Source of the DNA: Tannerella serpentiformis
GTDB taxonomy: Bacteria; Bacteroidota; Bacteroidia; Bacteroidales; Tannerellaceae
NCBI RefSeq assembly: GCF_003033925.1
Contig: NZ_CP028365.1
Coordinates: 1,364,001 to 1,428,000 of the forward strand
Length of the DNA: 64,000 nucleotides
Direction: 5' to 3'
Made by a program: the position numbers and the translations under genes. Position 1 is the first letter of the stretch, and every line of letters starts with the position of its first letter. The notes beneath the pieces were generated by a model. It searched no databases and was not told the DNA's origin. It saw only the letters and a program-made list of their open reading frames with translations. Of the stretch, positions 1 to 64,000 are shown piece after piece.

Positions 1-78
1 CACGCCATAGACCCTGAGCAGGGCGGAGACCATCGACTTGCCACTACCGATGCCGCCAGTGATACCAATCGTCGTCAT
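1..78 (-). CDS. coaE: Dephospho-CoA kinase, N-terminal fragment
   Basis: The first 26 codons of a gene that continues beyond the left edge. The reading starts at the ATG ending at 78 and gives MTTIGITGGIGSGKSMVSAL, a P-loop at the extreme N-terminus as in dephospho-CoA kinase, the last step of coenzyme A synthesis (3'-phosphorylation of dephospho-CoA). It follows the YbbR gene on the same strand after a 48 bp gap. The order nusB, yajC, ybbR, coaE is, as I recall, common in Bacteroidales, which supports the call. Only the nucleotide-binding loop can be seen. Confidence 0.85.
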   Translation of the reverse strand, partial: MTTIGITGGIGSGKSMVSALLRVYGV

Positions 79-126
79 GTACAATCCATCTATCAATGAT
101 AACGCCCATCGTGATCAGGCCGATGG

Positions 127-1134
127 TTACTGCTCCTCGAGGATGAACTCGATCGCGTCCGGATTCAGATCGTAATCCGTGAGCCAATCGGGCTTTTTGG
201 TCAGGCGGAGCGTGATCTTTCCCTCCTCACGGTGGGCCTCAAACTCGCGGAAGGGGATGAGGATGTCCAGACGGTCCTCGCATAGCTCCTTGAAGTGCGA
301 GAGGGGTACGTTGCAGACGGCCTCGGCGGTGTTGGGGAACATGCGCAGGGCATAGCCCGCGGGAACACTGTCGCAACGGATATGAAGCGTAAGGCGCTTC
401 TCCGTAAACTCCTCCACGGGGATGGTCACCTTGACCGACTGTGGTTCGAAGCGTACGCCAGCGATCTCGGCCAGGCGTGCCGTCAGCGTCTTGGTGCGGC
501 TCAAGCCTGTCAGGCGGATGGGGACGGTACGTACAGCCCGAAGGCTATCCAGCTTCGCGCGGTCGGCATAGACGCGCACTTTGGCTGGCGTGATCGTAAC
601 CCGATCTGAGAGCTGGAAACCGACTTCGGTCTCGACCGTGAGGTCGGCCTCGACAGCGATCTCCCGGTTGCCAAGCTCGGTGTAAGTGACGCGGATGGTG
701 CTCGGCTCGAAGCTGAGCAGGCGGGTGGACGAGGCCAGATGCTTCAGAATGCCCGCCTCAAGGATGCGCCGCGTAACGGTCAGCTCTTCGCTGCTCGCTT
801 CGCGGGGCAACGTACGGACGTCTATCTCAAGCGGCGAGAAGGAGCCCGTCCAGAGGTAGTTGAGCAGCACCGTCCCTTTGTCCCTCACCTTAGCCACAAC
901 CTCCGTCGGACTGTCAGCAGCGGGCACCATGTTGGCCGGGATGTTCTTGTATCTCACCGGCAGAGCGATGTTGATCTCATAATCATCCTGCAAGGCTTGC
1001 AGAAACCAGAGGCAGAGCGAAGCCAGGACGAAGCACATAAAGACAAGCACATCGCGCCATCCTATGCGCCGGAAGAAGGCTTTGACCCGCGAGGCTTTGG
1101 TCGGTAGCGGAGAGGCGTTCCCGTGTTCTGACAT
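127..1134 (-). CDS. YbbR-like domain protein
   Basis: 335 residues. A single membrane segment lies near residues 30-50 (VLVFMCFVLASLCLWFL), followed by a beta-rich extracytoplasmic region built from YbbR-type repeats (for example ALPVRYKNIP near the start and RAVRTVPIRLTGL in the middle). YbbR/CdaR proteins in Firmicutes regulate the diadenylate cyclase CdaA. Whether this holds in Bacteroidota is not established, so only the family is called. It sits between yajC and coaE on the same strand with short gaps and is probably cotranscribed from the nusB promoter. Confidence 0.8.
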   Translation of the reverse strand: MSEHGNASPLPTKASRVKAFFRRIGWRDVLVFMCFVLASLCLWFLQALQDDYEINIALPVRYKNIPANMVPAADSPTEVVAKVRDKGTVLLNYLWTGSFSPLEIDVRTLPREASSEELTVTRRILEAGILKHLASSTRLLSFEPSTIRVTYTELGNREIAVEADLTVETEVGFQLSDRVTITPAKVRVYADRAKLDSLRAVRTVPIRLTGLSRTKTLTARLAEIAGVRFEPQSVKVTIPVEEFTEKRLTLHIRCDSVPAGYALRMFPNTAEAVCNVPLSHFKELCEDRLDILIPFREFEAHREEGKITLRLTKKPDWLTDYDLNPDAIEFILEEQ

Positions 1135-1163
1135 AAGGGAAGGAGGAAGGGGGCGGGGGTAGA

Positions 1164-1493
1164 CTATTTCTGCTGTTGTGGCACGTCTTCGGAGTTGGCG
1201 AAGATGGCGTTCTTGTCTATGCGAATACGGACACCGTCGGCCACTTCGATAAGCATCGTTTGCTCACCGAGCTCCTTGATCTTGCCGTGTATGCCGCCCG
1301 AGGTGACGACCTTATCGCCCACCTTCATGGCCTCGCGAGCCTTGCGGATGGCTTTCTGTCGCTGCTGCTGGGGGCGCAACATCATAAAGTAGAAGATAGC
1401 CACGAGGGCGACCATGAAAAGGATGTTCATGTAACCGGCACCGCCGCTTGCGGGTGCTCCGGACGTCTGGAGAAATACGCTGAGTAGGTTCAT
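1164..1493 (-). CDS. yajC: Preprotein translocase subunit YajC
   Basis: 109 residues, the usual size. One N-terminal membrane helix (about 22-40, IFMVALVAIFYFMMLRPQQ) is followed by the conserved cytoplasmic segment RPQQQRQK, then GDKVVTSGGIHGKI and a short beta domain. YajC is an accessory subunit of the Sec holotranslocon with SecDF. The 12 residues before the membrane segment are rich in Ser, Gly and Ala. It lies 106 bp downstream of nusB and just upstream of the YbbR gene, all on the minus strand. Confidence 0.92.
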   Translation of the reverse strand: MNLLSVFLQTSGAPASGGAGYMNILFMVALVAIFYFMMLRPQQQRQKAIRKAREAMKVGDKVVTSGGIHGKIKELGEQTMLIEVADGVRIRIDKNAIFANSEDVPQQQK

Positions 1494-1599
1494 TGGGATA
1501 GGGAGTTTGATAAAGTAGTTACGGCCTTGTGGCCGGATAGTTATGTGCGCCTTGTGGGGCGGTAGTTATCGCGTAGTCAGGGCGAGGCGGGGGGACACG

Positions 1600-2577
1600 C
1601 TATTCGTCGTCATCGTCGTCGTCAGTGTCCTTACGCGCACCCTTGGCCAGGGGCACCTTGACGAGCTTGTTCTCCTCCTTCAGATCCTGAACGACGGCGT
1701 CGAGGATGCCATTGATGAAGGTGCTGCTCTTGGGCGTGCTGTAATACTTGGCCGCGTCGATGTATTCGTTGAGGGTCACATTGACGGGGATGGTGGGGAA
1801 GTTGATCAACTCAGCCACGGCCATCTGCATGATGAGGCGGTCCATACTGGCCACACGATCCGACTCCCAATTCTTGAGATGGCGGTCGATGCGGGCGAGA
1901 TATTCCTGACCGCGCAGCATGGTGAGGTGAAGCAGACGGATGGCATAGTCGCGGTCCTCGGCGTCCTTGAACATCGGCAGCAGGGGTCGGTCGGGGCCAT
2001 CGGCGGCGGTGGAGTATTTGATGGTTTTGATGACGAACGTCTCGATGATCTCGATGTCGTCGTTCCAGTAGATACTGATGTCCTCCAGGGCGTCCTCGAG
2101 CGACTCGTTGCCGCAGATGAGGCGGCGGAAGACGGCACGCCAGAAGTCACGATCCACCTCGTAAGAGTCCGTCTTGGCCCCCAGATACTGGGCGTAGATC
2201 TCGGAGCCGAGGATGAGGTCGAGGACACTCTTGACGAAGTCCGTCTCATTGGCCCACGAGATGCCATGCTCCTTGACGTAAGCCTGCAGCGCCAGGTTGG
2301 CCTCGATCTGACGGGCGAAGCGATTGTCGACCAGACGCGTGTTGGGGCGCAGATCTTCCTCGGCGGGGCGATAGCGATTGCGACGCATATCGAGCCGTCG
2401 CTCTTGGAGGTGCGTGACCTCAACGATGAGGAGTAGGAAGTAGTAGTATAAGTCGTACGACCGGCGCAGACTCAGCAGCAGTTCGTTTTCTGCCAGCTTC
2501 AGGTCGTTGCTCCCGTTCTGCTGATAAGCGAACAAGATCTGGAGCACTTTGATGCGGATTAGGACCCTGTTAATCAT
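1600..2577 (-). CDS. nusB: Transcription antitermination factor NusB
   Basis: 325 residues, the long NusB form of Bacteroidota (proteobacterial NusB is about 140). The N-terminus MINRVLIRIKVLQILFAYQQ resembles the RNA-binding N-terminal helix of NusB. The C-terminal part carries the classic ELINFPTIPVNVTLNEYIDAAKYYSTPKS-type region with NGILD (about residues 255-295), where NusB binds boxA RNA and S10. The protein ends in a short acidic run, TDDDDDDE. It is first in the run nusB, yajC, ybbR, coaE, and a TAnnTTTG promoter word lies 56-63 bp upstream of the start. Confidence 0.92.
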   Translation of the reverse strand: MINRVLIRIKVLQILFAYQQNGSNDLKLAENELLLSLRRSYDLYYYFLLLIVEVTHLQERRLDMRRNRYRPAEEDLRPNTRLVDNRFARQIEANLALQAYVKEHGISWANETDFVKSVLDLILGSEIYAQYLGAKTDSYEVDRDFWRAVFRRLICGNESLEDALEDISIYWNDDIEIIETFVIKTIKYSTAADGPDRPLLPMFKDAEDRDYAIRLLHLTMLRGQEYLARIDRHLKNWESDRVASMDRLIMQMAVAELINFPTIPVNVTLNEYIDAAKYYSTPKSSTFINGILDAVVQDLKEENKLVKVPLAKGARKDTDDDDDDE

Positions 2578-2632
2578 TGTATGTAAGATCTATCGAGTGC
2601 GATACTTATTTGTTCTCTTTTTTTCCGAGCGG

Positions 2633-2640
2633 CAAAGGTA
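2633..2640 (-). promoter_or_regulatory. Bacteroidota -7 promoter element for nusB
   Basis: Read on the minus strand this is TACCTTTG, a match to the Bacteroidota -7 box TAnnTTTG, 56 bp upstream of the nusB ATG. The -33 position holds TTTTC rather than TTTG, so the match is partial. It would drive nusB-yajC-ybbR-coaE. Confidence 0.55.
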
Positions 2641-2884
2641 ACATGCCGTATGGATTAGAAAAGCTGAGGCAAACCGCGCCGACAAAGCCAGGAGCAGGCT
2701 GGGCGTTACGGAGATTTTCCATGAGAATGCCTCTACGGATCGGTGTATATAGCCGTTGCACAACGGTAAACGCGTGCTCTTCGGTGTGATTCCTCTATCG
2801 GCAAAGTATTTGGCCCTACCCCCGAAATGAATGGCCCGATCCCATGTATCATCGGCAGGATCCACCATTTTTAGGAATTATCGA

Positions 2885-3213
2885 GTCACTTTTTATTCGT
2901 GTAAATATTTCTCGCCTATTAAAAAGCCACTTTCTATTCGTGAGAATCTTTCTCGGCTATTAAAAGGTCACTTTTTATTCGTGAGAGTTTTTCTCAGCTA
3001 TTAAAAAGTCACTTTTTCATTTCTGACAAACTTATCTCAGTGATAATAAGCGGGCATTTATATCCTAATAATTTTTCGCACATACAAATTGTCACTTCCT
3101 ATTTGGTGAAATATTTTTCCTGCACAAAAAAGTGACCCGATAATTACTTTTCATAGTTGATTATCATAAAAAAGTGACCTGATAATTTCTAATCAGGGTA
3201 TCCTAGTAACTTC
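2885..3213. repeat. Tandem array, 41-42 bp period, AT-rich
   Basis: Part of the 874 bp gap between nusB and the aminotransferase gene. Units begin (GTCAC) at 2885, 2926, 2967 and 3008, exactly 41 bp apart. After one degenerate unit the word recurs at 3091, then inverted (GTGAC) at about 3132 and 3174. The junction AAAAAGTCACTTTTT is a perfect odd dyad, which explains why inverted units stay in register. I see no gene here. The rest of the gap (2641-2884, 3214-3360) shows no further feature. Confidence 0.85.
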
Positions 3214-3360
3214 GATTTTTACGTGGGGCTTTATATGGCTGAGGCCGCGAGATAATGCCCCATATCGGGGGCTCGCACAACGCGCTACACTGTTTGCAGT
3301 TAACTTTTTCCCCCGACGACAATCCGCAGGTCTTTTCCTCTTTGCTTTCTGAGGGAAACA

Positions 3361-3405
3361 AAAAAGGGCGCTGCCGAAATCTCTTTCGACAGCGCCCTTT
3401 CGGAC
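3361..3405 (-). terminator. Intrinsic terminator of the aminotransferase gene
   Basis: A 17 bp stem with one mismatch (AAAGGGCGCTG...CAGCGCCCTTT) and a 5-6 base loop lies 50 bp past the stop at 3452. On the minus strand it is followed by a run of T. It separates this gene from the tandem array and nusB. Confidence 0.8.
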
Positions 3406-3451
3406 TGCTTTGTAAAGTGTACGGCCAGCTTCCCCGACCTCGGCCGAGGCC

Positions 3452-4582
3452 CTATTTCTGGAAGAAGGCCTTGACGCGATCGGCGATATGGGTCACTTCT
3501 TCGTCTTTCATCTCGGCATGGATGGGCAGCGAGAGAACGTCGTGGGCGAGGCGGACGGATTCGGCCATGCTGCCGCAGGTCCGGGCGACCCACTTGTAGG
3601 CTTCTTGCTCGTGGATGGCTTTGGGGTAGTAGACCATCGAGGGGATGCCCTGCGAACGCAAGGCTTCGCGGAGGGCGTCGCGGCGGCCGTCGGAGACGCG
3701 GAAGGTGTACTGGTGAAAGACGTGCGTGGAGAACTTCGACCGGGCGGGGAGGCGCAGCCAAGGCAACGCGCGGAGACCCTCGTCGTAACGGTCGGCCACG
3801 GCGCGGCGGCGGCTGATGTCGTCGTCCATGTGGCGCAGATTGACGCGCAGGATGGCGGCTTGCAGGGCGTCGAGGCGGGAGTTGCGACCGATGGCGCGGT
3901 GGTCGTACTTGGCCGCCTGACCGTGGTTGGCCAGACAGCGGATACGCTCAGCCAGCTGGCTGTCGGCGGTGAAGACAGCGCCCCCGTCGCCATAGCAGGC
4001 CAGCGGCTTGGTGGGGAAGAAGGACGTCGTGCCGATGTGGGCGATAGTGCCTGCCTTGCGCGTGCGGCCGTCGGACGAGATATAGTCGGCACCGAGCGAC
4101 TGGGCGTTGTCCTCGATGACTCCGAGCTTATACTTCTTGGCCACGCGCAGGATCGGGTCCATGTCGCACGTCTGGCCAAAGAGGTGAACGACGACGATGG
4201 CCTTCGTCTGCCGTGACACGGCCTGCTCGACGAGTGCCGGGTCGATGTTGTACGTGTCCGGACGCACATCGATGAGCACGGGCGTGGCGCCCAGCAGGGC
4301 CACCATCTCAGCAGCGGCGATGTAAGTAAAGGCGGGCATGATGACCTCGTCGCCCGGCTGCACGCCGAGGGCACGGAGAGCCAGCTCGAGGGCGTCGGTG
4401 CCATTGGCGCAGGGGATGATGTGCGGGGCGTTGAGATACTGCCCCAATTCGCGGGTGAAAGTATCCACCTCCGGGCCACCGATGAAGCTGCCCGCAGCCA
4501 TGACGTCGGTCGTGGCCTTATCGATTTCAGACTTCAGGCGGGCGTAACGCCGCTTGAGGTCTACCATTTGAATCGTTTCCAT
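3452..4582 (-). CDS. DegT/DnrJ/EryC1/StrS sugar aminotransferase (WbpE-like)
   Basis: 376 residues, full length for this PLP-dependent fold-type I family, which aminates keto-sugar nucleotides for surface polysaccharide or LPS. Seen: the N-terminal QMVDLKRRYARLKSEID, IIPCANGTDALELAL (PLP phosphate binding), EDNAQSLGA with the PLP-contacting Asp near 158, and the Schiff-base Lys192 in TSFFPTKPLACYGDGGA, followed by GRNSRLDALQAAIL. The TSFFPTKPL and NSRLDALQAAIL segments are closest to WbpE/PorR-type enzymes (2,3-diacetamido sugar pathway), but the substrate cannot be fixed from sequence. It is flanked by metG, not by a polysaccharide cluster. Confidence 0.88.
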   Translation of the reverse strand: METIQMVDLKRRYARLKSEIDKATTDVMAAGSFIGGPEVDTFTRELGQYLNAPHIIPCANGTDALELALRALGVQPGDEVIMPAFTYIAAAEMVALLGATPVLIDVRPDTYNIDPALVEQAVSRQTKAIVVVHLFGQTCDMDPILRVAKKYKLGVIEDNAQSLGADYISSDGRTRKAGTIAHIGTTSFFPTKPLACYGDGGAVFTADSQLAERIRCLANHGQAAKYDHRAIGRNSRLDALQAAILRVNLRHMDDDISRRRAVADRYDEGLRALPWLRLPARSKFSTHVFHQYTFRVSDGRRDALREALRSQGIPSMVYYPKAIHEQEAYKWVARTCGSMAESVRLAHDVLSLPIHAEMKDEEVTHIADRVKAFFQK

Positions 4583-4630
4583 AAGAAGAAGCTGTTTGGA
4601 GTTATTGATTGGTCGTCACGAGGCAGTTCT

Positions 4631-6700
4631 TCACTTGACTGCGCTACCGGGTTCGACCTCTTTTTCGGGTGAAATGACCGCGAGGCGTCCGTCGGCGCCC
4701 TCGGCCGAAAGGATCATGCCCTCGGACGTGATGCCTTTGATGCGCCGCGGCTCTAAGTTGGCCACAAAGCAGACCTGTCGCCCGACAAGCTCCTCGGGAG
4801 CGTAATGCTTGGCGATGCCGGAGACGATGGTGCGCCCACCCAGCCCGTCGTCGATCTTAAACTGTAGCAGCTTGTCGGCCTTGGGCACCTTGGTGCACTC
4901 CGTGACGCGGCCGACGCGGATGTCGAGGCGCGTAAAGTCGTCAAAGGCGACGGCCTCGCGGATGGGTGCAGCGCGATGTTCGGCCACCTCGTTGGCATGC
5001 TTCGCGTCGAGCAGCTTCTGCACCTGTCGCTCGATCACCTCGTCGTCAATCTTCTCGAAGAGCAGCTCCGCCTTGCCGAGCTTGTGGCCGGCGGTGAGCA
5101 GATGGAAGTCGCCCAGGCGATCCCAAGCAAAAGGCGCATCGATGGCCAGCATGTGGCGGAGCTTCTCGGTCGTAAAGGGCAGGAAGGGATCGAAGGCGAT
5201 GGAGAGGTTGGCCGTGATCTGCAGGGCGACGTGGAGGATCGTCTGCACCCGCGCGGGATCAGTGGCGAAGCGCTTCCACGGCTCAGTGTCCGCGAGGTAC
5301 TTGTTGCCGATGCGAGCCAAGTTCATGGCCTCACGCTGGGCATCGCGGAAATGGAACGTGTCGAGCAGACGCACTAACTCAGCCTTTACGGACTCGAACT
5401 CATGGAGCGTAGCACGATCGTAGTCATCCATCTCGCCACATTCGGGCACGACACCGTCGAAGTATTTACCCGTCAGCACGAGTGCACGGTTGACGAAGTT
5501 GCCGAAGATGGCCACCAATTCATTGTTGTTGCGGGCTTGGAAGTCTTTCCACGTAAAGTCGTTGTCCTTCGTCTCGGGGGCGTTGGCGGTAAGCACATAG
5601 CGGAGCACATCTTGCTTGCCAGGCAGATCGTCGAGATACTCGTTGAGCCATACGGCACGGTTCTGCGACGTAGAGATCTTGTCGCCCTCGAGGTTCAGGA
5701 ACTCGTTAGCCGGCACATTGTCCGGCAAGATGAACGACCCTTCGGCGCGGAGCATGGTCGGGAAGACGATGCAGTGGAAGACGATGTTGTCCTTACCGAT
5801 GAAGTGCACCATACGCGTCTCTGGATCCTTCCACCATGTCTCCCAGCTGCCGTAGCGCTCAGGCTGCGCGTCACACAGTTCCTTCGTGTTACTGATGTAG
5901 CCGATCGGCGCATCAAACCAGACGTAGAGCACCTTGCCCTCGGCACCCTCAACAGGCACAGGGATGCCCCAATCCAGATCACGACTGACGGCGCGCGGTT
6001 GCAAGCCCATATCGAGCCAGCTCTTGCACTGTCCGTAGACGTTTGGCTTCCACTCCTTGTGCTCCTCGAGGATCCACTGACGGAGGAAAGGCTCGTACTG
6101 GTCGAGCGGCAGGTACCAGTGCTTCGTGCGACGCATCACGGGTGCACTTCCGCTGATGGCTGAGCGTGGATTAATCAGCTCCGTGGGGCTGAGCGACGTG
6201 CCGCAACGCTCGCACTGGTCGCCGTAAGCGTGTTCGTTGGCGCAATGGGGACAAGTGCCGGTGATATAGCGGTCGGCGAGGAACTGTCCAGCCTCCTCGT
6301 CGTAGTACTGATCACTCTCCTTCTCTAAGAAGACCCCCTTGTCGTAGAGCGTACGGAAGAAGTCGGAGGCCATGCGATGGTGCACCTCAGAGGAGGTGCG
6401 GGAGTAGATGTCGAAAGAGACGCCGAAGCGCTCGAAGGTGTCCTTGATAAGTGCGTGGTAGCGGTCTACGATGTCTTGCGGGGTGACGCCCTCCTTCTTG
6501 GCGCGGAGGGTGATGGGCACGCCGTGCTCATCCGACCCACCGACGAAGAGGACGTCGCGTCCGCAGAGTCGCAGATAGCGCGCGTAGATGTCGGCAGGCA
6601 GGTAGACACCGGCAAAGTGTCCGATATGCACCGGCCCGTTAGCGTAGGGCAGTGCGGAGGTGATGAGGGTGCGTTTGAAATCTTGTTTTGTTTCTTCCAT
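4631..6700 (-). CDS. metG: Methionyl-tRNA synthetase
   Basis: 689 residues with the full long form. The class I signature is [12 protein letters not shown] (residues 18-29) and the KMSKS equivalent is KISTS (341-345). The zinc knuckle has cysteines at 150, 153, 163 and 166 (CPHC...CERC). The anticodon-binding helical domain follows, then a C-terminal EMAPII/Arc1p-type tRNA-binding domain from about residue 585 ([17 protein letters not shown]), which dimerises the enzyme. It charges tRNA-Met in the cytoplasm. It lies 48 bp upstream of the aminotransferase gene on the same strand and may be cotranscribed with it. Confidence 0.97.
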
Positions 6701-6760
6701 AGGGGTGATCGATGTTGTACTGTTTATCTGTGTTCGTTTTCTCTCTGGGGTGGATGATCT

Positions 6761-8734
6761 TCATTCATTGACATAGCCCATCTCGAATCCGGCCTCGGTG
6801 CCTTGGCCAGGGCGACTGCGGAGGATGAGCTTGCTGTGGTTACGGACGAGGAGCTCGCGACAGATGTTCAGGCCAAGCCCGCTACCCTTCTCGCCGCGTG
6901 TGCCACGTGTCGTGACGAGGTTGTCCGTGTGGAGGATAGATTGGATCTGCGCGTCGGTCATGCCTTGGCCGCTGTCGCAGACGAAGGCGGAGACGGTCGA
7001 GCCGCTGCGCCTAACGACGAGGCGTATCTCGCTGCCGGATTCGGAGAACTTGAGCGCATTGTTCACCAGGTTACGCAGGACGGTGTGGACCATTTGGCGA
7101 TCGGCCCGGACGGTGCACGGCTCGTCGGAGAAGTCGGTCCGGAGCGTAATCTCCTTGTTTTCGGCCGACATGATGTAGAGGCCCATCGCGTCACGCATGA
7201 CGTCGCGGAGGTCAAAGCGAGAGGGCTCGTAAGTGATGCGATCGGTCTGCGTGTGGGCCCAGTTGAGCAGGTTATGCAGCAGATCAACCTGCGCTTCAGA
7301 GGCGCGATAGAAGAGACCAAGGTAGCGCGAGAGGGTCTCCGAATCGTAATCCTCAAGGTTAGCCAGGATCTCCTCCATAGCCATCTTCTGCGCCACAGCG
7401 GGCGACTTGAGGTCGTGCGAGATGACAGAGAAGAGCTTGTCTTTCGTCGCATTGATGGCGCGCAGCTCACGGTTGCGCCGACGAACGAGTCGGCGGTAGC
7501 GGTTGACGAAGTAGAGCACCACAAGGCAGGCCACGATGCCGACGACCAGGAGCCACAGTTGCAGGTAGCGCTGTTTCAGCTCCTCGTTTTGGATAGCGAT
7601 GCGATGCTCCTTTTCGGCCGTCTCATACTCCACCTGGAAGGCCTTCATCTGCGTCTCGGCGTCCATCCGATAGAGTGAATCGCCCAGTGCCTTATTGCGC
7701 TCCAGATATTCCAACGCGAGAGCCGGGTTCGAGGTGCGATAAAGCGCATAGAGCTGCTCGCAAGCCTTCATCTCCATTTCCGTAAAGTTCATCTCGCGAG
7801 CCATCTCGTCTGCCTGACGGTAATAGGCTGCCGCCTCAGCGATGAGTCCTTGTTTTTGCTTGACCTGCCCCAGGTAGCCGAGGCAATAGATCATGCCCAC
7901 GGGGTGCTGGAGGCGCCGAACACCGTCGAGCGCCTGAGAGAAATACTGCTCGGCCTGCGTCCAGTCGCCGGCAGCCATAGCGGCCAGACCCATAGACGAC
8001 TGGGCGGTGGCGATGCCCATCGTGTCGCCGAGCTGTTCGCTGATAGCGAGCGCCTCGCGGAGGATTTGCATGGCCTCCTTCGGGCGGTTCATCTCGCCGT
8101 AGGCGCCGCCAAGGTTACGGAGCAGTTCGGCACGCATGGGCAGAGACTCCGACGCCGGTATTCGGCGGAGTGTCTCGAGCCCCTTGCGGTACATGACGAT
8201 GGAAAAGGAGTCGTCGCGCATGTGGTGATAGAGCGCGCCCATGTTATTGTAGGCCGCGGCCAAACGTTCCGGACTGCCTTGCTTCTCGGCCACCTCGAGG
8301 CAGGTGCGGATGCTCTGCCGGGCGCCGTCAAAGTCGCCCGTGCGGACGTAGGCCTCCGTCTGCATGGTCAAAAGGGCAAACCAGCCGGCAGTGTCCTTCA
8401 AGGCGCATGTGGGCGGGATGGCCAGCTGCGCGCTGCGGATGCACTTACGGAAGAGCGCTTGGTCGTAATAGTACTGTGCGAGGCCACTATAGAGAACCCA
8501 TCGAAGGCTGTCCTCCGTCGTGTTGCGGGTGAAATGATACGTGTTCGACAGCGCCTTTTCGCGGGTCAAGACGGCTGCCAGGCGATTGGCAGCCTCGGCG
8601 CGTTTGGCTCCGGGGCGGGCCGCCTCAAACTCACCGGTGAGGAGCTCCACATCCGCGTCGCTCTGCGCCACGGCCAAGAGTGGTGTCAGGGTTAGGAATA
8701 GGCCGATACCGGCACGGTGTAAGATCTTCTTCAT
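6761..8734 (-). CDS. TPR-domain membrane sensor histidine kinase
   Basis: 657 residues. A signal peptide (1-23, ending AVAQ) is followed by about six tetratricopeptide repeats (about 60-345), a coiled-coil linker, one membrane helix (393-411) and a cytoplasmic kinase core. The phospho-acceptor is His440 in LFSVISHDLKSP. The N box is NLVNNALKFS (555-564), G1 DSGQGM (587-592) and G2 GEKGSGLGLNIC (614-625). The architecture, with periplasmic TPRs and no obvious small-ligand domain, is typical of Bacteroidota orphan kinases. No response regulator is adjacent, so its partner is elsewhere. Signal and targets are unknown. Confidence 0.93.
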   Translation of the reverse strand: MKKILHRAGIGLFLTLTPLLAVAQSDADVELLTGEFEAARPGAKRAEAANRLAAVLTREKALSNTYHFTRNTTEDSLRWVLYSGLAQYYYDQALFRKCIRSAQLAIPPTCALKDTAGWFALLTMQTEAYVRTGDFDGARQSIRTCLEVAEKQGSPERLAAAYNNMGALYHHMRDDSFSIVMYRKGLETLRRIPASESLPMRAELLRNLGGAYGEMNRPKEAMQILREALAISEQLGDTMGIATAQSSMGLAAMAAGDWTQAEQYFSQALDGVRRLQHPVGMIYCLGYLGQVKQKQGLIAEAAAYYRQADEMAREMNFTEMEMKACEQLYALYRTSNPALALEYLERNKALGDSLYRMDAETQMKAFQVEYETAEKEHRIAIQNEELKQRYLQLWLLVVGIVACLVVLYFVNRYRRLVRRRNRELRAINATKDKLFSVISHDLKSPAVAQKMAMEEILANLEDYDSETLSRYLGLFYRASEAQVDLLHNLLNWAHTQTDRITYEPSRFDLRDVMRDAMGLYIMSAENKEITLRTDFSDEPCTVRADRQMVHTVLRNLVNNALKFSESGSEIRLVVRRSGSTVSAFVCDSGQGMTDAQIQSILHTDNLVTTRGTRGEKGSGLGLNICRELLVRNHSKLILRSRPGQGTEAGFEMGYVNE

Positions 8735-8762
8735 CTCTCTGTCTGTATATCTGAATGTCGCG

Positions 8763-8790
8763 CAAAAGTAACGGCCGCCGGGGCAATTTT
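8763..8790 (-). promoter_or_regulatory. Bacteroidota-type promoter of the histidine kinase
   Basis: On the minus strand TACTTTTG (8770-8763) matches the -7 box TAnnTTTG. A TTG lies exactly 20 bp further upstream, the expected -33 spacing. It is about 30 bp upstream of the kinase ATG. Confidence 0.65.
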
Positions 8791-9092
8791 CAATTGTTAA
8801 TGGTCAATGACCCAGATGGAGACCTATCGCCGGGGACGAGTATGGCCATATATAATACGTATAGGGGGACGTAATACTTACGCCCCCTCTCTCGTACCCG
8901 GAAAACTGCGCAACTACGCACGCTTACGTACTCTCTTCCGGAAAATCTGACGTGTTTTTCAAAAAGTCGATTGTAACAAAGTGTAAATTGTATGCAGTTT
9001 CAGAAGATCCATAGGATTCGATAGACGTCTGATAAACAGCGGATAGCACACTTGAAAAATGAACATTCCGGTCGTTGACACGGAGAAAATGA
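8791..9092. other. Gene-free AT-rich intergenic stretch
   Basis: Divergent gap between the kinase and the first exported-protein gene. It contains an imperfect hairpin at 8862-8888 (AGGGGGACGTAA...TTACGCCCCCT) and several TACGTA-type words related to the palindrome at 9093. Open frames on the minus strand here are short, AT-biased and unconvincing. Confidence 0.5.
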
Positions 9093-9112
9093 AATACGTA
9101 ATATTACGTATT
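9093..9112. promoter_or_regulatory. Perfect 20 bp palindrome, probable operator
   Basis: The sequence AATACGTAATATTACGTATT is its own reverse complement with no mismatch. Its last two bases overlap the TTG (9111-9113) that would be the -33 element of the promoter for the 9276 gene, so a bound dimer would compete with sigma. The regulator is not identified. Confidence 0.6.
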
Positions 9113-9141
9113 GACACGCCTCTTTTACCGCCGGAACTTTG
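9111..9141 (+). promoter_or_regulatory. Candidate promoter of the 9276 exported-protein gene
   Basis: TTG at 9111-9113, 20 bp spacer, then GAACTTTG at 9134-9141, which keeps the A and TTTG of the Bacteroidota -7 box TAnnTTTG. This would give a leader of about 130 nt before the ATG at 9276. Confidence 0.5.
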
Positions 9142-9275
9142 CACTCGCAATCGGACAAGATTTCGATCGCAGATAAACAAGATGAATAAGTACACGGTAG
9201 ATCAGAAATTTCCATTTATCAACTCGTAAGCGGTGCGGACAGCCTCCTCACTTCCTACACATCCCCCCAAACGAT

Positions 9276-10901
9276 ATGAAAACAAAATTCCGCATTTCAA
9301 TCCTCCTCATCACCCTCTTGGGGCTGATGAGCGCCACAAGCGACAGCTGGGCACAAAAATCACACGCACACGAGGTGACGTTCACGCCCGAGAAGCTCAT
9401 TGTCCCGGCCGAAGGCGGCACCTTCAAGATTCAGATGAAGGCCTTAGGTTATTTCTGGAATTGCTCCGCCCCACCCTCTTGGGTGACGTATCTGGAGCCG
9501 CGAAGCAATGATAAGGACTATCTGGGCGAGCACGACATCACCATCACCTTCATGCCCAATATCGGCCCTACACGTAGTCACACGCTCTACTTCAAGACCG
9601 AATACGCGTATGCCGGCGGCCCCGGCGACGTAGACACCTCCAAGTACGTCATCACGCAGCTCTCCGGGGAATTCGTCGCACCCACCGTGGCCAACAAGGC
9701 GCTCACCCTATCGGCCACCGAAGACGCGATCACCGTCACCTGGCACGCCGCGAAGGACAACAAGACCCAGGCAAACTACCTGACGTATCGTGTCTACGTG
9801 GCCGACAAACCCTCGCTGCTGACCGACCTTTCCTTTGACAGCGATCTCCCCGCGGCGCACGACCAAAATGGGTCGAATCCCTCCCAAGCGGGCACTTTCA
9901 CAACCACCATAGAGAAGTACACCGACGGCCAGCAGCTCATCGAGACGCTCGAACCGGGCACGACGTATTACGTCATCGTGGCCGTGTACGACGAGGATGA
10001 GAACGTCACCGAGTACACCATGGGGCAGGTGAAGACCGCCACCCCCGCCACCCCCTTCGTCAAGCTCTCCGAGCAGAAGATCGTTATGGACGCCAGCGGC
10101 GGCAAGCATACGCTCACCGTGACCAGCAACTACGGCTGGAACAGCGACGTCTCCCCCAACGAGGCGCTCAAACGAAACGGAGGCTGGTTCACCAATACCG
10201 GCGTATCAGCCATCGGTGGCAACGGCATAGCGTCGGATGATGACTACTCCTTCACTGTCGAGCCGAACATAAGCTCGGACGATCGCAAGCTCACCGTCAC
10301 CTTATCGTCCACCAGAGACCCCTCCATCACCACCACACTCACCATCACGCAGAAGGGCACTAAGCCCACCGAGGTCAAGGTCAGCTCGCTGCTGATGAAC
10401 CTGCCCCGCGTAACGGTCAATGGCGATCGCAGCCGCTTCAACCTCAACGCCACCGTCTATCCCGCCGACGCTACCGACAAGCGCCTGCAATGGTCGAGCA
10501 GCGACGAGAGCGTGGCTACGGTGCACGCCTCTTCAGCCTCCGCCTCACGCCTCAAGTCGGGCGTCACGATAGGGACTGCCGTAGAGGTACGCATCCATAA
10601 GAAGGGTAAGGCCGTGATCACCGCCCAGGCCCTGGACGGCAGTGGCAAGTCGGCCTCGTGCGAGGTGGACGTCCTCTCCACCATCAGCAACGCCACCGTA
10701 GCCACCCCCGCACGTATCTATGCCGCTAACGGCACACTCCGCATCAGTCTGCCGACAGCCTCCCGCGTAGAGATCTACACCCTGCTCGGCCAATGCTTCC
10801 ACAGCTTCACCGCTCCCGCCGGCGAGACCTCCCTCACGCTCCCCGCCGGACTCTATATCGTCCGCGCTGGTGAATCCGTACGGAAGATCAGCATCAATTA
10901 A
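9276..10901 (+). CDS. T9SS cargo protein with Fn3, BACON and Ig-like (BIG2) domains
   Basis: 541 residues. The signal peptide is MKTKFRISILLITLLGLMSA, with likely cleavage after DSWAQ. After a N-terminal beta region come an Fn3-like domain (about 135-265, ATEDAITVTWHAA...LEPGTTYYVIVAVYD), a BACON-like domain (about 268-365), and a BIG2-type Ig domain (about 367-470, WSSSDESVATV). The last ~70 residues (RVEIYTLLGQCFHSF, TSLTLPAGLYIVRAG, KISIN) form a type A T9SS sorting domain. It should be exported across the outer membrane and surface-anchored or released. No enzymatic motif is seen. BACON domains often bind mucin or glycans, so adhesion is a reasonable inference. The C-terminal third is closely related to that of the 18255 gene. 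Confidence 0.85.
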   Translation: MKTKFRISILLITLLGLMSATSDSWAQKSHAHEVTFTPEKLIVPAEGGTFKIQMKALGYFWNCSAPPSWVTYLEPRSNDKDYLGEHDITITFMPNIGPTRSHTLYFKTEYAYAGGPGDVDTSKYVITQLSGEFVAPTVANKALTLSATEDAITVTWHAAKDNKTQANYLTYRVYVADKPSLLTDLSFDSDLPAAHDQNGSNPSQAGTFTTTIEKYTDGQQLIETLEPGTTYYVIVAVYDEDENVTEYTMGQVKTATPATPFVKLSEQKIVMDASGGKHTLTVTSNYGWNSDVSPNEALKRNGGWFTNTGVSAIGGNGIASDDDYSFTVEPNISSDDRKLTVTLSSTRDPSITTTLTITQKGTKPTEVKVSSLLMNLPRVTVNGDRSRFNLNATVYPADATDKRLQWSSSDESVATVHASSASASRLKSGVTIGTAVEVRIHKKGKAVITAQALDGSGKSASCEVDVLSTISNATVATPARIYAANGTLRISLPTASRVEIYTLLGQCFHSFTAPAGETSLTLPAGLYIVRAGESVRKISIN

Positions 10902-10993
10902 GCAGCTGTTGGGACTTTGTTTCGGAGACAGCTCCACAGAACAATCATCCAATAAATTCAAAACAGCTTCTCTAAACAGTTTCTGAGACAGCG

Positions 10994-11173
10994 ATGAACC
11001 ACGACAGCCACAGAACCAGCAACAAGCCTCCCCCACCTCCCTACAATCGGGAGCAAGCGAAGGCTTCACTGAAGCGGTTGATCGACGTGTATACGCATTA
11101 CCTGAATGCCTGTCACCCCCTCGACAACCCCAACAGTCACACGCCCCCGAACAAGCGCAACGGCGAACGATAG
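10994..11173 (+). CDS. Possible small protein (59 residues), unknown
   Basis: An open frame in the 425 bp gap between two exported-protein genes. It begins ATG at 10994 and ends TAG at 11173. The product is hydrophilic, with NREQAKASLKRLIDVYTHYL in the middle that could form an amphipathic helix, and a Pro/Asn/His-rich tail. No signal peptide, family or clear ribosome-binding site is visible, so this is tentative. The remaining DNA (10902-10993, 11174-11326) shows no feature I can support. Confidence 0.28.
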   Translation: MNHDSHRTSNKPPPPPYNREQAKASLKRLIDVYTHYLNACHPLDNPNSHTPPNKRNGER

Positions 11174-11326
11174 CCCGCTGTCGCCACGATGAGTGCCCCC
11201 GCCCACCTGCCATCCGTGCAGAGAGGCTGACGCGAACAACAAGGCCAGACCGGCCTCCAGTAAACAGAACAAGGGAATGCTTCCCACCCAACAAACATGT
11301 ATCACACAACAAAAACCCCTACAGAA

Positions 11327-12391
11327 ATGAGACGATTTATTTCAATGATGATGATGGCCATCGTGGCCGTCACATGCGTAACCTGCCTCGCGAGTTGCAA
11401 AGACGATCCCGTTCCGGAACCCATTCCGCAGCCGCAACCCCAGCCACAGCCGCAACCGAACCCCAATCCGCAGCCGACGCCCAACCCGAATCCGAACCCC
11501 AACCCGGGCGGCGAGGCGAAGTCGATCAAGCTGGACCGGACGGAGCTTACGCTCAAGGTCGGCGAGCGGGCCTCGATCAAGGCCGAGGTAGAGCCTGCCA
11601 ACGCTGCGGTCAAGCTCGTGAGCTGGAAGAGCAGCGACGAAAGTGTAGCCACGGTGACGGACGGTGGCGAGGTGGTGGGCAAGAGCGCCGGTAAGGCGAC
11701 GCTCACGGCCAGCTGCGGCAGTGCAAGAGCAACCTGTCAGGTGACGGTCAAGAAGGAGCAGCAAGCGCTCGCACCGATCCAGGTGCAGATGACCGGCTCG
11801 ATCAACCACACGCAGTACACCGCTGGCCAGTCGGCCACGATCACCTTCAACCGCTTCCCCGCTTCGGTCGAGGAGTTCAAGCAGGTGCGTGAGCAGATCG
11901 GACGTGAACCGCAAGGCGCCATCGCCCTGCAAGTCATGGCCCATGAGATGTTCCGCCGCGACCGAGAGATAGGCCGCGCGTGTATCGAGCTGAACAGCAC
12001 CGGGACGGAAGGGCGAAAAGCTATGGAGCGGCTCAAGGAACTTTACCGCGCCGGCGACTCCTACGCCCGTCCGTACCTGATGGCAGCCTTCCTGAAGGGT
12101 GCCCGTCCCGACAACGGCTACAATCCCACGAAGCCTTACACGATAGAGATCACGGCAGACCCGGGGCACAAGTACGACAGCACGAAGGACTACACGTTCC
12201 AGGCCCCGATCGTGTACTTACGCATCAAGACCCAAGGCCGTTCGCAGGGCTTCGAGATCATCTCCGTGGTCAAGACCTTTAAGCCGGACGAACCGAGCAA
12301 CGGCACGTATTTCATTGTAAACAACTGCCCGGGCCTGTACGTGCAGGTGGCGCCGATCTCGTACGAGCATAAGTTCTTGGGCCTCGATTGA
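11327..12391 (+). CDS. Lipoprotein with Pro-rich linker and Ig-like (BIG2) domain
   Basis: 354 residues from the ATG at 11327. An upstream in-frame ATG at 11297 would put ten polar residues before the signal, so it is less likely. A lipoprotein signal peptide ends CLASC-KDD. A linker of PQ and PN repeats (about residues 29-62) follows, then a BIG2 Ig-like domain (about 65-140, KLDRTELTLKVGERASIKAE, WKSSDESVATV). The C-terminal ~210 residues resemble no family I recognise. It is likely anchored in the outer membrane, with the linker as a spacer. It belongs to the exported-protein cluster on the plus strand. Confidence 0.78.
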   Translation: MRRFISMMMMAIVAVTCVTCLASCKDDPVPEPIPQPQPQPQPQPNPNPQPTPNPNPNPNPGGEAKSIKLDRTELTLKVGERASIKAEVEPANAAVKLVSWKSSDESVATVTDGGEVVGKSAGKATLTASCGSARATCQVTVKKEQQALAPIQVQMTGSINHTQYTAGQSATITFNRFPASVEEFKQVREQIGREPQGAIALQVMAHEMFRRDREIGRACIELNSTGTEGRKAMERLKELYRAGDSYARPYLMAAFLKGARPDNGYNPTKPYTIEITADPGHKYDSTKDYTFQAPIVYLRIKTQGRSQGFEIISVVKTFKPDEPSNGTYFIVNNCPGLYVQVAPISYEHKFLGLD

Positions 12392-12529
12392 GTCTGCCCC
12401 CAGAGAGAGAGACAACAGTTCTTCTTCATCCTTCCCCCTCCCCTGACGCCCCTCGATCCTTTTGTCGGGGTGAAAGGTGGGGAGGGGGATTCCCTCAAAC
12501 CCCACAAACCCTATACACACCGAACCATT

Positions 12530-13066
12530 ATGAGAACGAATATGATTTGGACCACCTTAGTGGCACTGCTTATTATAGCCCTCACCGCCTCCGGTTGTAA
12601 GAAGGACACCCCGGAGCCCAAGCCGGAAGGCGCGTTCCGCCAAGTGACCCTCAAGGGCTTCTCCTACATCTGCCCCACGATCCTCAAGCCCGTCCAGCTG
12701 GCGGACAGAGAGCAGAAAGCTCAGCTCTTCACGCTCTACGGCGACGACGTCACCAACTCCATCGCCTGCTCCGTGAAGGAGTTGGAAGGCGACGACGACT
12801 TCACCCTCGAGGACGCCGAAGAGGCCCTTGCGGAGCTCCTCAGAGAGTTCCCTGACGCCACGGGCCAAGCCTACCCGGACGGCGTCCTGCTGCGTAAGTC
12901 CGGCGTCAACCCCCAGCTCGGCAAAGAGAATATCTATATGACCATGCGACTTATGGTCAGCGGAAACAAGCTCTTCACGCTGGTCTTCAACTACACCGAG
13001 AGCAACAAGGTTATCCTCAGCAAGTATGTCGACCCGGTCATCAACTCCATCCAAGCCCCCAAGTAA
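12530..13066 (+). CDS. Small lipoprotein, unknown function
   Basis: 178 residues from ATG 12530 (MRTNMIWTTLVALLIIAL). The signal peptide ends LTASGC-KKD, a good lipobox. The mature part is about 160 residues with predicted mixed alpha/beta content (FSYICPTILKPVQL, KLFTLVFNYTESN). It resembles the next gene in size and in the pattern of a final ESNK/YKKY...DPVINSI/QFKASLKQ helix, so the two may be distant paralogues. The start was chosen because the longer frame adds 20 polar residues before the signal. It ends 24 bp before the next gene. Confidence 0.72.
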   Translation: MRTNMIWTTLVALLIIALTASGCKKDTPEPKPEGAFRQVTLKGFSYICPTILKPVQLADREQKAQLFTLYGDDVTNSIACSVKELEGDDDFTLEDAEEALAELLREFPDATGQAYPDGVLLRKSGVNPQLGKENIYMTMRLMVSGNKLFTLVFNYTESNKVILSKYVDPVINSIQAPK

Positions 13067-13090
13067 CTCCCCCCTAACACACGATTCAAA

Positions 13091-13597
13091 ATGAAAGCAA
13101 CCCGATTTCCCCTCCTCATCCTCATCGCCCTCTGCGCGATGACGCTGGCCGCCACCACGACGCTGACGGCCCAAACCAAGACGTTCCGCGGCGCATGGTT
13201 CACCGTGGAATACCCGGCGAACTTTACCGCCGAAGGCTCCCTGCCCTCGGCCACCTCGGGCGAAGACGAAGCGTTTGACAGCGCCACCTTCACCTCGCCC
13301 GACGGCTCCGTCACCTTCTACGTCTATTCGCCCCAGTGGTCAGGCGACCCGACCGACATCGAACTTTCGGAGAACGAACGCGAGGGCCAGCGCAAAGTGA
13401 CCCGCGGCAAGCGCCAGACCGTCACCTACTGGACCATCGGCGCCAAGGACGGCAGCTACACCCGCAGCTATCAGGAGGTGCGCGAAGACGAAACGATGCA
13501 CGTCCTCGGCATCCACTACACCACGCAGCAGGCGTACAACAAGTACAAGAAGCAGTACCTCCAATTCAAGGCCTCCCTCAAACAATTCACTGACTAA
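13091..13597 (+). CDS. Secreted protein, unknown function
   Basis: 168 residues. A signal peptide (MKATRFPLLILIALCAMTLA, likely cleaved after TLTAQ) is followed by a compact domain with WFTVEYPANFTAEGSLP, SVTFYVYSPQWSGDP and a C-terminal helix YLQFKASLKQF. The pattern (a protein surface, a value compared over time, then a final helix) resembles small periplasmic proteins of the PsbP/DUF1795 sort, but I cannot assign it firmly. It is 24 bp downstream of the 12530 lipoprotein and probably in the same transcript. Confidence 0.72.
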   Translation: MKATRFPLLILIALCAMTLAATTTLTAQTKTFRGAWFTVEYPANFTAEGSLPSATSGEDEAFDSATFTSPDGSVTFYVYSPQWSGDPTDIELSENEREGQRKVTRGKRQTVTYWTIGAKDGSYTRSYQEVREDETMHVLGIHYTTQQAYNKYKKQYLQFKASLKQFTD

Positions 13598-13768
13598 AAT
13601 CTCAACGCTCACTCACGCTCAACTCAACTCTCGGGGCGGGCGTCCGCCCGACGCCCGTGAAACCGTCCGGTGTACACGCCCGCCCCTATCTCCACGCAAC
13701 ACGATCACCCGCTCCCAAACGCATAAACAGATAAACCCCCATCCCCAAACACCTAAACACCCCAAACA

Positions 13769-14854
13769 ATGAAAACAACATTAAGAACCCTCTGCCTCAT
13801 GGCCCTCGTCGGCCTTATGGGCATGACCACCGAACGCGCCACGGCGCAGAAGAAAGAAAAGGTGATCCTGGACACCGACATGGTCGAAGTCTTTGACGAC
13901 GGCGTGGCCATGATGATGCTGGCCAAGGCGCCGAACATCGACCTCCTGGGCGTCACCATCGTCATCGGCAACACCTGGGTGCCCGAGGGCACCGCCTACG
14001 GCATCCGCCAGCTGGAGTGCGTCAATCGGACAGACATCCCCATCGTGCCCGGCATCCGCCAGCCGATCTATCCGAACCGCTTCGAGACGATCAAGAACGA
14101 GCGCATCCTCTTCGGCATCGGCGACGCCTACGTGGGCGCAGCCGGATACCCCGAGCCCGCCTCTTGGCGCGCCGTCTACCTCCAGAAGTACGGCCGCGAG
14201 CCGTCCGTACAGCCGCTCGACATGAAGGCCGTCAACTTCATCATCGACCGCGTCAAGGCCAACCCCGGCGAGGTGACCATCCTGGCCATCGGCACCTGCG
14301 TCAACCTGGCCACCGCCGTGCGCATCGCCCCCGAGATCGTGCCCCTCATCAAGCGCGTCATCTACATGGGCGGATCCTTCTTCCGCCCGGGTAACACCAC
14401 GCCCACGGCCGAGTTCAACTGGTGGCTCGACCCGGAGGCCGCCAAGATCTGCGTCCGCACGCCCTTCAAGGAGCAGGTGATCGTCGGGCTGGACGTCTGC
14501 GAGAAGATGGCCTTCCGCAAGGATCGCTACGAGCGGATCACGAACCTCGTCCGCAACGAGGGCATCAAGGGCATGATGAAGCGCAACTACCTGAACGTAA
14601 AATTCCTCGAGGAGCCCACCTATACGCACTACGTCTGGGACGTCATCGCCGCCTCCATCCTCATCGACCCCACCCTGATCCGCGAAGAGGTCAAGCGCTA
14701 CGTGGACGTCAACTCGCAGTTTGGCTTCTCCTACGGTCAGGCCCTGGCCTTCGACTCCAACCAGCCCGTCGGCAGCCAGCAGGCCCGCATCATCCTCACC
14801 GTCGACGAGCCTCGCCTCTGGTCGATGATCGAGAAATATTGCTCCGAGTTCTGA
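13769..14854 (+). CDS. Exported nucleoside hydrolase (IUNH family)
   Basis: 361 residues. The signal peptide (1-26, ending ERATA) puts the enzyme in the periplasm or envelope. The metal and ribose-binding start of the fold is ILDTDMVEVFDDGVAMMML, the DTD-x5-DD variant of the IUNH signature. Further segments are LLGVTIVIGNTWV, EVTILAIGTCVNLATA, VIYMGGSFF and the late conserved HYVWDVIAASILIDP (active-site His region). The family hydrolyses the N-glycosidic bond of nucleosides, and the exact base is not predictable. It fits purine/pyrimidine salvage from host nucleosides. Gene and following gap have very high GC. Confidence 0.88.
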   Translation: MKTTLRTLCLMALVGLMGMTTERATAQKKEKVILDTDMVEVFDDGVAMMMLAKAPNIDLLGVTIVIGNTWVPEGTAYGIRQLECVNRTDIPIVPGIRQPIYPNRFETIKNERILFGIGDAYVGAAGYPEPASWRAVYLQKYGREPSVQPLDMKAVNFIIDRVKANPGEVTILAIGTCVNLATAVRIAPEIVPLIKRVIYMGGSFFRPGNTTPTAEFNWWLDPEAAKICVRTPFKEQVIVGLDVCEKMAFRKDRYERITNLVRNEGIKGMMKRNYLNVKFLEEPTYTHYVWDVIAASILIDPTLIREEVKRYVDVNSQFGFSYGQALAFDSNQPVGSQQARIILTVDEPRLWSMIEKYCSEF

Positions 14855-15249
14855 CCCGAATGCACGTACCGGTGTAGGGGCGGGCGTCTGCGGACGCCAG
14901 CGAATTTGGCCGGGGCGTCTGCGGACGCCGGCGAATCTGGCCGGGTACCCGCCCCATCGGGGCGAATGACCGTAACGACGCACGTACCCGGCCAAACTTG
15001 GCTGGCGTCCCTGACGCCCCCCACGGGCCCGAATGGATGAACGCCGGGGGACGTGTATTCGCCACCGACGGTGGCGCCCGGTGGGGCGTATTCAATACGC
15101 CCCTACACGGGTACCCGCCCCAACGCCTCAACAAACCAACAATTCAACGGGCCTTTAGGCCCCCAAACGCATAAACACCTCAACAGGGCCTCAGCCCCCA
15201 AACGCATAAACAATCCAACAGGGCCTCAGGCCCCCAACGCATAAACAAT
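14855..15249. repeat. REP-like hairpin region
   Basis: A 395 bp gap with no gene. It is dense in GC-rich dyads: GGCGTCTGCGGACGCC, GGGGCGTATTCAATACGCCCC and the recurring phrase GTACCCGGCCAAACTT, then several AAC/CCTCA...GGGCCTCAGGCCC hairpins up to the next start codon. The same words recur in every gap to 22.2 kb. Confidence 0.75.
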
Positions 15250-15711
15250 ATGAAATACATCATCCTACAGCGGGCCAACCCGCAAGATCGCCGCAAGGCC
15301 AAATGGTACGCCACGCCCCTCTTAGAGCGCCGCGTGCGTCAGGCCGAGCTCACCGGCCAGCTGACCGAGAGCCTCGGCATCCGTTACGGCATCGTCCGTA
15401 AGATCATCCAAGTCTTTCTCGAGGCCGTCGTGCGCCACCTCCTCGCCGGGCGCAGCGTCTGCCTGCGCCCCTTGGGCACGCTCCGCATCTCCTTCACCAG
15501 CGACGGCATGGAGGAGCCCGAGCGCGTCACCCCGGACATGATCCGCGACATGAAGATCGTCATCACCCCCGACAAGCTCTTGAAGGAGCAGCTCAGCAAC
15601 CTGCACTTCGAGCTGCACGAAGACCCCGCCGCCGCAGCCTCCTCTCCCCACGAGTCGGTCGTCGAGATGATGCCCAGAGCATACCCCCGGGCGTCCCAGC
15701 CCTGGTTATGA
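15250..15711 (+). CDS. HU-family DNA-binding protein (Bacteroidota HU-like)
   Basis: 153 residues. MKYIILQRANPQDRRKAKWYATP then helices (RQAELTGQLTESLGIRYG, VRKIIQVFLEAVVRHLLAGR) and the beta strand VCLRPLGTLRISF match the longer HU-like proteins of Bacteroidetes, which are extended at both ends compared with 90-residue HU. Nucleoid binding is the family role. The last ~12 residues (PRAYPRASQPWL) are read from REP-like DNA, so the native end may have been altered by insertion of that DNA. It lies directly upstream of the transposase unit. Confidence 0.78.
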   Translation: MKYIILQRANPQDRRKAKWYATPLLERRVRQAELTGQLTESLGIRYGIVRKIIQVFLEAVVRHLLAGRSVCLRPLGTLRISFTSDGMEEPERVTPDMIRDMKIVITPDKLLKEQLSNLHFELHEDPAAAASSPHESVVEMMPRAYPRASQPWL

Positions 15712-15731
15712 TCCGCCGGGTGGTCAGGCCC

Positions 15732-15915
15732 CCCAGGGGTTCGCCCCGATCGTCCACACGCGAGGGGTTTCGCCCCGATCGTCCACACACCAGGGATTTC
15801 GCCCCCCCAGGGTTTCGCCCTGGGCTATGGTACACCGGGCCTACAGCCCGGCCGGGTACAGGGGAGCGCCCTGTAGGGGCGCCGGATCATAGCCAGGGGC
15901 GAAACCCCTGGGCGC
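15732..15915. repeat. Left REP-like flank of the transposase
   Basis: About 184 bp containing four hairpins with complementary loop pairs (TTTCG/CGAAA and CTACA/TGTAG). It is nearly identical to 16486-16669. Related dyads continue to about 15955. Confidence 0.8.
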
Positions 15916-15991
15916 CGGACCATAGCCCAGGGCGAAACCCTGGGCGGCTCCCGGCCGGATTGATTGAACGAATAAATAATGAATAGAGATC

Positions 15992-16450
15992 ATGCCACAG
16001 TCATTATCGAAACTGTATATCCACACGGTGTTTCATATCAAATCCACAAGCGTCACCATCCGCAATGAAGATCGCGGCGCCCTATACGAATACATGGGTG
16101 GCATATTGAATCATATCGGGTGCCTGCCGATACGGATTAATGGTGTGGACGACCACGTGCACCTGCTTTGCCTCTTGTCAAGAACCGTCTCAACGGCGAA
16201 AATGATGGAAGAGGTGAAGCAGCGGAGCAGCTGTTGGATCAAAACCATAGACCCTCGTTACTACCGCTATTTCGCCTGGCAGAACGGATATGGTGCTTTT
16301 TCCGTCAGCCCGTCGCTTGTTGAACGCGTAAAGAAATACATCGACAATCAAGAGGAGCATCACCGTACGACAACCTTTCGCGATGAGTACGTGGCCATCC
16401 TCAAGGATCACGACGTACCATTTGATGAGGACTACTTATGGACAGATTAG
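15992..16450 (+). CDS. Y1 (HUH) transposase, REP-associated/IS200 type
   Basis: 152 residues, the right size for single-domain TnpA. The HUH motif is His55-Val-His57 in GVDDHVHLLC, and the catalytic tyrosine is Tyr115 in VKKYIDNQEEHH, the signature helix of the family, followed by TTTFRDEYVAILKDH. The usual tail DEDYLWTD is present, so the protein looks intact. Y1 enzymes cut and join single-stranded DNA at hairpins, and this one sits between REP-like blocks. The gene is clearly lower in GC than its flanks, which suggests a separate origin. Confidence 0.9.
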   Translation: MPQSLSKLYIHTVFHIKSTSVTIRNEDRGALYEYMGGILNHIGCLPIRINGVDDHVHLLCLLSRTVSTAKMMEEVKQRSSCWIKTIDPRYYRYFAWQNGYGAFSVSPSLVERVKKYIDNQEEHHRTTTFRDEYVAILKDHDVPFDEDYLWTD

Positions 16451-16485
16451 ATGCCACGCGGGGGCGCTCCCCCGTACCCGGCCCG

Positions 16486-16669
16486 CCCAGGGGTTTCGCC
16501 CCGATCGTCCACACGCCAGGGGGTTCGCCCCGATCGTCCACACACCAGGGGGTTCGCCACCCAGGGTTTCGCCCTGGGCTATGGTCCACCGGGCCTACAG
16601 CCCGGCCGGGTACAGGGGAGCGCCCTGTAGGGGCGCCGGATCATAGCCAGGGGCGAAACCCCTGGGCGG
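16486..16669. repeat. Right REP-like flank of the transposase
   Basis: Near-identical direct copy of 15732-15915. The rest of the gap (16670-16891) is GC-rich with GGCGTCCGCAGACGCC and the phrase GTACCCGGGCTAACTTCCCT followed by a CCTCGGCAGAGG hairpin. No gene is seen there. Confidence 0.8.
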
Positions 16670-16891
16670 CGAAACCCCGGCGTCCGCAGACGCCCCCGAC
16701 GCCTCGGAAAGGCTCAAACAAGTTGTTTCAACGTTTCCGACGCCTCGGAAAGGCAGGGAAGCCGGTCGGGTACCCGTCCCCTGCACGTACCCGGGCTAAC
16801 TTCCCTGCCTCGGCAGAGGCTGTCCGCAGACACCCCCCGAGCCGTTTTTCACGAACAGAATCAAGAACTATCACTCTTAATCCCAGATTTT

Positions 16892-17854
16892 ATGGAAGAT
16901 TACATTGAGATCAACAGAGCCGGGCTAACCAAGCTCGACAACGGCAGGCATTACGAGTATCACAACAATGTGTACGACCTGCTACACGAGGTTGACGCCA
17001 CGAAAATTGGTGTCCCCGTAGAGAAAATCACCCAGTACAAGGGCGGCATTGACGTCGAAGGTCAGATCAACCGCGAGAGCCAAGCCAGCCTCGACACCCA
17101 GCGGATGCAGAAGGCTGACGAGGCGCGCGGCCGCCTCCTCTCGTACCTCTTCGGCATGATCCGCACCAACCGCTTCTCGCCCGAAGCGGCCGAGGCAGCG
17201 GCAGCGGCAGCCGACGAGCTGGAGATCGTCATCAGGCCCTATTACGGTATTCAAAAGATCGACGTAGATCAAGAGTCAGCCGCCATCGACGGCCTTTTGA
17301 TCGACCTCCGAGAGGCGAAAAACACGCCCTTCCTCACCACGCTACGCCTCACCGCCATCCTGCCCAAGCTGGAGGCGGCCAACGCCGACTTTCGCAAGAT
17401 CTACAAGACGCGCACCTCCGCCCGGGCCGACGACAAAGAGCTGCCCTCGGCCAAGGCAGCCCGCGCCAAGACCGACGCCGTCTTTGACCGCATCGTCTTC
17501 ATCCTGCAAGCCGCCTACTACTCCGGCGCCTCGCCCATCGAGCGCACACTCATCGCCTCCATCGTCAAGCAGATCAACCAACGCACCCAGGAGATCTTCG
17601 ACAAATACAACCAGAGCCTCGCCAAGAAGAAGGCCGCCAAAAAGCCCAAGGATCCCACCGATCCCAAGCAACCCAAGGAACCTAAGCAGCCGAAGGATCC
17701 CAAAGATCCCAAGCAGCCCAAGGAACCGAAGGAGCCGAAGAAACCCGATGGCGAGAAGCCGAAGGATCCCAAGAAGCCGGACGAGGGCGGTAAGAAACCC
17801 GAAAAGCCCGGTGGCGGCGACGGCGATCCCGACATCCATCTGCCGGAAGAATAG
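16892..17854 (+). CDS. DUF6261-like protein with Lys/Pro-rich tail
   Basis: 320 residues, no signal peptide. The first ~240 residues are mainly helical (GRHYEYHNNVYDLLHEVD, RGRLLSYLFGMIRTNRFSPE, ADELEIVIRPYYGIQKIDVD), resembling a Bacteroidales family I know as DUF6261, of unknown function. The last ~75 residues are a low-complexity repeat of PKDPKQPKEPK type, strongly basic with alternating acids and prolines. The DNA coding for the tail is itself repetitive, so length may vary between strains. The protein lies in the REP-rich part of the island with REP-like DNA on both sides. Confidence 0.65.
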   Translation: MEDYIEINRAGLTKLDNGRHYEYHNNVYDLLHEVDATKIGVPVEKITQYKGGIDVEGQINRESQASLDTQRMQKADEARGRLLSYLFGMIRTNRFSPEAAEAAAAAADELEIVIRPYYGIQKIDVDQESAAIDGLLIDLREAKNTPFLTTLRLTAILPKLEAANADFRKIYKTRTSARADDKELPSAKAARAKTDAVFDRIVFILQAAYYSGASPIERTLIASIVKQINQRTQEIFDKYNQSLAKKKAAKKPKDPTDPKQPKEPKQPKDPKDPKQPKEPKEPKKPDGEKPKDPKKPDEGGKKPEKPGGGDGDPDIHLPEE

Positions 17855-18254
17855 GCGTCTGCAGGCGTCTGCGGACGCCGGCGAATTTGGCCGGGTACCC
17901 GAAGGGACCCGAATGCACGTACCCGGCCGGGCTGTAGGCCCGGTGGACCATAGCCCAGGGCGAAACCCTGGGCGGCGAAACCCCGGGCGGCGAAACCCCG
18001 GGCGGCGAAACCCCGGGCGGCGAAACCCCGGGGCGCACGGGTACCCGCACCAACAAACCAACGGGCCTCCGGGCCCGAATGGGACGTACCCGGCCCGCCC
18101 AGGGTTTCGCCCTGGGCTATGATCCGTGCGCCCCTACAGGGCGCACGGGTACCCGGGGCGGCCCGACGGGCCCACCACAACAAACCAACGGGCCGCAAGG
18201 CCCCAACATCTCAACACCTCAACGGGCCGCAAGGCCCCCAACACAATCAGAATT
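17855..18254. repeat. REP-like hairpin region
   Basis: A 400 bp gap without a gene. It holds four consecutive short tandem units of GGGCGGCGAAACCCC (about 17969-18030), the CCCAGGG-TTTCG-CCCTGGG hairpin in both orientations and a GTGCGCCCCTACAGGGCGCAC hairpin near 18124-18148. It ends with CAACGGGCC-GCAA-GGCCC hairpins just before the next start. Confidence 0.75.
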
Positions 18255-21200
18255 ATGGACTCAAGAACAAATTACAAGAACATGCTCCTCGCCCTGCTGC
18301 TCATCCTCGCGGGGCTGGCAGGAGCCATCGCGCCGCAGACAGCGGTGGCGGAGGACTACGGTATCCATATCGGCGGCAAGATGATTACCTCCGGTAATTA
18401 CACCAACATCTCCGCCTCGGGTGGTTTCAAAGCCGTCCAGAGCGGCACGGTGACGTATGACCCCGCTTCCTTCACGCTGACACTGAATAATGCCACGATC
18501 GAAGCAAACGATCTCGGCATCTACAACAAGTCCAAGAGCTATCGGGACTTGCATATCGTACTCGTCGGAAACAACACCATCATATCGCGCCGCCACTCAA
18601 TTGAAACATCGGAGACAGCCGGGGAATTATTCATCTCCGGCAGCGGTACGCTGACGCTGATGTCGAAGACGTCGGCAAATGCCATTTTCCTAAATAGCAG
18701 GGGCTCGCTGTATATAGAGGGCTGCACCATCATCGCCAATGGACCGATCTGTGTAAAGAACAGCATATGGATCAAAGAAGCCACGGTGAAAGTGGATCTT
18801 TCCTATGACCACAGCGCATTCATTGCCCCCGTCCATATGGTTGTGTTTGGTAGCATCATAAAAGAACCTTCGGGAGCCGTCATTGAGAGTTTTAAGAACG
18901 ATAAAGGCGAATCCTATGAGACCGTCATGCTGAACGGCAGGCCCTGCAAGCAAGTCACCATCACGCCGGGCAGCAAGCCGACGGCGCGGTTCACCTTCAT
19001 CCCCGAGGAGCTGATTAAGAATAGGGAGCTAAAGGTAGACGAGCTTCCAAACGTTGTATCATTCTCGCTCGCATGCACCGATCCCTATAAAATCACTGGT
19101 ATCGTTAAGCCGGATTGGCTATCGGTTAGCGGAAACAGCAGCGACTATGAGGGCCTCCATGAGTTGACGATCCATGTCCAAGCAAACTCCGGCCCCGAGC
19201 GGGAGGGCGTGATCACCTTCAAAACCAACGCAGGCGACGTCAATCTCAAGGTCACACAGGAGGCCGCAGGCACAATCAAGTTCACCCGCGAGCCGAAGGA
19301 GCTGAATGTGGATGCGAATCGAAACGATGTATCGTTCACCCTCAGCTGCACCCAACCCTATAGAATCTCCGAGATCATTCAACCGCATTGGCTGTCTCTT
19401 ACCGGACAGAAGCTCACAGAAGAAGCCGTCCAAGAGTTGACGATCCTTGTCCAAGCAAACCTCGGCCCCGAGCGCGAGGATGCGATCATCTTGAAAACCA
19501 CTAAAGGCAACGTCACACTCAAAGTGACGCAGGCGGCCGGCAGCACAAAGCCGGAGAAGGCTGGCTTCACCCTCGAGCCGAAAGAGCTGAAGACGTCAGC
19601 CGACGGAGGAGAGAGGGAGGTCACGCTCAGATGCAATAAAGCGTTTAGTGTCGATCAGGTTGATCTGCCGGATTGGATAAGTATTCTGGGTTTATGGATT
19701 TCGGAGGACCACAAAAGCCGCAAATATTCGCTCGAGTTCCAGCCCAACACGGGCGCCGAACGCAAGGCCGACGTCGTCTTCAAAACCAGCGCAGGCGACG
19801 TCAAGCTCAAGGTGACGCAGGCAGCCGCAGGCACCAAGCCCGAAGCCAGGTTTACTCTCGAGCCGAAGGAGCTGAAGGTGGAAACGGACGGAGGCAAGAA
19901 GGAGGTAAAGCTCAGCTGTAACCAGGCGTTTGAGTTAAACAAGGTGACGGTACCCAGCTGGATGGAGCGAGTACCTTCCTCCGCTACCTCTGACGAAAAG
20001 AGCCGCGTCTGCGCCTTCAACATCAAACCCAACACGGGTGCCGAACGTAAAGGGGAAATCATCTTCCATACCGATAAAGGCGACGTCACGCTCAAGGTGA
20101 CGCAGGCGGCCGGCGCGAAGCCCGAGCCGACGCTGACGCTCAGCCCCGATATGCTCACCTTCCCCACCGGCGGCGGCAAGCAAACGGTCAACGTCAAGAG
20201 CGACTACGGTTGGGACACCAAGGCCAGCGCCGCCTCCGCAAGCTGGATGAAGCTCACGACCGACGTCAAGACGGGCAAGATCGTCGTGGAAGTCACCCCC
20301 AACACCAGCACCAAGAAGCGCGGCGCAACGATTGCGGTGATCTCGTCCAGAAGACGGATAGGCCACCGCACCCCCATCACCCGCCACATCCTCGTCACGC
20401 AGGAAGCCGCGAAGGCCGTGGAGCCACCCGTGGCCGCCACCGGAATCTCGCTCAACCCCGCAGCCATGACCATGGGCAGCGGCGGCGGAACGGTCGGCTT
20501 CAACGTCTATGCCGGCAAGGGATGGACGATCAGCGGCAGCCCCGACTGGATGCACCCCGACGCCACACGTGGCTCGGGCACGCGCCTCGTCATCGTCCGC
20601 TTCGACCGCAATGAGTCGGGCGCCGAACGCACGGGCAAGCTCACCGTCAAGAGCGACGACGGCAAAGCCGAACGCACCTTCACCCTCACCCAGCGCGCCG
20701 GCCAACGCAAGCCCACGCCCAGCCCCGGCAGCACCCCATCCGAGGAATACGACTACGACCTGGCGCTGAACCCCGAAGAGATCACCGTCGGCCCGTCGGA
20801 CGGCGCCGGTAGCTCGATCAGCGTCGCGACGAGTCGCCTCTGGGCCGGCTCCACGACTGAGGACTGGATCCGCCTCGAGAGCGCCGTAGGCCGCGGCAAT
20901 GGCTCGTTCACGTTCACCGTCGCCCCCAACCCGTCCAAGGAGATGCGCCACGGCACGATCACCGTCCGCACGCAGCAAGGCATGGACGAGCTGAAAGTGG
21001 CCATCCACCAGCAGGGCAACGACGGCAGCGTCGTGCCACCCGCCGAGGTGAAAGTCTCTAACGTCACGCTCGACCCGGCCACGCTCACCGTCAACGGCGA
21101 CCTCTCCACGGCGCTCATCTCCGCCATCGTCTCGCCGGACAACGCGCGCAACAAGGGCCTCTTGTGGATGAGCTCCAACGCCTCCGTGGCCACCGTGCAA

Positions 21201-21590
21201 GTCTTCACCCCGAAGCAGTCGGCCGCACTGCCCCAGCTGCGTTTCGCCCCCGACGCCGACGACTACGCCCTCGTGACCATCGTCGGCAAGGGTAAGGCCG
21301 TGATCACGGCCGCCGCCAGTGACGGCAGTGGCATCGTCGCCCGCTGCGAGGTGAACGTCCTCTCGACCGTCGCCAACACCGTACCCTACGCCCCGCAGGC
21401 GAAGGTCTACACCGTCGGCCCGACGCTCTACCTCTCCCTCCCGACGCCCGAGACGGTGCAAGTCTACACCCTCGCCGGCACGCTCTACCGCACCTGGCAA
21501 GCCCCCGCCGGCGACACGTCCGTCACCCTCCCCGCCGGCACGTACATCATCAAGGTCGGCCCGCTGACGGAGAAGGTGGTGGTTAGGTAG
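18255..21590 (+). CDS. Large T9SS surface protein with seven BACON-like repeats
   Basis: 1111 residues from ATG 18255. The frame stays open 129 bp upstream, but the signal peptide (NMLLALLLILAGLAGAIAPQ) fixes this start. Residues ~35-200 are a beta-solenoid-like, glycine-poor region (LHIVLVGNNTII, LYIEGCTIIANG). Seven BACON-like modules of ~90 residues follow, the first four close to each other (F.LEPKELK...GPERE/GAERK...KLKVTQ). A BIG2 Ig domain (MSSNASVATV) and a T9SS sorting domain (VQVYTLAGTLYRTWQAP, SVTLPAGTYIIKVG, VVVR) end the protein. It is probably a surface adhesin or glycan binder and no catalytic motif is seen. The DNA repeats make it prone to copy-number change. Confidence 0.85.
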   Translation: MDSRTNYKNMLLALLLILAGLAGAIAPQTAVAEDYGIHIGGKMITSGNYTNISASGGFKAVQSGTVTYDPASFTLTLNNATIEANDLGIYNKSKSYRDLHIVLVGNNTIISRRHSIETSETAGELFISGSGTLTLMSKTSANAIFLNSRGSLYIEGCTIIANGPICVKNSIWIKEATVKVDLSYDHSAFIAPVHMVVFGSIIKEPSGAVIESFKNDKGESYETVMLNGRPCKQVTITPGSKPTARFTFIPEELIKNRELKVDELPNVVSFSLACTDPYKITGIVKPDWLSVSGNSSDYEGLHELTIHVQANSGPEREGVITFKTNAGDVNLKVTQEAAGTIKFTREPKELNVDANRNDVSFTLSCTQPYRISEIIQPHWLSLTGQKLTEEAVQELTILVQANLGPEREDAIILKTTKGNVTLKVTQAAGSTKPEKAGFTLEPKELKTSADGGEREVTLRCNKAFSVDQVDLPDWISILGLWISEDHKSRKYSLEFQPNTGAERKADVVFKTSAGDVKLKVTQAAAGTKPEARFTLEPKELKVETDGGKKEVKLSCNQAFELNKVTVPSWMERVPSSATSDEKSRVCAFNIKPNTGAERKGEIIFHTDKGDVTLKVTQAAGAKPEPTLTLSPDMLTFPTGGGKQTVNVKSDYGWDTKASAASASWMKLTTDVKTGKIVVEVTPNTSTKKRGATIAVISSRRRIGHRTPITRHILVTQEAAKAVEPPVAATGISLNPAAMTMGSGGGTVGFNVYAGKGWTISGSPDWMHPDATRGSGTRLVIVRFDRNESGAERTGKLTVKSDDGKAERTFTLTQRAGQRKPTPSPGSTPSEEYDYDLALNPEEITVGPSDGAGSSISVATSRLWAGSTTEDWIRLESAVGRGNGSFTFTVAPNPSKEMRHGTITVRTQQGMDELKVAIHQQGNDGSVVPPAEVKVSNVTLDPATLTVNGDLSTALISAIVSPDNARNKGLLWMSSNASVATVQVFTPKQSAALPQLRFAPDADDYALVTIVGKGKAVITAAASDGSGIVARCEVNVLSTVANTVPYAPQAKVYTVGPTLYLSLPTPETVQVYTLAGTLYRTWQAPAGDTSVTLPAGTYIIKVGPLTEKVVVR

Positions 21591-22197
21591 GTGTTTAGTT
21601 GTTGGGGCTGCGCCCCGTTGAGATGTTTAGGCGTTTATAGGTAGGGTGTTTAGTTGTTGAGGTGGGCGTCTGCGGACGCCGGCGAATTTGGCCGGGTACC
21701 CGAAGGGACCCGCCTCAACATCTCAACAGGGCCGCAGGCCCCAACACCTCAACCGGGCCGCAAGGCCCAAATGAACATACCCGGCGTCCATCCATTCGGG
21801 CCCGTGGGGCCCGTTTGGTGGGGCGTATGCAATACGCCCCTACACGGGTACCCGCCCCAACAAACCAACGGGCCGCAGGCCCCAACAAACCAACATCAAA
21901 CGGGCCCCCGGGCCCGAATGGATGGACGCCGGAGCGGCCTGTAGGGCCGCCGGATCATAGCCCGGGGCGAAACCCCGGGGCGAAACAGAATACCCCCCCA
22001 AACATCCCGCAAGGGATGAATGATCATACCCGGCGTCCATCCATTCGGGCCCGTGGGGCCCGTTTGGTGGGGCGTATGCAATACGCCCCTACACGGGTAC
22101 CCGCACCAACAAACCAACGGGCCGCAAGGCCCAAACAAACCAACATCAAACGGGCCCCCGGGCCCATCATATTAACATCATAAACCCCAAAAACAAG
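21591..22197. repeat. REP-like hairpin region with a ~145 bp direct duplication
   Basis: 607 bp without a gene. About 21775-21920 and 22025-22165 are near-identical (CGTCCATCCATTCGGGCCCG, then GGGGCGTATGCAATACGCCCC, then ACGGGCCGCA hairpins). Between them lies CCGGGGCGAAACCCCGG. Short open frames over this DNA reflect its lack of stops, not coding. Confidence 0.75.
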
Positions 22198-22611
22198 ATG
22201 AAAACAAAAGCATTCACCCTCATCCTCGCCCTGGCCATGCTGGGGCTGATGGCAGTTATTAACCCCGCCGCAGCGCAGGACATCCGCCTCAGCGGCTCCG
22301 TGGCCTACGTCGTCAAGTCCGACGGCAACGTCTACAACGGCTCGAACAGCCAGATCGGCCAGTTCCGCGGCAACACGCTCCACAATCGCGGCGGCGCGAG
22401 CGTCGGCGAGATCCGCGGCAACAGCATCTACCGCGGCGGCTCCAGCGTCGGCGAAGTGCGCAGCGGCACCGTCTACAACCGCAGCGGCCAGAGCATCGGC
22501 GAGATCAAGAACGGCACGATCTACAACGCCTCACATTCCAGCATCGGCAGCTATAGCAATGTCGACCCGACCCGGGTGGCAGCGCTCGTCTTCTTTAAGC
22601 TGCTCAACTAA
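22198..22611 (+). CDS. Secreted beta-repeat protein (4-fold beta-flower like)
   Basis: 137 residues. The signal peptide (MKTKAFTLILALAMLGLMAV, likely cleaved after PAAAQ) is followed by five imperfect copies of a ~16-residue beta unit: G.VYNGSNSQIGQFRGN, NTLHNRGGASVGEIRGN, SIYRGGSSVGEVRSG, TVYNRSGQSIGEIKNG, TIYNASHSSIGSY. This pattern (G-x-hydrophobic-Y-N...S-I-G-E-I) resembles what I know as the 4-fold beta flower fold in Bacteroides proteins of unknown function. A hydrophobic tail (AALVFFKLLN) ends it. Family assignment is from memory. Confidence 0.7.
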   Translation: MKTKAFTLILALAMLGLMAVINPAAAQDIRLSGSVAYVVKSDGNVYNGSNSQIGQFRGNTLHNRGGASVGEIRGNSIYRGGSSVGEVRSGTVYNRSGQSIGEIKNGTIYNASHSSIGSYSNVDPTRVAALVFFKLLN

Positions 22612-22710
22612 TCGTTTACGCACACCGTAACCCCAGAGAGCAGGCGGACGCGGGGAGGGCAGCAACCCGTTCCTCCCCCCCGCCCTCTCTCTACAACACC
22701 ACACAAACTC

Positions 22711-23358
22711 ATGAACTCGAAACGCAACCTCTTAGGAATCCTCTTGGCCCTCGCTGTAGGGCTCTTCTGCCTCGCTCCCGCCGCTCAGGCGCAAGAGAGC
22801 GAATCCGACCTGACGGCTATCCGCGAAATGTGGGAAGGCCAACCCCTCACCGTCAAGATCTCAGGCAACCGTGCGGCTGGCCTGGCCGACTTTGCCCGCA
22901 CCTTCGCCCGCGCCTATCCCTCAGACCTCACCGACGCCATCGTGGCCCGACTGAACGACCCGAACAACACGCGCAAGGACCCGAACACCTTCGTCTTCGA
23001 CCCTCCGCACGGCTACCTCAAGTATCGCTACGCGATGGACGGCGGCGCATGGCTCGAGCTCTGCTACTGGACCCTCCCGAAGGGCCATCGGATGGTGGCC
23101 GTGAGCATGGTCGACCTCTACAACAGTGACAAGGAAGGTCTGCTGGCCTTCTACGACTACGACCCCACGACGCACCGGATGAGCCCCATCACACCGATGC
23201 CCGTACGCCGCGGACTCGAGCGTGGCATCGACGGACGCATCGTGGAGCTGCCCCGCGTAGGCTACGACATCCGTCTCTACGAACCGTCTGACCGTCGAGC
23301 CAAGCCCGAAGTGCTGAAGTGGGTCAAAGGCACCCAATTCTTCGAGTCAGACCGATAG
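22711..23358 (+). CDS. Secreted protein, ADFARAF paralogue family (short form)
   Basis: 215 residues, signal peptide ending AAQAQ. The mature protein carries the core of a family repeated at 26503, 27713 and 28915: GLADFARTFARAYP, PPHGYLKYRY, WLELCYWTLPKGHRMVAVSM, LLAFYDYDPTTHRMSPIT and GYDIRLYE. Unlike the three later members it stops after this core and lacks their C-terminal SH3-like part, so it could be the ancestral or a trimmed form. I know no function for the family. Confidence 0.78.
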   Translation: MNSKRNLLGILLALAVGLFCLAPAAQAQESESDLTAIREMWEGQPLTVKISGNRAAGLADFARTFARAYPSDLTDAIVARLNDPNNTRKDPNTFVFDPPHGYLKYRYAMDGGAWLELCYWTLPKGHRMVAVSMVDLYNSDKEGLLAFYDYDPTTHRMSPITPMPVRRGLERGIDGRIVELPRVGYDIRLYEPSDRRAKPEVLKWVKGTQFFESDR

Positions 23359-23450
23359 CCAACCTTGCCCCCTCGGAGCGTCCTCACCGTGCGACGCTCT
23401 GAAGGGGTCATGACTTCTTATTCATATCACACTTCAAACCCACCCACACA

Positions 23451-24071
23451 ATGAAAACTACGCACCGCATCATCGTATGCTTGATCGCACTGATCTGTTT
23501 CTGCGCACAGCGCGCCGCGGCCGACTCGCCGCTCACCTCGACCGATTTCCATCAGGCTTATGCCGACGAACCTATCGTGGCGCAGGTGGAAAAGGGACGT
23601 ACGCCCTCCGACGAGACGTGGGCCTACCTCGCCGCACCCGACAATCCCGTGGCCGTCAAGATGGCCATCATCAACAAGATCGGATGGGCTTTCGAGGGCA
23701 AGAACAGCTACCAACTCTTCCTCAGCTACCTCAAGCGCCAAGGCATCTGCAAACGGGAGAAAGATCTCTACCAGAAGCGCCCGGGCGACCTGCTACTCTC
23801 GGCCGCTTACCTCAAGGCGATGGATAACTATTTCAACGTCGAAGAGGCAGCCCGCATGGCGCGTCGGGCACGGCAAATGCACCCGGACAGCTACACGGTG
23901 AACATCATCTGCGCCCTCATCGAGGCACAAATAGCCTTCGACAGCGACTGGGGCGAAGTCTACCGGCTGACCGACGCCGTACGCCGCAACACCACGCTCA
24001 AGGACGACATGAACGACGAGGCCAAACGCATCATCTTCGAGTATATGGATCTCTACGGCTCGGATACCTAA
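23451..24071 (+). CDS. Secreted helical protein, unknown function
   Basis: 206 residues. Signal peptide MKTTHRIIVCLIALICFCAQ with probable cleavage near RAAA-DSP. The mature part is mainly helical (NPVAVKMAIINKIGWAFEGK, YQLFLSYLKRQGI, ARRARQMHPDSYTVNIICAL) and resembles a TPR/solenoid arrangement without clear repeats. No paralogue is seen in the window. It lies between two family members in the exported island, on the same strand with gaps of 92 and 69 bp. Confidence 0.75.
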   Translation: MKTTHRIIVCLIALICFCAQRAAADSPLTSTDFHQAYADEPIVAQVEKGRTPSDETWAYLAAPDNPVAVKMAIINKIGWAFEGKNSYQLFLSYLKRQGICKREKDLYQKRPGDLLLSAAYLKAMDNYFNVEEAARMARRARQMHPDSYTVNIICALIEAQIAFDSDWGEVYRLTDAVRRNTTLKDDMNDEAKRIIFEYMDLYGSDT

Positions 24072-24140
24072 CGCGGCTGGCAATTATCCGCAACTATGCG
24101 GACCTTTACGACCAGTAATCACCCCTCATTTACACACACA

Positions 24141-25169
24141 ATGAAAACGACCAAGCATCTTTTTTACGCAGGGCTCATGGCCCTCCTCCTTGGGCTGATG
24201 ATCCTCGGCGCAGCGCCCATCGAGGCACAGACGGGCAAGCACGACCTGACGCGCCGCACGTGGAGCGACGGCTTCACGGCTTACACCGTGCGACGAGGCA
24301 CGGGCGGCCTGCTCCTCTTCGAGGGCGGATCCCTCTATGAGGGTGGGTATGCCTTCGCCCTCAAGCCCGAGGGCGGCGACTTCTACCGCCTGCAACCGGC
24401 TCCGGGCCGGAGCGACATCCCTATCCTGGGCGAGCCGGGCAACATTGTCCGCCTCAGGCCCTACGGCCCGGAGATGTATCTCGTGGTCTACGACGAGAAG
24501 AACCTCCCGTTCAGCGTGCTGGCGCCCATCCGTGACCTCCGCCAACGGATCGAGGACGACCTTTCGAACTACTACTTAGCTGGCGAATACCGCACCGCGA
24601 ACGGTCGCACGATCACCTTCTACCCTGCCTCCATCACCTCTAAGCGGCGCGTGCAGGGACTCTCCGACGAGGGTGACGAGGCCGTACCCTACACCTTCGG
24701 CGAGGAGTACAACACGCCCATGAAAGTTGTCATCCTGCCTGACGGCTCGGCCTATCGGGTGGAGAAGACCGACCTGGGGCTCACCATCCACCGTGTCACC
24801 CAAGACGAGGAGGGTCTCTGGACGGGCGACGGCGAGGAGATCATCCGCAATGCGCGGCGCACACGTTTCCTCTCGGAGCTGGACGATCTGCCGGGCGACT
24901 TCCCCTGCACCGCCATGCGGGCCCTGACGATAGGGCAGCTGAGCCGCCTTGCCGACGTGGATCTCCGAATCATGCGCAACGAGATCTATGCCCGCCGCGG
25001 ACTGCGTTTCGCCGGCGGCGGAGAGATGCAGCGACATTTCGAGTCGAAAGACTGGTATCACCCCGAGGCCGACGACGTCTCCGACCGACTCACCGAGCTG
25101 GATGCGCTCAACATCTCCATGATCCGACGTGCGGAGGAGATGATGACTAACGAGACCTGCCAGCATTGA
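24141..25169 (+). CDS. Secreted protein with C-terminal YARHG-like domain
   Basis: 342 residues from ATG 24141, selected because the signal peptide (TKHLFYAGLMALLLGLMILG, ending PIEAQ) starts there rather than 15 codons earlier. The N-terminal half (RTWSDGFTAYTVRRGTGG, LFEGGSLYEGG) is shared with the next gene. The C-terminus has the pattern of a YARHG domain: RIMRNEIYARRGLRF, then EMQRHFESKDWYHP and a final LNISMIRRAEEM. YARHG domains occur in exported proteins and their role is unknown. Also shared with the next gene is YYLAGEYRT.GRTI.F.P in the middle. Confidence 0.8.
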   Translation: MKTTKHLFYAGLMALLLGLMILGAAPIEAQTGKHDLTRRTWSDGFTAYTVRRGTGGLLLFEGGSLYEGGYAFALKPEGGDFYRLQPAPGRSDIPILGEPGNIVRLRPYGPEMYLVVYDEKNLPFSVLAPIRDLRQRIEDDLSNYYLAGEYRTANGRTITFYPASITSKRRVQGLSDEGDEAVPYTFGEEYNTPMKVVILPDGSAYRVEKTDLGLTIHRVTQDEEGLWTGDGEEIIRNARRTRFLSELDDLPGDFPCTAMRALTIGQLSRLADVDLRIMRNEIYARRGLRFAGGGEMQRHFESKDWYHPEADDVSDRLTELDALNISMIRRAEEMMTNETCQH

Positions 25170-25296
25170 GATGGATAAGAAACAAGGATGAATGATCCAT
25201 GATTCTCCCCGGAGATACACCGGGGAGCATGGTGCCGCCCATTGAGAATCGATCACTGACCACTACTTATTAACCACCCATCCCCCAAAAACGCCG

Positions 25297-26442
25297 ATGA
25301 ACGCAATACATTTCCTACTCAGCCCCTTGGCCGTGCTACTGGTAGTCCTCGCCCGATGCGACGACGGGAACGAGATGCCCGGCCGTCACCCCACGCCCGA
25401 GCCTACGGCCGTCCGCATCGACCCCACGGCCCACATCTGGAGCGACGGCTACTACGCCTTCGTGGTCAGTCGGACTAACGGCGGAGCGTTCCGCTTCCGC
25501 GGTGTCTCCTGTCGTAAACGCGAGGCCGACGTCAGCTTCCAGCTCGTCCCCGACGGTCGGGACGGCGCTGACTACCACATCGAGGGCCACGGACGCGCCT
25601 TCAAGAACGCCCGCTCGGGCGACGCCGTCCGCTTTGAGGGATTCGACGGCACGGCCTACCTCGTCGCCCGTGACGAGCGGGGACGCGCCTGCGCCGCCCT
25701 CGAGATCATCGCCCCACGGCCCGCAAGCGCAGGCGACGGCTATCGGCCCTACGAGGAGCTGATCCGCACCGTGGAGCGACACATGGCTTACTACTACCTC
25801 TCGGGCGAATACCGCACCGATGAGGGTCGCACGATCCGCTTCTCGCCCGACCGCCAGGCCGTCAGCGGACTCACCGCCGGCGGTGGCGAAGTGGCGTACA
25901 CCTTCGCCCGCGAAGGGGGCAACCCGGTGAACGTCATCCTGCTGCCCGACGGATCGGCTTACCATGTCTTCAAAGGCAGCGTTTCGAGAGGGCTGAATAA
26001 GTGCGACGCCCTCATCATCCGCCGTGCTACGCGCCGGGGCGACCGCTGGGTGGACGGCGACACCGTGGCCTGTCTCTGCACCATCCGCCGCTACTTCGAG
26101 ACCGAGAGCGTGCCCGGCGAATACCCCTTCCCCAGCATGCGCATCCTGACCTACGGCATCATGCAGCAATTCAGCTTCGAGGAAGCCAGACTCCTCTCTT
26201 TCGAGCTGACCGCCCGCTACGGCGCTCGCTTCTCTTACCCGGTGAGGGAGATAGAGCGCCAGCGCTGGTATCAGCGCATGAAGAAGCGCGACGTGAAGCA
26301 AGACGATCTCTCCCCCTTGGAACGTATCAACTACGACCTCCTCCGCTGGGATCAGGAGCATGGCTCAAAGCGCCCCTACCCCTGGGAGTCGTCCGAGGGC
26401 AACGGCGGATGGAGGGAGTCGGACATCCAAGAACTTCGATAA
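25297..26442 (+). CDS. Lipoprotein paralogue of the 24141 YARHG-like protein
   Basis: 381 residues. The signal peptide ends VLARC-DDG, giving a lipoprotein, unlike its neighbour. Shared segments with the 24141 product include HIWSDGYYAFVVSRTNGGAF, MAYYYLSGEYRTDEGRTI and VILLPDGSAYHV. A YARHG-like end is degenerate (FELTARYGARFSYPVREIERQRWYQ), having lost the Arg-His part of the name motif. The pair is a tandem duplication that then diverged. It has very high GC and Arg content. Confidence 0.78.
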   Translation: MNAIHFLLSPLAVLLVVLARCDDGNEMPGRHPTPEPTAVRIDPTAHIWSDGYYAFVVSRTNGGAFRFRGVSCRKREADVSFQLVPDGRDGADYHIEGHGRAFKNARSGDAVRFEGFDGTAYLVARDERGRACAALEIIAPRPASAGDGYRPYEELIRTVERHMAYYYLSGEYRTDEGRTIRFSPDRQAVSGLTAGGGEVAYTFAREGGNPVNVILLPDGSAYHVFKGSVSRGLNKCDALIIRRATRRGDRWVDGDTVACLCTIRRYFETESVPGEYPFPSMRILTYGIMQQFSFEEARLLSFELTARYGARFSYPVREIERQRWYQRMKKRDVKQDDLSPLERINYDLLRWDQEHGSKRPYPWESSEGNGGWRESDIQELR

Positions 26443-26502
26443 TCCCCAATCGGCCATTGACCCATTTAGGTTGATAATTGACCATCGATAATTCTCACAG
26501 AT

Positions 26503-27684
26503 ATGAAAACAAAAAACTCTCCCCTCATTCTCACGCTACTCCTCGCCCTCCTCGCCTTCTCCGCTGCCCACGCACAGAGCGACGGCAATAAGCAATGGGG
26601 TACCCACGTCTTACGCGTACACATCCAGCCCGGCAAGCGGCCCACGATCGCCGACTTCGCCCGCGCCTTCCTCCAGCAATATCCCACCCCGCTCAACACC
26701 GCCGCCTTGGCCAAGCTCGACGGCAAGGCACCACAGCCGAAGAACTGCACATTGGAATACCTCCTCGACGCCCCCAGCGGCTATCTGAAATACAGCTTCC
26801 ATGAGAATACCTGCAACCGGACCGACTACCCGACGATGGAGATGTGCTACTGGCGCACCGAGGCGGGCCACTGCTTAGTGGCCGTCAATGGCAACACCTA
26901 CAGGGGCAACCTCCTCCTCGTTTTTTACGACTACAACCCCACCACCGGACTCATGACGCCTCTCTCCAAGCCACCCTTCAAAGACCTCCATGACGACGTC
27001 CGAGAGTTCATCGTCCAACTCCCCCGCAAGGGCAAAGACATCCGCCTGGAAGGCTGGTCAGACCGAAGCGCCCCCGCCCCCCTCACCCTCCGCTGGGACG
27101 GACTGGGCGGATTCACCCTGGTCGGCGCCGCCGAACGCTATCGGCAGCCCGGGGCCGGTCTTTATCAAAACGGCCAGTTCCCGGCCACATTCAAGACTCG
27201 CTTCGGAGACTCCGACGAATACCCGACCCCTTTCAATATTCACTTCGGGAAAGCCGACGAATCCATTCCGCGATATAACGGGCCCAGCAGCTCCGCCACC
27301 CATCCCATCACACCCGGCGGCTTCTGTTACGACATCACCGTGAAAAAGGTGCAGACGGGGAGGGCGTACATCCATTACGCTCAAATGTCTGAGAATCCCA
27401 CTGACGAGCCCTCATACGCTTACGCTTGGGTCGACTGTTCCTCGCTCTACGTCTTATTACGCTCCAGACACGAAAGCGTCGCCATGACCCTCTTCGCCGA
27501 GCCCACCCGCACCTCGCGCCCCCTCCAAACCATCAAAAACGAATACGTCGACGACTCCCAAATCCGTCCATTCCCTTGGCAGCTCTTGGATGCCCGCGAA
27601 GGATGGCTGAAAGTGCGCCACCTCCGCACACACGTCACCGGATGGGTCGAATCACGCTTTGCCTCTTCCGACTTCGTGCAATAA
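26503..27684 (+). CDS. Secreted ADFARAF-family protein with SH3-like C-terminus
   Basis: 393 residues, signal peptide ending AHAQ. The core is as in the 22711 product: PTIADFARAFLQQYP, APSGYLKYSF, MEMCYWRTEAGHCLVAVN, LLVFYDYNPTTGLMTPLSKP and GKDIRLEGW. It is followed by PLTLRWDGLGGFTLVGAAERY and an SH3-like region near residues 270-390 (CYDITVKKVQTGRAYIHY, WLKVRHLRTHVTGWVESRF). It forms a tandem set with the next two genes, with gaps of 28 and 65 bp. Function unknown. The SH3-like module suggests binding at the wall or to a ligand. Confidence 0.8.
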   Translation: MKTKNSPLILTLLLALLAFSAAHAQSDGNKQWGTHVLRVHIQPGKRPTIADFARAFLQQYPTPLNTAALAKLDGKAPQPKNCTLEYLLDAPSGYLKYSFHENTCNRTDYPTMEMCYWRTEAGHCLVAVNGNTYRGNLLLVFYDYNPTTGLMTPLSKPPFKDLHDDVREFIVQLPRKGKDIRLEGWSDRSAPAPLTLRWDGLGGFTLVGAAERYRQPGAGLYQNGQFPATFKTRFGDSDEYPTPFNIHFGKADESIPRYNGPSSSATHPITPGGFCYDITVKKVQTGRAYIHYAQMSENPTDEPSYAYAWVDCSSLYVLLRSRHESVAMTLFAEPTRTSRPLQTIKNEYVDDSQIRPFPWQLLDAREGWLKVRHLRTHVTGWVESRFASSDFVQ

Positions 27685-27712
27685 ATCTCTCCCTAACGAC
27701 TCCTCAACAGAT

Positions 27713-28849
27713 ATGAAAACGAATCTCTTTTGGACGCGCTCACTAGCCCTACTCCTCGCCCTACTCGCCTTCTCCTCCGCCGCACCCGCGCAAGACGACG
27801 ACTCTCCCGATTACTTCCGCCGCCCCTTACGCGTGCAAACTGCTGCGGGCAAGCAGCCCACGATCGCCGACTTCGCACGCGCCTTTGCCAGCGCCGACCA
27901 AGAGAAGGATCCGCTCTTCAGCGCCACCCTCGCCCGGATCGACGGCCGCCAACCCAAGCTCCCCCAAGGCGACCGGTTCACCTGCCTCATCGACCGTCCA
28001 CACGGCTACCTCCGCGCCTGCTACACCTTCGGCGAAGGCGGCATAGATCCGAACCAAATCCTGGAAGTATGCTACTGGCGCACCGACACCGACCACCGCC
28101 TCGTCGCCGTCTGCAGCTACAGCGACATCGGCACCTACATCCTCATCTTCTACGACTACAATCCCGCCACCGGACTCATGACGCCCCTCACCCAGCCGCC
28201 CTTCGAAGATTTCCACGAGCTCCTCGGGGAACTCATCGTCCAACTCCCCAGCGAAGGCAAAGACATCCACACGAAAAGCTGGTGGGCAGGCGGCCCCGCC
28301 TCCCTCACCCTCCGCTGGAATGGCCGTGATGGATTTACCCTTGTCGACGCCGCTGAGCGCTACCGACAGCCCGCGCCCAACCAACCCACCACCTGCGACT
28401 TCCTCGCACTCTTCAAACCCGAGGTAACTACCGGCGGCGAACCCGTCGACCTCTACGACGCCCCCGACGGCAAAGTCATCCGTCATCTTACCGACAAAGA
28501 ACTCGATTACGACTTGCGGGTCAAGCGCGCAGAAAATGGCTGGGCTTACGTCGACTACGGTAATAACTTGCTGGGAGCAGGCTCATCCGAGGGTAGCGCT
28601 TGGGTACGCTGCACCTCCCTCTACGTCCTCCCCGCCGGCCCCGTCTACACCAACTACATCTACGCCGAGCCCACCCGCGCCTCACACCGCGTCGCCACCT
28701 TCAACGAAGCTCAGGACAATAGTTCCGATATCTGGTGGAAAGTCCTCGAAATCCGCAAAGGCTGGGTCAAAATCCGCACCACCCATTTAGGCATCACCGG
28801 CTGGATCGAGGCCCGTATCCTCTGCGGCTCCGAGGGCGTAGACTGCTGA
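27713..28849 (+). CDS. Secreted ADFARAF-family protein with SH3-like C-terminus
   Basis: 378 residues from ATG 27713, where the signal peptide MKTNLFWTRSLALLLALLAF begins. An upstream in-frame start would overlap the previous gene. Core motifs: PTIADFARAFASADQ, RPHGYLRACYTF, EVCYWRTDTDHRLVAVC, LIFYDYNPATGLMTPLTQPP. The SH3-like end starts at VDLYDAPDGKVIRHLTDKEL and finishes HLGITGWIEARI. Close to its neighbours in domain order and length, so these are recent tandem duplicates. Confidence 0.8.
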   Translation: MKTNLFWTRSLALLLALLAFSSAAPAQDDDSPDYFRRPLRVQTAAGKQPTIADFARAFASADQEKDPLFSATLARIDGRQPKLPQGDRFTCLIDRPHGYLRACYTFGEGGIDPNQILEVCYWRTDTDHRLVAVCSYSDIGTYILIFYDYNPATGLMTPLTQPPFEDFHELLGELIVQLPSEGKDIHTKSWWAGGPASLTLRWNGRDGFTLVDAAERYRQPAPNQPTTCDFLALFKPEVTTGGEPVDLYDAPDGKVIRHLTDKELDYDLRVKRAENGWAYVDYGNNLLGAGSSEGSAWVRCTSLYVLPAGPVYTNYIYAEPTRASHRVATFNEAQDNSSDIWWKVLEIRKGWVKIRTTHLGITGWIEARILCGSEGVDC

Positions 28850-28914
28850 CTCGGCCGCATACCCTTCTTTTCGCGGATACCCGGATAATCATCGACAATT
28901 CACAATGGATCATT

Positions 28915-30135
28915 ATGAAACCTCTCTTTCTCCTCCTGTTAGGACTCACTCTCCTCGTCCCCGCCCCCCACGCGCAAGACGACGACGCCAAATACGACGA
29001 ATACGCCGACGAGATGGAGATCATGCGCTCCTTAAGCATCGAAGGCTGGGCTCACGCACCGGCGCTCCCCGTGCACGCTTCCACAAGCAAAGGGCCGACG
29101 ATTGCCGACTTCGCCCGCGCCTTCCTGAAGCAGAAGCGATACAGCAGCTCCTTCAGCCGCGCCATCCTCGCCCGGCTCGACGGTCTCCATCCGGAGCCCG
29201 ACGACGGCATGTTCCGCTATCTCATCGACGTGCCCCACGGCTACCTCTCCGTCGATACCCCCTTCAACTGCGGTGCGGACTGCACCATCTCGTTAGAGAT
29301 ATGCTATTGGCACACCGCCAACGGCCATCGGCTCGTAGGACTCACTTGGGGCGACCGGGGCATCGGCTGTCTCCTCTTCTACGATTACAACCCCCAGACC
29401 CGCCTCATGACGCCCCTCCCCGAGCCCCCCATCAAGGACTTCTACGACAACACCGCCATGCTGAACGCCCACCTGCCCCGCCAAGGCAAAGACATCCACA
29501 TAAAGCCCATCTGGGATAACCCCTCCGACACCCTTACCCTCCGCTGGAACGGAAGCGATGCCTTCATCTTCGACGGCGCCGCCGAGCGATATCGGAAGCC
29601 CACGAAAAGCAACGAGGTGGCTCTCTTTGCCCGAGCATATTTCTATCAGACGCCCAACATGCCCGACCTCTCGGCCATGAAGGACGCCCCGCTCTACGAC
29701 GCCCCGAACGGCATCATCACCCGTCGCCTGACCCCCGCGGAGCAGCAGGAGTACTTCATCATGCTCACCTGCGTCCGCGGCGACTGGGCCGAGATCGCCT
29801 ACATACAGCCGGGCGATCGATACCCGGTAGATCTGACCCGTAGCCTCCGGCAAGGCCGCGACTACGCCACCGGCTTCCGCCGCGCTTGGGTGCCCCGCAG
29901 GGCGCTCTTCGTCGACATCGCCGACAAAGACGGGCCCTTCGACCTGATGCTCCACCTCTACGCCGAGCCCACACTCGCCTCGCGCCGCCTCTATGCGGTG
30001 GAGGACATGCGAAACAGCGTCGAGGTGGCGCTCGCATTTCACCTCCTGGAAGCCCGCCACGGCTGGGTCAAGGTACAAATGGCCACCACCAACTACATCG
30101 GCTGGATAGAATCGCGCTACCTCTTGGCCGATTAG
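28915..30135 (+). CDS. Secreted ADFARAF-family protein with SH3-like C-terminus
   Basis: 406 residues from ATG 28915 (MKPLFLLLLGLTLLVPAPHAQ), chosen for the signal peptide. The frame is open 60 codons upstream into the previous gene, which is not meaningful. Core motifs: GPTIADFARAFLKQK, VPHGYLSVDTPF, LEICYWHTANGHRLVGLTW, LLFYDYNPQTRLMTPLPEPP. The SH3-like part includes APLYDAPNGIITRRLTPAEQ and ends NYIGWIESRYLLAD. An acidic stretch (DDDAKYDEYADEME) follows the signal, not seen in the paralogues. Confidence 0.8.
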   Translation: MKPLFLLLLGLTLLVPAPHAQDDDAKYDEYADEMEIMRSLSIEGWAHAPALPVHASTSKGPTIADFARAFLKQKRYSSSFSRAILARLDGLHPEPDDGMFRYLIDVPHGYLSVDTPFNCGADCTISLEICYWHTANGHRLVGLTWGDRGIGCLLFYDYNPQTRLMTPLPEPPIKDFYDNTAMLNAHLPRQGKDIHIKPIWDNPSDTLTLRWNGSDAFIFDGAAERYRKPTKSNEVALFARAYFYQTPNMPDLSAMKDAPLYDAPNGIITRRLTPAEQQEYFIMLTCVRGDWAEIAYIQPGDRYPVDLTRSLRQGRDYATGFRRAWVPRRALFVDIADKDGPFDLMLHLYAEPTLASRRLYAVEDMRNSVEVALAFHLLEARHGWVKVQMATTNYIGWIESRYLLAD

Positions 30136-30187
30136 GACAGCGATTGCGGATACTGATCCCGCTTCATCATAGATAATTGAAACCGAT

Positions 30188-31168
30188 ATGAAAACGAATC
30201 TCTTTGGGGCGAATGCGCTTCGCCCCTGTATTGCCTTATTGATCGGGCTACTCACTGTCGCCCCTGCTTGTACGCGGAAGTCGGCCAACGCGCAGGAAAC
30301 GGCCAGCGCCTCGCCGAAAATCGCTCAATCCGTCGACCGGCCGGAAGACCCTGTCCGCGCCGAGATCGTAGACGGACGCGTCCGCCTCATCGCCAAAACA
30401 GACGAGCTAGGTTGGCCCGAGCGCACCCAATTCGTCGAAGGCCTCACGGGCCGCTGCGTCGGGCTCTTCGCCGGCGACATCGGCCAAGACACCAACCCAT
30501 TCCTCTGCATGCTCATGGACGACGGCGGCGTGGAGCTCCTCTCCTACCACAGCCTCGGCCACGAGGCCTACGGGCGTACACTCTGCTTCACCTCCTCCGG
30601 CCGCTTGCCCGGCCTGAAGGACATCACGCGCTTCCGCGAAGGCCCCGTCATGAACGAGTATGGCTTTGCCGATTACGGTACCATCTTCGCCATCGATCGT
30701 GAAGGCCACGAGCACGAGATCGAGCCCTGCATCCGACCCTTCTCCGCGCTTTACAGCTACTCCTCCGGCGGCACCGGCGTCGTCCTGGAACAACAACTCG
30801 TCATCTATCCCGATTGGACCTTCCTGTTCACCCTCGGCATCGCCGAAAGCGAACTCGTCCACACCTACACCGGCCGCCTCCGCCCGATCAAAATGGATTA
30901 CGAAAACGACGTCTACGAGTACAGCTACACCATGCTCACCCGCTTCGACTACCCGCCCGTAGGCGACGAGGAAGCGTACGAAAACGCCCGTCCCCAGCCC
31001 GCCACTGAGCGCGGATCCTTCCGCCTCACCTACAAAGACGGAAGCCGCAGCTACGACCTCGTCGTCCTCAGCGGCCCTCTTCCCTTCGCCACCGAGAAGG
31101 GCTCCCCCGCACGCTACAGCCCCGTCCGCAGCAACGATATCCCTGCCCCCAGTCTCGTAACCGACTAA
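30188..31168 (+). CDS. Lipoprotein, GRCVGLFAG paralogue family
   Basis: 326 residues. The signal peptide ends TVAPAC-TRK (lipobox). Shared with the next gene: PVRAEIVDGRVRLIAK, EGLTGRCVGLFAGDIGQD, FLCMLMDDGGVELLS, SSGRLPGLKDITRFREG, YPDWTFLFTLGIAE and the ending GSFRLTYKDGSRSYDLVVLS, LPFATEKGSPARYSPV. No known domain recognised. The mature start MKTNLF is repeated at the start of the 27713 gene, so the signal region may have been exchanged between neighbours. Confidence 0.76.
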   Translation: MKTNLFGANALRPCIALLIGLLTVAPACTRKSANAQETASASPKIAQSVDRPEDPVRAEIVDGRVRLIAKTDELGWPERTQFVEGLTGRCVGLFAGDIGQDTNPFLCMLMDDGGVELLSYHSLGHEAYGRTLCFTSSGRLPGLKDITRFREGPVMNEYGFADYGTIFAIDREGHEHEIEPCIRPFSALYSYSSGGTGVVLEQQLVIYPDWTFLFTLGIAESELVHTYTGRLRPIKMDYENDVYEYSYTMLTRFDYPPVGDEEAYENARPQPATERGSFRLTYKDGSRSYDLVVLSGPLPFATEKGSPARYSPVRSNDIPAPSLVTD

Positions 31169-31188
31169 CCCCCTCACACATCACTGAT

Positions 31189-32595
31189 ATGAAAACCTCC
31201 CTCTTTACGCTCCTACTCGGGCTACTCGCCCTCACCGCCACCGGCTGCAACCGCAGCAACGCCCAAGGTGCCGCAGCGGCGGACGCCTCTGAACTCCCTT
31301 GGGGAGAAACCGACATCGTGGCCGTCGCCTTCGTCGGCTACGGCACCTCGTTTGAAGACTTCAAACAGACACCCACCTTCGCCGATCTGAAGCAACGCTA
31401 CGGCCTGCCCGACGACATCAGCTGCATCAGCCGCAAGGACGAAGAAGGCGAAGAGAGCGCCACCGACAATGAGCTCTACCTCGTCATCCCCCGCGATCCA
31501 AACGCCTCCGTAGCCGTCAACGACCTGCCCGTCGAACGCCTCATCGACCCCGACGCCGACGTCTACGGCCTGATCCTCTACAAGAGCGAGTCGGGCACGC
31601 CCTTCTTCGTCCGCTGTCAAAGCAGTGGCGGCATGATGAACCTTGAAATTATCATCGTGGACAACAACGGCCGACAGATCATCTATCGCCCGCAGCTCTC
31701 CACCGACGACGGCTCACTCGTCACGCCCGGCATCGTCAACCAGGGCGAAGGCTCCGTGCTCGACATCACGCAGCCGCTGCCCACGAGCCGCCTGCCGCAG
31801 TCCGTCGAGTGCTCCGAAGATCCCATCACGGCCCGCATCGCTCAGGGGCGCGTCTTCCTCGACGTGCAGAAGCCCTTCGGCGCCGTGGAGAATCGCACCT
31901 ATGTGCTGGAGGGCATCACGGGTCGCTGCGTCGGACTCTTCGCGGGCGAGATCGGCCGTGACAAGTTGTTCTTCCTCTGCCTGCTCATGGACGACGGCGG
32001 CGTGGAAGCCTTCTGTCCGGCCAGCATCAGCGGCTTCAATCCGAACAGCGGCGCGGACTTCATCTCCAGCGGCCGCCTGCCCGACCTGAAGGACATCACC
32101 GGCTTCCGCCAAGAGGGCGACGCGATCCAAGCCATCGACAAGTCGGGCGGCAAACACGCGCTCCGCCCCAACCTCCTGCCCAAGCCTTACCGCTCACTCT
32201 TCCACGATGTCGACGGCGAGGAGTATGAACTGCGCATTTACCCCGATTGGAGGTTGATGTTCATCGACGGATCGCGCGAGGGCGGCACGATCGCGTACTA
32301 CGCTGGGCAAGTCTTCCAGACGAAGGCCGACGCCAAGTCCGGACAGTACGAGTTCCGCTACCTCATGCGCTCGCACACCGCCTTTGGAAGTGGCGACGAC
32401 AATCCAGACATTGTCGAAAAGACCACTCCCTCGACCGCAAGCGGCACCTTCCGCCTCACCACCCACGACGGCGGCCAGACCTACGATCTCGTCCTCCTCA
32501 GCGGCCCCGCCCTCTTCCGTTTCAAGCCCGGCAGCCCTGCCCGCTTCAGCATCGTCAGCAGCTACGAAGGCCAACCGCGCTGGAGCGAGGAATAA
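31189..32595 (+). CDS. Lipoprotein, GRCVGLFAG paralogue family with extra N-terminal domain
   Basis: 468 residues, signal peptide ending LTATGC-NRS (lipobox). The C-terminal ~290 residues (from about 200) match the 30188 product (PITARIAQGRVFLDVQ, LEGITGRCVGLFAGEIGRD, SSGRLPDLKDITGFRQ, YPDWRLMFIDGS, GTFRLTTHDGGQTYDLVLLS). A N-terminal ~170-residue region (DIVAVAFVGYGTSFEDFKQ, DNELYLVIPRDPNASVAVND) is not in the paralogue. It is 20 bp downstream, so the two are probably cotranscribed. Last gene of the exported island. Confidence 0.76.
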   Translation: MKTSLFTLLLGLLALTATGCNRSNAQGAAAADASELPWGETDIVAVAFVGYGTSFEDFKQTPTFADLKQRYGLPDDISCISRKDEEGEESATDNELYLVIPRDPNASVAVNDLPVERLIDPDADVYGLILYKSESGTPFFVRCQSSGGMMNLEIIIVDNNGRQIIYRPQLSTDDGSLVTPGIVNQGEGSVLDITQPLPTSRLPQSVECSEDPITARIAQGRVFLDVQKPFGAVENRTYVLEGITGRCVGLFAGEIGRDKLFFLCLLMDDGGVEAFCPASISGFNPNSGADFISSGRLPDLKDITGFRQEGDAIQAIDKSGGKHALRPNLLPKPYRSLFHDVDGEEYELRIYPDWRLMFIDGSREGGTIAYYAGQVFQTKADAKSGQYEFRYLMRSHTAFGSGDDNPDIVEKTTPSTASGTFRLTTHDGGQTYDLVLLSGPALFRFKPGSPARFSIVSSYEGQPRWSEE

Positions 32596-32617
32596 GCGGA
32601 CAGAGAACAGCCCCGCC

Positions 32618-32690
32618 ATTCCCGATTGAGCCCCGTTTCCGCCTGGAAACAGCCCCGTAATTCCGGATTAACGTGAGTTCGGTGTAAGAA
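32618..32690. repeat. Family A 42 bp tandem units (2 copies)
   Basis: ATTCCCGATT at 32618 and ATTCCGGATT at 32660 are 42 bp apart. Each unit holds the dyad GTTTCC-GCCT-GGAAAC. The same family occurs at 33180-33345 (same orientation) and 46478-46605 (inverted). Confidence 0.8.
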
Positions 32691-32784
32691 TAAAACCAGC
32701 AGAGAGTTTCTACGGAAGCCTGGCCAAAACGTTTTTGGAAATGCCTACAACACTGCGACAAATGCTTCGGAGAACTTTTTGGCG

Positions 32785-33060
32785 TTTGCGGTACTCCCGC
32801 AAGTCTCGTGGCGTTTGCTTTGGCGTTTGCGGGTACTCCCGCAAGTCTCGCGGCGTTTGCTTTGGCGTTTGCGGGTGCTCCCGCAAGTCTCGCGGCGTTT
32901 GCTTTGGCGTTTGCGGGTACTCCCGCAAGTCTCGCGGCGTTTGCTTTGGCGTTTGCGGGTACTCCCGCAAGTCTCGCGGCGTTTGCTTTGGCGTTTGCGG
33001 GTACTCCCGCAAGTCTCGCGGCAAATGCCAGGACGTTTGCGGGAGTCCCGCAAGAGCGCT
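32785..33060. repeat. Tandem array, 42 bp period, seven copies
   Basis: Units begin (GTACTCCCGC) at 32791, 32833, 32875, 32917, 32959, 33001 and 33043. Each carries the dyad TTGCGGG-TACT-CCCGCAA. Because 42 is a multiple of three and there are no stops, several frames stay open on both strands giving 14-residue repeats. That is a by-product, as I see no start or flanking protein-like sequence. It lies in the convergent gap between the island and the polyprenyl synthase gene. Confidence 0.9.
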
Positions 33061-33179
33061 TTTCTCCATTTTGGCGCTCACAAGACTGTTGCAAGCATTT
33101 CCAAAGGCACTTTGGCCGTTACAACATGCTATCAGAGACATTATCTATGAATAAGGGAATCACATTCTTTTGTCGAACT

Positions 33180-33345
33180 CACGTCGGATTACAGCGTGTT
33201 GCTCGGAAGAAACAGGCCGGAATTCCCGATTTGGGCGTGTTGCTAAGAAGAAACACAGCGGAATTCCCGATTACGGCATATTCCTCCAGAAGAAACGGGG
33301 CGGAATTCCGGATTGAGGCACGTTTCCGGGTGGAAATGTGTGCGA
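33180..33345. repeat. Family A 42 bp tandem units (4 copies)
   Basis: The CGGATT/ATTCC(C/G)GATT word falls at about 33180, 33222, 33263 and 33305, spaced 41-42 bp. Units share GAAGAAACA and GGAATTCCCGATT. They are related to 32618-32690 and 46478-46605. Confidence 0.8.
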
Positions 33346-33355
33346 GATGAAAACA

Positions 33356-33401
33356 AGACGTCCTGCCGACAGGGGATTTCCCCTCCGCCGGCAGGACGTT
33401 T
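33356..33401 (-). terminator. Terminator of the polyprenyl synthase gene
   Basis: Stem ACGTCCTGCCG...CGGCAGGACGT just past the stop at 33423, with T-rich sequence after it on the minus strand. It shares the TCCTGCC...GGCAGGA stem with the hairpins at 37947 and 48715. Confidence 0.65.
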
Positions 33402-33422
33402 CGTTTGTAACCCTTGCGTCTC

Positions 33423-34397
33423 TTATACGTTACGCCCCACGATATAGTCGGCCAACGCCAGCAGACTCTCTCGCGCCGGGCCGTCGGGTAGATAGCGGAT
33501 CTCGTCCTTGGCACGGTCGCGATACTCATTCATGCGCTGCTCGGCATAGGCTATACCGCCGTGCTCCTTGGCGAAACGGATCAGCGCCGCCACGTTCTCC
33601 GGCGTAAAGCACTGCTCACGGATCATACGCAAGAAGGGCGCCTTCACGGCCTCGGCCGTCGTAGAGAGCGCGTAGAGCAGCGGCAGCGTCACCTTGCCCT
33701 CACGGATGTCGTTCCCGCCTGGCTTACCCGTAGAAGGCATGTCGAAGTAGTCGAAAAGGTCGTCGCGGATCTGGAAACTGTAGCCAAGTAGCCGGCCGTA
33801 CTCGCGGCAGTGCGCCTGCACCTCTGCGTCCGCACCTGCCGTGACCGCCCCGATCTCGGCACAGACCGCCAGCAGCATGGCCGTCTTCTTCTCCACCGCG
33901 GAGAAGTAATCCTCTTCCGTAAGGAGCTGTTCGCGCGCGTTCTCCAGCTGCTTGATCTCGCCCGCGGCCATCTGTCGGCTGAGGGTGGAGATGATGGAGA
34001 CGATCAGCGCACTCCCCGTTCGGGCGGCACGGATCAGTGCCTCGGACAACACAAAGTCGCCCACCAAGACGGCGATGCGATTGTCGAAGACAGCGTTTAT
34101 GGAGGGTTGTCCACGTCGTTGACGCGTATCGTCCACCACGTCGTCGTGGATCAGCGAGGCCATGTGTAGCAGTTCGATGAAGACGGCCGAGTGCACCGAA
34201 TCAGGTCGGACGCCGCCCGCAGCCGCGGCCGTGAGCAGCAGCAGCAGTGGGCGGACATGCTTGCCGCCGGAGTGGTATACGGCCTCAATGGCTGCACGGA
34301 TCGTGCGCACGTCGCTGTGTAGCGCCTCGGTGTATTCGCTCAGAAACTGCTCAAGCGCCTCTTCCACCGGCCGCTCTATATCTCGTTTATTGATCAT
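33423..34397 (-). CDS. Polyprenyl diphosphate synthase (long chain, IspB-like)
   Basis: 324 residues from ATG 34397. The open frame extends 71 codons further, but that stretch lies across the promoter and is GC-rich repeat-derived. The trans-prenyltransferase signatures are GGKHVRPLLLLL, the first Asp-rich motif DDVVDD (in LIHDDVVDDTRQRRG) and the second DDLFD (FQIRDDLFDYFDM). The family adds isopentenyl diphosphate to make the octaprenyl or longer chain for menaquinone. Small residues before the first Asp motif suit a long chain, but the length is not predictable. Divergent from polA. Confidence 0.88.
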   Translation of the reverse strand: MINKRDIERPVEEALEQFLSEYTEALHSDVRTIRAAIEAVYHSGGKHVRPLLLLLTAAAAGGVRPDSVHSAVFIELLHMASLIHDDVVDDTRQRRGQPSINAVFDNRIAVLVGDFVLSEALIRAARTGSALIVSIISTLSRQMAAGEIKQLENAREQLLTEEDYFSAVEKKTAMLLAVCAEIGAVTAGADAEVQAHCREYGRLLGYSFQIRDDLFDYFDMPSTGKPGGNDIREGKVTLPLLYALSTTAEAVKAPFLRMIREQCFTPENVAALIRFAKEHGGIAYAEQRMNEYRDRAKDEIRYLPDGPARESLLALADYIVGRNV

Positions 34398-34422
34398 GTT
34401 CTGGGTGTATTTTAATGCCGGG

Positions 34423-34430
34423 CAAAAGTA
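34423..34430 (-). promoter_or_regulatory. -7 promoter element of the polyprenyl synthase gene
   Basis: TACTTTTG on the minus strand, 26 bp upstream of ATG 34397. The -33 region has no clear TTTG. Its position inside the longer open frame argues for the shorter protein. Confidence 0.5.
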
Positions 34431-34615
34431 GATAGAGGTGGGAATTATCCTTTCATCCTGGCCCCATCCGCCGTTACAATCGCCCCCTTCTGCCGAAAGG
34501 GGATTCGTTGGGGGCATGCTCACATGTACCCGGCCAAACTTCCCTGCCCCGGCAGGGGCCCCCGCCGGATCTACTCTTACTTTTACGCCCGCAAATCCAA
34601 ACTCATACATCCCAA

Positions 34616-37378
34616 ATGAAGCTCCTCCTCATCGATGCTTACGCACTGATCTACCGTTCCTACTACGCCTTCATACGCAATCCTCGCGTCAACTCGAAGG
34701 GCATGAACACCTCGGCCATCTTCGGCTTCATCAACTCGCTTGACGATGCCCTCCGACGACTCACGCCCACCCACGCCGCCATCGCTTTCGACCCCGCCGG
34801 GCCCACCTTCCGCCACGAGGCCTTTCCTGAATACAAGGCGCAACGCGAGAAGACGCCTGAGGACATCCACGCATCCGAACCCTACATCCGCCGATTCATC
34901 GCGGCCAGGCACATCCCCCTACTCGAGGTCGCGCGCTACGAGGCCGACGACGTGATCGGCACCATTGCCACGCAGGCTGCGCAAGAGCAGTTCGATGTCT
35001 ATATGATGACGCCCGACAAGGATTACGGGCAACTCGTCACCGACCGCATCTTCCAGTTTCGACCGCGACACGGCGGCGATTACGAGACGATGGGGACGGC
35101 CGAGGTGTTGGCTAAGTATGGCCTAACATCCGTCAGCCAGGTGATCGACCTGCTCGGGCTGATGGGCGACGCGTCGGACAATATCCCCGGCTGCCCAGGT
35201 GTCGGCGAGAAGACGGCGCAGAAACTGCTCACCGAGTTTGGCAGCATCGAACGGCTGCTCGAGTCTACCGACCAACTCAAGGGCGCACTCCGCACGAAGA
35301 TCGAGACGCACGCCGAGCAGATCCGCTTCTCTAAGTTCCTCGCTACGATCGTCACTGACGCACCTATTCGGTTCGACGCCGCCGCGTGTGCCATCAGCGA
35401 ACCCGACCGCGACGCCCTTCGTGAGCTCTACACAGAACTCGAGTTCCGCAGCTTCCTCACGAAGCTCGACGCGGAGCCGACCGATACTCCCGCACCGGGT
35501 CAACAGCTTTCGCTCTTCGCCAACGAACCGACGGCCCCACCGCCATCGCCCGACGATGCCGATACGACCGACGCCACCACGACGCCGCACACGTATCATC
35601 TGGTCGATACCGACGAAGAGCGTTGCGCCCTCGCCGAACGGTTGAACCACGCTGAAGCCTTCGCCTTCGACACGGAAACGGAGGGCGTCGACGCACTCCA
35701 CACGCGGTTAGTCGGCATGTCGTTTGCTGTCCGTGCCCACGAAGCGTGGTATGTGCCCGTGCCAGCCGACGAGGAGGAGGCGCGCACCACGGTCGCTCCC
35801 TTCGCCGTGCCACTTCAGAACGCCGCGATCCGGAAGGTGGGGCAGAACATCAAGTTCGACCTCATGGTGCTGATCAAATACGGCATCCGAGTCGACGGCC
35901 CACTCTTCGACACGATGATCGCCCACTACCTGCTCCACCCCGAACTGCGTCACAACATGGATTACCTCTCCGAGACTTACCTCCGCTATCGCCCCATCGC
36001 CATCGAGTCGCTCATCGGGCCGCGTGGCAAGGGGCAACGCTCGATGCGCGAGGTGCCCGTCAAGGATGTCTGCGAATACGCCGCGGAGGACGCCGACGTG
36101 ACGTGGCAATTGATGGAGCATTTCCGCCCACTGCTCGCGGAACACGGCGTGGAGCAACTCTTTCACGACATTGAGATGCCCCTCGTGCCCGTCCTTGCAG
36201 AGATGGAAGAGGCCGGCGTCACGCTTGACACGGAGGCGCTCCGGCAGTCGTCCGACGAGCTAAACACGACCCTCCGCAACTTGGAGGACGAGATCCACAC
36301 GTTGGCCGGCATGGAGTTCAACATCAACTCGTCGCGGCAGGTCGGCACGGTGCTCTTTGAGCATTTACGGCTGGAGGAGAAGGTGAAAAAGACAAAGACA
36401 GGCCTCTACAGCACGGGCGAAGAGGTGCTCGAGAAGTTGCGCAGCAAACACCCAATCGTGGACAAGTTGCTCGACTACCGGCGGGTGAAGAAGCTGCTCA
36501 GCACCTACATCGACGCCCTGCCCGAGCGCGTAGACCCGGCAACGGGTAAGATCCACACCTCGTTCAACCAGACGGTGACCTCGACCGGCCGATTGAGCTC
36601 GTCAAACCCTAACCTGCAAAACATCCCCGTGCGCGAGGAACTGGGCCGCGAGATCCGCAAAGCCTTCACCGCCGACGACGCCGAATCCGTCTTCTTTTCG
36701 GCCGACTATTCGCAGATCGAGCTGCGCATCATGGCCCACTTCAGCGGCGACGAACACATGACCGACGCCTTCCGCCACGGCACCGACATCCACGCCGCCA
36801 CGGCCGCCAAGATCTTCGGCGTCGCCCCCGAGGAGGTCACCTCCGACATGCGCCGCCGCGCCAAGACGGCCAACTTTGGCATCATCTACGGCATCTCCGC
36901 CTTTGGCCTGGCCGAGCGCCTCGCCATCCCCCGCGCCGAAGCCCGCGAGCTGATCGACGGCTACTTCGCCTCCTACCCCCGCATCAAAGCCTACATGGAC
37001 GCATCGATCCAAACGGCCACGGAGCAAGGTTACGTGGAGACGCTCTTCGGCCGCCGGATGTTCCTGCCCGACATCCGGTCACGCAACGCCGTCGTCCGCG
37101 GTTACGCCGAGCGGGGCGCCATCAATGCCCCGATACAGGGCACAGCCGCAGACATCATTAAGATCGCCATGATCGGCATCCGGCACCGTTTCCGCCAAGA
37201 GCACCTCCGCAGCCGCATGATCCTACAAGTGCACGACGAACTCAACTTCAACGTCCGGAAGGAGGAGCTGGATGTTGTCCGTCAGATTGTCCGCGAAGAG
37301 ATGGAAGGCGCCGCCAAGCTCAGTGTCCCACTGACCGTCGACTGTGGCACGGGCCGCAACTGGCTCGAGGCGCATTGA
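34616..37378 (+). CDS. polA: DNA polymerase I
   Basis: 920 residues from ATG 34616, which gives MKLLLIDAYALIYRSYYAF, the normal N-terminus of the 5' nuclease. The 36 codons before it are not conserved. All three domains are present: 5'-3' exonuclease (about 1-290), 3'-5' exonuclease (about 330-510, with the Asp and Glu of FDTETEGV intact, so proofreading is likely), and the polymerase. Polymerase motifs are A DYSQIELRIMAHFSGD, B KTANFGIIYGISAFG and C QVHDEL. It fills gaps and removes Okazaki primers in repair and replication. It is divergent from the polyprenyl synthase gene. Gap 34431-34615 holds a GTACCCGGCCAAACTTCCCT hairpin phrase. Confidence 0.97.
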   Translation: MKLLLIDAYALIYRSYYAFIRNPRVNSKGMNTSAIFGFINSLDDALRRLTPTHAAIAFDPAGPTFRHEAFPEYKAQREKTPEDIHASEPYIRRFIAARHIPLLEVARYEADDVIGTIATQAAQEQFDVYMMTPDKDYGQLVTDRIFQFRPRHGGDYETMGTAEVLAKYGLTSVSQVIDLLGLMGDASDNIPGCPGVGEKTAQKLLTEFGSIERLLESTDQLKGALRTKIETHAEQIRFSKFLATIVTDAPIRFDAAACAISEPDRDALRELYTELEFRSFLTKLDAEPTDTPAPGQQLSLFANEPTAPPPSPDDADTTDATTTPHTYHLVDTDEERCALAERLNHAEAFAFDTETEGVDALHTRLVGMSFAVRAHEAWYVPVPADEEEARTTVAPFAVPLQNAAIRKVGQNIKFDLMVLIKYGIRVDGPLFDTMIAHYLLHPELRHNMDYLSETYLRYRPIAIESLIGPRGKGQRSMREVPVKDVCEYAAEDADVTWQLMEHFRPLLAEHGVEQLFHDIEMPLVPVLAEMEEAGVTLDTEALRQSSDELNTTLRNLEDEIHTLAGMEFNINSSRQVGTVLFEHLRLEEKVKKTKTGLYSTGEEVLEKLRSKHPIVDKLLDYRRVKKLLSTYIDALPERVDPATGKIHTSFNQTVTSTGRLSSSNPNLQNIPVREELGREIRKAFTADDAESVFFSADYSQIELRIMAHFSGDEHMTDAFRHGTDIHAATAAKIFGVAPEEVTSDMRRRAKTANFGIIYGISAFGLAERLAIPRAEARELIDGYFASYPRIKAYMDASIQTATEQGYVETLFGRRMFLPDIRSRNAVVRGYAERGAINAPIQGTAADIIKIAMIGIRHRFRQEHLRSRMILQVHDELNFNVRKEELDVVRQIVREEMEGAAKLSVPLTVDCGTGRNWLEAH

Positions 37379-37486
37379 TCAACGGATCAACAGATCATCT
37401 AAAAACGAAAAGCTAAAAACGGATGGCTACAGGATGGGAGCGTATGCATGTGCGGACCCTTTTTGTTGCGTCTCTCACAACGCAGA

Positions 37487-37505
37487 CTTAAGAGACGCTC
37501 TTAAG
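37487..37505. repeat. Hairpin after polA
   Basis: CTTAAGA-GACGC-TCTTAAG, a perfect 7 bp stem with 5-base loop, 109 bp past the polA stop. It has no T-run, so it is not a classical terminator. It is the only clear structure in the gap. Confidence 0.4.
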
Positions 37506-37572
37506 CAGGCTTGCAGCCGTTGTGCAAGGTGGCTTGCACGATGACCGAGAGGCTATCCCCTGATCATCATCA

Positions 37573-37899
37573 TTAGCTCATTGAAGCCCACGCATAGGGG
37601 TGCCGCCGGGTGAGGTAGCTCGGATCAGCCATGTAGCGGTAGGCCTCGCGTTCGAAGCGGATAGCCCGATAGGCCGCGAGGGAGCTCTGCCTGCGCAACA
37701 GTCCCCACAGCCATTCCGAGATATAGATCAGGTAGAAGCCAAGGAAGGCTGTCTCCTTCATCTGCGCCGTGTGGATGGCCTCGTGCCTAAGGATGGCCGT
37801 CGAGAGTGGCCGATATTCCACCCTCGCGAACACGACGCCCATCAGATTGATGGCCGTGAAGCCGCGAAAGGGCACGAGGCGATTGTAGATCACTTTCAT
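37573..37899 (-). CDS. Small HEAIH-motif protein, putative metallopeptidase-like
   Basis: 108 residues from ATG 37899 (MKVIYNRLVPFRGFTAINL). A start six codons upstream is also possible. It carries RHEAIHTAQMKE, an HExxH-like zinc motif, next to a hydrophobic stretch (FLGFYLIYISEWLWGLL), then FEREAYRYMADPSYLTRRHPYAW. Small Bacteroidales proteins of this layout are common and of unknown function. The second Glu in FEREAY could complete a metal site, as in gluzincins. Minimal size makes true peptidase activity uncertain. Confidence 0.72.
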   Translation of the reverse strand: MKVIYNRLVPFRGFTAINLMGVVFARVEYRPLSTAILRHEAIHTAQMKETAFLGFYLIYISEWLWGLLRRQSSLAAYRAIRFEREAYRYMADPSYLTRRHPYAWASMS

Positions 37900-37946
37900 A
37901 TCATCGAATGGCTCCATTGGCTGAGAAAATGGCGTATCACACCCAG

Positions 37947-38000
37947 AAAAAAGTCCTGCCCGCAGAGAGCCTTTTGCTCCCCTTTCGGCAGGACTTTTCG
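37947..38000 (-). terminator. Terminator downstream of pyrF
   Basis: Stem AAAAGTCCTGCC...GGCAGGACTTTT with T-rich DNA on both sides, so it could act in both directions. The minus-strand transcript from pyrF (ending 38146) would reach it. The stem is nearly the same as at 33356 and 48715. Confidence 0.65.
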
Positions 38001-38017
38001 TTTTCGTTCTCCTTGAT

Positions 38018-38110
38018 GAAATCTTCTTCTCTTCCCTTGATGAAAGAAAAGGCCCCAGCCGGGGCTAGGAAGTTCGGCCAAGTACGCCGGCCAACTTAGC
38101 CGGATACCTG
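38018..38110. repeat. Dispersed hairpin element (copy 1)
   Basis: Contains CTTCTCTTCCCTTGATGAAAG and then GGGGCTAGGAAGTTCGGCC...GGCCAACTTAGCCGGATACC. Related copies are at 39007-39180, 46595-46690 and 48640-48690. Confidence 0.55.
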
Positions 38111-38145
38111 TTGCCGTTGGGTCATGATTACCATTGACCTGTATC

Positions 38146-38958
38146 TCACAGGTAGGCTGCCATTTGCTGCTGTACGGCGCGAGCTTCGCGAGCGGCAGCC
38201 GCGGCGAAGGCCTCGGTGCGGTCGGCATAGAGGATGGCGCGCGAGGAGTTGACGATCAGTCCGCAGTCCGCATTCATACCATAGCGACAGACCTCGTCGA
38301 GCGATCCCCCTTGTGCGCCAACGCCGGGCACAAGCAGGAAGTGCCGCGGGACGATGCGACGGATGTCCTCAAACATGCGTCCCTGCGTGGCTCCGACGAC
38401 GTACATCATCCGCTCGTCGTCGGCCCACTCTTGCGACTGCCTGAGGACGCGCTCAAAGAGGCGTTCGCCGTCGGCCGAAGCTGTGAGCTGGAAGTCCGCC
38501 GAGCCTTTATTCGACGTCAGGGCGAGCAGCACGACCCACTTACCGTCGTAACCGAGGAAAGGCGTGACGCTGTCTTCGCCCATGTAGGGCGCGACGGTGA
38601 GGGCGTCCACGTCGGTCTCCTCGAAGAAGGTGCGGGCGTAGAGGGCAGATGTGTTGCCGATGTCGCCGCGTTTGGCGTCGGCGATGAGGAACGTGTCCGG
38701 ATGATGCTCGCGGAGGTAGCGAACGGTCTTCTCGAAGGCCAACCAGCCGCGTGCGCCGGCGCACTCGTAGAAGGCGAGGTTGGGTTTATACGCGATGGTG
38801 TATTCGGCCGTGGCGTCGATGATGGCGCGGTTGAAAGCGAAGATCGGGTCGTCGTCATTCAACAAATGCGGCGGGATCTTCTTCAGATCCGTGTCAAGCC
38901 CGACGCAGAGGAAGGATTTCTTGCGGCGGATATTCTGGATGAGTTCGTTCTTATTCAT
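38146..38958 (-). CDS. pyrF: Orotidine 5'-phosphate decarboxylase
   Basis: 270 residues, the longer type 2 form found in Bacteroidales and actinobacteria. It carries [11 protein letters not shown] at the start and the catalytic Lys-Asp array [15 protein letters not shown]. Further segments are [18 protein letters not shown] and [13 protein letters not shown]. It decarboxylates OMP to UMP, the last step of pyrimidine synthesis. Position next to prfA and near purM is, as I recall, the usual Bacteroidales order purM, prfA, pyrF, here with extra DNA between. Confidence 0.95.
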
Positions 38959-39006
38959 GTGGCTATGTCATTTTGAATTTTCTCGGGAGATAGTCTTTCG
39001 GGGCTC

Positions 39007-39180
39007 CGGCATAATTGGCCGGCAGCCCTGCTGCCTTGATCTTCTTTTGCTTCTTTTCTTCCATTAAGAGAAGAAAAGAAGATCCCTTCATTTCTCCTTT
39101 TCTTGTCTTGACACAAGAAAAGGAGACGAAAAGAAAGTCAAGGCCTTTGCCGAGGCCGGGGAAGCTCGGCCGGGTACTCG
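39007..39180. repeat. Dispersed hairpin element (copy 2)
   Basis: GCCTTGATCTTCTTTTGCTT...TTCTTCCATTAAGAGAAGAA, then GAGGCCGGGGAAGCTCGGCC. The first part is a near match to 48630-48690 and an inverted match to 46600-46640. It is a short dyad of CTTCTTTTCTTC and its complement. It fills most of the prfA-pyrF gap, where no gene is seen. Confidence 0.6.
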
Positions 39181-39214
39181 TCGTTTTTCGTTTTTCCCTT
39201 TTCGTTTTTAGCTA

Positions 39215-40324
39215 TCACAGCTCGCTCTCCTTGATGCGTTCAGCATTTTCGGCGATCGTGAGGCGGTCGATACAGTCCTGAATGTCGCCGTTCATGAAGG
39301 CGGGGAGGTTATAGATGGTGTAATTGATGCGGTGGTCAGTGATGCGACCTTGGGGAAAGTTATAGGTGCGGATCTTGGCCGAACGGTCGCCGGTGGAGAC
39401 CATGGTCTTGCGGCGCGACGCAATGTCGTCCATGTATTTGCTGTGCTCGCGGTCGTAGATGAAGGAGCGGAGGCGCGAGAGAGCGCGCTCCTTGTTCTTC
39501 GGCTGGTCGCGCGTCTCGGTACACTCGATGCGGATCTCTTCCGACTCGCCCGTGACGGGGTTGCGCCACGTATAGTTCAGCCTGACGCCCGACTCCACCT
39601 TGTTCACGTTCTGTCCGCCCGCGCCACTGCTGCGGAAGGTGTCCCAACGGATCTCGCCCTCGTTGATCTCTACGTCGAACTCGTCGGCCTCGGGCAAAAC
39701 GGCCACGGTAGCCGCCGACGTGTGGACGCGTCCCTGCGTCTCGGTCTGCGGCACACGCTGCACGCGGTGCACGCCCGACTCGTATTTGAGCGTGCCGTAC
39801 ACGTTGTCGCCCGTGACGGTGAAGATGATCTCCTTAAATCCGCCCGAGGTACCCTCGCTGACGCTCGACACGGCCACCCCCCAGCCCTTTACCTCGCAGT
39901 ATTTGGCGTACATCCGATAGAGGTCGCCGGCAAAGAGTGCGGCCTCGTCGCCGCCCGTGCCGCCGCGAATCTCGACGATGGCGTTCTTAGCGTCCTCCGG
40001 ATCGGCGGGAACGAGCATGAGCTTGATCTGCTCTTCCAGAGCGGGCAGACGCTCCTCACCGGCCGCGATCTCTTCGCGGGCCATCTCCTTGAGGTCTGGA
40101 TCGTCGTCGTTCATGACGATGCTTCGCGCCTCGTCGAGGTTGGCCAACAGTTGTTCGTAGTCGCGTTTTGCGGACAGCAATTCCTCGAGGCCTTTGTATT
40201 CTTTGGTCAGCCGCACGAAGCGGTTGCGATCAGCGATGACCTCGGGGTCAGTGATCAGCGTAGACACTTCCTCGAAACGAGCCGTAAGGCCGTCGAGCTT
40301 TTGAAGGATGGGGTTAGCGTTCAT
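39215..40324 (-). CDS. prfA: Peptide chain release factor 1
   Basis: 369 residues, full length. Domain 2 carries the anticodon-like tripeptide region VQRVPQTETQGRVHTS (PxT type, for UAA/UAG), and the catalytic GGQ is in RSSGAGGQNVNKVESG. N-terminal coiled-coil and C-terminal domains are present. Its ATG (40324) directly follows the stop of the GIY-YIG gene with no bases between, so the two are probably translationally coupled. It releases finished peptides at the ribosome. Confidence 0.97.
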   Translation of the reverse strand: MNANPILQKLDGLTARFEEVSTLITDPEVIADRNRFVRLTKEYKGLEELLSAKRDYEQLLANLDEARSIVMNDDDPDLKEMAREEIAAGEERLPALEEQIKLMLVPADPEDAKNAIVEIRGGTGGDEAALFAGDLYRMYAKYCEVKGWGVAVSSVSEGTSGGFKEIIFTVTGDNVYGTLKYESGVHRVQRVPQTETQGRVHTSAATVAVLPEADEFDVEINEGEIRWDTFRSSGAGGQNVNKVESGVRLNYTWRNPVTGESEEIRIECTETRDQPKNKERALSRLRSFIYDREHSKYMDDIASRRKTMVSTGDRSAKIRTYNFPQGRITDHRINYTIYNLPAFMNGDIQDCIDRLTIAENAERIKESEL

Positions 40325-41401
40325 TTAAGCGTCTGTTTGTTGAAGGTTTTCCAAATACGATTTGAGCGTCACACCTGCTTCAGTTTTCCATACATCATAG
40401 CCGTTGCTGCTTTGCCCCAAGCAGGCGCCGGAGGCTCCGCTCGGAGTTTTGAATACAAGATCCTCATTGAGTACATATTTCTCATCACCGCACAGCGTGC
40501 AATGCTTCAACATCTCGACTCGTGCACTGCCGCCTTTAGTGTTGCTCTCTTTTACTGAGATCTCTGATCCTTTCAGTACGACGAAAGACTTCGTCCCGTC
40601 ATTCAGCGGATAGCCTCGTGCCACACAAGTTTGCTTGGTATGTTTTAAGAAGAACAATGGGGGCTGATTGGCAACCGGCCGCGACACGCTGGTGTCTAGT
40701 GAAAACGTTTTGACGACCGGTTGCGGCGTAACGGGAGCAGGCAAAACGGTTTTATCGGTTGACCGCGGTACAACAGCCTCTATTGAAAATGTTTTAGCAG
40801 CCGGCTTCGGTTCGATAGGCTCTGATGAAACCGCTTCGGTAACTGATTTCGAAGCAGTAGACTCTATTGAAAACGTTATCTCTTCCTGCAAAGAAGCATC
40901 TGCTTGCGCGCTCATCTTTGTAAAGACAAAGCATCGCTCGTATTCGAGAAAAAACTTGATCTCCTCAAATATTTTGTCGTACTCAGAGCTATCCCCCTCT
41001 TGCAAAATCGGTTTCGTCGGCCTTTGCCCGTTTTCCGACAAGTCATACGCCCCGGTTGCCAATCCTTCGCGAATAGCCAGATACTCTAAATATGTAATGC
41101 TGGCTTGGTCGTATTGGTTGGAACCCGAAACAAAGACGTATGCCCGCGTCCACCATTCCTTATTCCTTACATGAGTTTTTCCACGGTCTCTAAAATGACC
41201 TGTCTGCCCGATATAGGCTTTTCTTCCCTCATCCACGAGCAAATAGAGACAGGGGCGATTCATTTCTTCGATTTTGGAGAGGTCGGCTATTTCGCAAAAG
41301 CGACGCGAAAGCACGGTCATCACACAATCCAACTTGCCCTTCCTTACCTTTTGATGATCATGTGGATTATCTGTATGGATAATCACGTTCAGTTTACTCA
41401 T
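40325..41401 (-). CDS. GIY-YIG nuclease-domain protein with DUF4357-like C-terminus
   Basis: 358 residues. GIY-YIG half-sites are CLYLL (51-55) and AYIG (62-65), with conserved Arg71 and Arg73, and Glu106 in YLEYLAI, so the nuclease site looks complete. The middle (~170-240) is a low-complexity linker with three imperfect TFSIE/TFSLD units. The C-terminal ~95 residues (ARGYPLNDGTKSFVVLKGSE, NEDLVFKTPSGASGACLGQS, DVWKTEAGVTLKSYL) match DUF4357. Proteins with this pair are often linked to defence or mobile DNA. The codon use is AT-richer than prfA or purM, and it lies between them, so insertion by transfer is likely. Confidence 0.85.
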   Translation of the reverse strand: MSKLNVIIHTDNPHDHQKVRKGKLDCVMTVLSRRFCEIADLSKIEEMNRPCLYLLVDEGRKAYIGQTGHFRDRGKTHVRNKEWWTRAYVFVSGSNQYDQASITYLEYLAIREGLATGAYDLSENGQRPTKPILQEGDSSEYDKIFEEIKFFLEYERCFVFTKMSAQADASLQEEITFSIESTASKSVTEAVSSEPIEPKPAAKTFSIEAVVPRSTDKTVLPAPVTPQPVVKTFSLDTSVSRPVANQPPLFFLKHTKQTCVARGYPLNDGTKSFVVLKGSEISVKESNTKGGSARVEMLKHCTLCGDEKYVLNEDLVFKTPSGASGACLGQSSNGYDVWKTEAGVTLKSYLENLQQTDA

Positions 41402-41494
41402 ATTCTTATTTCTATTGTTTGATATCTATGTTGATAAACTGGTCCAAAGGTCCATCTTTCTTCTGATTTCTACCTCTTCCATCTTCCGGAAGTG

Positions 41495-41765
41495 GTTGCA
41501 ACAGTGTTGCAAACGCCAGAAAGTTTTTCGTGAGACTTGCAACAGTGTTGCAAACGCCAGAAAGTTTTTCGTGAGACTTGCAACGGTGTTGCAAACGCCA
41601 GAAAGTTTTTCGCGGGACTTGCAACGGTGTTGCAAACGCCAGAAAGTTTTTCGCGGGACTTGCAACAGTGTTGCAAACGCCAGAAAGTTTTTCGTGAGAC
41701 TTGCAACGGTGTTGCAAACGTCAAAAAGTTTTTCGCGGGACTTGCAACGGTGTTGCAAACACTTT
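41495..41765. repeat. Tandem array, 41 bp period, seven copies
   Basis: GTTGCAAAC starts at 41506, 41547, 41588, 41629, 41670, 41711 and 41752, exactly 41 bp apart. Each unit carries the dyad TTGCAAC-AGT-GTTGCAA (or CGGT variant) and CAGAAAGTTTTTCG. It lies between the GIY-YIG gene start and the purM stop, both on the minus strand. The rest of the gap (41402-41494) has no feature. Confidence 0.9.
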
Positions 41766-42934
41766 CAATACCGGAACTCCCCAAACTCACTGCGGATGAT
41801 CAATTCCTTTCGCTCAGCAGACTCTACGCGACCCACAATGCGGGCGTCGATGCCGAACGATCGACTGAGGGCGATGACTTCTTCTGCTCGCTGGGCGTCT
41901 AAGTAGACCTCCATGCGGTGGCCCATGTTGAAGACTTTGTACATCTCAGCCCAGTCTGTGCCGCTCTGCTCGCGGATGATGCGGAAGAGGGGCGGTAGGG
42001 GGAAGAGGTTGTCTTTGACGACGCGCATGTCGTCGCCGATGAAGTGGAGGATCTTCGTCTGCGCACCGCCAGAGCAGTGCACCATGCCGTGGATCTCGGG
42101 GCGCATGGCGTCGAGCAGGGCCTTGACGACGGGAGCGTAGGTGCGCGTGGGAGAGAGGACGAGGCGGCCGGCATCTACGTTGAGGCCTTCGATGGCGTCC
42201 GTGAGGCGGAGACCACCGGCGTAAACGAGATCGTCAGGAACGGCGGCGTCAAAACTCTCGGGGTATTTCTCGGCCAAGTAGTGGGCGAAGACATCATGGC
42301 GCGCGCTGGTGAGTCCGTTGCTGCCCATGCCGCCGTTGTAGGCATGCTCATAGGAGGCTTGACCGAAAGAGGCCAATCCGACGATGACGTCGCCAGGGCG
42401 GATACGCGCATTGTCGATCACATCGGCGCGGCGCATGCGGCAGGTGACGGTGCTATCGACAATGATCGTGCGTACCAAATCGCCCACGTCGGCCGTCTCA
42501 CCGCCCGTGGCGTAAACGCCGATGCCCATCTCACGCAGCTCGGACAGCAGCTCGTCTGTGCCGTTGATGATGGCTGAGATCACCTCGCCGGGGATCAACA
42601 GTTTGTTACGCCCGATGGTGCTTGAGACAAGGATGTTGTCCGTGGCGCCGACGCAAAGCAGGTCGTCGATGTTCATGATCAGCGCGTCCTGTGCAATGCC
42701 CTTCCAGACGCTGAGGTCGCCCGTTTCGCGCCAGTATAGATAAGAAAGCGCCGACTTAGTGCCGGCGCCATCAGCGTGCATGATGTTGCAGTAAGCAGGA
42801 TCAGCACCCAGTATGTCAGGGATGATTTTGCAAAAGGCCTTCGGGAAAAGGCCCTTGTCGATGCGTCGGATGGCGTTATGCACGTCTTCTTTCGAAGCGC
42901 TGACGCCGCGCCGTGTGTACCGTTGGTCGCTCAT
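41765..42934 (-). CDS. purM: Phosphoribosylformylglycinamidine cyclo-ligase (AIR synthase)
   Basis: 389 residues, in the long Bacteroidales form. MSDQRYTRRGVSASKEDVHN starts it, and the AIRS fold is visible: HADGAGTKSALSY, QDALIMNIDDLLCVGA, YATGGETADVGDL and GMVHCSGGAQTKIL. It closes the imidazole ring of AIR in purine synthesis. The last part overlaps the following array closely. The preceding frameshifted wall-hydrolase frame runs 59 bp into its start. Confidence 0.93.
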   Translation of the reverse strand: MSDQRYTRRGVSASKEDVHNAIRRIDKGLFPKAFCKIIPDILGADPAYCNIMHADGAGTKSALSYLYWRETGDLSVWKGIAQDALIMNIDDLLCVGATDNILVSSTIGRNKLLIPGEVISAIINGTDELLSELREMGIGVYATGGETADVGDLVRTIIVDSTVTCRMRRADVIDNARIRPGDVIVGLASFGQASYEHAYNGGMGSNGLTSARHDVFAHYLAEKYPESFDAAVPDDLVYAGGLRLTDAIEGLNVDAGRLVLSPTRTYAPVVKALLDAMRPEIHGMVHCSGGAQTKILHFIGDDMRVVKDNLFPLPPLFRIIREQSGTDWAEMYKVFNMGHRMEVYLDAQRAEEVIALSRSFGIDARIVGRVESAERKELIIRSEFGEFRY

Positions 42935-44655
42935 TATTGTTTTGTCTTCTGAGGGTAGACGTTTTCTGCGGTGTTTTGGGTTCTTTTTTCTGAGAAGCCT
43001 GAGGGGTAGTCTTCTTGACGAGAGCCGTCTTGGCTGCAGGCTTAGCCGTCGGCTTTGCGGCAGTGGCTTTGGCTGCTGGTTTGGCAGCAGACTTTGTGGC
43101 CGGTTTAGCGGCGGGCTTAGCGGCAGTCGGTTTGGCGGCCGGCTTAGCAGCGGGAGTCTTCGCCTTATTAACGACAGAAGCCGCAGGCTTCTTTGCCTGC
43201 GGCGCGCGCTGATCTTTAGGAGTGACCTTTTTCGTTGGAGTCGCTTTAGACTTCTCCGACGATGCCACGAGCTTACCTGACTGTTTCTTCGGTGTCGGGG
43301 CAGGCTTCTTCGCGGCGGGTGGGGAGACGGCTTTCTTCGTCGCCACCGGTTTCTTGGCGCTGGCTATGGCTGACTTCTTGACGGCAGTCGCAGGCTTTTT
43401 TACAGCAGCAGCGGCCTTCGGATCGGCTGCGGGTTTCGCAGTAGGCTTGGGAGTCCACGCTTTCGGGGCAGAGGCCGGTTTCTTAGTGTCAGCCGGAGCT
43501 GGCTTTTTCGCAGCAGCGGCTTTCGGATCGGCAGCTGGTTTCGCAGTAGGCTTGGGAGTCCACGCTTTCGGGGCAGAAGCCGGTTTCTTAGTGTCAGCCG
43601 GAGCTGGCTTCTTGGCAGCCGCAGCTTTCGGATCGGCGACGGGTTTCGCAGCAGGCTTGGGAGCATCTGCTTTGGGGGTAGGAGCCGGTTTCTTAGCGTC
43701 AGCCGGAGCTGGCTTCTTGGCGGCCGCAGCTTTCGGATCGGCTGCGGGTTTCGCGGCAGGCTTAGGAGCATCTGCTTTGGGAGCAGGGGCTGGTTTAGCA
43801 GCTGGAGCAGCTTCCTTTTTCGGTGCAGGTTTCGCCGGAGCAGGTTGGGCAGCTGGCTCTTTTTGAGCTTTGGGTGCGGCCGCTTCCGGTTTCGATTTCT
43901 TGGGCACCTTGATACCGTGGGCTGTGGGCTTCGTTCCCGGCTCACGTTGCGTGGCGGCAGCGGGTTTAGTTTCCGCAGGTTTCTTGCGCTCCGGCTTTAC
44001 CTCGGGTGAGGTGGCGGGACGCTTGGCCGGTGCCGATGGTGTGGAGACGCTCCTTGCGGGTCTCGAGGCGATGGGTTCGGAGGACGAGGCACTGGCCAGG
44101 TCATAGGCGTGCAGCTCGTAACGCTCAATCAGCTCGATCAGCTTACTGGCATACTTGGGATCGGAGGCGTAACCACATCGTTTCAATCCATGCGCCCAAC
44201 CCACATAGTCTGTTGGCTTGAGCTCAAAGAGCGACTTGTAGTGCGCTCTGTCAGCGATGAAGTGCGAGTGATCTTCGTAGGATTGTTCTACGGAGGTGTA
44301 CTTACGAAAGCGTTCCAAGCGACCATCATCCATCTTGTTTATAGAGATAGTCACCCGTCCAGTTTCCGCATTTGATACCGAAGTGGTTGTTACCCTGAAT
44401 CGCCAGGTAACTTTTCCCTGCGCTCGATTCAAGGATACCCTGTGCCAAGGTAATACTGGCAGGTATACGATGTCTGGTCTGCTGATGGATAGCAGCCTGA
44501 TGATAAGCCTGGATATACTCTTCACAAGCATCCAAATTTCGAACTTCTGTTTTGCCAGCCTCCATGCGTTCGACGAGCACGGGGCTACTGGCAAGCGTAA
44601 TACAGCCTATAATAACGGCAAGACGATATAGTGATAATGTACGTGGGCGCATCAT
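42876..44655 (-). pseudogene. Glucosaminidase-domain protein with Lys/Ala/Pro tail, frameshifted
   Basis: Two frames make one product. Frame 1 (start 44655) gives a signal peptide and the first part of a GH73-type domain: PASITLAQGILESSAGKSYL with the catalytic Glu, then NNHFGIKCGNW, ending at TGA near 44327. Frame 2, one base off, continues with DDGRLERFRKYTSVEQSYED, HYKSLFELKPTDYVGWAHGL and an Ala/Lys/Pro tail of ~350 residues. Compared with the intact paralogue at 44670-45734 (WDDDLKDECFRKY) one extra base is present, most simply in the CC at 44330-44331. The tail contains ~35-residue repeats (PADTKKPASAPKAW, PKPTAKPAADPKAAAA), like histone H1. A sequencing error, a true mutation or slippage are all possible. 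Confidence 0.7.
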
Positions 44656-44669
44656 GTATGAAAGTTCTA

Positions 44670-45734
44670 TTATCTGAGTTTAAGTGTCTCTCCCTCTCGG
44701 GGCACATAACTTTGGTTTTTCTCGTTCAGGGCATAGAGCGTACTAACCTGTATGCCGTAGTACTGAGAAATGCTGTGCATAGATTCTCCGATCTGCACCT
44801 GATGATAAAGATGGGGCATATCGGCCCGTTTCTTCTTTTTCTCCAGGTAAACGATATCCCCCCGTCGCAGGGAGAAGTTCTCGGGTGATTCGTTGAATCG
44901 TGCCAGTTCGCGTGCTGTGAAGCCGAGATCCTGAGCGATCCGATCGAAGGTGTCGTTGTAGCGTGCGATGGTATAGAGTAGGCCACCCGTCTTGTAGACG
45001 TCACGGGGTTTCAGACCCTTCTCGTCTGGTGATGAGGGTTGAGGCTGCTCGGCCTTCTTTTTGCCGAATAGACGTTCGAAGAAGGTGCCTTCTTTCTTCC
45101 CCGGCTCGGTAAGGGGTCGGGTAGAGGGCTTCTGACTGGGCGTGGTAGGCGTTGTTCGAGGCTGTTCGTTTCTCGTTTTCTCCTGGACTTCACGCGCTAT
45201 CCTTTTGCCGGTGTCAAAGAGATAGAGTTCATAGTCTTCGATCATTTTGATCAGCTTGTTGGCATAGGCGCGATCGGTGGCGTAGCCGCATTCTTGCAAG
45301 CCTTTGGCCCATCCGCGATAGTCTGTCTTGCGGAGGAGGAAGAGTTTGCTGTAGCGCTTTTTGTCGACTAAGAAACGGGAGTGATCTTCATAGGATTCGG
45401 CCACGTTGTTGTATTTGCGAAAGCATTCGTCCTTGAGATCGTCGTCCCAATAGGTACGTGCGCCTTTCCAGTCTTTGTGGCACTTGATTCCGAAATGGTT
45501 GTTGGACTCTAAAGAGAGGCGTGAAAGCCCTGCGCCAGATTCATGCAGCGCTTGTGCGAGGGTTATGCTGGGGGGTATGTTGTATCGATCACCCTGTTGT
45601 ACGGCAATATAGCCGTATTGGGTAATGTATTTCTCATAAGCAGGGTGTCGCTTTCGCTCGGCATGGCCTGCCGCTACGATCGTGAAGCCTGTATAGAAAA
45701 TGAGAATAAAGTATCGGATACATCGAGGGATCAT
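44670..45734 (-). CDS. Glucosaminidase with two LysM domains
   Basis: 354 residues from ATG 45734. A longer start at 45764 is excluded because it would lie inside the promoter. Signal: MIPRCIRYFILIFYTGFTIV. The GH73-type domain has PSITLAQALHESGAGLSRLS (catalytic Glu), NNHFGIKCHKDW and RGWAKGLQECGYAT. A proline/threonine linker follows, and two LysM repeats (YTIARYNDTFDRIAQDLGFT and YHQVQIGESMHSISQYYGIQ) end it. It should cut peptidoglycan glycan strands between GlcNAc and MurNAc in the periplasm. Its frameshifted neighbour is a paralogue. Confidence 0.9.
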   Translation of the reverse strand: MIPRCIRYFILIFYTGFTIVAAGHAERKRHPAYEKYITQYGYIAVQQGDRYNIPPSITLAQALHESGAGLSRLSLESNNHFGIKCHKDWKGARTYWDDDLKDECFRKYNNVAESYEDHSRFLVDKKRYSKLFLLRKTDYRGWAKGLQECGYATDRAYANKLIKMIEDYELYLFDTGKRIAREVQEKTRNEQPRTTPTTPSQKPSTRPLTEPGKKEGTFFERLFGKKKAEQPQPSSPDEKGLKPRDVYKTGGLLYTIARYNDTFDRIAQDLGFTARELARFNESPENFSLRRGDIVYLEKKKKRADMPHLYHQVQIGESMHSISQYYGIQVSTLYALNEKNQSYVPREGETLKLR

Positions 45735-45761
45735 CGGGGCCGTCTCTTTTAGGAATCGGCG

Positions 45762-45769
45762 CAAAGATA
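45762..45769 (-). promoter_or_regulatory. -7 promoter element of the LysM glucosaminidase
   Basis: TATCTTTG on the minus strand, matching TAnnTTTG. It overlaps the longer possible start codon and so decides the start at 45734, giving a ~25 nt leader. The -33 region is weak. Confidence 0.6.
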
Positions 45770-45844
45770 GAAAATAACCAGAACGCCCTTAACCTGTTAG
45801 GAAAATCGGGCTACCTTCGTTGGCCCAACCAAAGACCCTAAAAT

Positions 45845-46318
45845 ATGCGAGAAGAAAGGATTGAAATACGTCTCCAAAGGGGGCGTATCAAGGAGCTCAC
45901 GGCGGACGAACGTCGAGGCATGGATGTGGCACTTGCGGCGGCCGAGCGGGCGTACGCTCCGTACTCGGGATTTCACGTCGGGGCGGCCGTGGAGCTGGCT
46001 GACGGACGACTGGTGCCGGGCAGTAATCAAGAGAATGCAGCCTATCCCTCGGGATTGTGTGCCGAACGGACGGCCCTGTTCACGGCCGGGGCGCAGTATC
46101 CGGACGTAGCGGTGCGGGCGCTGTATGTGGTGGCCATGAAGGATGGCGTGGTGCAGGACAAGATCAGTCCGTGTGGCGGCTGTCGGCAGGTGATCTCGGA
46201 GGTGGAGCATCGCTACGGGCAATCCATCCGTATCTACCTCTGCGGACGGACGGAGTATTGCTGCGTGGAGTCGGCCGAGGCGCTGCTTCCGCTGTCGTTC
46301 GGGAGTAAGGATCTGTGA
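45845..46318 (+). CDS. cdd: Cytidine deaminase
   Basis: 157 residues. The zinc and catalytic motifs are CAERTALFTAG and PCGGCRQ with the proton-shuttling Glu. SGFHVGAAVELADGRLVPGS and NQENAAYPSGL complete the family pattern. It deaminates cytidine and deoxycytidine to uridine forms in the cytoplasm. It fits nucleoside salvage with the nucleoside hydrolase and deoC in the window. It is divergent from the glucosaminidase. TACCTTCG at 45822-45829 may be its -7 box, one base off. Confidence 0.94.
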   Translation: MREERIEIRLQRGRIKELTADERRGMDVALAAAERAYAPYSGFHVGAAVELADGRLVPGSNQENAAYPSGLCAERTALFTAGAQYPDVAVRALYVVAMKDGVVQDKISPCGGCRQVISEVEHRYGQSIRIYLCGRTEYCCVESAEALLPLSFGSKDL

Positions 46319-46362
46319 GTAGAGGATAGAGGGTAGAGGGTAGAGGGTAGAGGGTGGAGGAT
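46315..46362. repeat. Heptanucleotide microsatellite (AGAGGGT)n
   Basis: About five imperfect AGAGGGT units right at the cdd stop, starting inside its last codons. Slippage could shift only the 3' end, so an effect on cdd is unlikely. Confidence 0.7.
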
Positions 46363-46477
46363 AGAACAGAGGCTTCTTGTCGGTCGTGTATGGCTGATGG
46401 GGAGCCTTTTTTCTGTGTCTCTCGCTTGGGAATGTATGCTGCCCGGTGCAAAAAGGGCTTGTCGCTTGGATGAGATA

Positions 46478-46605
46478 GGCCTGTAATCCGGAATTCCAGC
46501 GTATTTCTTCCTAGAAACAGGCCCGTAATCCTGAATTACGGCGTGTTTCTTCTTAGCAATGGGCCTAAATCGGGAATTACGGGGCGTTTCTCTACCTGCT
46601 TTTCT
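46478..46605. repeat. Family A 42 bp tandem units, inverted (3 copies)
   Basis: GGCC words at 46478, 46520 and 46562, 42 bp apart. The dyad GTTTCT-TCCT-AGAAAC and GGAATTCCAGC recur. The reverse complement matches 33180-33345 (CCCGATTTAGG, CTAAGAAGAAACA). Rest of the cdd-topB gap: a dispersed element at 46595-46690 and a GAGGCTGCCTCGGTGAGGCC dyad. No gene is seen. Confidence 0.8.
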
Positions 46606-46690
46606 TCCCTTGATGAAAGAAAAGCAGCAAAAGAAGATCAAGGCCTCACCGAGGTCGGGGAAGTTGGCCGGATACCTGACCAATTTCCTT
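46595..46690. repeat. Dispersed hairpin element (copy 3, inverted)
   Basis: CTTTTCTTCCCTTGATGAAAG, AGCAAAAGAAGATCAAGGCC, then GGGGAAGTTGGCCGGATACC. It is the inverted form of copies at 39007 and 48640. Confidence 0.6.
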
Positions 46691-46767
46691 GGCTCGGTGA
46701 GACTGCCTCGGTGAGGCCGCCCGATCGATGCACCTTTGCACGCCTAACACGTATCATAACACAGAGA

Positions 46768-48531
46768 ATGAGACTTTGCATTGCGGAGAAGCCGAGCGTG
46801 GCTCTGGAGATTGCGCGTGTGCTGGGGGCAAACACGCGGCGAGATGGGTTTTATGAGGGCAACGGCTACGTGGTCTCATGGACCTACGGCCACCTCTGCA
46901 CGCTGAAGGATCCGGGCGACTACACGCCGGCGTGGAAACGCTGGGATATGCGCTGCCTACCGATGATCCCGCCACGATTCGGCATCAAGCTGATCGAGGA
47001 GGAGCATTGCATGCGGCAGTTTCGCGTGCTGGAGGCTCTCATCGCGAAGGCTGACGAGGTGATCAACTGCGGCGACGCGGGTCAGGAGGGGGAACTGATT
47101 CAGCGTTGGGTAATGCAGAAGGCGCGTTGCCAGTGCCCCGTGAAACGGCTCTGGATCTCATCGCTCACGGAGGAGGCCATCCGCGAGGGCTTCCACCGAC
47201 TCAAGGACGCCTCGGCCTACCAACGACTCTACGAGGCGGGTCTGGCGCGCGCCATCGGCGACTGGCTCCTGGGCATGAATGCCACACGACTCTACAGCCT
47301 ACGCTTCGGTGGGCCCGGACGCGTGCTCTCCATCGGACGGGTGCAGACGCCCACGCTGGCCCTGATCGTCCGTCGGCAGCGCGAGATCGAGGCATTCCGG
47401 CCGGAGCCGTTTTGGGAGCTGAAGACCGTCTATCGCGATGTCACCTTCACGGCCTCCCGCGGACGGTTCGCAAAGAAGGAGGAGGGCGAGGCGCTGCTGC
47501 GTGCCATCGAGGGGCAGCCGTTCACCGTGACCGATGTCACGAAAAAGAAGGGCCGTGAGGCGCCCCCGAAGCTCTTCGACCTGACCTCGCTGCAGGTGGA
47601 GTGCAACCGCCGTTTCTCGCTCTCAGCCGAGGAGACACTGCGCCTGATCCAATCTCTCTATGAGAAGAAGGTGACCACCTACCCGCGCGTGGACACGACG
47701 TACCTCAGCGAAGATCTTCACCCGAAGGTGTCCGGAATATTGAAAGGGATGACCGATTACGCCGCCCTGACCGCACCACTCACCGCTGCACCGATCGCGA
47801 AGAATAAGCGGGTGTTCGACAACAAGAAGGTGACGGATCACCACGCCATCATCCCCACCGGTACGGCCGCACCAGCAGGGCTTTCGGCCGATGAGCGACG
47901 GGTGTACGACATTGTGGCACGACGTTTCATTGCCGCTTTTTATCCCGACTGTGAGGTCGCAACAACGACCGTCACGGGCGCCTCTGCCGAGGTCGATTTC
48001 CGAGCCACCGGTCGGCAGATTCTGAAGCCAGGATGGCGCACCGTCTTCGAGCGGGAGGGCAGCAAGAAGGAAGAGAAGGCGGAGGAGGAAGAGGCGGAAG
48101 AATCCGTGCTGCCAGCCTTCCGAAAAGGCGAGAGCGGGCCACATCGGCCATCGCTCGTAGAGAAACAGACCACCCCGCCAAAGCCCTACACCGAGGCCAC
48201 GCTGCTCCGGGCCATGGAGACGGCCGGCCGTTTCGTGGACGACGAGGCACTCCGTGAAGCAATGAAGGAGAATGGCATCGGCCGACCCTCCACGCGTGCG
48301 AACATCATCAAGACACTGCTCAAGCGCGATTATATCCGCCGTGAGCGGAAGCATTTGGTGGCCACCCCGACGGGTGTCAGCCTGATCGACACCATCCACG
48401 AGGAGCTGCTGAAGAGCCCCGAGCTGACGGGCCAATGGGAGCGTAAGCTCCGCGGCATCGAGCAAGGCAGCTACGAAGCCTCGGCCTTCCTCACGGAGCT
48501 CAAGGAGATGGTAGCAAGAATTGTGCGGTAG
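46768..48531 (+). CDS. topB: DNA topoisomerase III (type IA)
   Basis: 587 residues from ATG 46768 (MRLCIAEKPSVALEIARVLG). Longer frames upstream run through repeat DNA. Toprim is VVSWTYGHLCTL with NCGDAGQEGELIQRW. The cleavage domain follows with GMNATRLYSLRFGGPGRVLS, and the catalytic tyrosine is in TTYPRVDTTYLSE. NGIGRPSTRANIIKTLLKRDYI comes near the end. It ends soon after this without zinc ribbons, about 100 residues shorter than many Bacteroidales TopB. It decatenates DNA and resolves intermediates. Confidence 0.93.
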   Translation: MRLCIAEKPSVALEIARVLGANTRRDGFYEGNGYVVSWTYGHLCTLKDPGDYTPAWKRWDMRCLPMIPPRFGIKLIEEEHCMRQFRVLEALIAKADEVINCGDAGQEGELIQRWVMQKARCQCPVKRLWISSLTEEAIREGFHRLKDASAYQRLYEAGLARAIGDWLLGMNATRLYSLRFGGPGRVLSIGRVQTPTLALIVRRQREIEAFRPEPFWELKTVYRDVTFTASRGRFAKKEEGEALLRAIEGQPFTVTDVTKKKGREAPPKLFDLTSLQVECNRRFSLSAEETLRLIQSLYEKKVTTYPRVDTTYLSEDLHPKVSGILKGMTDYAALTAPLTAAPIAKNKRVFDNKKVTDHHAIIPTGTAAPAGLSADERRVYDIVARRFIAAFYPDCEVATTTVTGASAEVDFRATGRQILKPGWRTVFEREGSKKEEKAEEEEAEESVLPAFRKGESGPHRPSLVEKQTTPPKPYTEATLLRAMETAGRFVDDEALREAMKENGIGRPSTRANIIKTLLKRDYIRRERKHLVATPTGVSLIDTIHEELLKSPELTGQWERKLRGIEQGSYEASAFLTELKEMVARIVR

Positions 48532-48532
48532 T

Positions 48533-48640
48533 CAACTTGGCCAGCATCCCTGAGGTCCTGAAGTACCAGGCCAACTTGGCTGGCGTCCCTAAGGTCTTGA
48601 AGTACCAAGAAAACTTGGCTGGCGTCCCTGACGCCTTGAT
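48533..48640. repeat. 39 bp tandem repeat (3 copies)
   Basis: AACTTGGCTGGCGTCCCT-type units at 48533, 48572 and 48611, 39 bp apart. They merge into GCCTTGATCTTCTTTTGCTT. This is the array nearest to but not at the 41-42 bp period. Confidence 0.75.
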
Positions 48641-48690
48641 CTTCTTTTGCTTCTTTTCTTCTATCAAGGGAAGAAAAGAAGGTAATGAGA
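48640..48690. repeat. Dispersed hairpin element (copy 4)
   Basis: TTGATCTTCTTTTGCTTCTT then CTATCAAGGGAAGAAAAGAAG, a dyad. It matches 39033-39085 closely. Confidence 0.65.
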
Positions 48691-48714
48691 CAGTGAGACA
48701 ATGAGACACCACAC

Positions 48715-48785
48715 AAAAAGGTCCTGCCGGACGCGAGAAAAAAGGATCTGATTCCCCCTCTCCCACTGTCCGGCAGGACTGTTCT
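48715..48785 (-). terminator. Terminator of the ECF sigma gene
   Basis: Stem GTCCTGCCGGAC (48721-48732) and GTCCGGCAGGAC (48768-48779) with a long loop, then CTTTTTG on the minus strand. It is just past the sigma stop at 48807. Confidence 0.7.
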
Positions 48786-48806
48786 CACTTTTCGTTATTA
48801 CAAGGT

Positions 48807-49307
48807 TCAGTTCTCTTCGATCTTCGTCTTGAGCGCCTGACGGGCAAAGAAGATGCGACTCTTGACCGTCCCCAAGGGGATGCCCAGCGCATCGGCAATC
48901 TCGTTATAGCGATAGCCACTGACGTACATGGTGAAGGGCACACGCAGCTCGTCGTTCAGCTCGCCGATAGCCTTCGTGATCTCCTGCAGTCGACAAGCAC
49001 TCTCGGGCGTCTCGATGCTCGATTCGGTAGTGGCCTCGAGGTGATAGAGGTCGATGTCCTGCTCCACAACCGTCTGCGAGCGCAGCACACGGCGGTAGTT
49101 ATTGATGAAGATGTTCCGCATCACGGTCAACACCCAGCCCTTGAAGTTGCGGTTGTCCGTGTACTTCTCCAGGTTGTCCAAGACACGGAGCGACGTCTCC
49201 TGCGTCAGATCCATCGCATCTTCGCGATCGGCCGTGAGGGTGAGCGCAAAGTTCATCATGTAGTCCTGCAGACCCAATAACTTATTCCGGAAATAAGAGG
49301 TATCCAT
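48807..49307 (-). CDS. ECF-family RNA polymerase sigma factor
   Basis: 166 residues, typical. Region 2 covers about residues 15-85 (DREDAMDLTQETSLRVLDNL, FKGWVLTVMRNIFINNYRR), and region 4 about 115-160 (ELRVPFTMYVSGYRYNEIAD, GIPLGTVKSRIFFARQALK). No anti-sigma gene lies next to it, so how it is switched is unknown. It could control the nearby exported-protein genes, but the sequence does not prove it. The -7 word TATGTTTG is upstream. Confidence 0.93.
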   Translation of the reverse strand: MDTSYFRNKLLGLQDYMMNFALTLTADREDAMDLTQETSLRVLDNLEKYTDNRNFKGWVLTVMRNIFINNYRRVLRSQTVVEQDIDLYHLEATTESSIETPESACRLQEITKAIGELNDELRVPFTMYVSGYRYNEIADALGIPLGTVKSRIFFARQALKTKIEEN

Positions 49308-49338
49308 CTTGAAATCGTTGTATTACTCGTTGCGGGCG

Positions 49339-49346
49339 CAAACATA
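49339..49346 (-). promoter_or_regulatory. -7 promoter element of the ECF sigma gene
   Basis: TATGTTTG on the minus strand, matching TAnnTTTG, 31 bp from the ATG. No good -33 word at 19-21 bp, so housekeeping control is only partly supported. Confidence 0.5.
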
Positions 49347-49461
49347 GAAAATCGAAGATCAAAGCAGCATCCTAGGGGCCAGATCTTTTGACGCATGTGG
49401 CCTGTCTGGGACTCCAAAAACCGTTTAGAAGCCAAAACCATCGAAGATTCCTACCAAACGA

Positions 49462-49507
49462 AAAGCCGGGTACCGGACGGAGCGCTCCGAACCAGTACCC
49501 GGCTTCA
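49462..49507 (-). terminator. Terminator of the BspA-like gene
   Basis: Stem GCCGGGTAC...GTACCCGGC with TTTTCGTTTGG after it on the minus strand, 20 bp past the stop at 49527. Confidence 0.7.
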
Positions 49508-49526
49508 TTCTTTGCTTTTTTGCTTC

Positions 49527-50678
49527 TTAGTCCGCGTACACCTTCTCGGCCGTGTCGCCCACTTGGACGATGTGGTAGCCAGCCTTCAGGCGGAGGGTGG
49601 AGGAGCCAGCGGGAGCGCTGAACGTCTGCAACAGTCGACCGCTAACGTCGAAGATGCGGACAAGCTCCGGCTGCGGAAGCGTGAGGTAAAGCACTCTGTC
49701 GGTGGTGTAGATCTGGCGACCGTCCACCTCGGCGTTGGCCACGGTGCCGATCTTCAGGAACTCGTTCCAGACGGGCATCGAGCGATACGTCGACTCTGTT
49801 CCCCGAGGAACATTCAGCTGCACGTTGGCTACGGGTACGGACGGGAAGATCGGATAACGCGGCATAGGCGGAACGGTCCACCCTACGGTCACGCTGCGCA
49901 GGCCTGTACACCCACCGAAGGCACCACTCTTAATCTCCGTCACACTGGCGGGGATAGAGACATTCGTCAAGGATGTGCAACCCCAGAAGGCGTTCTTATC
50001 GATCTCACGCAGGCCGAGCGGGAGCGTGGCGGCCTTCAGGGCCGTACAGCCGTAGAAGGCGCCCTCGTCAATGTCCGTGAGGCCAGCCGCGGGGAAAGAG
50101 ACGGAGGCCAAGGAGGTACAGCCCGAGAAAGCACCCTTTTCAATCTCACGCAGGCCGAGGGGCAGCGTGATGGAGGGCAGGGAGGTACAGTTCGCAAAGG
50201 CGCCGTCGCCCACCTTCTGCATACCCTGCGGCAGCGTAACGGAACGCAGCGAGGAGCAATTGAGGAAGACTCCTTCTTCGATTTTAGTCACGCCAATCGG
50301 CAGCGTAATGGCAGGCAGGGCAGAGCAATTCGCAAAGGCGTAATCCTCGATTTGCGTCACGCCAGCGGGGATCTGCACCGAGGTCAGGGTGCTACTCCCT
50401 GCAAAAGCGTACTCGCCGATGCTTGTGATACCGCTCCCGATAACGATCGATTTGATCTCGGCCCGGTGCTTGGCCCACGGTGCGGGCTGAAGGTTGGAAT
50501 AGTCCGGGATGCGGCCATAACCCGTGAGGGTCAAGGTGCGCGTGGCGGTCTCATACTTCCAATTTATCGAGCTATTCCCATAACCACCGCCGGGTAGGGG
50601 GCCATATTGTGCCTTCAGGGTGGCACTTCCCAGTGTCGCCGCAAGGGCCATGCATAAGCATGTAATCAACTTTTTCAT
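49527..50678 (-). CDS. BspA-like leucine-rich repeat protein, T9SS cargo
   Basis: 383 residues. The signal peptide is MKKLITCLCMALAATLGSAT, cleaved near LKAQ. From about residue 85 there are about nine ~23-residue repeats of the LRR_5/TpLRR type (LTSVQIPAGVTQIEDYAFANC, LRSVTLPQGMQKVGDGAFANC). The C-terminus (VRIFDVSGRLLQTFSAPAGS, TLRLKAGYHIVQVG) is a type A T9SS sorting domain. BspA proteins of Tannerella bind fibronectin and host receptors, so an adhesin role is inferred. Repeat DNA makes unit number likely to vary. Confidence 0.9.
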   Translation of the reverse strand: MKKLITCLCMALAATLGSATLKAQYGPLPGGGYGNSSINWKYETATRTLTLTGYGRIPDYSNLQPAPWAKHRAEIKSIVIGSGITSIGEYAFAGSSTLTSVQIPAGVTQIEDYAFANCSALPAITLPIGVTKIEEGVFLNCSSLRSVTLPQGMQKVGDGAFANCTSLPSITLPLGLREIEKGAFSGCTSLASVSFPAAGLTDIDEGAFYGCTALKAATLPLGLREIDKNAFWGCTSLTNVSIPASVTEIKSGAFGGCTGLRSVTVGWTVPPMPRYPIFPSVPVANVQLNVPRGTESTYRSMPVWNEFLKIGTVANAEVDGRQIYTTDRVLYLTLPQPELVRIFDVSGRLLQTFSAPAGSSTLRLKAGYHIVQVGDTAEKVYAD

Positions 50679-50720
50679 CTTCTTCTCTTTTGTCTAATGG
50701 TTATATATCTATTGTGTGAT

Positions 50721-51650
50721 CTATAATCTCTTGCGAATGTCTTGTACGAGGCTGCTGGCGCCGATGCGGAAGGTGTCTTTATGCACCCATTCGGCTCCAA
50801 GCAACTCCCGGACGAGGGTGTAATACTTCACCGCGTCCTCGGCCGTGCGTACGCCTCCGGAGACCTTCAGGCCAGCGCGTCGCCCACTGATCTTTTGGTA
50901 TTGCTTCAGCACACGGCAGATGGTGTAGACGGCTTCAGGCGTGGCACCAGGATAGCCCTTGCCCGTAGACGTCTTGACGAAGTCAGCGCCCGAATAGAGG
51001 GCCAAGATGGTAGCTCGGTGGATCTCCTCGGCCGACGCCAAAGCGCCCGTCTCAAGGATCACCTTCAGCCGTGCACCGCGACAGCTCTCTTTGATCTCCT
51101 GCAATTCGTCGGTCAGCTCCTCGTAGGCTTCTTCCTTGAAAAGCCCCAGGTTCATGACCACATCAATCTCGTCTGCACCGGCCAGGACGGCCATACCGAC
51201 CTCCGCAATCTTGACCTCCGGGAAGGTCTGCGAGGCGGGGAATCCGGCCGCTACGGCAGCTATCGAAACGTCCTTGACTTGTAAGGCCTGCCGAACGGTT
51301 TCGGTGAAATTGGGGTACGTACACACGGCCGCCACATGGGGTACATCCGGGCGGGTGCCCTCCCACTGATTGACCTCCCTATCGACCATCTGCCAGACGG
51401 AATCCTTCGTATCCAAGGTGGTCAGCGTGGTGAGGTCGATCAGGCCATGGAGCTGCTTCAGCGTGTCGTCCGTGAAGTACTTAGGCGCCTTTTCAGCCAG
51501 CAATTGGGCTGTCTTTTCGGCCACCTCCGCGTCTGTCAGAGCGGGCTGAAAGCGGTTGAAGCATTCGTGATACTTATCCGCCATCTCCTCCTCATCGTGG
51601 TGATGATGGCAGTCGCAGTCGTGGTGATGTTCGTGTTCGTTTCTGTTCAT
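50721..51650 (-). CDS. deoC: Deoxyribose-phosphate aldolase with His-rich N-terminal extension
   Basis: 309 residues from ATG 51650. The aldolase barrel shows AAVAAGFPASQTFPEVKIAE, DEIDVVMNLGLF, KVILETGALAS, and the Schiff-base Lys in ADFVKTSTGKGYPGAT. It splits 2-deoxyribose 5-phosphate to acetaldehyde and glyceraldehyde 3-phosphate, feeding nucleoside sugars into glycolysis. An N-terminal extension HEHHHDCDCHHHHDEEE precedes the barrel, unlike the standard enzyme, and looks like a metal-binding stretch. It follows the MazG-like gene with a 1 bp gap. Confidence 0.92.
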   Translation of the reverse strand: MNRNEHEHHHDCDCHHHHDEEEMADKYHECFNRFQPALTDAEVAEKTAQLLAEKAPKYFTDDTLKQLHGLIDLTTLTTLDTKDSVWQMVDREVNQWEGTRPDVPHVAAVCTYPNFTETVRQALQVKDVSIAAVAAGFPASQTFPEVKIAEVGMAVLAGADEIDVVMNLGLFKEEAYEELTDELQEIKESCRGARLKVILETGALASAEEIHRATILALYSGADFVKTSTGKGYPGATPEAVYTICRVLKQYQKISGRRAGLKVSGGVRTAEDAVKYYTLVRELLGAEWVHKDTFRIGASSLVQDIRKRL

Positions 51651-51651
51651 C

Positions 51652-51996
51652 CTATTGTAGTTTTTGATTGTGTAAATGCCTCTCGTTGTCACGTTCGGTT
51701 TTCTTCTTCAGGTTCCTCTCGAAAGCCTCGGTCAGGTCGACGCCCGTCTGGTTAGCCAGACAGACCAAAACCCACAGCACATCGGCCATCTCGTCGGCCA
51801 AATCATGCTTCGCATCGCTGGCTTTAAACGATTGTTCGCCATATCGACGGGCCATGATACGCGCCACCTCTCCCACTTCTTCGGTAAGGATGGCCATGTT
51901 CGTCAGCTCACTGAAGTAGCGTACGCCGTAGGTCTTGATCCAGTCGTCGACGCGGCGTTGCACGTCTCTTATCGTCAGATTTTCCATCTCGTTCAT
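51652..51996 (-). CDS. MazG-like nucleotide pyrophosphohydrolase
   Basis: 114 residues. The helical MazG fold shows AILTEEVGEVARIMARRYGE (the metal-binding EExxE) and LADEMADVLWVLVCLANQTG (DExxD). The family hydrolyses non-canonical or dNTPs to monophosphates. It overlaps dtd by four bases (ATGA), so translation is coupled, and the order dtd, mazG-like, deoC is, as I recall, common in Bacteroidales. Confidence 0.88.
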   Translation of the reverse strand: MNEMENLTIRDVQRRVDDWIKTYGVRYFSELTNMAILTEEVGEVARIMARRYGEQSFKASDAKHDLADEMADVLWVLVCLANQTGVDLTEAFERNLKKKTERDNERHLHNQKLQ

Positions 51997-52445
51997 TCCT
52001 TATGCTTCGTGTCTATAACAATCGTCACGGGGCCGTCGTTCACAAGCGACACCTTCATATCGGCGCCGAAGATGCCCGTCTTTACCCGTTTTCCCAAGTA
52101 TTGGCTCATCGTTTCGCAAAACGATTCATAGAGCGGAATGGCAATATCCGGCTTCGAGGCGCGGATATACGAGGGCCGATTGCCCTTCTTTACAGAGGCG
52201 TAAAGCGTGAACTGACTAACGACGAGCAGCTCGCCCTCCACATCCTTCACGGAGCGATTCATCACGCCCTCTGCGTCGTCGAAAATGCGCAGGTTGGCCA
52301 CCTTTTGGGCCGTCCACTCCAAGTCGTCCGGCGTGTCCGCATCCTCGAAACCCACCAAAAGCAGCATCCCCTGCCCTATCTCAGCCACACACTTTGCGTC
52401 TACGACCACGGAGGCCTCTCGTACGCGTTGCACTATGGTTCTCAT
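51993..52445 (-). CDS. dtd: D-aminoacyl-tRNA deacylase
   Basis: 150 residues, full length. MRTIVQRVREASVVVD starts it, with VVSQFTLYASVKKGNRPSY (active-site segment) and VNDGPVTIVIDTK (the family NxGP segment). It removes D-amino acids mischarged on tRNA. It leads the operon with the MazG-like gene and deoC. A 42 bp array lies directly upstream. Confidence 0.95.
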   Translation of the reverse strand: MRTIVQRVREASVVVDAKCVAEIGQGMLLLVGFEDADTPDDLEWTAQKVANLRIFDDAEGVMNRSVKDVEGELLVVSQFTLYASVKKGNRPSYIRASKPDIAIPLYESFCETMSQYLGKRVKTGIFGADMKVSLVNDGPVTIVIDTKHKE

Positions 52446-52504
52446 CTTCTCTCTTCTATTATTATGATCGTCTAATACATTCTTCCCGTTAAAATCCTTA
52501 ACAG

Positions 52505-52735
52505 ATCACTCATTGACTGTTGTCAATGGCATGCAAAACGCGTTTTAGATGCCTCTGACTAATGTCAATGGGATAAAAAACGCGTTTTAGATGCCTCTGA
52601 CTGCTGTCAATGGGGTGAAAAATGCGTTTTAGGTGCCTCTGACTGCTGTCAATGGGATAAAAAACGCATTTTAGATGCCTCTGACTGCTGTCAATGGGCA
52701 GAAAACTCGGGGGAGCAACCCATTGACAACCGTCA
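52505..52735. repeat. Tandem array, 42 bp period, four to five copies
   Basis: GCCTCTGACT/GGTGCCTCTGACT units at 52551, 52593, 52635 and 52677, 42 bp apart, after a partial unit at about 52509 (CATTGAC-TGTT-GTCAATG). Each unit has TGAC-TGCT-GTCA and a second palindrome AAAACGCGTTTT. It fills the uvrC-dtd gap. No gene seen. Confidence 0.9.
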
Positions 52736-54544
52736 ACGCACTTCCATACCTAATCCCTCGGCTACCAACGCGGCCTTTTTCTTTCCGATCAGCTCTTCGA
52801 GCTCCGCGGACGGTGCCTCTCGAATACGCTTCACGCTTTTGTATTTCTTCAGCAGCGCCTCTTTCGTCTTCTCCCCGATGCCTTTTATCGTATCCAGTTC
52901 GGAGACGATCTGCCCCTTGCTGCGCATATGCCGGTGAAAAGTGATGCCAAAGCGGTGCGCCTCGTCGCGCAAATGCTGGATCACTTTCAGCGTTTCAGAC
53001 GTCTTGTCGAGCACGAGCGGAAACGGATCGCCGGGGTAAAAGATTTCCTCAAGCCGCTTAGCCAACCCAACAATGGTGATCTTGCCTAACAGATTCAGCT
53101 CACGAAGCACCTCCGTAGCCGCATTCAACTGCCCCTTGCCCCCGTCGATAATGATCAACTGCGGTAGCGGTGCCTTCTCCTCCAGAAGTCGTGTATAGCG
53201 CCGTGTGACGATCTCTCGCATCGAAGCAAAGTCGTCAGGCCCCACGACGGTTTTGATATGGAAATGGCGGTAATCCTTCTTCGACGGCTTCGCCTTCTTG
53301 AACACTACACAAGCAGCCACGGGGTTCGTCCCCTGGATATTCGAGTTGTCGAAACACTCTATTTGCATCGGTAAAACGGGCAAATGCAAATCCTTTTGGA
53401 TCGTAGTCAACAGACGTGTCGCACGTTGCTCCGGGTTGAATTTCTCCGATCGCTTCAGTTTATCCACCTTATACTGCTTCGCATTTTGAAGTGAAAGCTC
53501 GAGCAACTTCCGCTTATCCCCCCTTTGCGGAACGGTAAAGCTGATCCCTTCCGGGAAGACGCCTTCAGGAATAAACGGCACAATAATCTCGTTTGCATGG
53601 CTCCGAAAGCGCTCACGCATCTCTACAATACCCAGCCCCAGGACGTATTCTTTCTGTTCATCGTCGAGTTTCTTTTGATACTCGATCGTGTAGACCTGAA
53701 CGATTGCACCGCTCCCAACATGCATGTAATTGATGAAAAAGGACGTCTCGTTTTCGTCCAACGAGAACACGTCCACGTTGTGAAGCATCGGCACAACGGT
53801 AGATTTCAGCCTGAAACTTTCCACCAAATCATACTGTCGCTTTACCTCTTGCGCCTCTTCAAAACGCATCTCTTCAGCAAGCACCTTCATTCGTTCGAGC
53901 AACAGTTCGCTCACCTTGGAGCTGTTTCCCTTCAGGATCTCCTTGATGTCGGCGATGTTCCTGTTGTATTCCTCCGCCAACTGCATCCCCACACATGGCG
54001 CCTTACAACGCTTGATATGGTACTGCAAGCAGACTTTATACTTACCTGCGTGGATTGCCTCGGGCGTCAGTGCATGTTTACAATTACGAATAGGGTAAAG
54101 CTCTTTGATCAGGTGTAATAGCGTGCGGATAAAATGCACAGATGAATAGGGACCGTAATACAGCGAGCCGTCGCGAATAATATTGCGCGTTTGGAAGATT
54201 CGCGGGAAGGGCTCGTTCTTGATGACGATCGAAGGATACGTCTTATCGTCCTTCAATAATACATTGTATCGCGGACGATACTGCTTGATTAGGTTATTCT
54301 CTAACAGTAACGCATCCGCCTCCGAATCGACAACGATGTATCGAAGGTCGTAGATCTGCTTCACCAACACGCGCGTCTTCCTGTTCTCGTGCTCCTTTTG
54401 GAAGTACGAGGAGATACGCTTGCGTAGATTCTTAGCCTTACCCACATAGATCACCGTACCCTTCGCGTCGTAATACTGATAGCATCCGGGCTTCTCGGGT
54501 ATGGTGGAGAGTAGGGATGTGATGTAATTCAATCGATCGTTCAT
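52733..54544 (-). CDS. uvrC: Excinuclease ABC subunit C
   Basis: 603 residues from ATG 54544 (MNDRLNYITSLLSTIPEKPG). A TTG start 10 codons upstream overlaps the parS site, so it is less likely. Domains: GIY-YIG nuclease at the N-terminus (GCYQYYDAKGTVIYVGKAKN), the UVR/UvrB-binding motif near the middle (EEMRFEEAQEVKRQYDLVES), an RNase H-like endonuclease domain (IDGGKGQLNAATEVL), and HhH repeats at the end (LDTIKGIGEKTKEALLKKYK). It makes the dual incisions in nucleotide excision repair. It is 39 bp downstream of mnmG. Confidence 0.96.
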   Translation of the reverse strand: MNDRLNYITSLLSTIPEKPGCYQYYDAKGTVIYVGKAKNLRKRISSYFQKEHENRKTRVLVKQIYDLRYIVVDSEADALLLENNLIKQYRPRYNVLLKDDKTYPSIVIKNEPFPRIFQTRNIIRDGSLYYGPYSSVHFIRTLLHLIKELYPIRNCKHALTPEAIHAGKYKVCLQYHIKRCKAPCVGMQLAEEYNRNIADIKEILKGNSSKVSELLLERMKVLAEEMRFEEAQEVKRQYDLVESFRLKSTVVPMLHNVDVFSLDENETSFFINYMHVGSGAIVQVYTIEYQKKLDDEQKEYVLGLGIVEMRERFRSHANEIIVPFIPEGVFPEGISFTVPQRGDKRKLLELSLQNAKQYKVDKLKRSEKFNPEQRATRLLTTIQKDLHLPVLPMQIECFDNSNIQGTNPVAACVVFKKAKPSKKDYRHFHIKTVVGPDDFASMREIVTRRYTRLLEEKAPLPQLIIIDGGKGQLNAATEVLRELNLLGKITIVGLAKRLEEIFYPGDPFPLVLDKTSETLKVIQHLRDEAHRFGITFHRHMRSKGQIVSELDTIKGIGEKTKEALLKKYKSVKRIREAPSAELEELIGKKKAALVAEGLGMEVR

Positions 54545-54557
54545 AGTCCATGTTTCC

Positions 54558-54573
54558 TGTTTCACGTGAAACA
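54558..54573. promoter_or_regulatory. parS site (ParB/Spo0J binding)
   Basis: TGTTTCACGTGAAACA, a full match to the bacterial parS consensus TGTTNCACGTGAAACA. It lies in the 39 bp between mnmG and uvrC. parS sites cluster near chromosomal origins. An imperfect half-site (CACGTGAAAA) is at about 56683. Confidence 0.9.
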
Positions 54574-54583
54574 AATCAAGGTT

Positions 54584-56464
54584 TCACCGACCGAGCAATA
54601 CAAGCAACACATTGATGTCATTCGGTGAAACACCTGGAATTCGCCCCGCCTGAGCGAGTGTTTCTGGATTGATCCGGGCGAGCTTCTGTCGTGCCTCAAT
54701 GGTGAGCGATTGTATGGACGCATAATCGAAACGCCCCTTGATCCGTATATTTTCCAGTCGAGAGATTTTATCGGCCACTAATCGCTCGCGTTTGATGTAG
54801 CCCCCATACTTTACATCGATCTCCACAGCCTCCAAAACTTCATTTCTATAATTCGCGGAAATGGCGTCAATGATTTCTCTGAACTCAAATATGCCATTCA
54901 TTGCATCTGTGAATTTGACCTGTGGACGAGACAATACATCGACCAACTTGCATGCATGCTCCAGCGGCGATGTGCCCAAACGCAGCAGTAAATCATTCAC
55001 CCGTTCGGGCGTGACAGAAAAAGATCGAATGAAGTTTGTCACATCCTCGCACGCTTGCTTCTTACTCAAGAATAATCGATAGCGATAGTCGTCTGCCAAA
55101 CCCAAACGATAGGCACGCTCGGTCAGACGCATATCTGCATTATCCTGACGCAATAGGATGCGATACTCCGCGCGGGAGGTGAACATGCGATACGGCTCGT
55201 CGACACCCTTCGTTACTAAGTCGTCGATCAGTACACCGATATAAGCCTCGTCACGCCGTAAGACAAACGTCTCCTCCTCCGAATGGCAACGTAAGTGCGC
55301 ATTGATACCCGCTATTAACCCTTGTCCTGCTGCCTCCTCATAGCCGGTTGTCCCGTTGATCTGTCCGGCAAAGAATAGACGCGAGATACGTTTCGTCTCA
55401 AGCGTGTGGAGTAATTCCGTCGGGTCGAAGAAGTCGTATTCAATGGCGTAACCAGGGCGATAGAGATGAATATCGCGAAAGGCGGGGAGCTGTTGTAGCG
55501 CCCGAAGCTGCACATCGAACGGAAGCGACGAGGAGAAGCCATTCAAGTAGTATTCGTTCGTCCGCTCGCCCTCGGGCTCGAGAAAGAGCTGGTGTTGCGT
55601 TTTATCGGCAAAGAGCATGATTTTCGTTTCGATGCTGGGACAGTAACGGGGACCAATACTCTTGATACTACCGTTGTAAAGTGGTGACTCGGAAAGTCCG
55701 CTACGCAACACTTCGTGGCAGGCCGGATTGGTGTAGAGCGTCCAGCAACTCAACTGCTTCAGATCGCTTCGTACATTGTCCAAATAGGAGAATCGAGATG
55801 GATCAAGATCTCCTGCTTGCTCTGTAAGTTCCTCGAAATGAACGCTTCGACCATCAATTCGGACCGGCGTACCCGTCTTCATACGGTCGGCAGTGAAGCC
55901 GAGCGAGACAAGCTGCTCCGTGAGATCTGTAACGGCTGGCTCAGCCATACGACCGCCCGAAAACCGAACACTCCCTACGTGCATCAGACCATTCAGGAAC
56001 GTACCGTTAGTCAGCACGACACAACGAGCGTGAAATTCAACGCCCAATTGCGTCCGAACACCGCAAACCTCTTGCCCATCGAGCAGAAGCTGGTTCACGG
56101 TGTCTTGCCAGAGATAGAGGTTCGGGATTCCCTCGATTGTTTCACGCCAAACACGCACGAACTGAGCGCGATCACACTGCGCACGCGGACTCCACATAGC
56201 TGGTCCCTTGCTCCGATTCAGCATACGGAACTGAATCGTCGTGCGATCTGTCACACGGCCCATCCATCCCCCCAAGGCATCGATCTCACGAACGATCTGC
56301 CCCTTGGCAATGCCCCCCACAGCGGGGTTGCAACTCATCTGAGCCATGTTATTCATGTCGCGGGTGATGAGCAGTGTCTTCGAACCCAGTCCAGCTGCCG
56401 CTGCTGCCGCTTCGCAGCCGGCATGACCCGCACCCACCACGATCACGTCGTAATCAAACTTCAT
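54584..56464 (-). CDS. mnmG: tRNA uridine-5-carboxymethylaminomethyl modification enzyme MnmG (GidA)
   Basis: 626 residues, full length. FAD-binding DVIVVGAGHAGCEAAAAAAG starts it, with SCNPAVGGIAKGQIVREIDA and GRVTDRTTIQFRMLNRSKGPA. The C-terminal helical domain ends ...GVSPNDINVLLVLLGR. With MnmE it modifies wobble uridine 34 of several tRNAs. It is adjacent to parS and a DnaA-box-rich gap, the usual setting near oriC. Codon use is AT-richer than the 9-32 kb island. Confidence 0.97.
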   Translation of the reverse strand: MKFDYDVIVVGAGHAGCEAAAAAAGLGSKTLLITRDMNNMAQMSCNPAVGGIAKGQIVREIDALGGWMGRVTDRTTIQFRMLNRSKGPAMWSPRAQCDRAQFVRVWRETIEGIPNLYLWQDTVNQLLLDGQEVCGVRTQLGVEFHARCVVLTNGTFLNGLMHVGSVRFSGGRMAEPAVTDLTEQLVSLGFTADRMKTGTPVRIDGRSVHFEELTEQAGDLDPSRFSYLDNVRSDLKQLSCWTLYTNPACHEVLRSGLSESPLYNGSIKSIGPRYCPSIETKIMLFADKTQHQLFLEPEGERTNEYYLNGFSSSLPFDVQLRALQQLPAFRDIHLYRPGYAIEYDFFDPTELLHTLETKRISRLFFAGQINGTTGYEEAAGQGLIAGINAHLRCHSEEETFVLRRDEAYIGVLIDDLVTKGVDEPYRMFTSRAEYRILLRQDNADMRLTERAYRLGLADDYRYRLFLSKKQACEDVTNFIRSFSVTPERVNDLLLRLGTSPLEHACKLVDVLSRPQVKFTDAMNGIFEFREIIDAISANYRNEVLEAVEIDVKYGGYIKRERLVADKISRLENIRIKGRFDYASIQSLTIEARQKLARINPETLAQAGRIPGVSPNDINVLLVLLGR

Positions 56465-56494
56465 CTTGCTTGTAACTCCTACTTATAACGATTA

Positions 56495-56527
56495 CAAAGG
56501 TACGCCCGCGGCCAAATCCCTGCAAAA
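56495..56527 (-). promoter_or_regulatory. Consensus Bacteroidota promoter of mnmG
   Basis: On the minus strand TTTTG (56527-56523), 20 bp, TACCTTTG (56502-56495): both boxes and the spacing match TTTG-N20-TAnnTTTG. Leader of about 25 nt. Confidence 0.8.
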
Positions 56528-56559
56528 TAGCGCCTCAACGGCCTCTCTATCCGGTTGAA

Positions 56560-57545
56560 AACCTGCTTATAACTTCGTTTACAACTACTGAAAAGGATAT
56601 TTGGAGAAATCAAGATGCGCTATAAGAGGAGCTGTTTCCCGTTTTGCCAAAGAAATTTCCAACAAATCGTACCCATACTCTCCACGTGAAAATCCACCGA
56701 GAAAGAGGTTTTCCACAGTCCGATTTAATCCCCTCAAAAAGTTATTCGCAGGGTGTTTATAACTTAGATGAAGTCGCTTCCGGAGCACATTTAGGCCGTT
56801 CATATCTGTTTGAAAATGTACGCTCAAGCGCTCATAACCCGGATACCCAAATAATCGATGAAAAAAGAATCAACGCTTTCCACTGGTTATCATCCCCACT
56901 ATAGAGAATCAAAAAAACAGAAATGACAAAATGAAGTTGTGCATGATGATTGCCGGTGGAAAAAGTCTTTACCAGGGGAGCGGAGGAGTGCTCACCAAAG
57001 ACATCGAGTTGAGCTCCGCTTTCGTAGATGAACCGCCTCGGTTGAAGTGAAACATCTTTGCTCCTAACCGAACCCCTTCCGCAGGTGTGTATAACCCCGT
57101 GGATTCTCCTGGGATAGCCTCGTTAAGAACTGCTCATAAATAGATTTGGAAGATTCAGTGCCTTGCATAAGCTCACAGACTTCTCATAACGCCAAACAAA
57201 CTTTGGAAGAATCTTCCGCACATTCTCCACCTGTCGTTCCACCGCTCTCTCCCCTCTCCCACCCCCATTTTTAATTCCCTAAGAGCGTTTTCCGCCGCTT
57301 GTTCATAACCCCGATAAGCCCGCTTGCAATCGCATTTCTATGGCGTTTATATCCATTTGAAAAGCTCTCGGCCGACGCTCATAAGCCATACCGCCAAACA
57401 AAAGCACCCAAAAACAATCAACGGTTTCCACCGCCTATATTTCCCTTCATAGGAGATTTCAAAAGAGAAGAGATGAATAAGATGGAGTGAGGTTCGATGG
57501 GTAATGATCGTCGGTGGAAAAAGGTGTCGGCCGGAGAATTGGACT
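56560..57545. other. Candidate replication origin (oriC)
   Basis: A 1.18 kb gap without a gene. DnaA-box-like 9-mers: TTTTCCACA 56709-56717, TTATTCGCA 56742-56750 (one mismatch), TTATAAACA on the minus strand 56754-56762 (one mismatch), TTATACACA on the minus strand 57086-57094 (perfect), and TTATGAACA on the minus strand near 57300 (one mismatch). A divergent ~230 bp block is repeated at about 56750-56985 and 57295-57535 (TTTGAAAA, GCTCATAA, CAATCAACGGTTTCCACC). The (C/G)CTCATAA and TTTCCAC words recur in all parts. It lies between mnmG and a toxin-antitoxin pair, 2 kb from parS. Confidence 0.55.
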
Positions 57546-57646
57546 CTTATTCAGCGATGGGCTGGGTATAAAGCAACGGCGGCGACAAGGAACTGCTCCC
57601 CATCGCCGCCGTGACTGTACGTATAAAGGTGTGTGCCCCCCTGTGC

Positions 57647-58138
57647 CTATTCCTTGGATTCCTCTCGGTCGTAGTCTTCGCCTTGTACGCCTAACTCTCC
57701 TAAGCTCGTCGCACGGGCTATATCCAACTTCAGCGCCTCGTCATAGTCTTCGCCGGCCATGAAAGCATACATCATGCGAAGCAACAAGTCAGAACTGATA
57801 TGCGAGGCCGCGATGTGATAAATGATCGATTCAAACTGCTTCATGAAGACACATGCGTTCCAATAACGTTCGTTCTTATGCAGGAAGTAGGCCCCCAAGG
57901 TCAGTGCGATACGCTTGTTGCCATCCGTGAAGTAATGCCTTGAACAGAAGGTGAAGACAAGGTAGGACAGCTTATCCGTGAACGTGGGGTAATAGTCATC
58001 ATTCCGTACGAACTCCAACGTGGCTCGAATTCCACCCTCGTCGCGCACACCGGAGAATCCGCCGTCGCTGGCTGAGATCATCTTACGATAGACTACCAAC
58101 GTCTCGTCATAATCGATATACCGGATCGCCTCATTCAT
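57647..58138 (-). CDS. Doc/Fic-family toxin-like protein
   Basis: 163 residues. The Fic-type motif is HYFTDGNKR (68-76), a match to HxFx(D/E)GNxR, within a helical death-on-curing domain (GGIRATLEFV, YPTFTDKLSYLVFTFCSRHY). Doc uses ATP to phosphorylate EF-Tu and Fic transfers AMP, and which applies here is unclear. It overlaps the end of the next gene by 8 bp, so the two are coupled as a toxin and its partner. It has no obvious inhibitory helix of its own. Locally AT-rich, in keeping with transfer. Confidence 0.82.
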   Translation of the reverse strand: MNEAIRYIDYDETLVVYRKMISASDGGFSGVRDEGGIRATLEFVRNDDYYPTFTDKLSYLVFTFCSRHYFTDGNKRIALTLGAYFLHKNERYWNACVFMKQFESIIYHIAASHISSDLLLRMMYAFMAGEDYDEALKLDIARATSLGELGVQGEDYDREESKE

Positions 58139-59147
58139 CCTCCGCCTGCTTCAAACGTTTGAGTACGTCTTTATTCTCGGCCAGGATCCGATCGAAATCA
58201 ACCGACTGATCGCCGATGAATCGCTCGAACTCCTCCGGTGTGACGGCCCGCAGATAGTCTGCTATATTCCCGTGATAGGCATCGCGGAAACTATAATCGC
58301 GAGAGGCCATCTTCGTTCTGGCGTCATGGATATAGGGCTTTTGCATGGGGTGCTCGGACAGTTCGTCAATAAGCTCCGCCACGTCTTCGATGGTAAGTGG
58401 GACGCTGCCATTCTTCTTAAAACGTGCTTCTATGTATGCAGCCAGTCCGTTTTCAAACGATGAAATGACGAGCAGCACCTCTGCATACAACGTCTGCCGG
58501 ACATTGTCTTTCGGTGCTAAGCGAAGAATCTTACGATACTCCTTGGCCTTCTCTCTGAATACGGCTTCATAGATGAGATCCGTCACCTGAGCATACTTGT
58601 AGGTCGGATGCCCGAACACATATTGGTTGATGGCCGAGGTCAGGTTCTTGCGATAATTCTCTTCCGTAATGGCCGCGGTCAGGTAATTCACATCCCTTCG
58701 GTTGATGTATTTCGTCCCGCCTCCCGTCCTTTCGTTGATGGTGGCGATGACCACATCCAAGATCAGGCTCCGAACTGCTTTGGCCTTCTCGCTCTCGGCC
58801 AGCAGCATGCCCATGTTCAGGAAGGCACGGAAATTAAAGAGTCCGAGTCGTCTGGTTTTGATCGCCTCATTTGTGAGGTGATCAAATTGTAACTTGAACG
58901 CTTCAAGCGATTTACCTTGACATAAAACATATCCATTGCGCTTCAGCTCATCGCCGTACGCGGTCAAGTATCGGTCTATTGTCGAGACGTCCACGCCGTA
59001 GAAATCTGCGATCATCTTTTTCGTGAATCGGTATTCTCCTTCAAAGAGCATACCCTCTATCCCAAGCTGTCGTTGCATTTCATCGACAGCGAAACGGTTG
59101 TTGAGCACGTTTTGGCGCTCAATGTCTGATGTAGTCAGATCTTTCAT
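58131..59147 (-). CDS. DNA-binding partner of the Doc-like protein (RhuM-like)
   Basis: 338 residues. A helix-turn-helix near residues 40-62 (FTKKMIADFYGVDVSTIDRY) is followed by GYVLCQGKSLEAFKLQFDHL and LGLFNFRAFLNMGMLLAES, as in RhuM/virulence-type DNA-binding proteins. The C-terminal ~150 residues (AELIDELSEHPMQKPYIHDA, DVDFDRILAENKDVLKRLKQ) is helical and could bind and neutralise the toxin. Long for an antitoxin, so the role is an inference from the 8 bp overlap. Confidence 0.72.
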   Translation of the reverse strand: MKDLTTSDIERQNVLNNRFAVDEMQRQLGIEGMLFEGEYRFTKKMIADFYGVDVSTIDRYLTAYGDELKRNGYVLCQGKSLEAFKLQFDHLTNEAIKTRRLGLFNFRAFLNMGMLLAESEKAKAVRSLILDVVIATINERTGGGTKYINRRDVNYLTAAITEENYRKNLTSAINQYVFGHPTYKYAQVTDLIYEAVFREKAKEYRKILRLAPKDNVRQTLYAEVLLVISSFENGLAAYIEARFKKNGSVPLTIEDVAELIDELSEHPMQKPYIHDARTKMASRDYSFRDAYHGNIADYLRAVTPEEFERFIGDQSVDFDRILAENKDVLKRLKQAEDE

Positions 59148-59167
59148 ATTTCACTTTCTTATTTGAG

Positions 59168-60178
59168 TTATTCCTCTTCATCCAAATACTCCTCCTTGAA
59201 GATGTTGACCAGCAGGAAGAACATCGAGATCAGCAGTGGGCCGAAGATGATGCCCCAGAAGCCGAATAGGGACAGGCCGAGGATGACACCGAAGACGGTG
59301 ATCAGTGGGTGAGTGTCGGCCAGACGTTTCTGGAGGATGAAGCGCACCACGTTGTCGATGTTGATCAGTATGATGGAGCAGTAGGCCGCCAGACCCGCCG
59401 CATCGACCCATCGGCCAAGGATCAGCAGGTAGACAACGAGCGGTACCCACACGATGCTCGTCCCGATGATCGGAATAATCGTCGCAAAGCACGTCAGGAC
59501 GGCAAAGAGCAGTGCACTCGGCAGGTCGAAGAAAAGGTATGCCGCGTAGGCCACCAGTCCCTGCACGATGGCCAGCAATGGGATTCCCACGGCATTCGAC
59601 CGCACCATCCGGTAGATCTCGTTAACCACCCGCAGCCGGTGCTCCTCCTTGAACGGCAGCAGCTCGTAGACATAGCGCTCGATGCGACGGAAGTCCACCA
59701 GAATGAAATAGAGGAAGAAGACGAGCACGACGAGTGTCACCGCCATGCTGCTCACCTGCCCGATCACGTACTGCACGCCGCGACTCATGTATCCCGTGGC
59801 CATCGTCAGATTGTCGAACGTGAAGAGGTCGTAGCCGAAGCGCCGCTTGATCTGCCGGTCAATGTCGTCCACCATCTGCTGCAGACCCGAAATGTCCATG
59901 TTGATATGCTGCACCCGTTCGACCGTCATCCAGCCAATCAGCGTCAGCGGCCCCAGGATCATCACGGCTACCTCAATAAGCACCACCACCGTGGCCAAGA
60001 CCCGCGGCCAGTGCCACCGCTCTGTCAGCGTGATCATCTGCCCACGTACGAGCACAAAAATCGTGAACGCTCCCAGCAGTCCGCTGACAAACGCCCACAG
60101 TTCACCCACAATCAGCGCCCCCAGCCCCAAAATGAGCGTGACGAGCGAATACTTCCAATACTTCTCTTTCGTTGACAT
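59168..60178 (-). CDS. AI-2E family transporter (PerM-like)
   Basis: 336 residues with eight or so membrane segments, among them YSLVTLILGLGALIVGELWA, ALLFAVLTCFATIIPIIGTS and GLSLFGFWGIIFGPLLISMF. The last matches the family's G-x-x-G-(I/F)-x-G-P-L motif. The family includes putative autoinducer-2 exporters and Na+(Li+)/H+ antiporters, so the substrate is not known. It ends 20 bp before the antitoxin gene start on the same strand. Confidence 0.88.
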   Translation of the reverse strand: MSTKEKYWKYSLVTLILGLGALIVGELWAFVSGLLGAFTIFVLVRGQMITLTERWHWPRVLATVVVLIEVAVMILGPLTLIGWMTVERVQHINMDISGLQQMVDDIDRQIKRRFGYDLFTFDNLTMATGYMSRGVQYVIGQVSSMAVTLVVLVFFLYFILVDFRRIERYVYELLPFKEEHRLRVVNEIYRMVRSNAVGIPLLAIVQGLVAYAAYLFFDLPSALLFAVLTCFATIIPIIGTSIVWVPLVVYLLILGRWVDAAGLAAYCSIILINIDNVVRFILQKRLADTHPLITVFGVILGLSLFGFWGIIFGPLLISMFFLLVNIFKEEYLDEEE

Positions 60179-60283
60179 TGATTCTTCCTTTTGATAGGCC
60201 CATTCTACATGGCCCGCACATTATATAACGTATAAAAATCGCCTGTTTGCAGCCCAAAAGTAGCCCAAACCGAGGCTCCGCTG

Positions 60284-60440
60284 CATTTCTTTTTGTCCAA
60301 AAGCCCCATCTGTGCTTGACGACAAGACTTTTGGGCGAAAAGGACGTCTGCCCGTGCCTCGTGGCAATACTTCTGGAAAAAAAGGAGGCCTGTCGATGCC
60401 TTGAGACAGGAGTTCTTGGAAAAAAAGAAGCCGATCTTCT
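60284..60440. repeat. 42 bp tandem units, inverted arm (4 copies)
   Basis: Units at about 60284, 60326, 60368 and 60410, each 42 bp (GACTTTTGGGCGAAAAGGACG and TACTTCTGGAAAAAAAGGAGG). Their reverse complement matches the arm at 60829-60990. Confidence 0.8.
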
Positions 60441-60489
60441 GGTTCTGATCCTATCATATTTCGAGATATGGTAGAGATTGAGACCTTGT

Positions 60490-60800
60490 TTTATACTTCA
60501 TCTTAGGATATATAGGTGTATGAAATCAGGTTTGAAGTGTATCTCAAAATATATGTCCGTATGAGGGTATGTAGATACTTCATTTTGAAATACGCTATAA
60601 GATGGGTGTTCGAATTGAACTGCATTTTTTTATGAGATAGAATATGAATCACGTATTTGATACGTATTTTGGAATGAGATAGTAGCGTATGATCGGATTA
60701 GATCTTATTTTGAGATGAGCTATTGGCGGAATATAGGATAGATACGTATCTCAAAATGAATAATCAATCTATGCTTCATTTTGCACCATATTTCCAGATA
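60490..60800. repeat. Degenerate AT-rich array, 41-42 bp spacing
   Basis: CATTTTGAAAT-like words at 60581, 60623, 60665 and 60706 (spacing 42, 42, 41), and the inverted ATCTCAAAAT at 60541 and 60748. Surroundings are 30-35% GC. A less regular unit falls near 60500 and 60777. Confidence 0.65.
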
Positions 60801-60828
60801 TAGAACAATATGAACAAGGTTTCGAGGT

Positions 60829-60995
60829 TCCTTTTTTTATAGACCTATTGTCGCGAGGTGCTGGCGGGCCTCCTTTTTCTCCAGAGGTACTGTCATGAGG
60901 CATTGACGGATCTCCTTTTTTCCCAGAGGTGCTGCCACGAGGTGTTGGCTGGTCTTCTTTTTCTCCAGAGGTACTGTCACGAGGCGGTTTCAGGG
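60829..60995. repeat. 42 bp tandem units, direct arm (4 copies)
   Basis: CCAGAGGT at 60881, 60923 and 60965, 42 bp apart, with a degenerate unit before (about 60839). The whole 60.28-61.0 kb region is two arms in opposite orientation around an AT-rich centre. No gene is seen in 60179-61179. Confidence 0.8.
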
Positions 60996-61131
60996 CTTTG
61001 GTGCTACAAAAGTTAGGATAAGTATGCCGTTTCGATAAGATTTTGCCGGATAGAAGCAGGATAAAAGGACGGAATTACCCCGCTGGTCTTTGTTCTTGAG
61101 ATAAACCGAATAGGAAATTGAATCCGCCGCT

Positions 61132-61139
61132 TACCTTTG
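61132..61139 (+). promoter_or_regulatory. -7 promoter element of the methylmalonyl-CoA operon
   Basis: TACCTTTG, a match to TAnnTTTG, 41 bp upstream of the mce ATG. The -33 is not clear. Confidence 0.6.
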
Positions 61140-61179
61140 CCCGCACATTAACATTATTCACTAATAAAGCAAAGTCACA

Positions 61180-61581
61180 ATGGAAATTACCCACATCGAA
61201 CATCTCGGCATCGCCGTGAAGAGCATCGAGGAACAGCTGCCTTACTACGAGGAAGTATTGGGCGCTAAGTGTTACAACATCGAGGTTGTGGAAGACCAGA
61301 AGGTTAAGACCGCCTTCTTCAAGTTTGGCCAGACGAAGATCGAGCTTCTGGAGCCTACCAGCCCTGAGAGCACCATCGCCAAGTTCATCGAGAAGCGCGG
61401 CGAAGGCATCCATCACATCGCCTTTGCTACGCCCGACGTACAGGCCGCCCTTGACGAAGCCGCATCGAAAGGTGTGCAGCTGATCGACAAGAAGCCGCGC
61501 CCAGGCGCTGAAGGCCTCCACATCGCCTTCCTGCATCCCAAATCCACACACGGAGTCCTCACCGAACTCTGTATGAAATGA
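61180..61581 (+). CDS. mce: Methylmalonyl-CoA epimerase
   Basis: 133 residues, typical. A vicinal-oxygen-chelate fold of two glyoxalase-like modules: IEHLGIAVKSIEEQLPYYEE with the first metal His, then GEGIHHIAFATPDVQAALDE with the second. IELLEPTSPESTIAKFIEKR and GVLTELCMK complete it. It interconverts (R)- and (S)-methylmalonyl-CoA in the succinate-to-propionate pathway. It is first of the operon with mmdA 26 bp downstream. Confidence 0.95.
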   Translation: MEITHIEHLGIAVKSIEEQLPYYEEVLGAKCYNIEVVEDQKVKTAFFKFGQTKIELLEPTSPESTIAKFIEKRGEGIHHIAFATPDVQAALDEAASKGVQLIDKKPRPGAEGLHIAFLHPKSTHGVLTELCMK

Positions 61582-61607
61582 GAACCCTTTAAACAGATAA
61601 GAAGGAA

Positions 61608-63161
61608 ATGAGCAATCAACTTGAAAAGGTAAAAGAACTCATCGCCCAGCGTGAGAAAGCCCGCCTGGGTGGCGGCGAAAAGGCCATCGCTAAGCAGCAC
61701 GAGCGCGGTAAATACACCGCCCGTGAGCGCATCAACATGTTGCTCGACGAAGGCAGCTTCGAAGAGATGGACATGTTCGTAGAGCACCGCTGCACGAACT
61801 TCGGACAGGACAAGAAGAAGATCCTTGGCGACGGCGTAGTGACCGGTAGCGGTACGATCGACGGACGCTTGGTGTACGTCTTTGCGCAAGACTTCACCGT
61901 CTTCGGCGGTTCGCTCTCCGAGACCATGGCGCAGAAGATCTGCAAGGTCATGGACAAGGCCATGATGATGGGTGCACCCTGCATCGGCATTAACGACTCG
62001 GGTGGCGCACGTATTCAGGAAGGCGTCAACGCCCTGGCCGGATACTCGGAAATCTTCCAGCGTAACATCCTGGCGTCGGGTGTCATCCCGCAGATCTCGG
62101 GCATCTTCGGCCCCTGCGCAGGTGGCGCTGTGTACTCTCCGGCCCTGACCGACTTCACGCTTATGACCGAGGGCACATCCTACATGTTCCTCACCGGCCC
62201 CAAGGTGGTTAAGACCGTGACGGGCGAAGACGTGACGCAGGAAGACCTCGGCGGTGCCAGCGTACACTCCACCAAGTCTGGCGTGACTCACTTCACAGCT
62301 AAGACCGAAGAAGAAGGTCTGGCCACCATCCGCCAGCTGCTCAGCTACATTCCGCAGAACAACCTCGAGGAGGCTCCGCTGAAGGAATGCAACGACCCGA
62401 TCGACCGTCTGGACGACAACCTGAACGAGATTGTTCCCGACAACCCCAACCGGGCCTACAACATGTACGAGGTGATCAATACCATCGTCGACGATCACGA
62501 GTTCTTCGAGATTCAGCCCAACTACGCCAAGAACATCATCATCGGTTTCGCCCGCTTCAACGGCCAGTCCGTCGGTGTAGTGGCCAACCAGCCGAAGTTC
62601 ATGGCCGGAGTGCTCGACTGCAATGCTTCGCGTAAGGGTGCCCGCTTCGTTCGCTTCTGCGACGCCTTCAACATCCCCATCATCACGCTCGTTGACGTGC
62701 CGGGCTTCCTCCCCGGAACGGGTCAGGAGTACAACGCCGTTATCCTGCACGGAGCCAAGCTGCTCTACGCTTACGGCGAGGCTACAGTGCCCAAGATCAC
62801 GGTTACGCTGCGTAAGTCGTACGGTGGATCGCACATCGTCATGAGCTGTAAGCAGCTCCGTGGCGACTTGAACTACGCTTGGCCGACGGCCGAGATCGCC
62901 GTAATGGGCGGATCGGGCGCAGCCGAGGTGCTCTACGCCAAGGAACTGAAGGAGGCTGCCGATCCTGCTGCGCTGATGGCTGAGAAGGTGAACGAGTACA
63001 ACAAGCTCTTCGCTAACCCCTACAACGCCGCACGTTATGGCTACATCGACGATGTGATCGAGCCGCGTAACACGCGCTTCCGCATCATCCGCGCCCTGCA
63101 ACAGCTTCAGACCAAGAAGCTGACTAACCCGGCTAAGAAGCACGGAAATATCCCCTTGTAA
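61608..63161 (+). CDS. mmdA: Methylmalonyl-CoA decarboxylase alpha subunit (carboxyltransferase)
   Basis: 517 residues, full length. Two crotonase-like carboxyltransferase domains: [60 protein letters not shown] and the C-terminal [40 protein letters not shown]. It moves CO2 from methylmalonyl-CoA to biotin in the Na+-pumping decarboxylase that makes propionyl-CoA. It could also serve propionyl-CoA carboxylase, but the OadG gene next door favours the decarboxylase. It shows strong codon bias, as for a highly expressed gene. Confidence 0.95.
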
Positions 63162-63194
63162 CCTCTTGTAGAACCAAAGCAACCGTTTGGTCTT

Positions 63195-64000
63195 ATGAAA
63201 ACAAAGGGAATGTTTTTGGCCATGGTACTGCTCGTTTGCAGCCTCGCTGCAAGCGGGCAGTCCGCTTCTTCTATCCGCCTGAACGAGGTGCTGGTCATCA
63301 ACGTCGACAACTTCGTCGATGATTATGGATCAAGGAGCGGATGGATCGAACTCTTCAACAACTCGCCCGGAACGATCGACCTGAAAGGGTGTTACCTGAC
63401 AAACGACGTCAACAACCCCCGTAAATACATGATCCCCAAAGGCGACGTCAAGACCAAGATCCCACCTCGCCAGCATGCACTATTCTGGGCCGACAACAAG
63501 GCCTCACGCGGAACATTTCATTTGAACTTTACGTTGGATCCCGAGCGTGAAAACACGATTTTCATCTTCGATTCTGACGGGAAAACGCTGATCGATAAAG
63601 TCACCGTCCCCGTTGGACAAAAGCCCGACGTGAGTTATGGCCTGACACTCGACGGGGGTGACACCTGGGCAACACTCGAAAAAGTAACCCCGGACACGAA
63701 CAACAAAGTGTTGGACTCAAATGAAAAGATCGAGAACTTTCAGACGAACGACCCCTGGGGCATAGGCATGACCTTAACGGCAATGGCCGTCGTCTTTGCG
63801 GGGCTGATCGTACTCTACTTCCTCTTCAAACAAGTCGGACGCATCGCTATCCATGCCAGTCGTCGACGCTCCGAGAAGGCCGGTATGACCGGTGTCGCCG
63901 TCAAGAGCAGCGGACAGGAGTCGGGCGAAATTTTTGCCGCTATTGCATTGGCACTCTACGAAGTGTCTGAGGATACCCACGATATTGAGAGCACGGTGCT
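63195..64000 (+). CDS. Decarboxylase gamma subunit (OadG) with lamin-tail domain, partial
   Basis: 268 codons before the right edge, no stop. Signal peptide MKTKGMFLAMVLLVCSLAAS, then a lamin-tail (LTD) domain: IRLNEVLVINVDNFVDDYGS, GWIELFNNSPGTIDLKGCYL and HALFWADNKASRG. A single membrane helix lies at residues 192-212 (MTLTAMAVVFAGLIVLYFLF), as in OadG/MmdD subunits, then a short cytoplasmic tail (EIFAAIALALYEVSEDTHDI). It would anchor the decarboxylase to the membrane. The lamin-tail fusion is a Bacteroidota form. Confidence 0.85.
   Translation, partial: MKTKGMFLAMVLLVCSLAASGQSASSIRLNEVLVINVDNFVDDYGSRSGWIELFNNSPGTIDLKGCYLTNDVNNPRKYMIPKGDVKTKIPPRQHALFWADNKASRGTFHLNFTLDPERENTIFIFDSDGKTLIDKVTVPVGQKPDVSYGLTLDGGDTWATLEKVTPDTNNKVLDSNEKIENFQTNDPWGIGMTLTAMAVVFAGLIVLYFLFKQVGRIAIHASRRRSEKAGMTGVAVKSSGQESGEIFAAIALALYEVSEDTHDIESTV

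What the first reader, a model, noticed from the sequence alone, without database searches (positions are those of the whole stretch)
2885..60995. Eight intergenic tandem arrays share a 41-42 bp unit length though most units are unrelated
Seen: arrays at 2885-3213, 32618-32690, 32785-33060, 33180-33345, 41495-41765, 46478-46605, 52505-52735 and 60284-60995. Spacings are 41 or 42 bp in every one. Unit sequences differ except for family A (32.6, 33.2 and 46.5 kb). Most have a dyad per unit: TTGCGGG-TACT-CCCGCAA, TTGCAAC-AGT-GTTGCAA, CATTGAC-TGTT-GTCAATG, AAAAAGT-C-ACTTTTT and GTTTCC-GCCT-GGAAAC. 42 bp is four turns of B-DNA, so repeated sites would face one side of the helix. The arrays lie in divergent, convergent and same-strand gaps, so they are not simply terminators. 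Inference: a common mechanism, such as a nucleoid protein binding in phase, a slippage process of fixed length, or a set of small RNAs. I know of no described system with a fixed period across unrelated units.
Basis: partly seen in the sequence, partly recalled or inferred. Interest (0 to 1): 0.85.

Follow-up and report, generated by a model that had tools for sequence, protein, structure and literature searches.

The report
Genome-wide helix-phased palindromic tandem arrays
The gaps between genes in this Tannerella-like bacterium hold many short DNA arrays whose sequences mostly differ but whose repeat length is nearly always 41-42 bases (four turns of the double helix) with a mirror-symmetric layout, which points to one unknown process shaping them.

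Summary
In a 40% sample of the 3.01 Mb genome plus the window, 118 of 259 tandem arrays (TRF score >=100) have period 41 or 42, with harmonics at 82/84 and 123/126. Noncoding self-match is 17,923 and 16,445 bases at lags 41 and 42, but 0-71 at 37-39. 187 noncoding arrays form 84 unit families. Across 73 family representatives the units share a template: a strong dyad, symmetry about a second axis exactly half a period away, G+C at the axis and quarter points, A+T 14 bp out. Mean period/4 is 10.40 bp. Genus relatives (apparently termite-gut Tannerella sp. MAGs) carry 21, 42, 63 and 84 bp arrays, so the step looks like about 21 bp, two turns. Sampled stretches of four order-level outgroups (400 kb) hold one array. 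One array sits in a gene pair that is tight and array-free in 14 of 16 relatives examined. Arrays tend to begin and end with a whole main dyad. Coding, RNA-hairpin and RAYT explanations fared badly in tests. I favour a DNA-level, helically phased dyad system; the agent is unknown.

The parts
2884..3213 (.). Array, 41 bp (3.3 good copies at 2884-3017), then degenerate 42-bp copies at 3122-3199 that look inverted (by eye); dyad AAAAAGTCACTTTTT
32606..32690 (.). Weak 42-bp array, under two copies, family A; not reported by TRF
32778..33054 (.). Array, 42 bp x 6.6; dyad TTGCGGG-TACT-CCCGCAA; member of the TTGC..GCAA superfamily; 35 BLAST matches in the own genome at E<=0.01 (itself included); at E<=0.001, 24 in the own genome and none in 40 genus relatives
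33187..33314 (.). Array, 41 bp x 3.1, family A
41496..41760 (.). Array, 41 bp x 6.5; dyad TTGCAAC-NGT-GTTGCAA; lies between an AIRS-family gene and a DUF4357 gene
46477..46591 (.). Array, 42 bp x 2.8, family A
48531..48644 (.).
52514..52698 (.). Array, 42 bp x 4.4, in the 287-bp gap (52446-52732) between uvrC and the D-Tyr-tRNA deacylase gene; the same gap is at most about 111 nt and array-free in 14 of 16 relatives examined
60284..60450 (.). Degenerate 42-bp copies at the left of the 60.3-61.0 kb array
60870..60985 (.). Array, 42 bp x 2.8, right end of the 60.3-61.0 kb array

Best explanation
The arrays work at the level of double-stranded DNA. Each is a run of dyad-symmetric sites placed an even number of helical turns apart: about 21 bp in some relatives, 41-42 bp here. 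Repeated sites therefore face one side of the helix, and the array as a whole has two-fold symmetry about axes half a period apart. Arrays grow and are homogenised in place by unequal exchange or slippage, and new ones appear in gaps between genes. What keeps the length fixed while sequences diverge is, in this reading, a symmetric, sequence-tolerant DNA-binding protein that favours dyads spaced by two-turn steps, so that only in-phase arrays are stabilised. Shown here: the fixed period, the shared dyad template, mainly noncoding placement, 21-bp steps in relatives, absence of one array from a conserved gene pair in 14 of 16 relatives, a preferred phase of array borders. Inferred: the protein, its one-face binding, the direction of change (gain here, not loss elsewhere), and any benefit to the cell.
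For: Period peak at 41/42 with harmonics. 187 noncoding arrays in 84 families. Over 73 family representatives against dinucleotide shuffles: best dyad 6.26 v 5.39 of 8 pairs (sd 0.08); symmetry at exactly half a period +1.23 v 0.01 (sd 0.15); A+T at 14 bp 0.72 v 0.49 (z 5.9); G+C at the axis (A+T z -4.3) and at 10 bp (z -3.8); mean period/4 = 10.40 over 187 arrays. 29 of 187 arrays carry TTGC-N6..12-GCAA with 20 different inner sequences, several with both arms changed together. 48 of 92 doubly changed dyad cells still pair, against about 31 if bases were random. Relatives: 22 of 30 arrays within 1 bp of 21n. All four gap orientations are used in proportion to the gaps. The UvrC-DTD array is absent in 14 of 16 relatives. 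Array borders favour whole main dyads at both ends, as expected if the dyads are the units that are kept.
Against: No protein was identified. HU-family and HU-HIG genes are not unusually numerous here: 5 and 3 matches. No strong base motif is shared by the 42-bp families, and A+T shows no 10- or 21-bp autocorrelation in units, so a protein would have to read symmetry and weak composition only. In a tandem array an axis at half a period is the same symmetry as the outer arms of the first dyad, so it is one signal, not two. Single-sided changes in dyads (422 cells) far outnumber doubly changed ones (92, of which 48 pair). The edge effect is small and not monotonic: 0.876, 0.893, 0.907, 0.911, 0.896, 0.900 from the edge inwards. 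A perfect 5-pair dyad was found in 18% of 11 relatives' 20-23 bp units (5.5% in shuffles). The border phase favours a module-handling enzyme at least as much as a binding protein.
Confidence: 0.4

Rival explanations
1. A recombinase, transposase or other enzyme with a two-turn ruler makes the units: it copies or duplicates dyad modules of about 21 bp and spreads them, so the length reflects the enzyme and not selection on binding.
For: 132 of 147 same-unit array pairs at different loci share no similarity in non-array flanks. Half-units occur with different partners: 19 of 155 array pairs with a close half share only that half. Array borders have a preferred phase, with a whole main dyad at both ends: the favoured eighth of the period holds 36 of 126 left and 34 of 126 right borders (15.75 expected each); with one border per family (56 families) the median P is 0.04.
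Against: The only Y1 (RAYT-like) transposase match of this genome sits among a different repeat family of 29-36 bp. No Y1_Tnp was found in G014 (draft, 99% complete), which has 21/22/41/44/63-bp arrays. Both 41 and 42 (and some 40 and 43) occur, unlike a rigid ruler. Lack of flank similarity could be old divergence of noncoding DNA, and border phase could arise because TRF stops where conservation stops. No candidate enzyme was found.
Confidence: 0.3
2. Neutral replication slippage or unequal exchange in a genome with weak selection in gaps; hairpins and helical phase make some duplications likelier, with no dedicated protein and no function.
For: Arrays are mainly noncoding, tolerated in every gap orientation, somewhat more degenerate at edges, with higher-order periods.
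Against: Slippage alone does not predict one length over 84 families, nor the shared A+T/G+C template. Odd numbers of turns are nearly absent: 0 noncoding bases at lags 52-53, 129 and 124 at 31-32, against about 17,000 at 41 and 42. Stretches of four order-level outgroups, presumably with similar replication machinery, have one array in 400 kb.
Confidence: 0.19
3. The arrays are transcribed and act as tandem RNA hairpins (terminators, mRNA protection or small RNAs).
For: Dyads could fold on either strand, and some look like terminators. In convergent gaps G-U-type mismatches (27) outnumber A-C-type (19).
Against: On the sense strand of same-direction gaps G-U-type mismatches (79) do not exceed A-C-type (94). 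Arrays per gap over 150 bp are similar in divergent (34 of 77) and convergent (31 of 62) gaps. No Rfam match in the window. No transcription data were available.
Confidence: 0.07
4. The arrays encode repetitive peptides.
For: 65.9% of 41-bp units have at least one fully open strand, against 20.7% of mononucleotide shuffles.
Against: Against dinucleotide shuffles the excess nearly vanishes: 0.66 v 0.56 for all, 0.50 v 0.44 by family. 41 is not a multiple of 3. A home-made coding model puts 214 of 227 arrays in noncoding DNA.
Confidence: 0.02

Closest known systems
REP / BIME elements with RAYT (TnpA-REP) transposases
   Same: Short intergenic palindromic repeats, many copies, sometimes in arrays
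   Different: REPs are 20-40 bp repeats of few sequence families, tagged at one end and tied to RAYT (titles and starts of abstracts of PMC2817692 and PMC3733652, listing). Here there are 84 families with one period, and Y1_Tnp was not found in an array-bearing draft genome of the genus
BrickBuilt MITE minisatellite of Porphyromonas gingivalis (PMC4596501; start of abstract, passages)
   Same: Intergenic tandem repeats in a member of Bacteroidales, 23 nt (about two turns)
   Different: In those passages, a 23-nt repeat within an element with leader and tail; not many unrelated units. The term '41 bp' does not occur in the main text
Eukaryotic satellite DNA with nucleosome-length units (PMC8122249; start of abstract in the listing)
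   Same: Many unit lengths match a chromatin length rather than a sequence
   Different: About 170 bp and nucleosome-bound (recalled); here 41-42 bp in a bacterium, agent unknown. Analogy only
Bacterial VNTR / minisatellites (PMC9426551, passages, links intergenic tandem repeats to deletions in Planctomycetota)
   Same: Intergenic tandem repeats that can grow and shrink by slippage
   Different: A common unit length across loci is not part of that class (recalled)

Membership tests
REP/BIME with RAYT | RAYT/Y1 transposase present where the repeats are | tested here: not met
   Y1_Tnp matches in 17 of 41 genus genomes (own included); none in G014 (draft, 99% complete), which has the arrays
REP/BIME with RAYT | One tagged palindrome family (GTAG/CGTC-like) | tested here: not met
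   84 families at shared-12-mer linkage; no strong common base motif across the 42-bp families. The GTAG and CGTC tags themselves were not searched for
BrickBuilt MITE | Array embedded in a dispersed element with leader and tail | tested here: not met
   132 of 147 same-unit pairs lack flank similarity; of six pairs inspected, three lie in gene-scale duplications
CRISPR | Repeats separated by unique spacers | tested here: not met
   Units of the window arrays follow head to tail without spacers
Known structured RNAs (Rfam 15) | Match at gathering score | tested here: not met
   0 matches in the window; other arrays not searched
Bacterial minisatellite (descriptive) | Tandem units of 10-100 bp | tested here: met
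Bacterial minisatellite / VNTR | Copy number varies between strains | not tested
   No second strain of this species was compared

The most novel reading that the evidence does not exclude
A bacterial counterpart of nucleosome-phased satellite DNA: a sequence-tolerant protein or enzyme, at work in this genus, imposes two-turn (about 21 bp) dyad modules on unrelated intergenic DNA genome-wide, so that about 16% of the sampled DNA between called genes in this species is organised as helically phased, mirror-symmetric lattices that begin and end with whole dyads.
Probability: 0.4. Interest if true: 0.93.

Novelty: categorically new. Interest (0 to 1): 0.8.

Why it matters
Bacterial repeat classes known to me are defined by a shared sequence. 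Here the shared property is a length and a symmetry, over many unrelated sequences, with a mean period of four times 10.40 bp. If a protein sets it, it would be a new chromatin-like organiser in bacteria. If an enzyme makes it, it would be a new DNA-copying activity with a helical ruler. Either way it makes testable what fixes minisatellite unit length. It may also explain why short-read genomes of this group break: several contig ends seen here lie in such arrays.

Tried and rejected
RNA hairpins: not supported by the G-U test or Rfam. Coding: the apparent depletion of stops in 41-bp units nearly disappears against dinucleotide shuffles. RAYT as driver: not found in an array-bearing draft genome. 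HU or HU-HIG expansion: not seen. Intrinsic curvature by phased A-tracts: no A+T autocorrelation at 10 or 21 bp. Arrays as parts of mobile elements: 15 of 147 pairs share flanks; of six pairs inspected, three (L050/L056, L050/L025, L027/L012) lie in gene-scale duplications, and whether these are among the 15 was not listed. A first flank comparison gave 458 similar pairs, but it had counted neighbouring array DNA; one search masked repeats. A looser family clustering (shared 10-mer) chained 138 arrays together; I judged most of that to be chance chaining and used the 12-mer linkage.

Re-run with mirrored ends, it shows a preferred phase. This moved a point from against to for the enzyme rival; odds changed from 0.42 to 0.40 (binding), 0.27 to 0.30 (enzyme) and 0.20 to 0.19 (slippage). 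I had also taken array sequences as unshared between species; one search shows that 4 of 22 relatives' arrays have similar arrays in this genome.

Literature: nine searches listed no paper that I recognised as describing a fixed period over unrelated bacterial arrays; only the listed titles and starts of abstracts were seen, plus passages of four papers. No preprints and few subscription papers are held.
Full report
WHAT WAS CHECKED. The eight arrays were read in register and with Tandem Repeats Finder. Each has its best lag at 41 or 42 above the 99th percentile of shuffle maxima, although 32.6 kb is weak and the middle of the 60.3-61.0 kb array is degenerate. A 39-bp noncoding array at 48.5 kb is an exception.

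GENOME-WIDE. The window is 1364001-1428000 of a single 3,013,500-bp contig. I took 60 alternating 20-kb stretches and added the window: 61 pieces, 1.264 Mb. Of 342 collapsed arrays with score >=50, 61 have period 41 and 59 have 42; at score >=100 it is 60 and 58 of 259, with 6 at 40, 10 at 43, and harmonics at 82 (10), 84 (19), 123 (10) and 126 (5). A lag profile counts noncoding bases matching at each distance: 17,923 at 41, 16,445 at 42, 2,348 at 40, 1,990 at 43, 0-71 at 37-39. Other peaks are smaller: multiples of 7 (1,179 at 14, 1,132 at 21), which I put down to heptamer repeats, and multiples of 22 (850 at 22, 806 at 44). With a home-made coding model (75% called coding; approximate, it missed for example the DUF4357 gene at 40325-41401) 214 of 227 arrays found by lag are noncoding; the 13 coding ones have period 42 or 45. 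Gap orientation around arrays (-- 71, ++ 61, -+ 34, +- 31) follows that of all gaps over 150 bp (162, 133, 77, 62). Arrays occur in 0 of 172 gaps of 50-150 bp, partly because they would not fit, and in 59 of 87 gaps of 600-1000 bp, and make up 46,792 of 293,495 bases between called genes. Counts per 20 kb are near random (mean 2.98, variance 2.46).

ANATOMY. 187 noncoding arrays (score >=100, period 38-46) form 84 families when linked by a shared 12-mer; the largest has 41 arrays. 28.9% have a dyad of at least 8 of 9 pairs, against 1.1% of mononucleotide shuffles. Over 73 family representatives of period 41/42, against dinucleotide-preserving shuffles, the best dyad is 6.26 of 8 pairs (null 5.39, sd 0.08), symmetry at exactly half a period is raised by 1.23 pairs (null 0.01, sd 0.15), the axis and the points 10 bp away are G+C rich, and the points 14 bp away are A+T rich (0.72 v 0.49, z 5.9). 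In a tandem array the half-period axis is the same symmetry as the outer arms of the main dyad, so this is one dihedral symmetry. Mean period/4 is 10.40 bp. The 41-bp families share a weak base preference; the 42-bp families little beyond the same G+C axis, T at 5 and A at 14. Within the TTGC-N-GCAA superfamily (29 of 187 arrays) 20 different inner sequences occur, several with both arms changed together. The 32.8 and 41.5 kb window arrays are relatives of this kind. Among array pairs with one close half-unit, 84 share both halves, 52 are intermediate and 19 share only one.

DYNAMICS. In indel-free arrays of at least six copies, copies are slightly less like the consensus at the edge (0.876) than three copies in (0.911), though the next two positions are 0.896 and 0.900. 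Array borders are not at random phase: in 126 arrays of 56 families with a dyad of at least 6 of 8 pairs, the favoured eighth of the period, placed so that a whole main dyad begins and ends the array, holds 36 left and 34 right borders (15.75 expected each); taking one border per family the median P is 0.04. This may reflect how arrays are made, or that dyads resist decay at the edges where TRF stops. Of 147 same-unit pairs at different loci only 15 share non-array flanks. Between uvrC and the D-Tyr-tRNA deacylase gene this genome has 287 bp with a 42-bp array. I examined 16 relatives (14 fetched, two, out of 30 with a match to the deacylase protein): 14 have at most about 111 nt and no 21n array, one had no stop found in the piece (G017), one had no uvrC there (G022). 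Beyond the AIRS gene, 5 of 6 relatives start what reads as a release-factor gene within some tens of bases, where this genome has an array and a DUF4357 gene (read from the printed sequence). Gain here is a simpler reading than repeated loss.

RELATIVES. The closest named loci are Tannerella sp. MAGs whose isolate codes suggest termite guts (the source is inferred). Three contigs of the numbered genus genomes have the exact lengths of such named contigs, so the genus appears to be this one. The family at 32.8 kb is not seen elsewhere: at E<=0.001, 24 matches in the own genome and 0 in 40 genus relatives. But 4 of 22 relatives' arrays compared match an array of this genome at 67-77% identity, so some families are older than the species. 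The step is shared more widely. In three named MAG contigs (L069, L070, L074, the last only 51% identical in the query protein; L071-L073 dropped because they duplicate numbered contigs) plus stretches of 11 genus assemblies (661 kb in all), 22 of 30 arrays of period 18-130 and score >=80 lie within 1 bp of a multiple of 21 (crude binomial P 4e-12; some may be coding, and two rows in L198 are one unit). G010 has peaks at 21, 42, 63, 84, 105 and 126. Not all relatives are rich in them: 212 kb of G027 held one 41-bp array and four weaker ones of 21-22 bp, and 20 kb of G026 none. Contigs end inside arrays (L212, L213, L227, L228), so short-read assemblies may understate them. Stretches of four order-level genomes (400 kb) have one array at score >=60, of 62 bp, itself close to three times 21. 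In 74 other loci, mostly Bacteroidales by title (1.18 Mb), a few 41-44 bp arrays occur, for example in Hoylesella enoeca and Alloprevotella tannerae, so the tendency may be older and weaker outside this genus.

MECHANISM. RNA-level and coding explanations did poorly in their tests. Y1 transposase seems not to be needed. What remains is a DNA-level constraint on helical phase and symmetry. I think a symmetric, sequence-tolerant protein acting on two-turn steps is likeliest (0.40), then an enzyme with a ruler (0.30), then undirected slippage with structural bias (0.19). No protein was found, and no base signature of phased bending was seen.

NOVELTY. None of REP/BIME, BrickBuilt, CRISPR or Rfam families passes its membership test, and nine searches of the held papers listed nothing that I recognised as this. 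The descriptive word minisatellite applies, but does not explain a length shared by 84 unit families. The organism itself is not identified beyond its relatives; the related Synergitannerella mixotrichae (3.16 Mb, 268 contigs, 48.4% G+C; PMC12483993, start of abstract, passages) is a different genome, since this one is a single contig of 3.01 Mb with 57.6% G+C in the window.

Noticed in passing
window 14880-16680: A Y1_Tnp (RAYT-like) gene (15992-16450) and an HU-HIG gene (15250-15711) amid 29-36 bp repeats, many palindromic; the 2-kb piece 14700-16700 has 139 matches in the own genome (itself included), so a separate REP/RAYT-like system seems to coexist.
   Followed up: partly
window 46319-46365; L043 16487-16711 and others: A second repeat type, heptamers such as GTAGAGG, probably gives the genome's lag peaks at 14, 21, 28, 35.
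   Followed up: no
L009 17659-17982, L038 2118-2315, L047 19838-19988; relative L165 292-570: A 22/44-bp repeat type (also about two turns) whose arrays in this genome resemble one in relative G014 (72-75% identity for L165 464-570 v L009 and L038).
   Followed up: partly
window 43405-43768: A 105-bp (35-codon) tandem array of 3.5 copies within a long minus-strand ORF, possibly a coding repeat; no Pfam match in the overlapping piece searched.
   Followed up: partly
window 40325-41768: A DUF4357 gene and an array lie between an AIRS-family gene and a release-factor gene that appear to be close neighbours in 5 of 6 relatives examined.
   Followed up: partly
L027 5379-5561, L012 5685-5868: Arrays of the GGCAGGCCGCCTGCC family follow what reads as a tyrosine recombinase gene (judged by eye) in duplicated gene blocks.
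   Followed up: partly
L109 446-608, L120 5518-5599, L124 14086-14197, L080 5883-5966, L081 6663-6782: Occasional 41-44 bp arrays in other loci, mostly Bacteroidales, some with dyads: a possible order-wide tendency.
   Followed up: no
41-bp arrays genome-wide: Where one strand of a 41-bp array is at least 95% open, in same-direction gaps it is the antisense strand 20 times and the sense strand 10 times; unexplained and not clearly significant.
   Followed up: no
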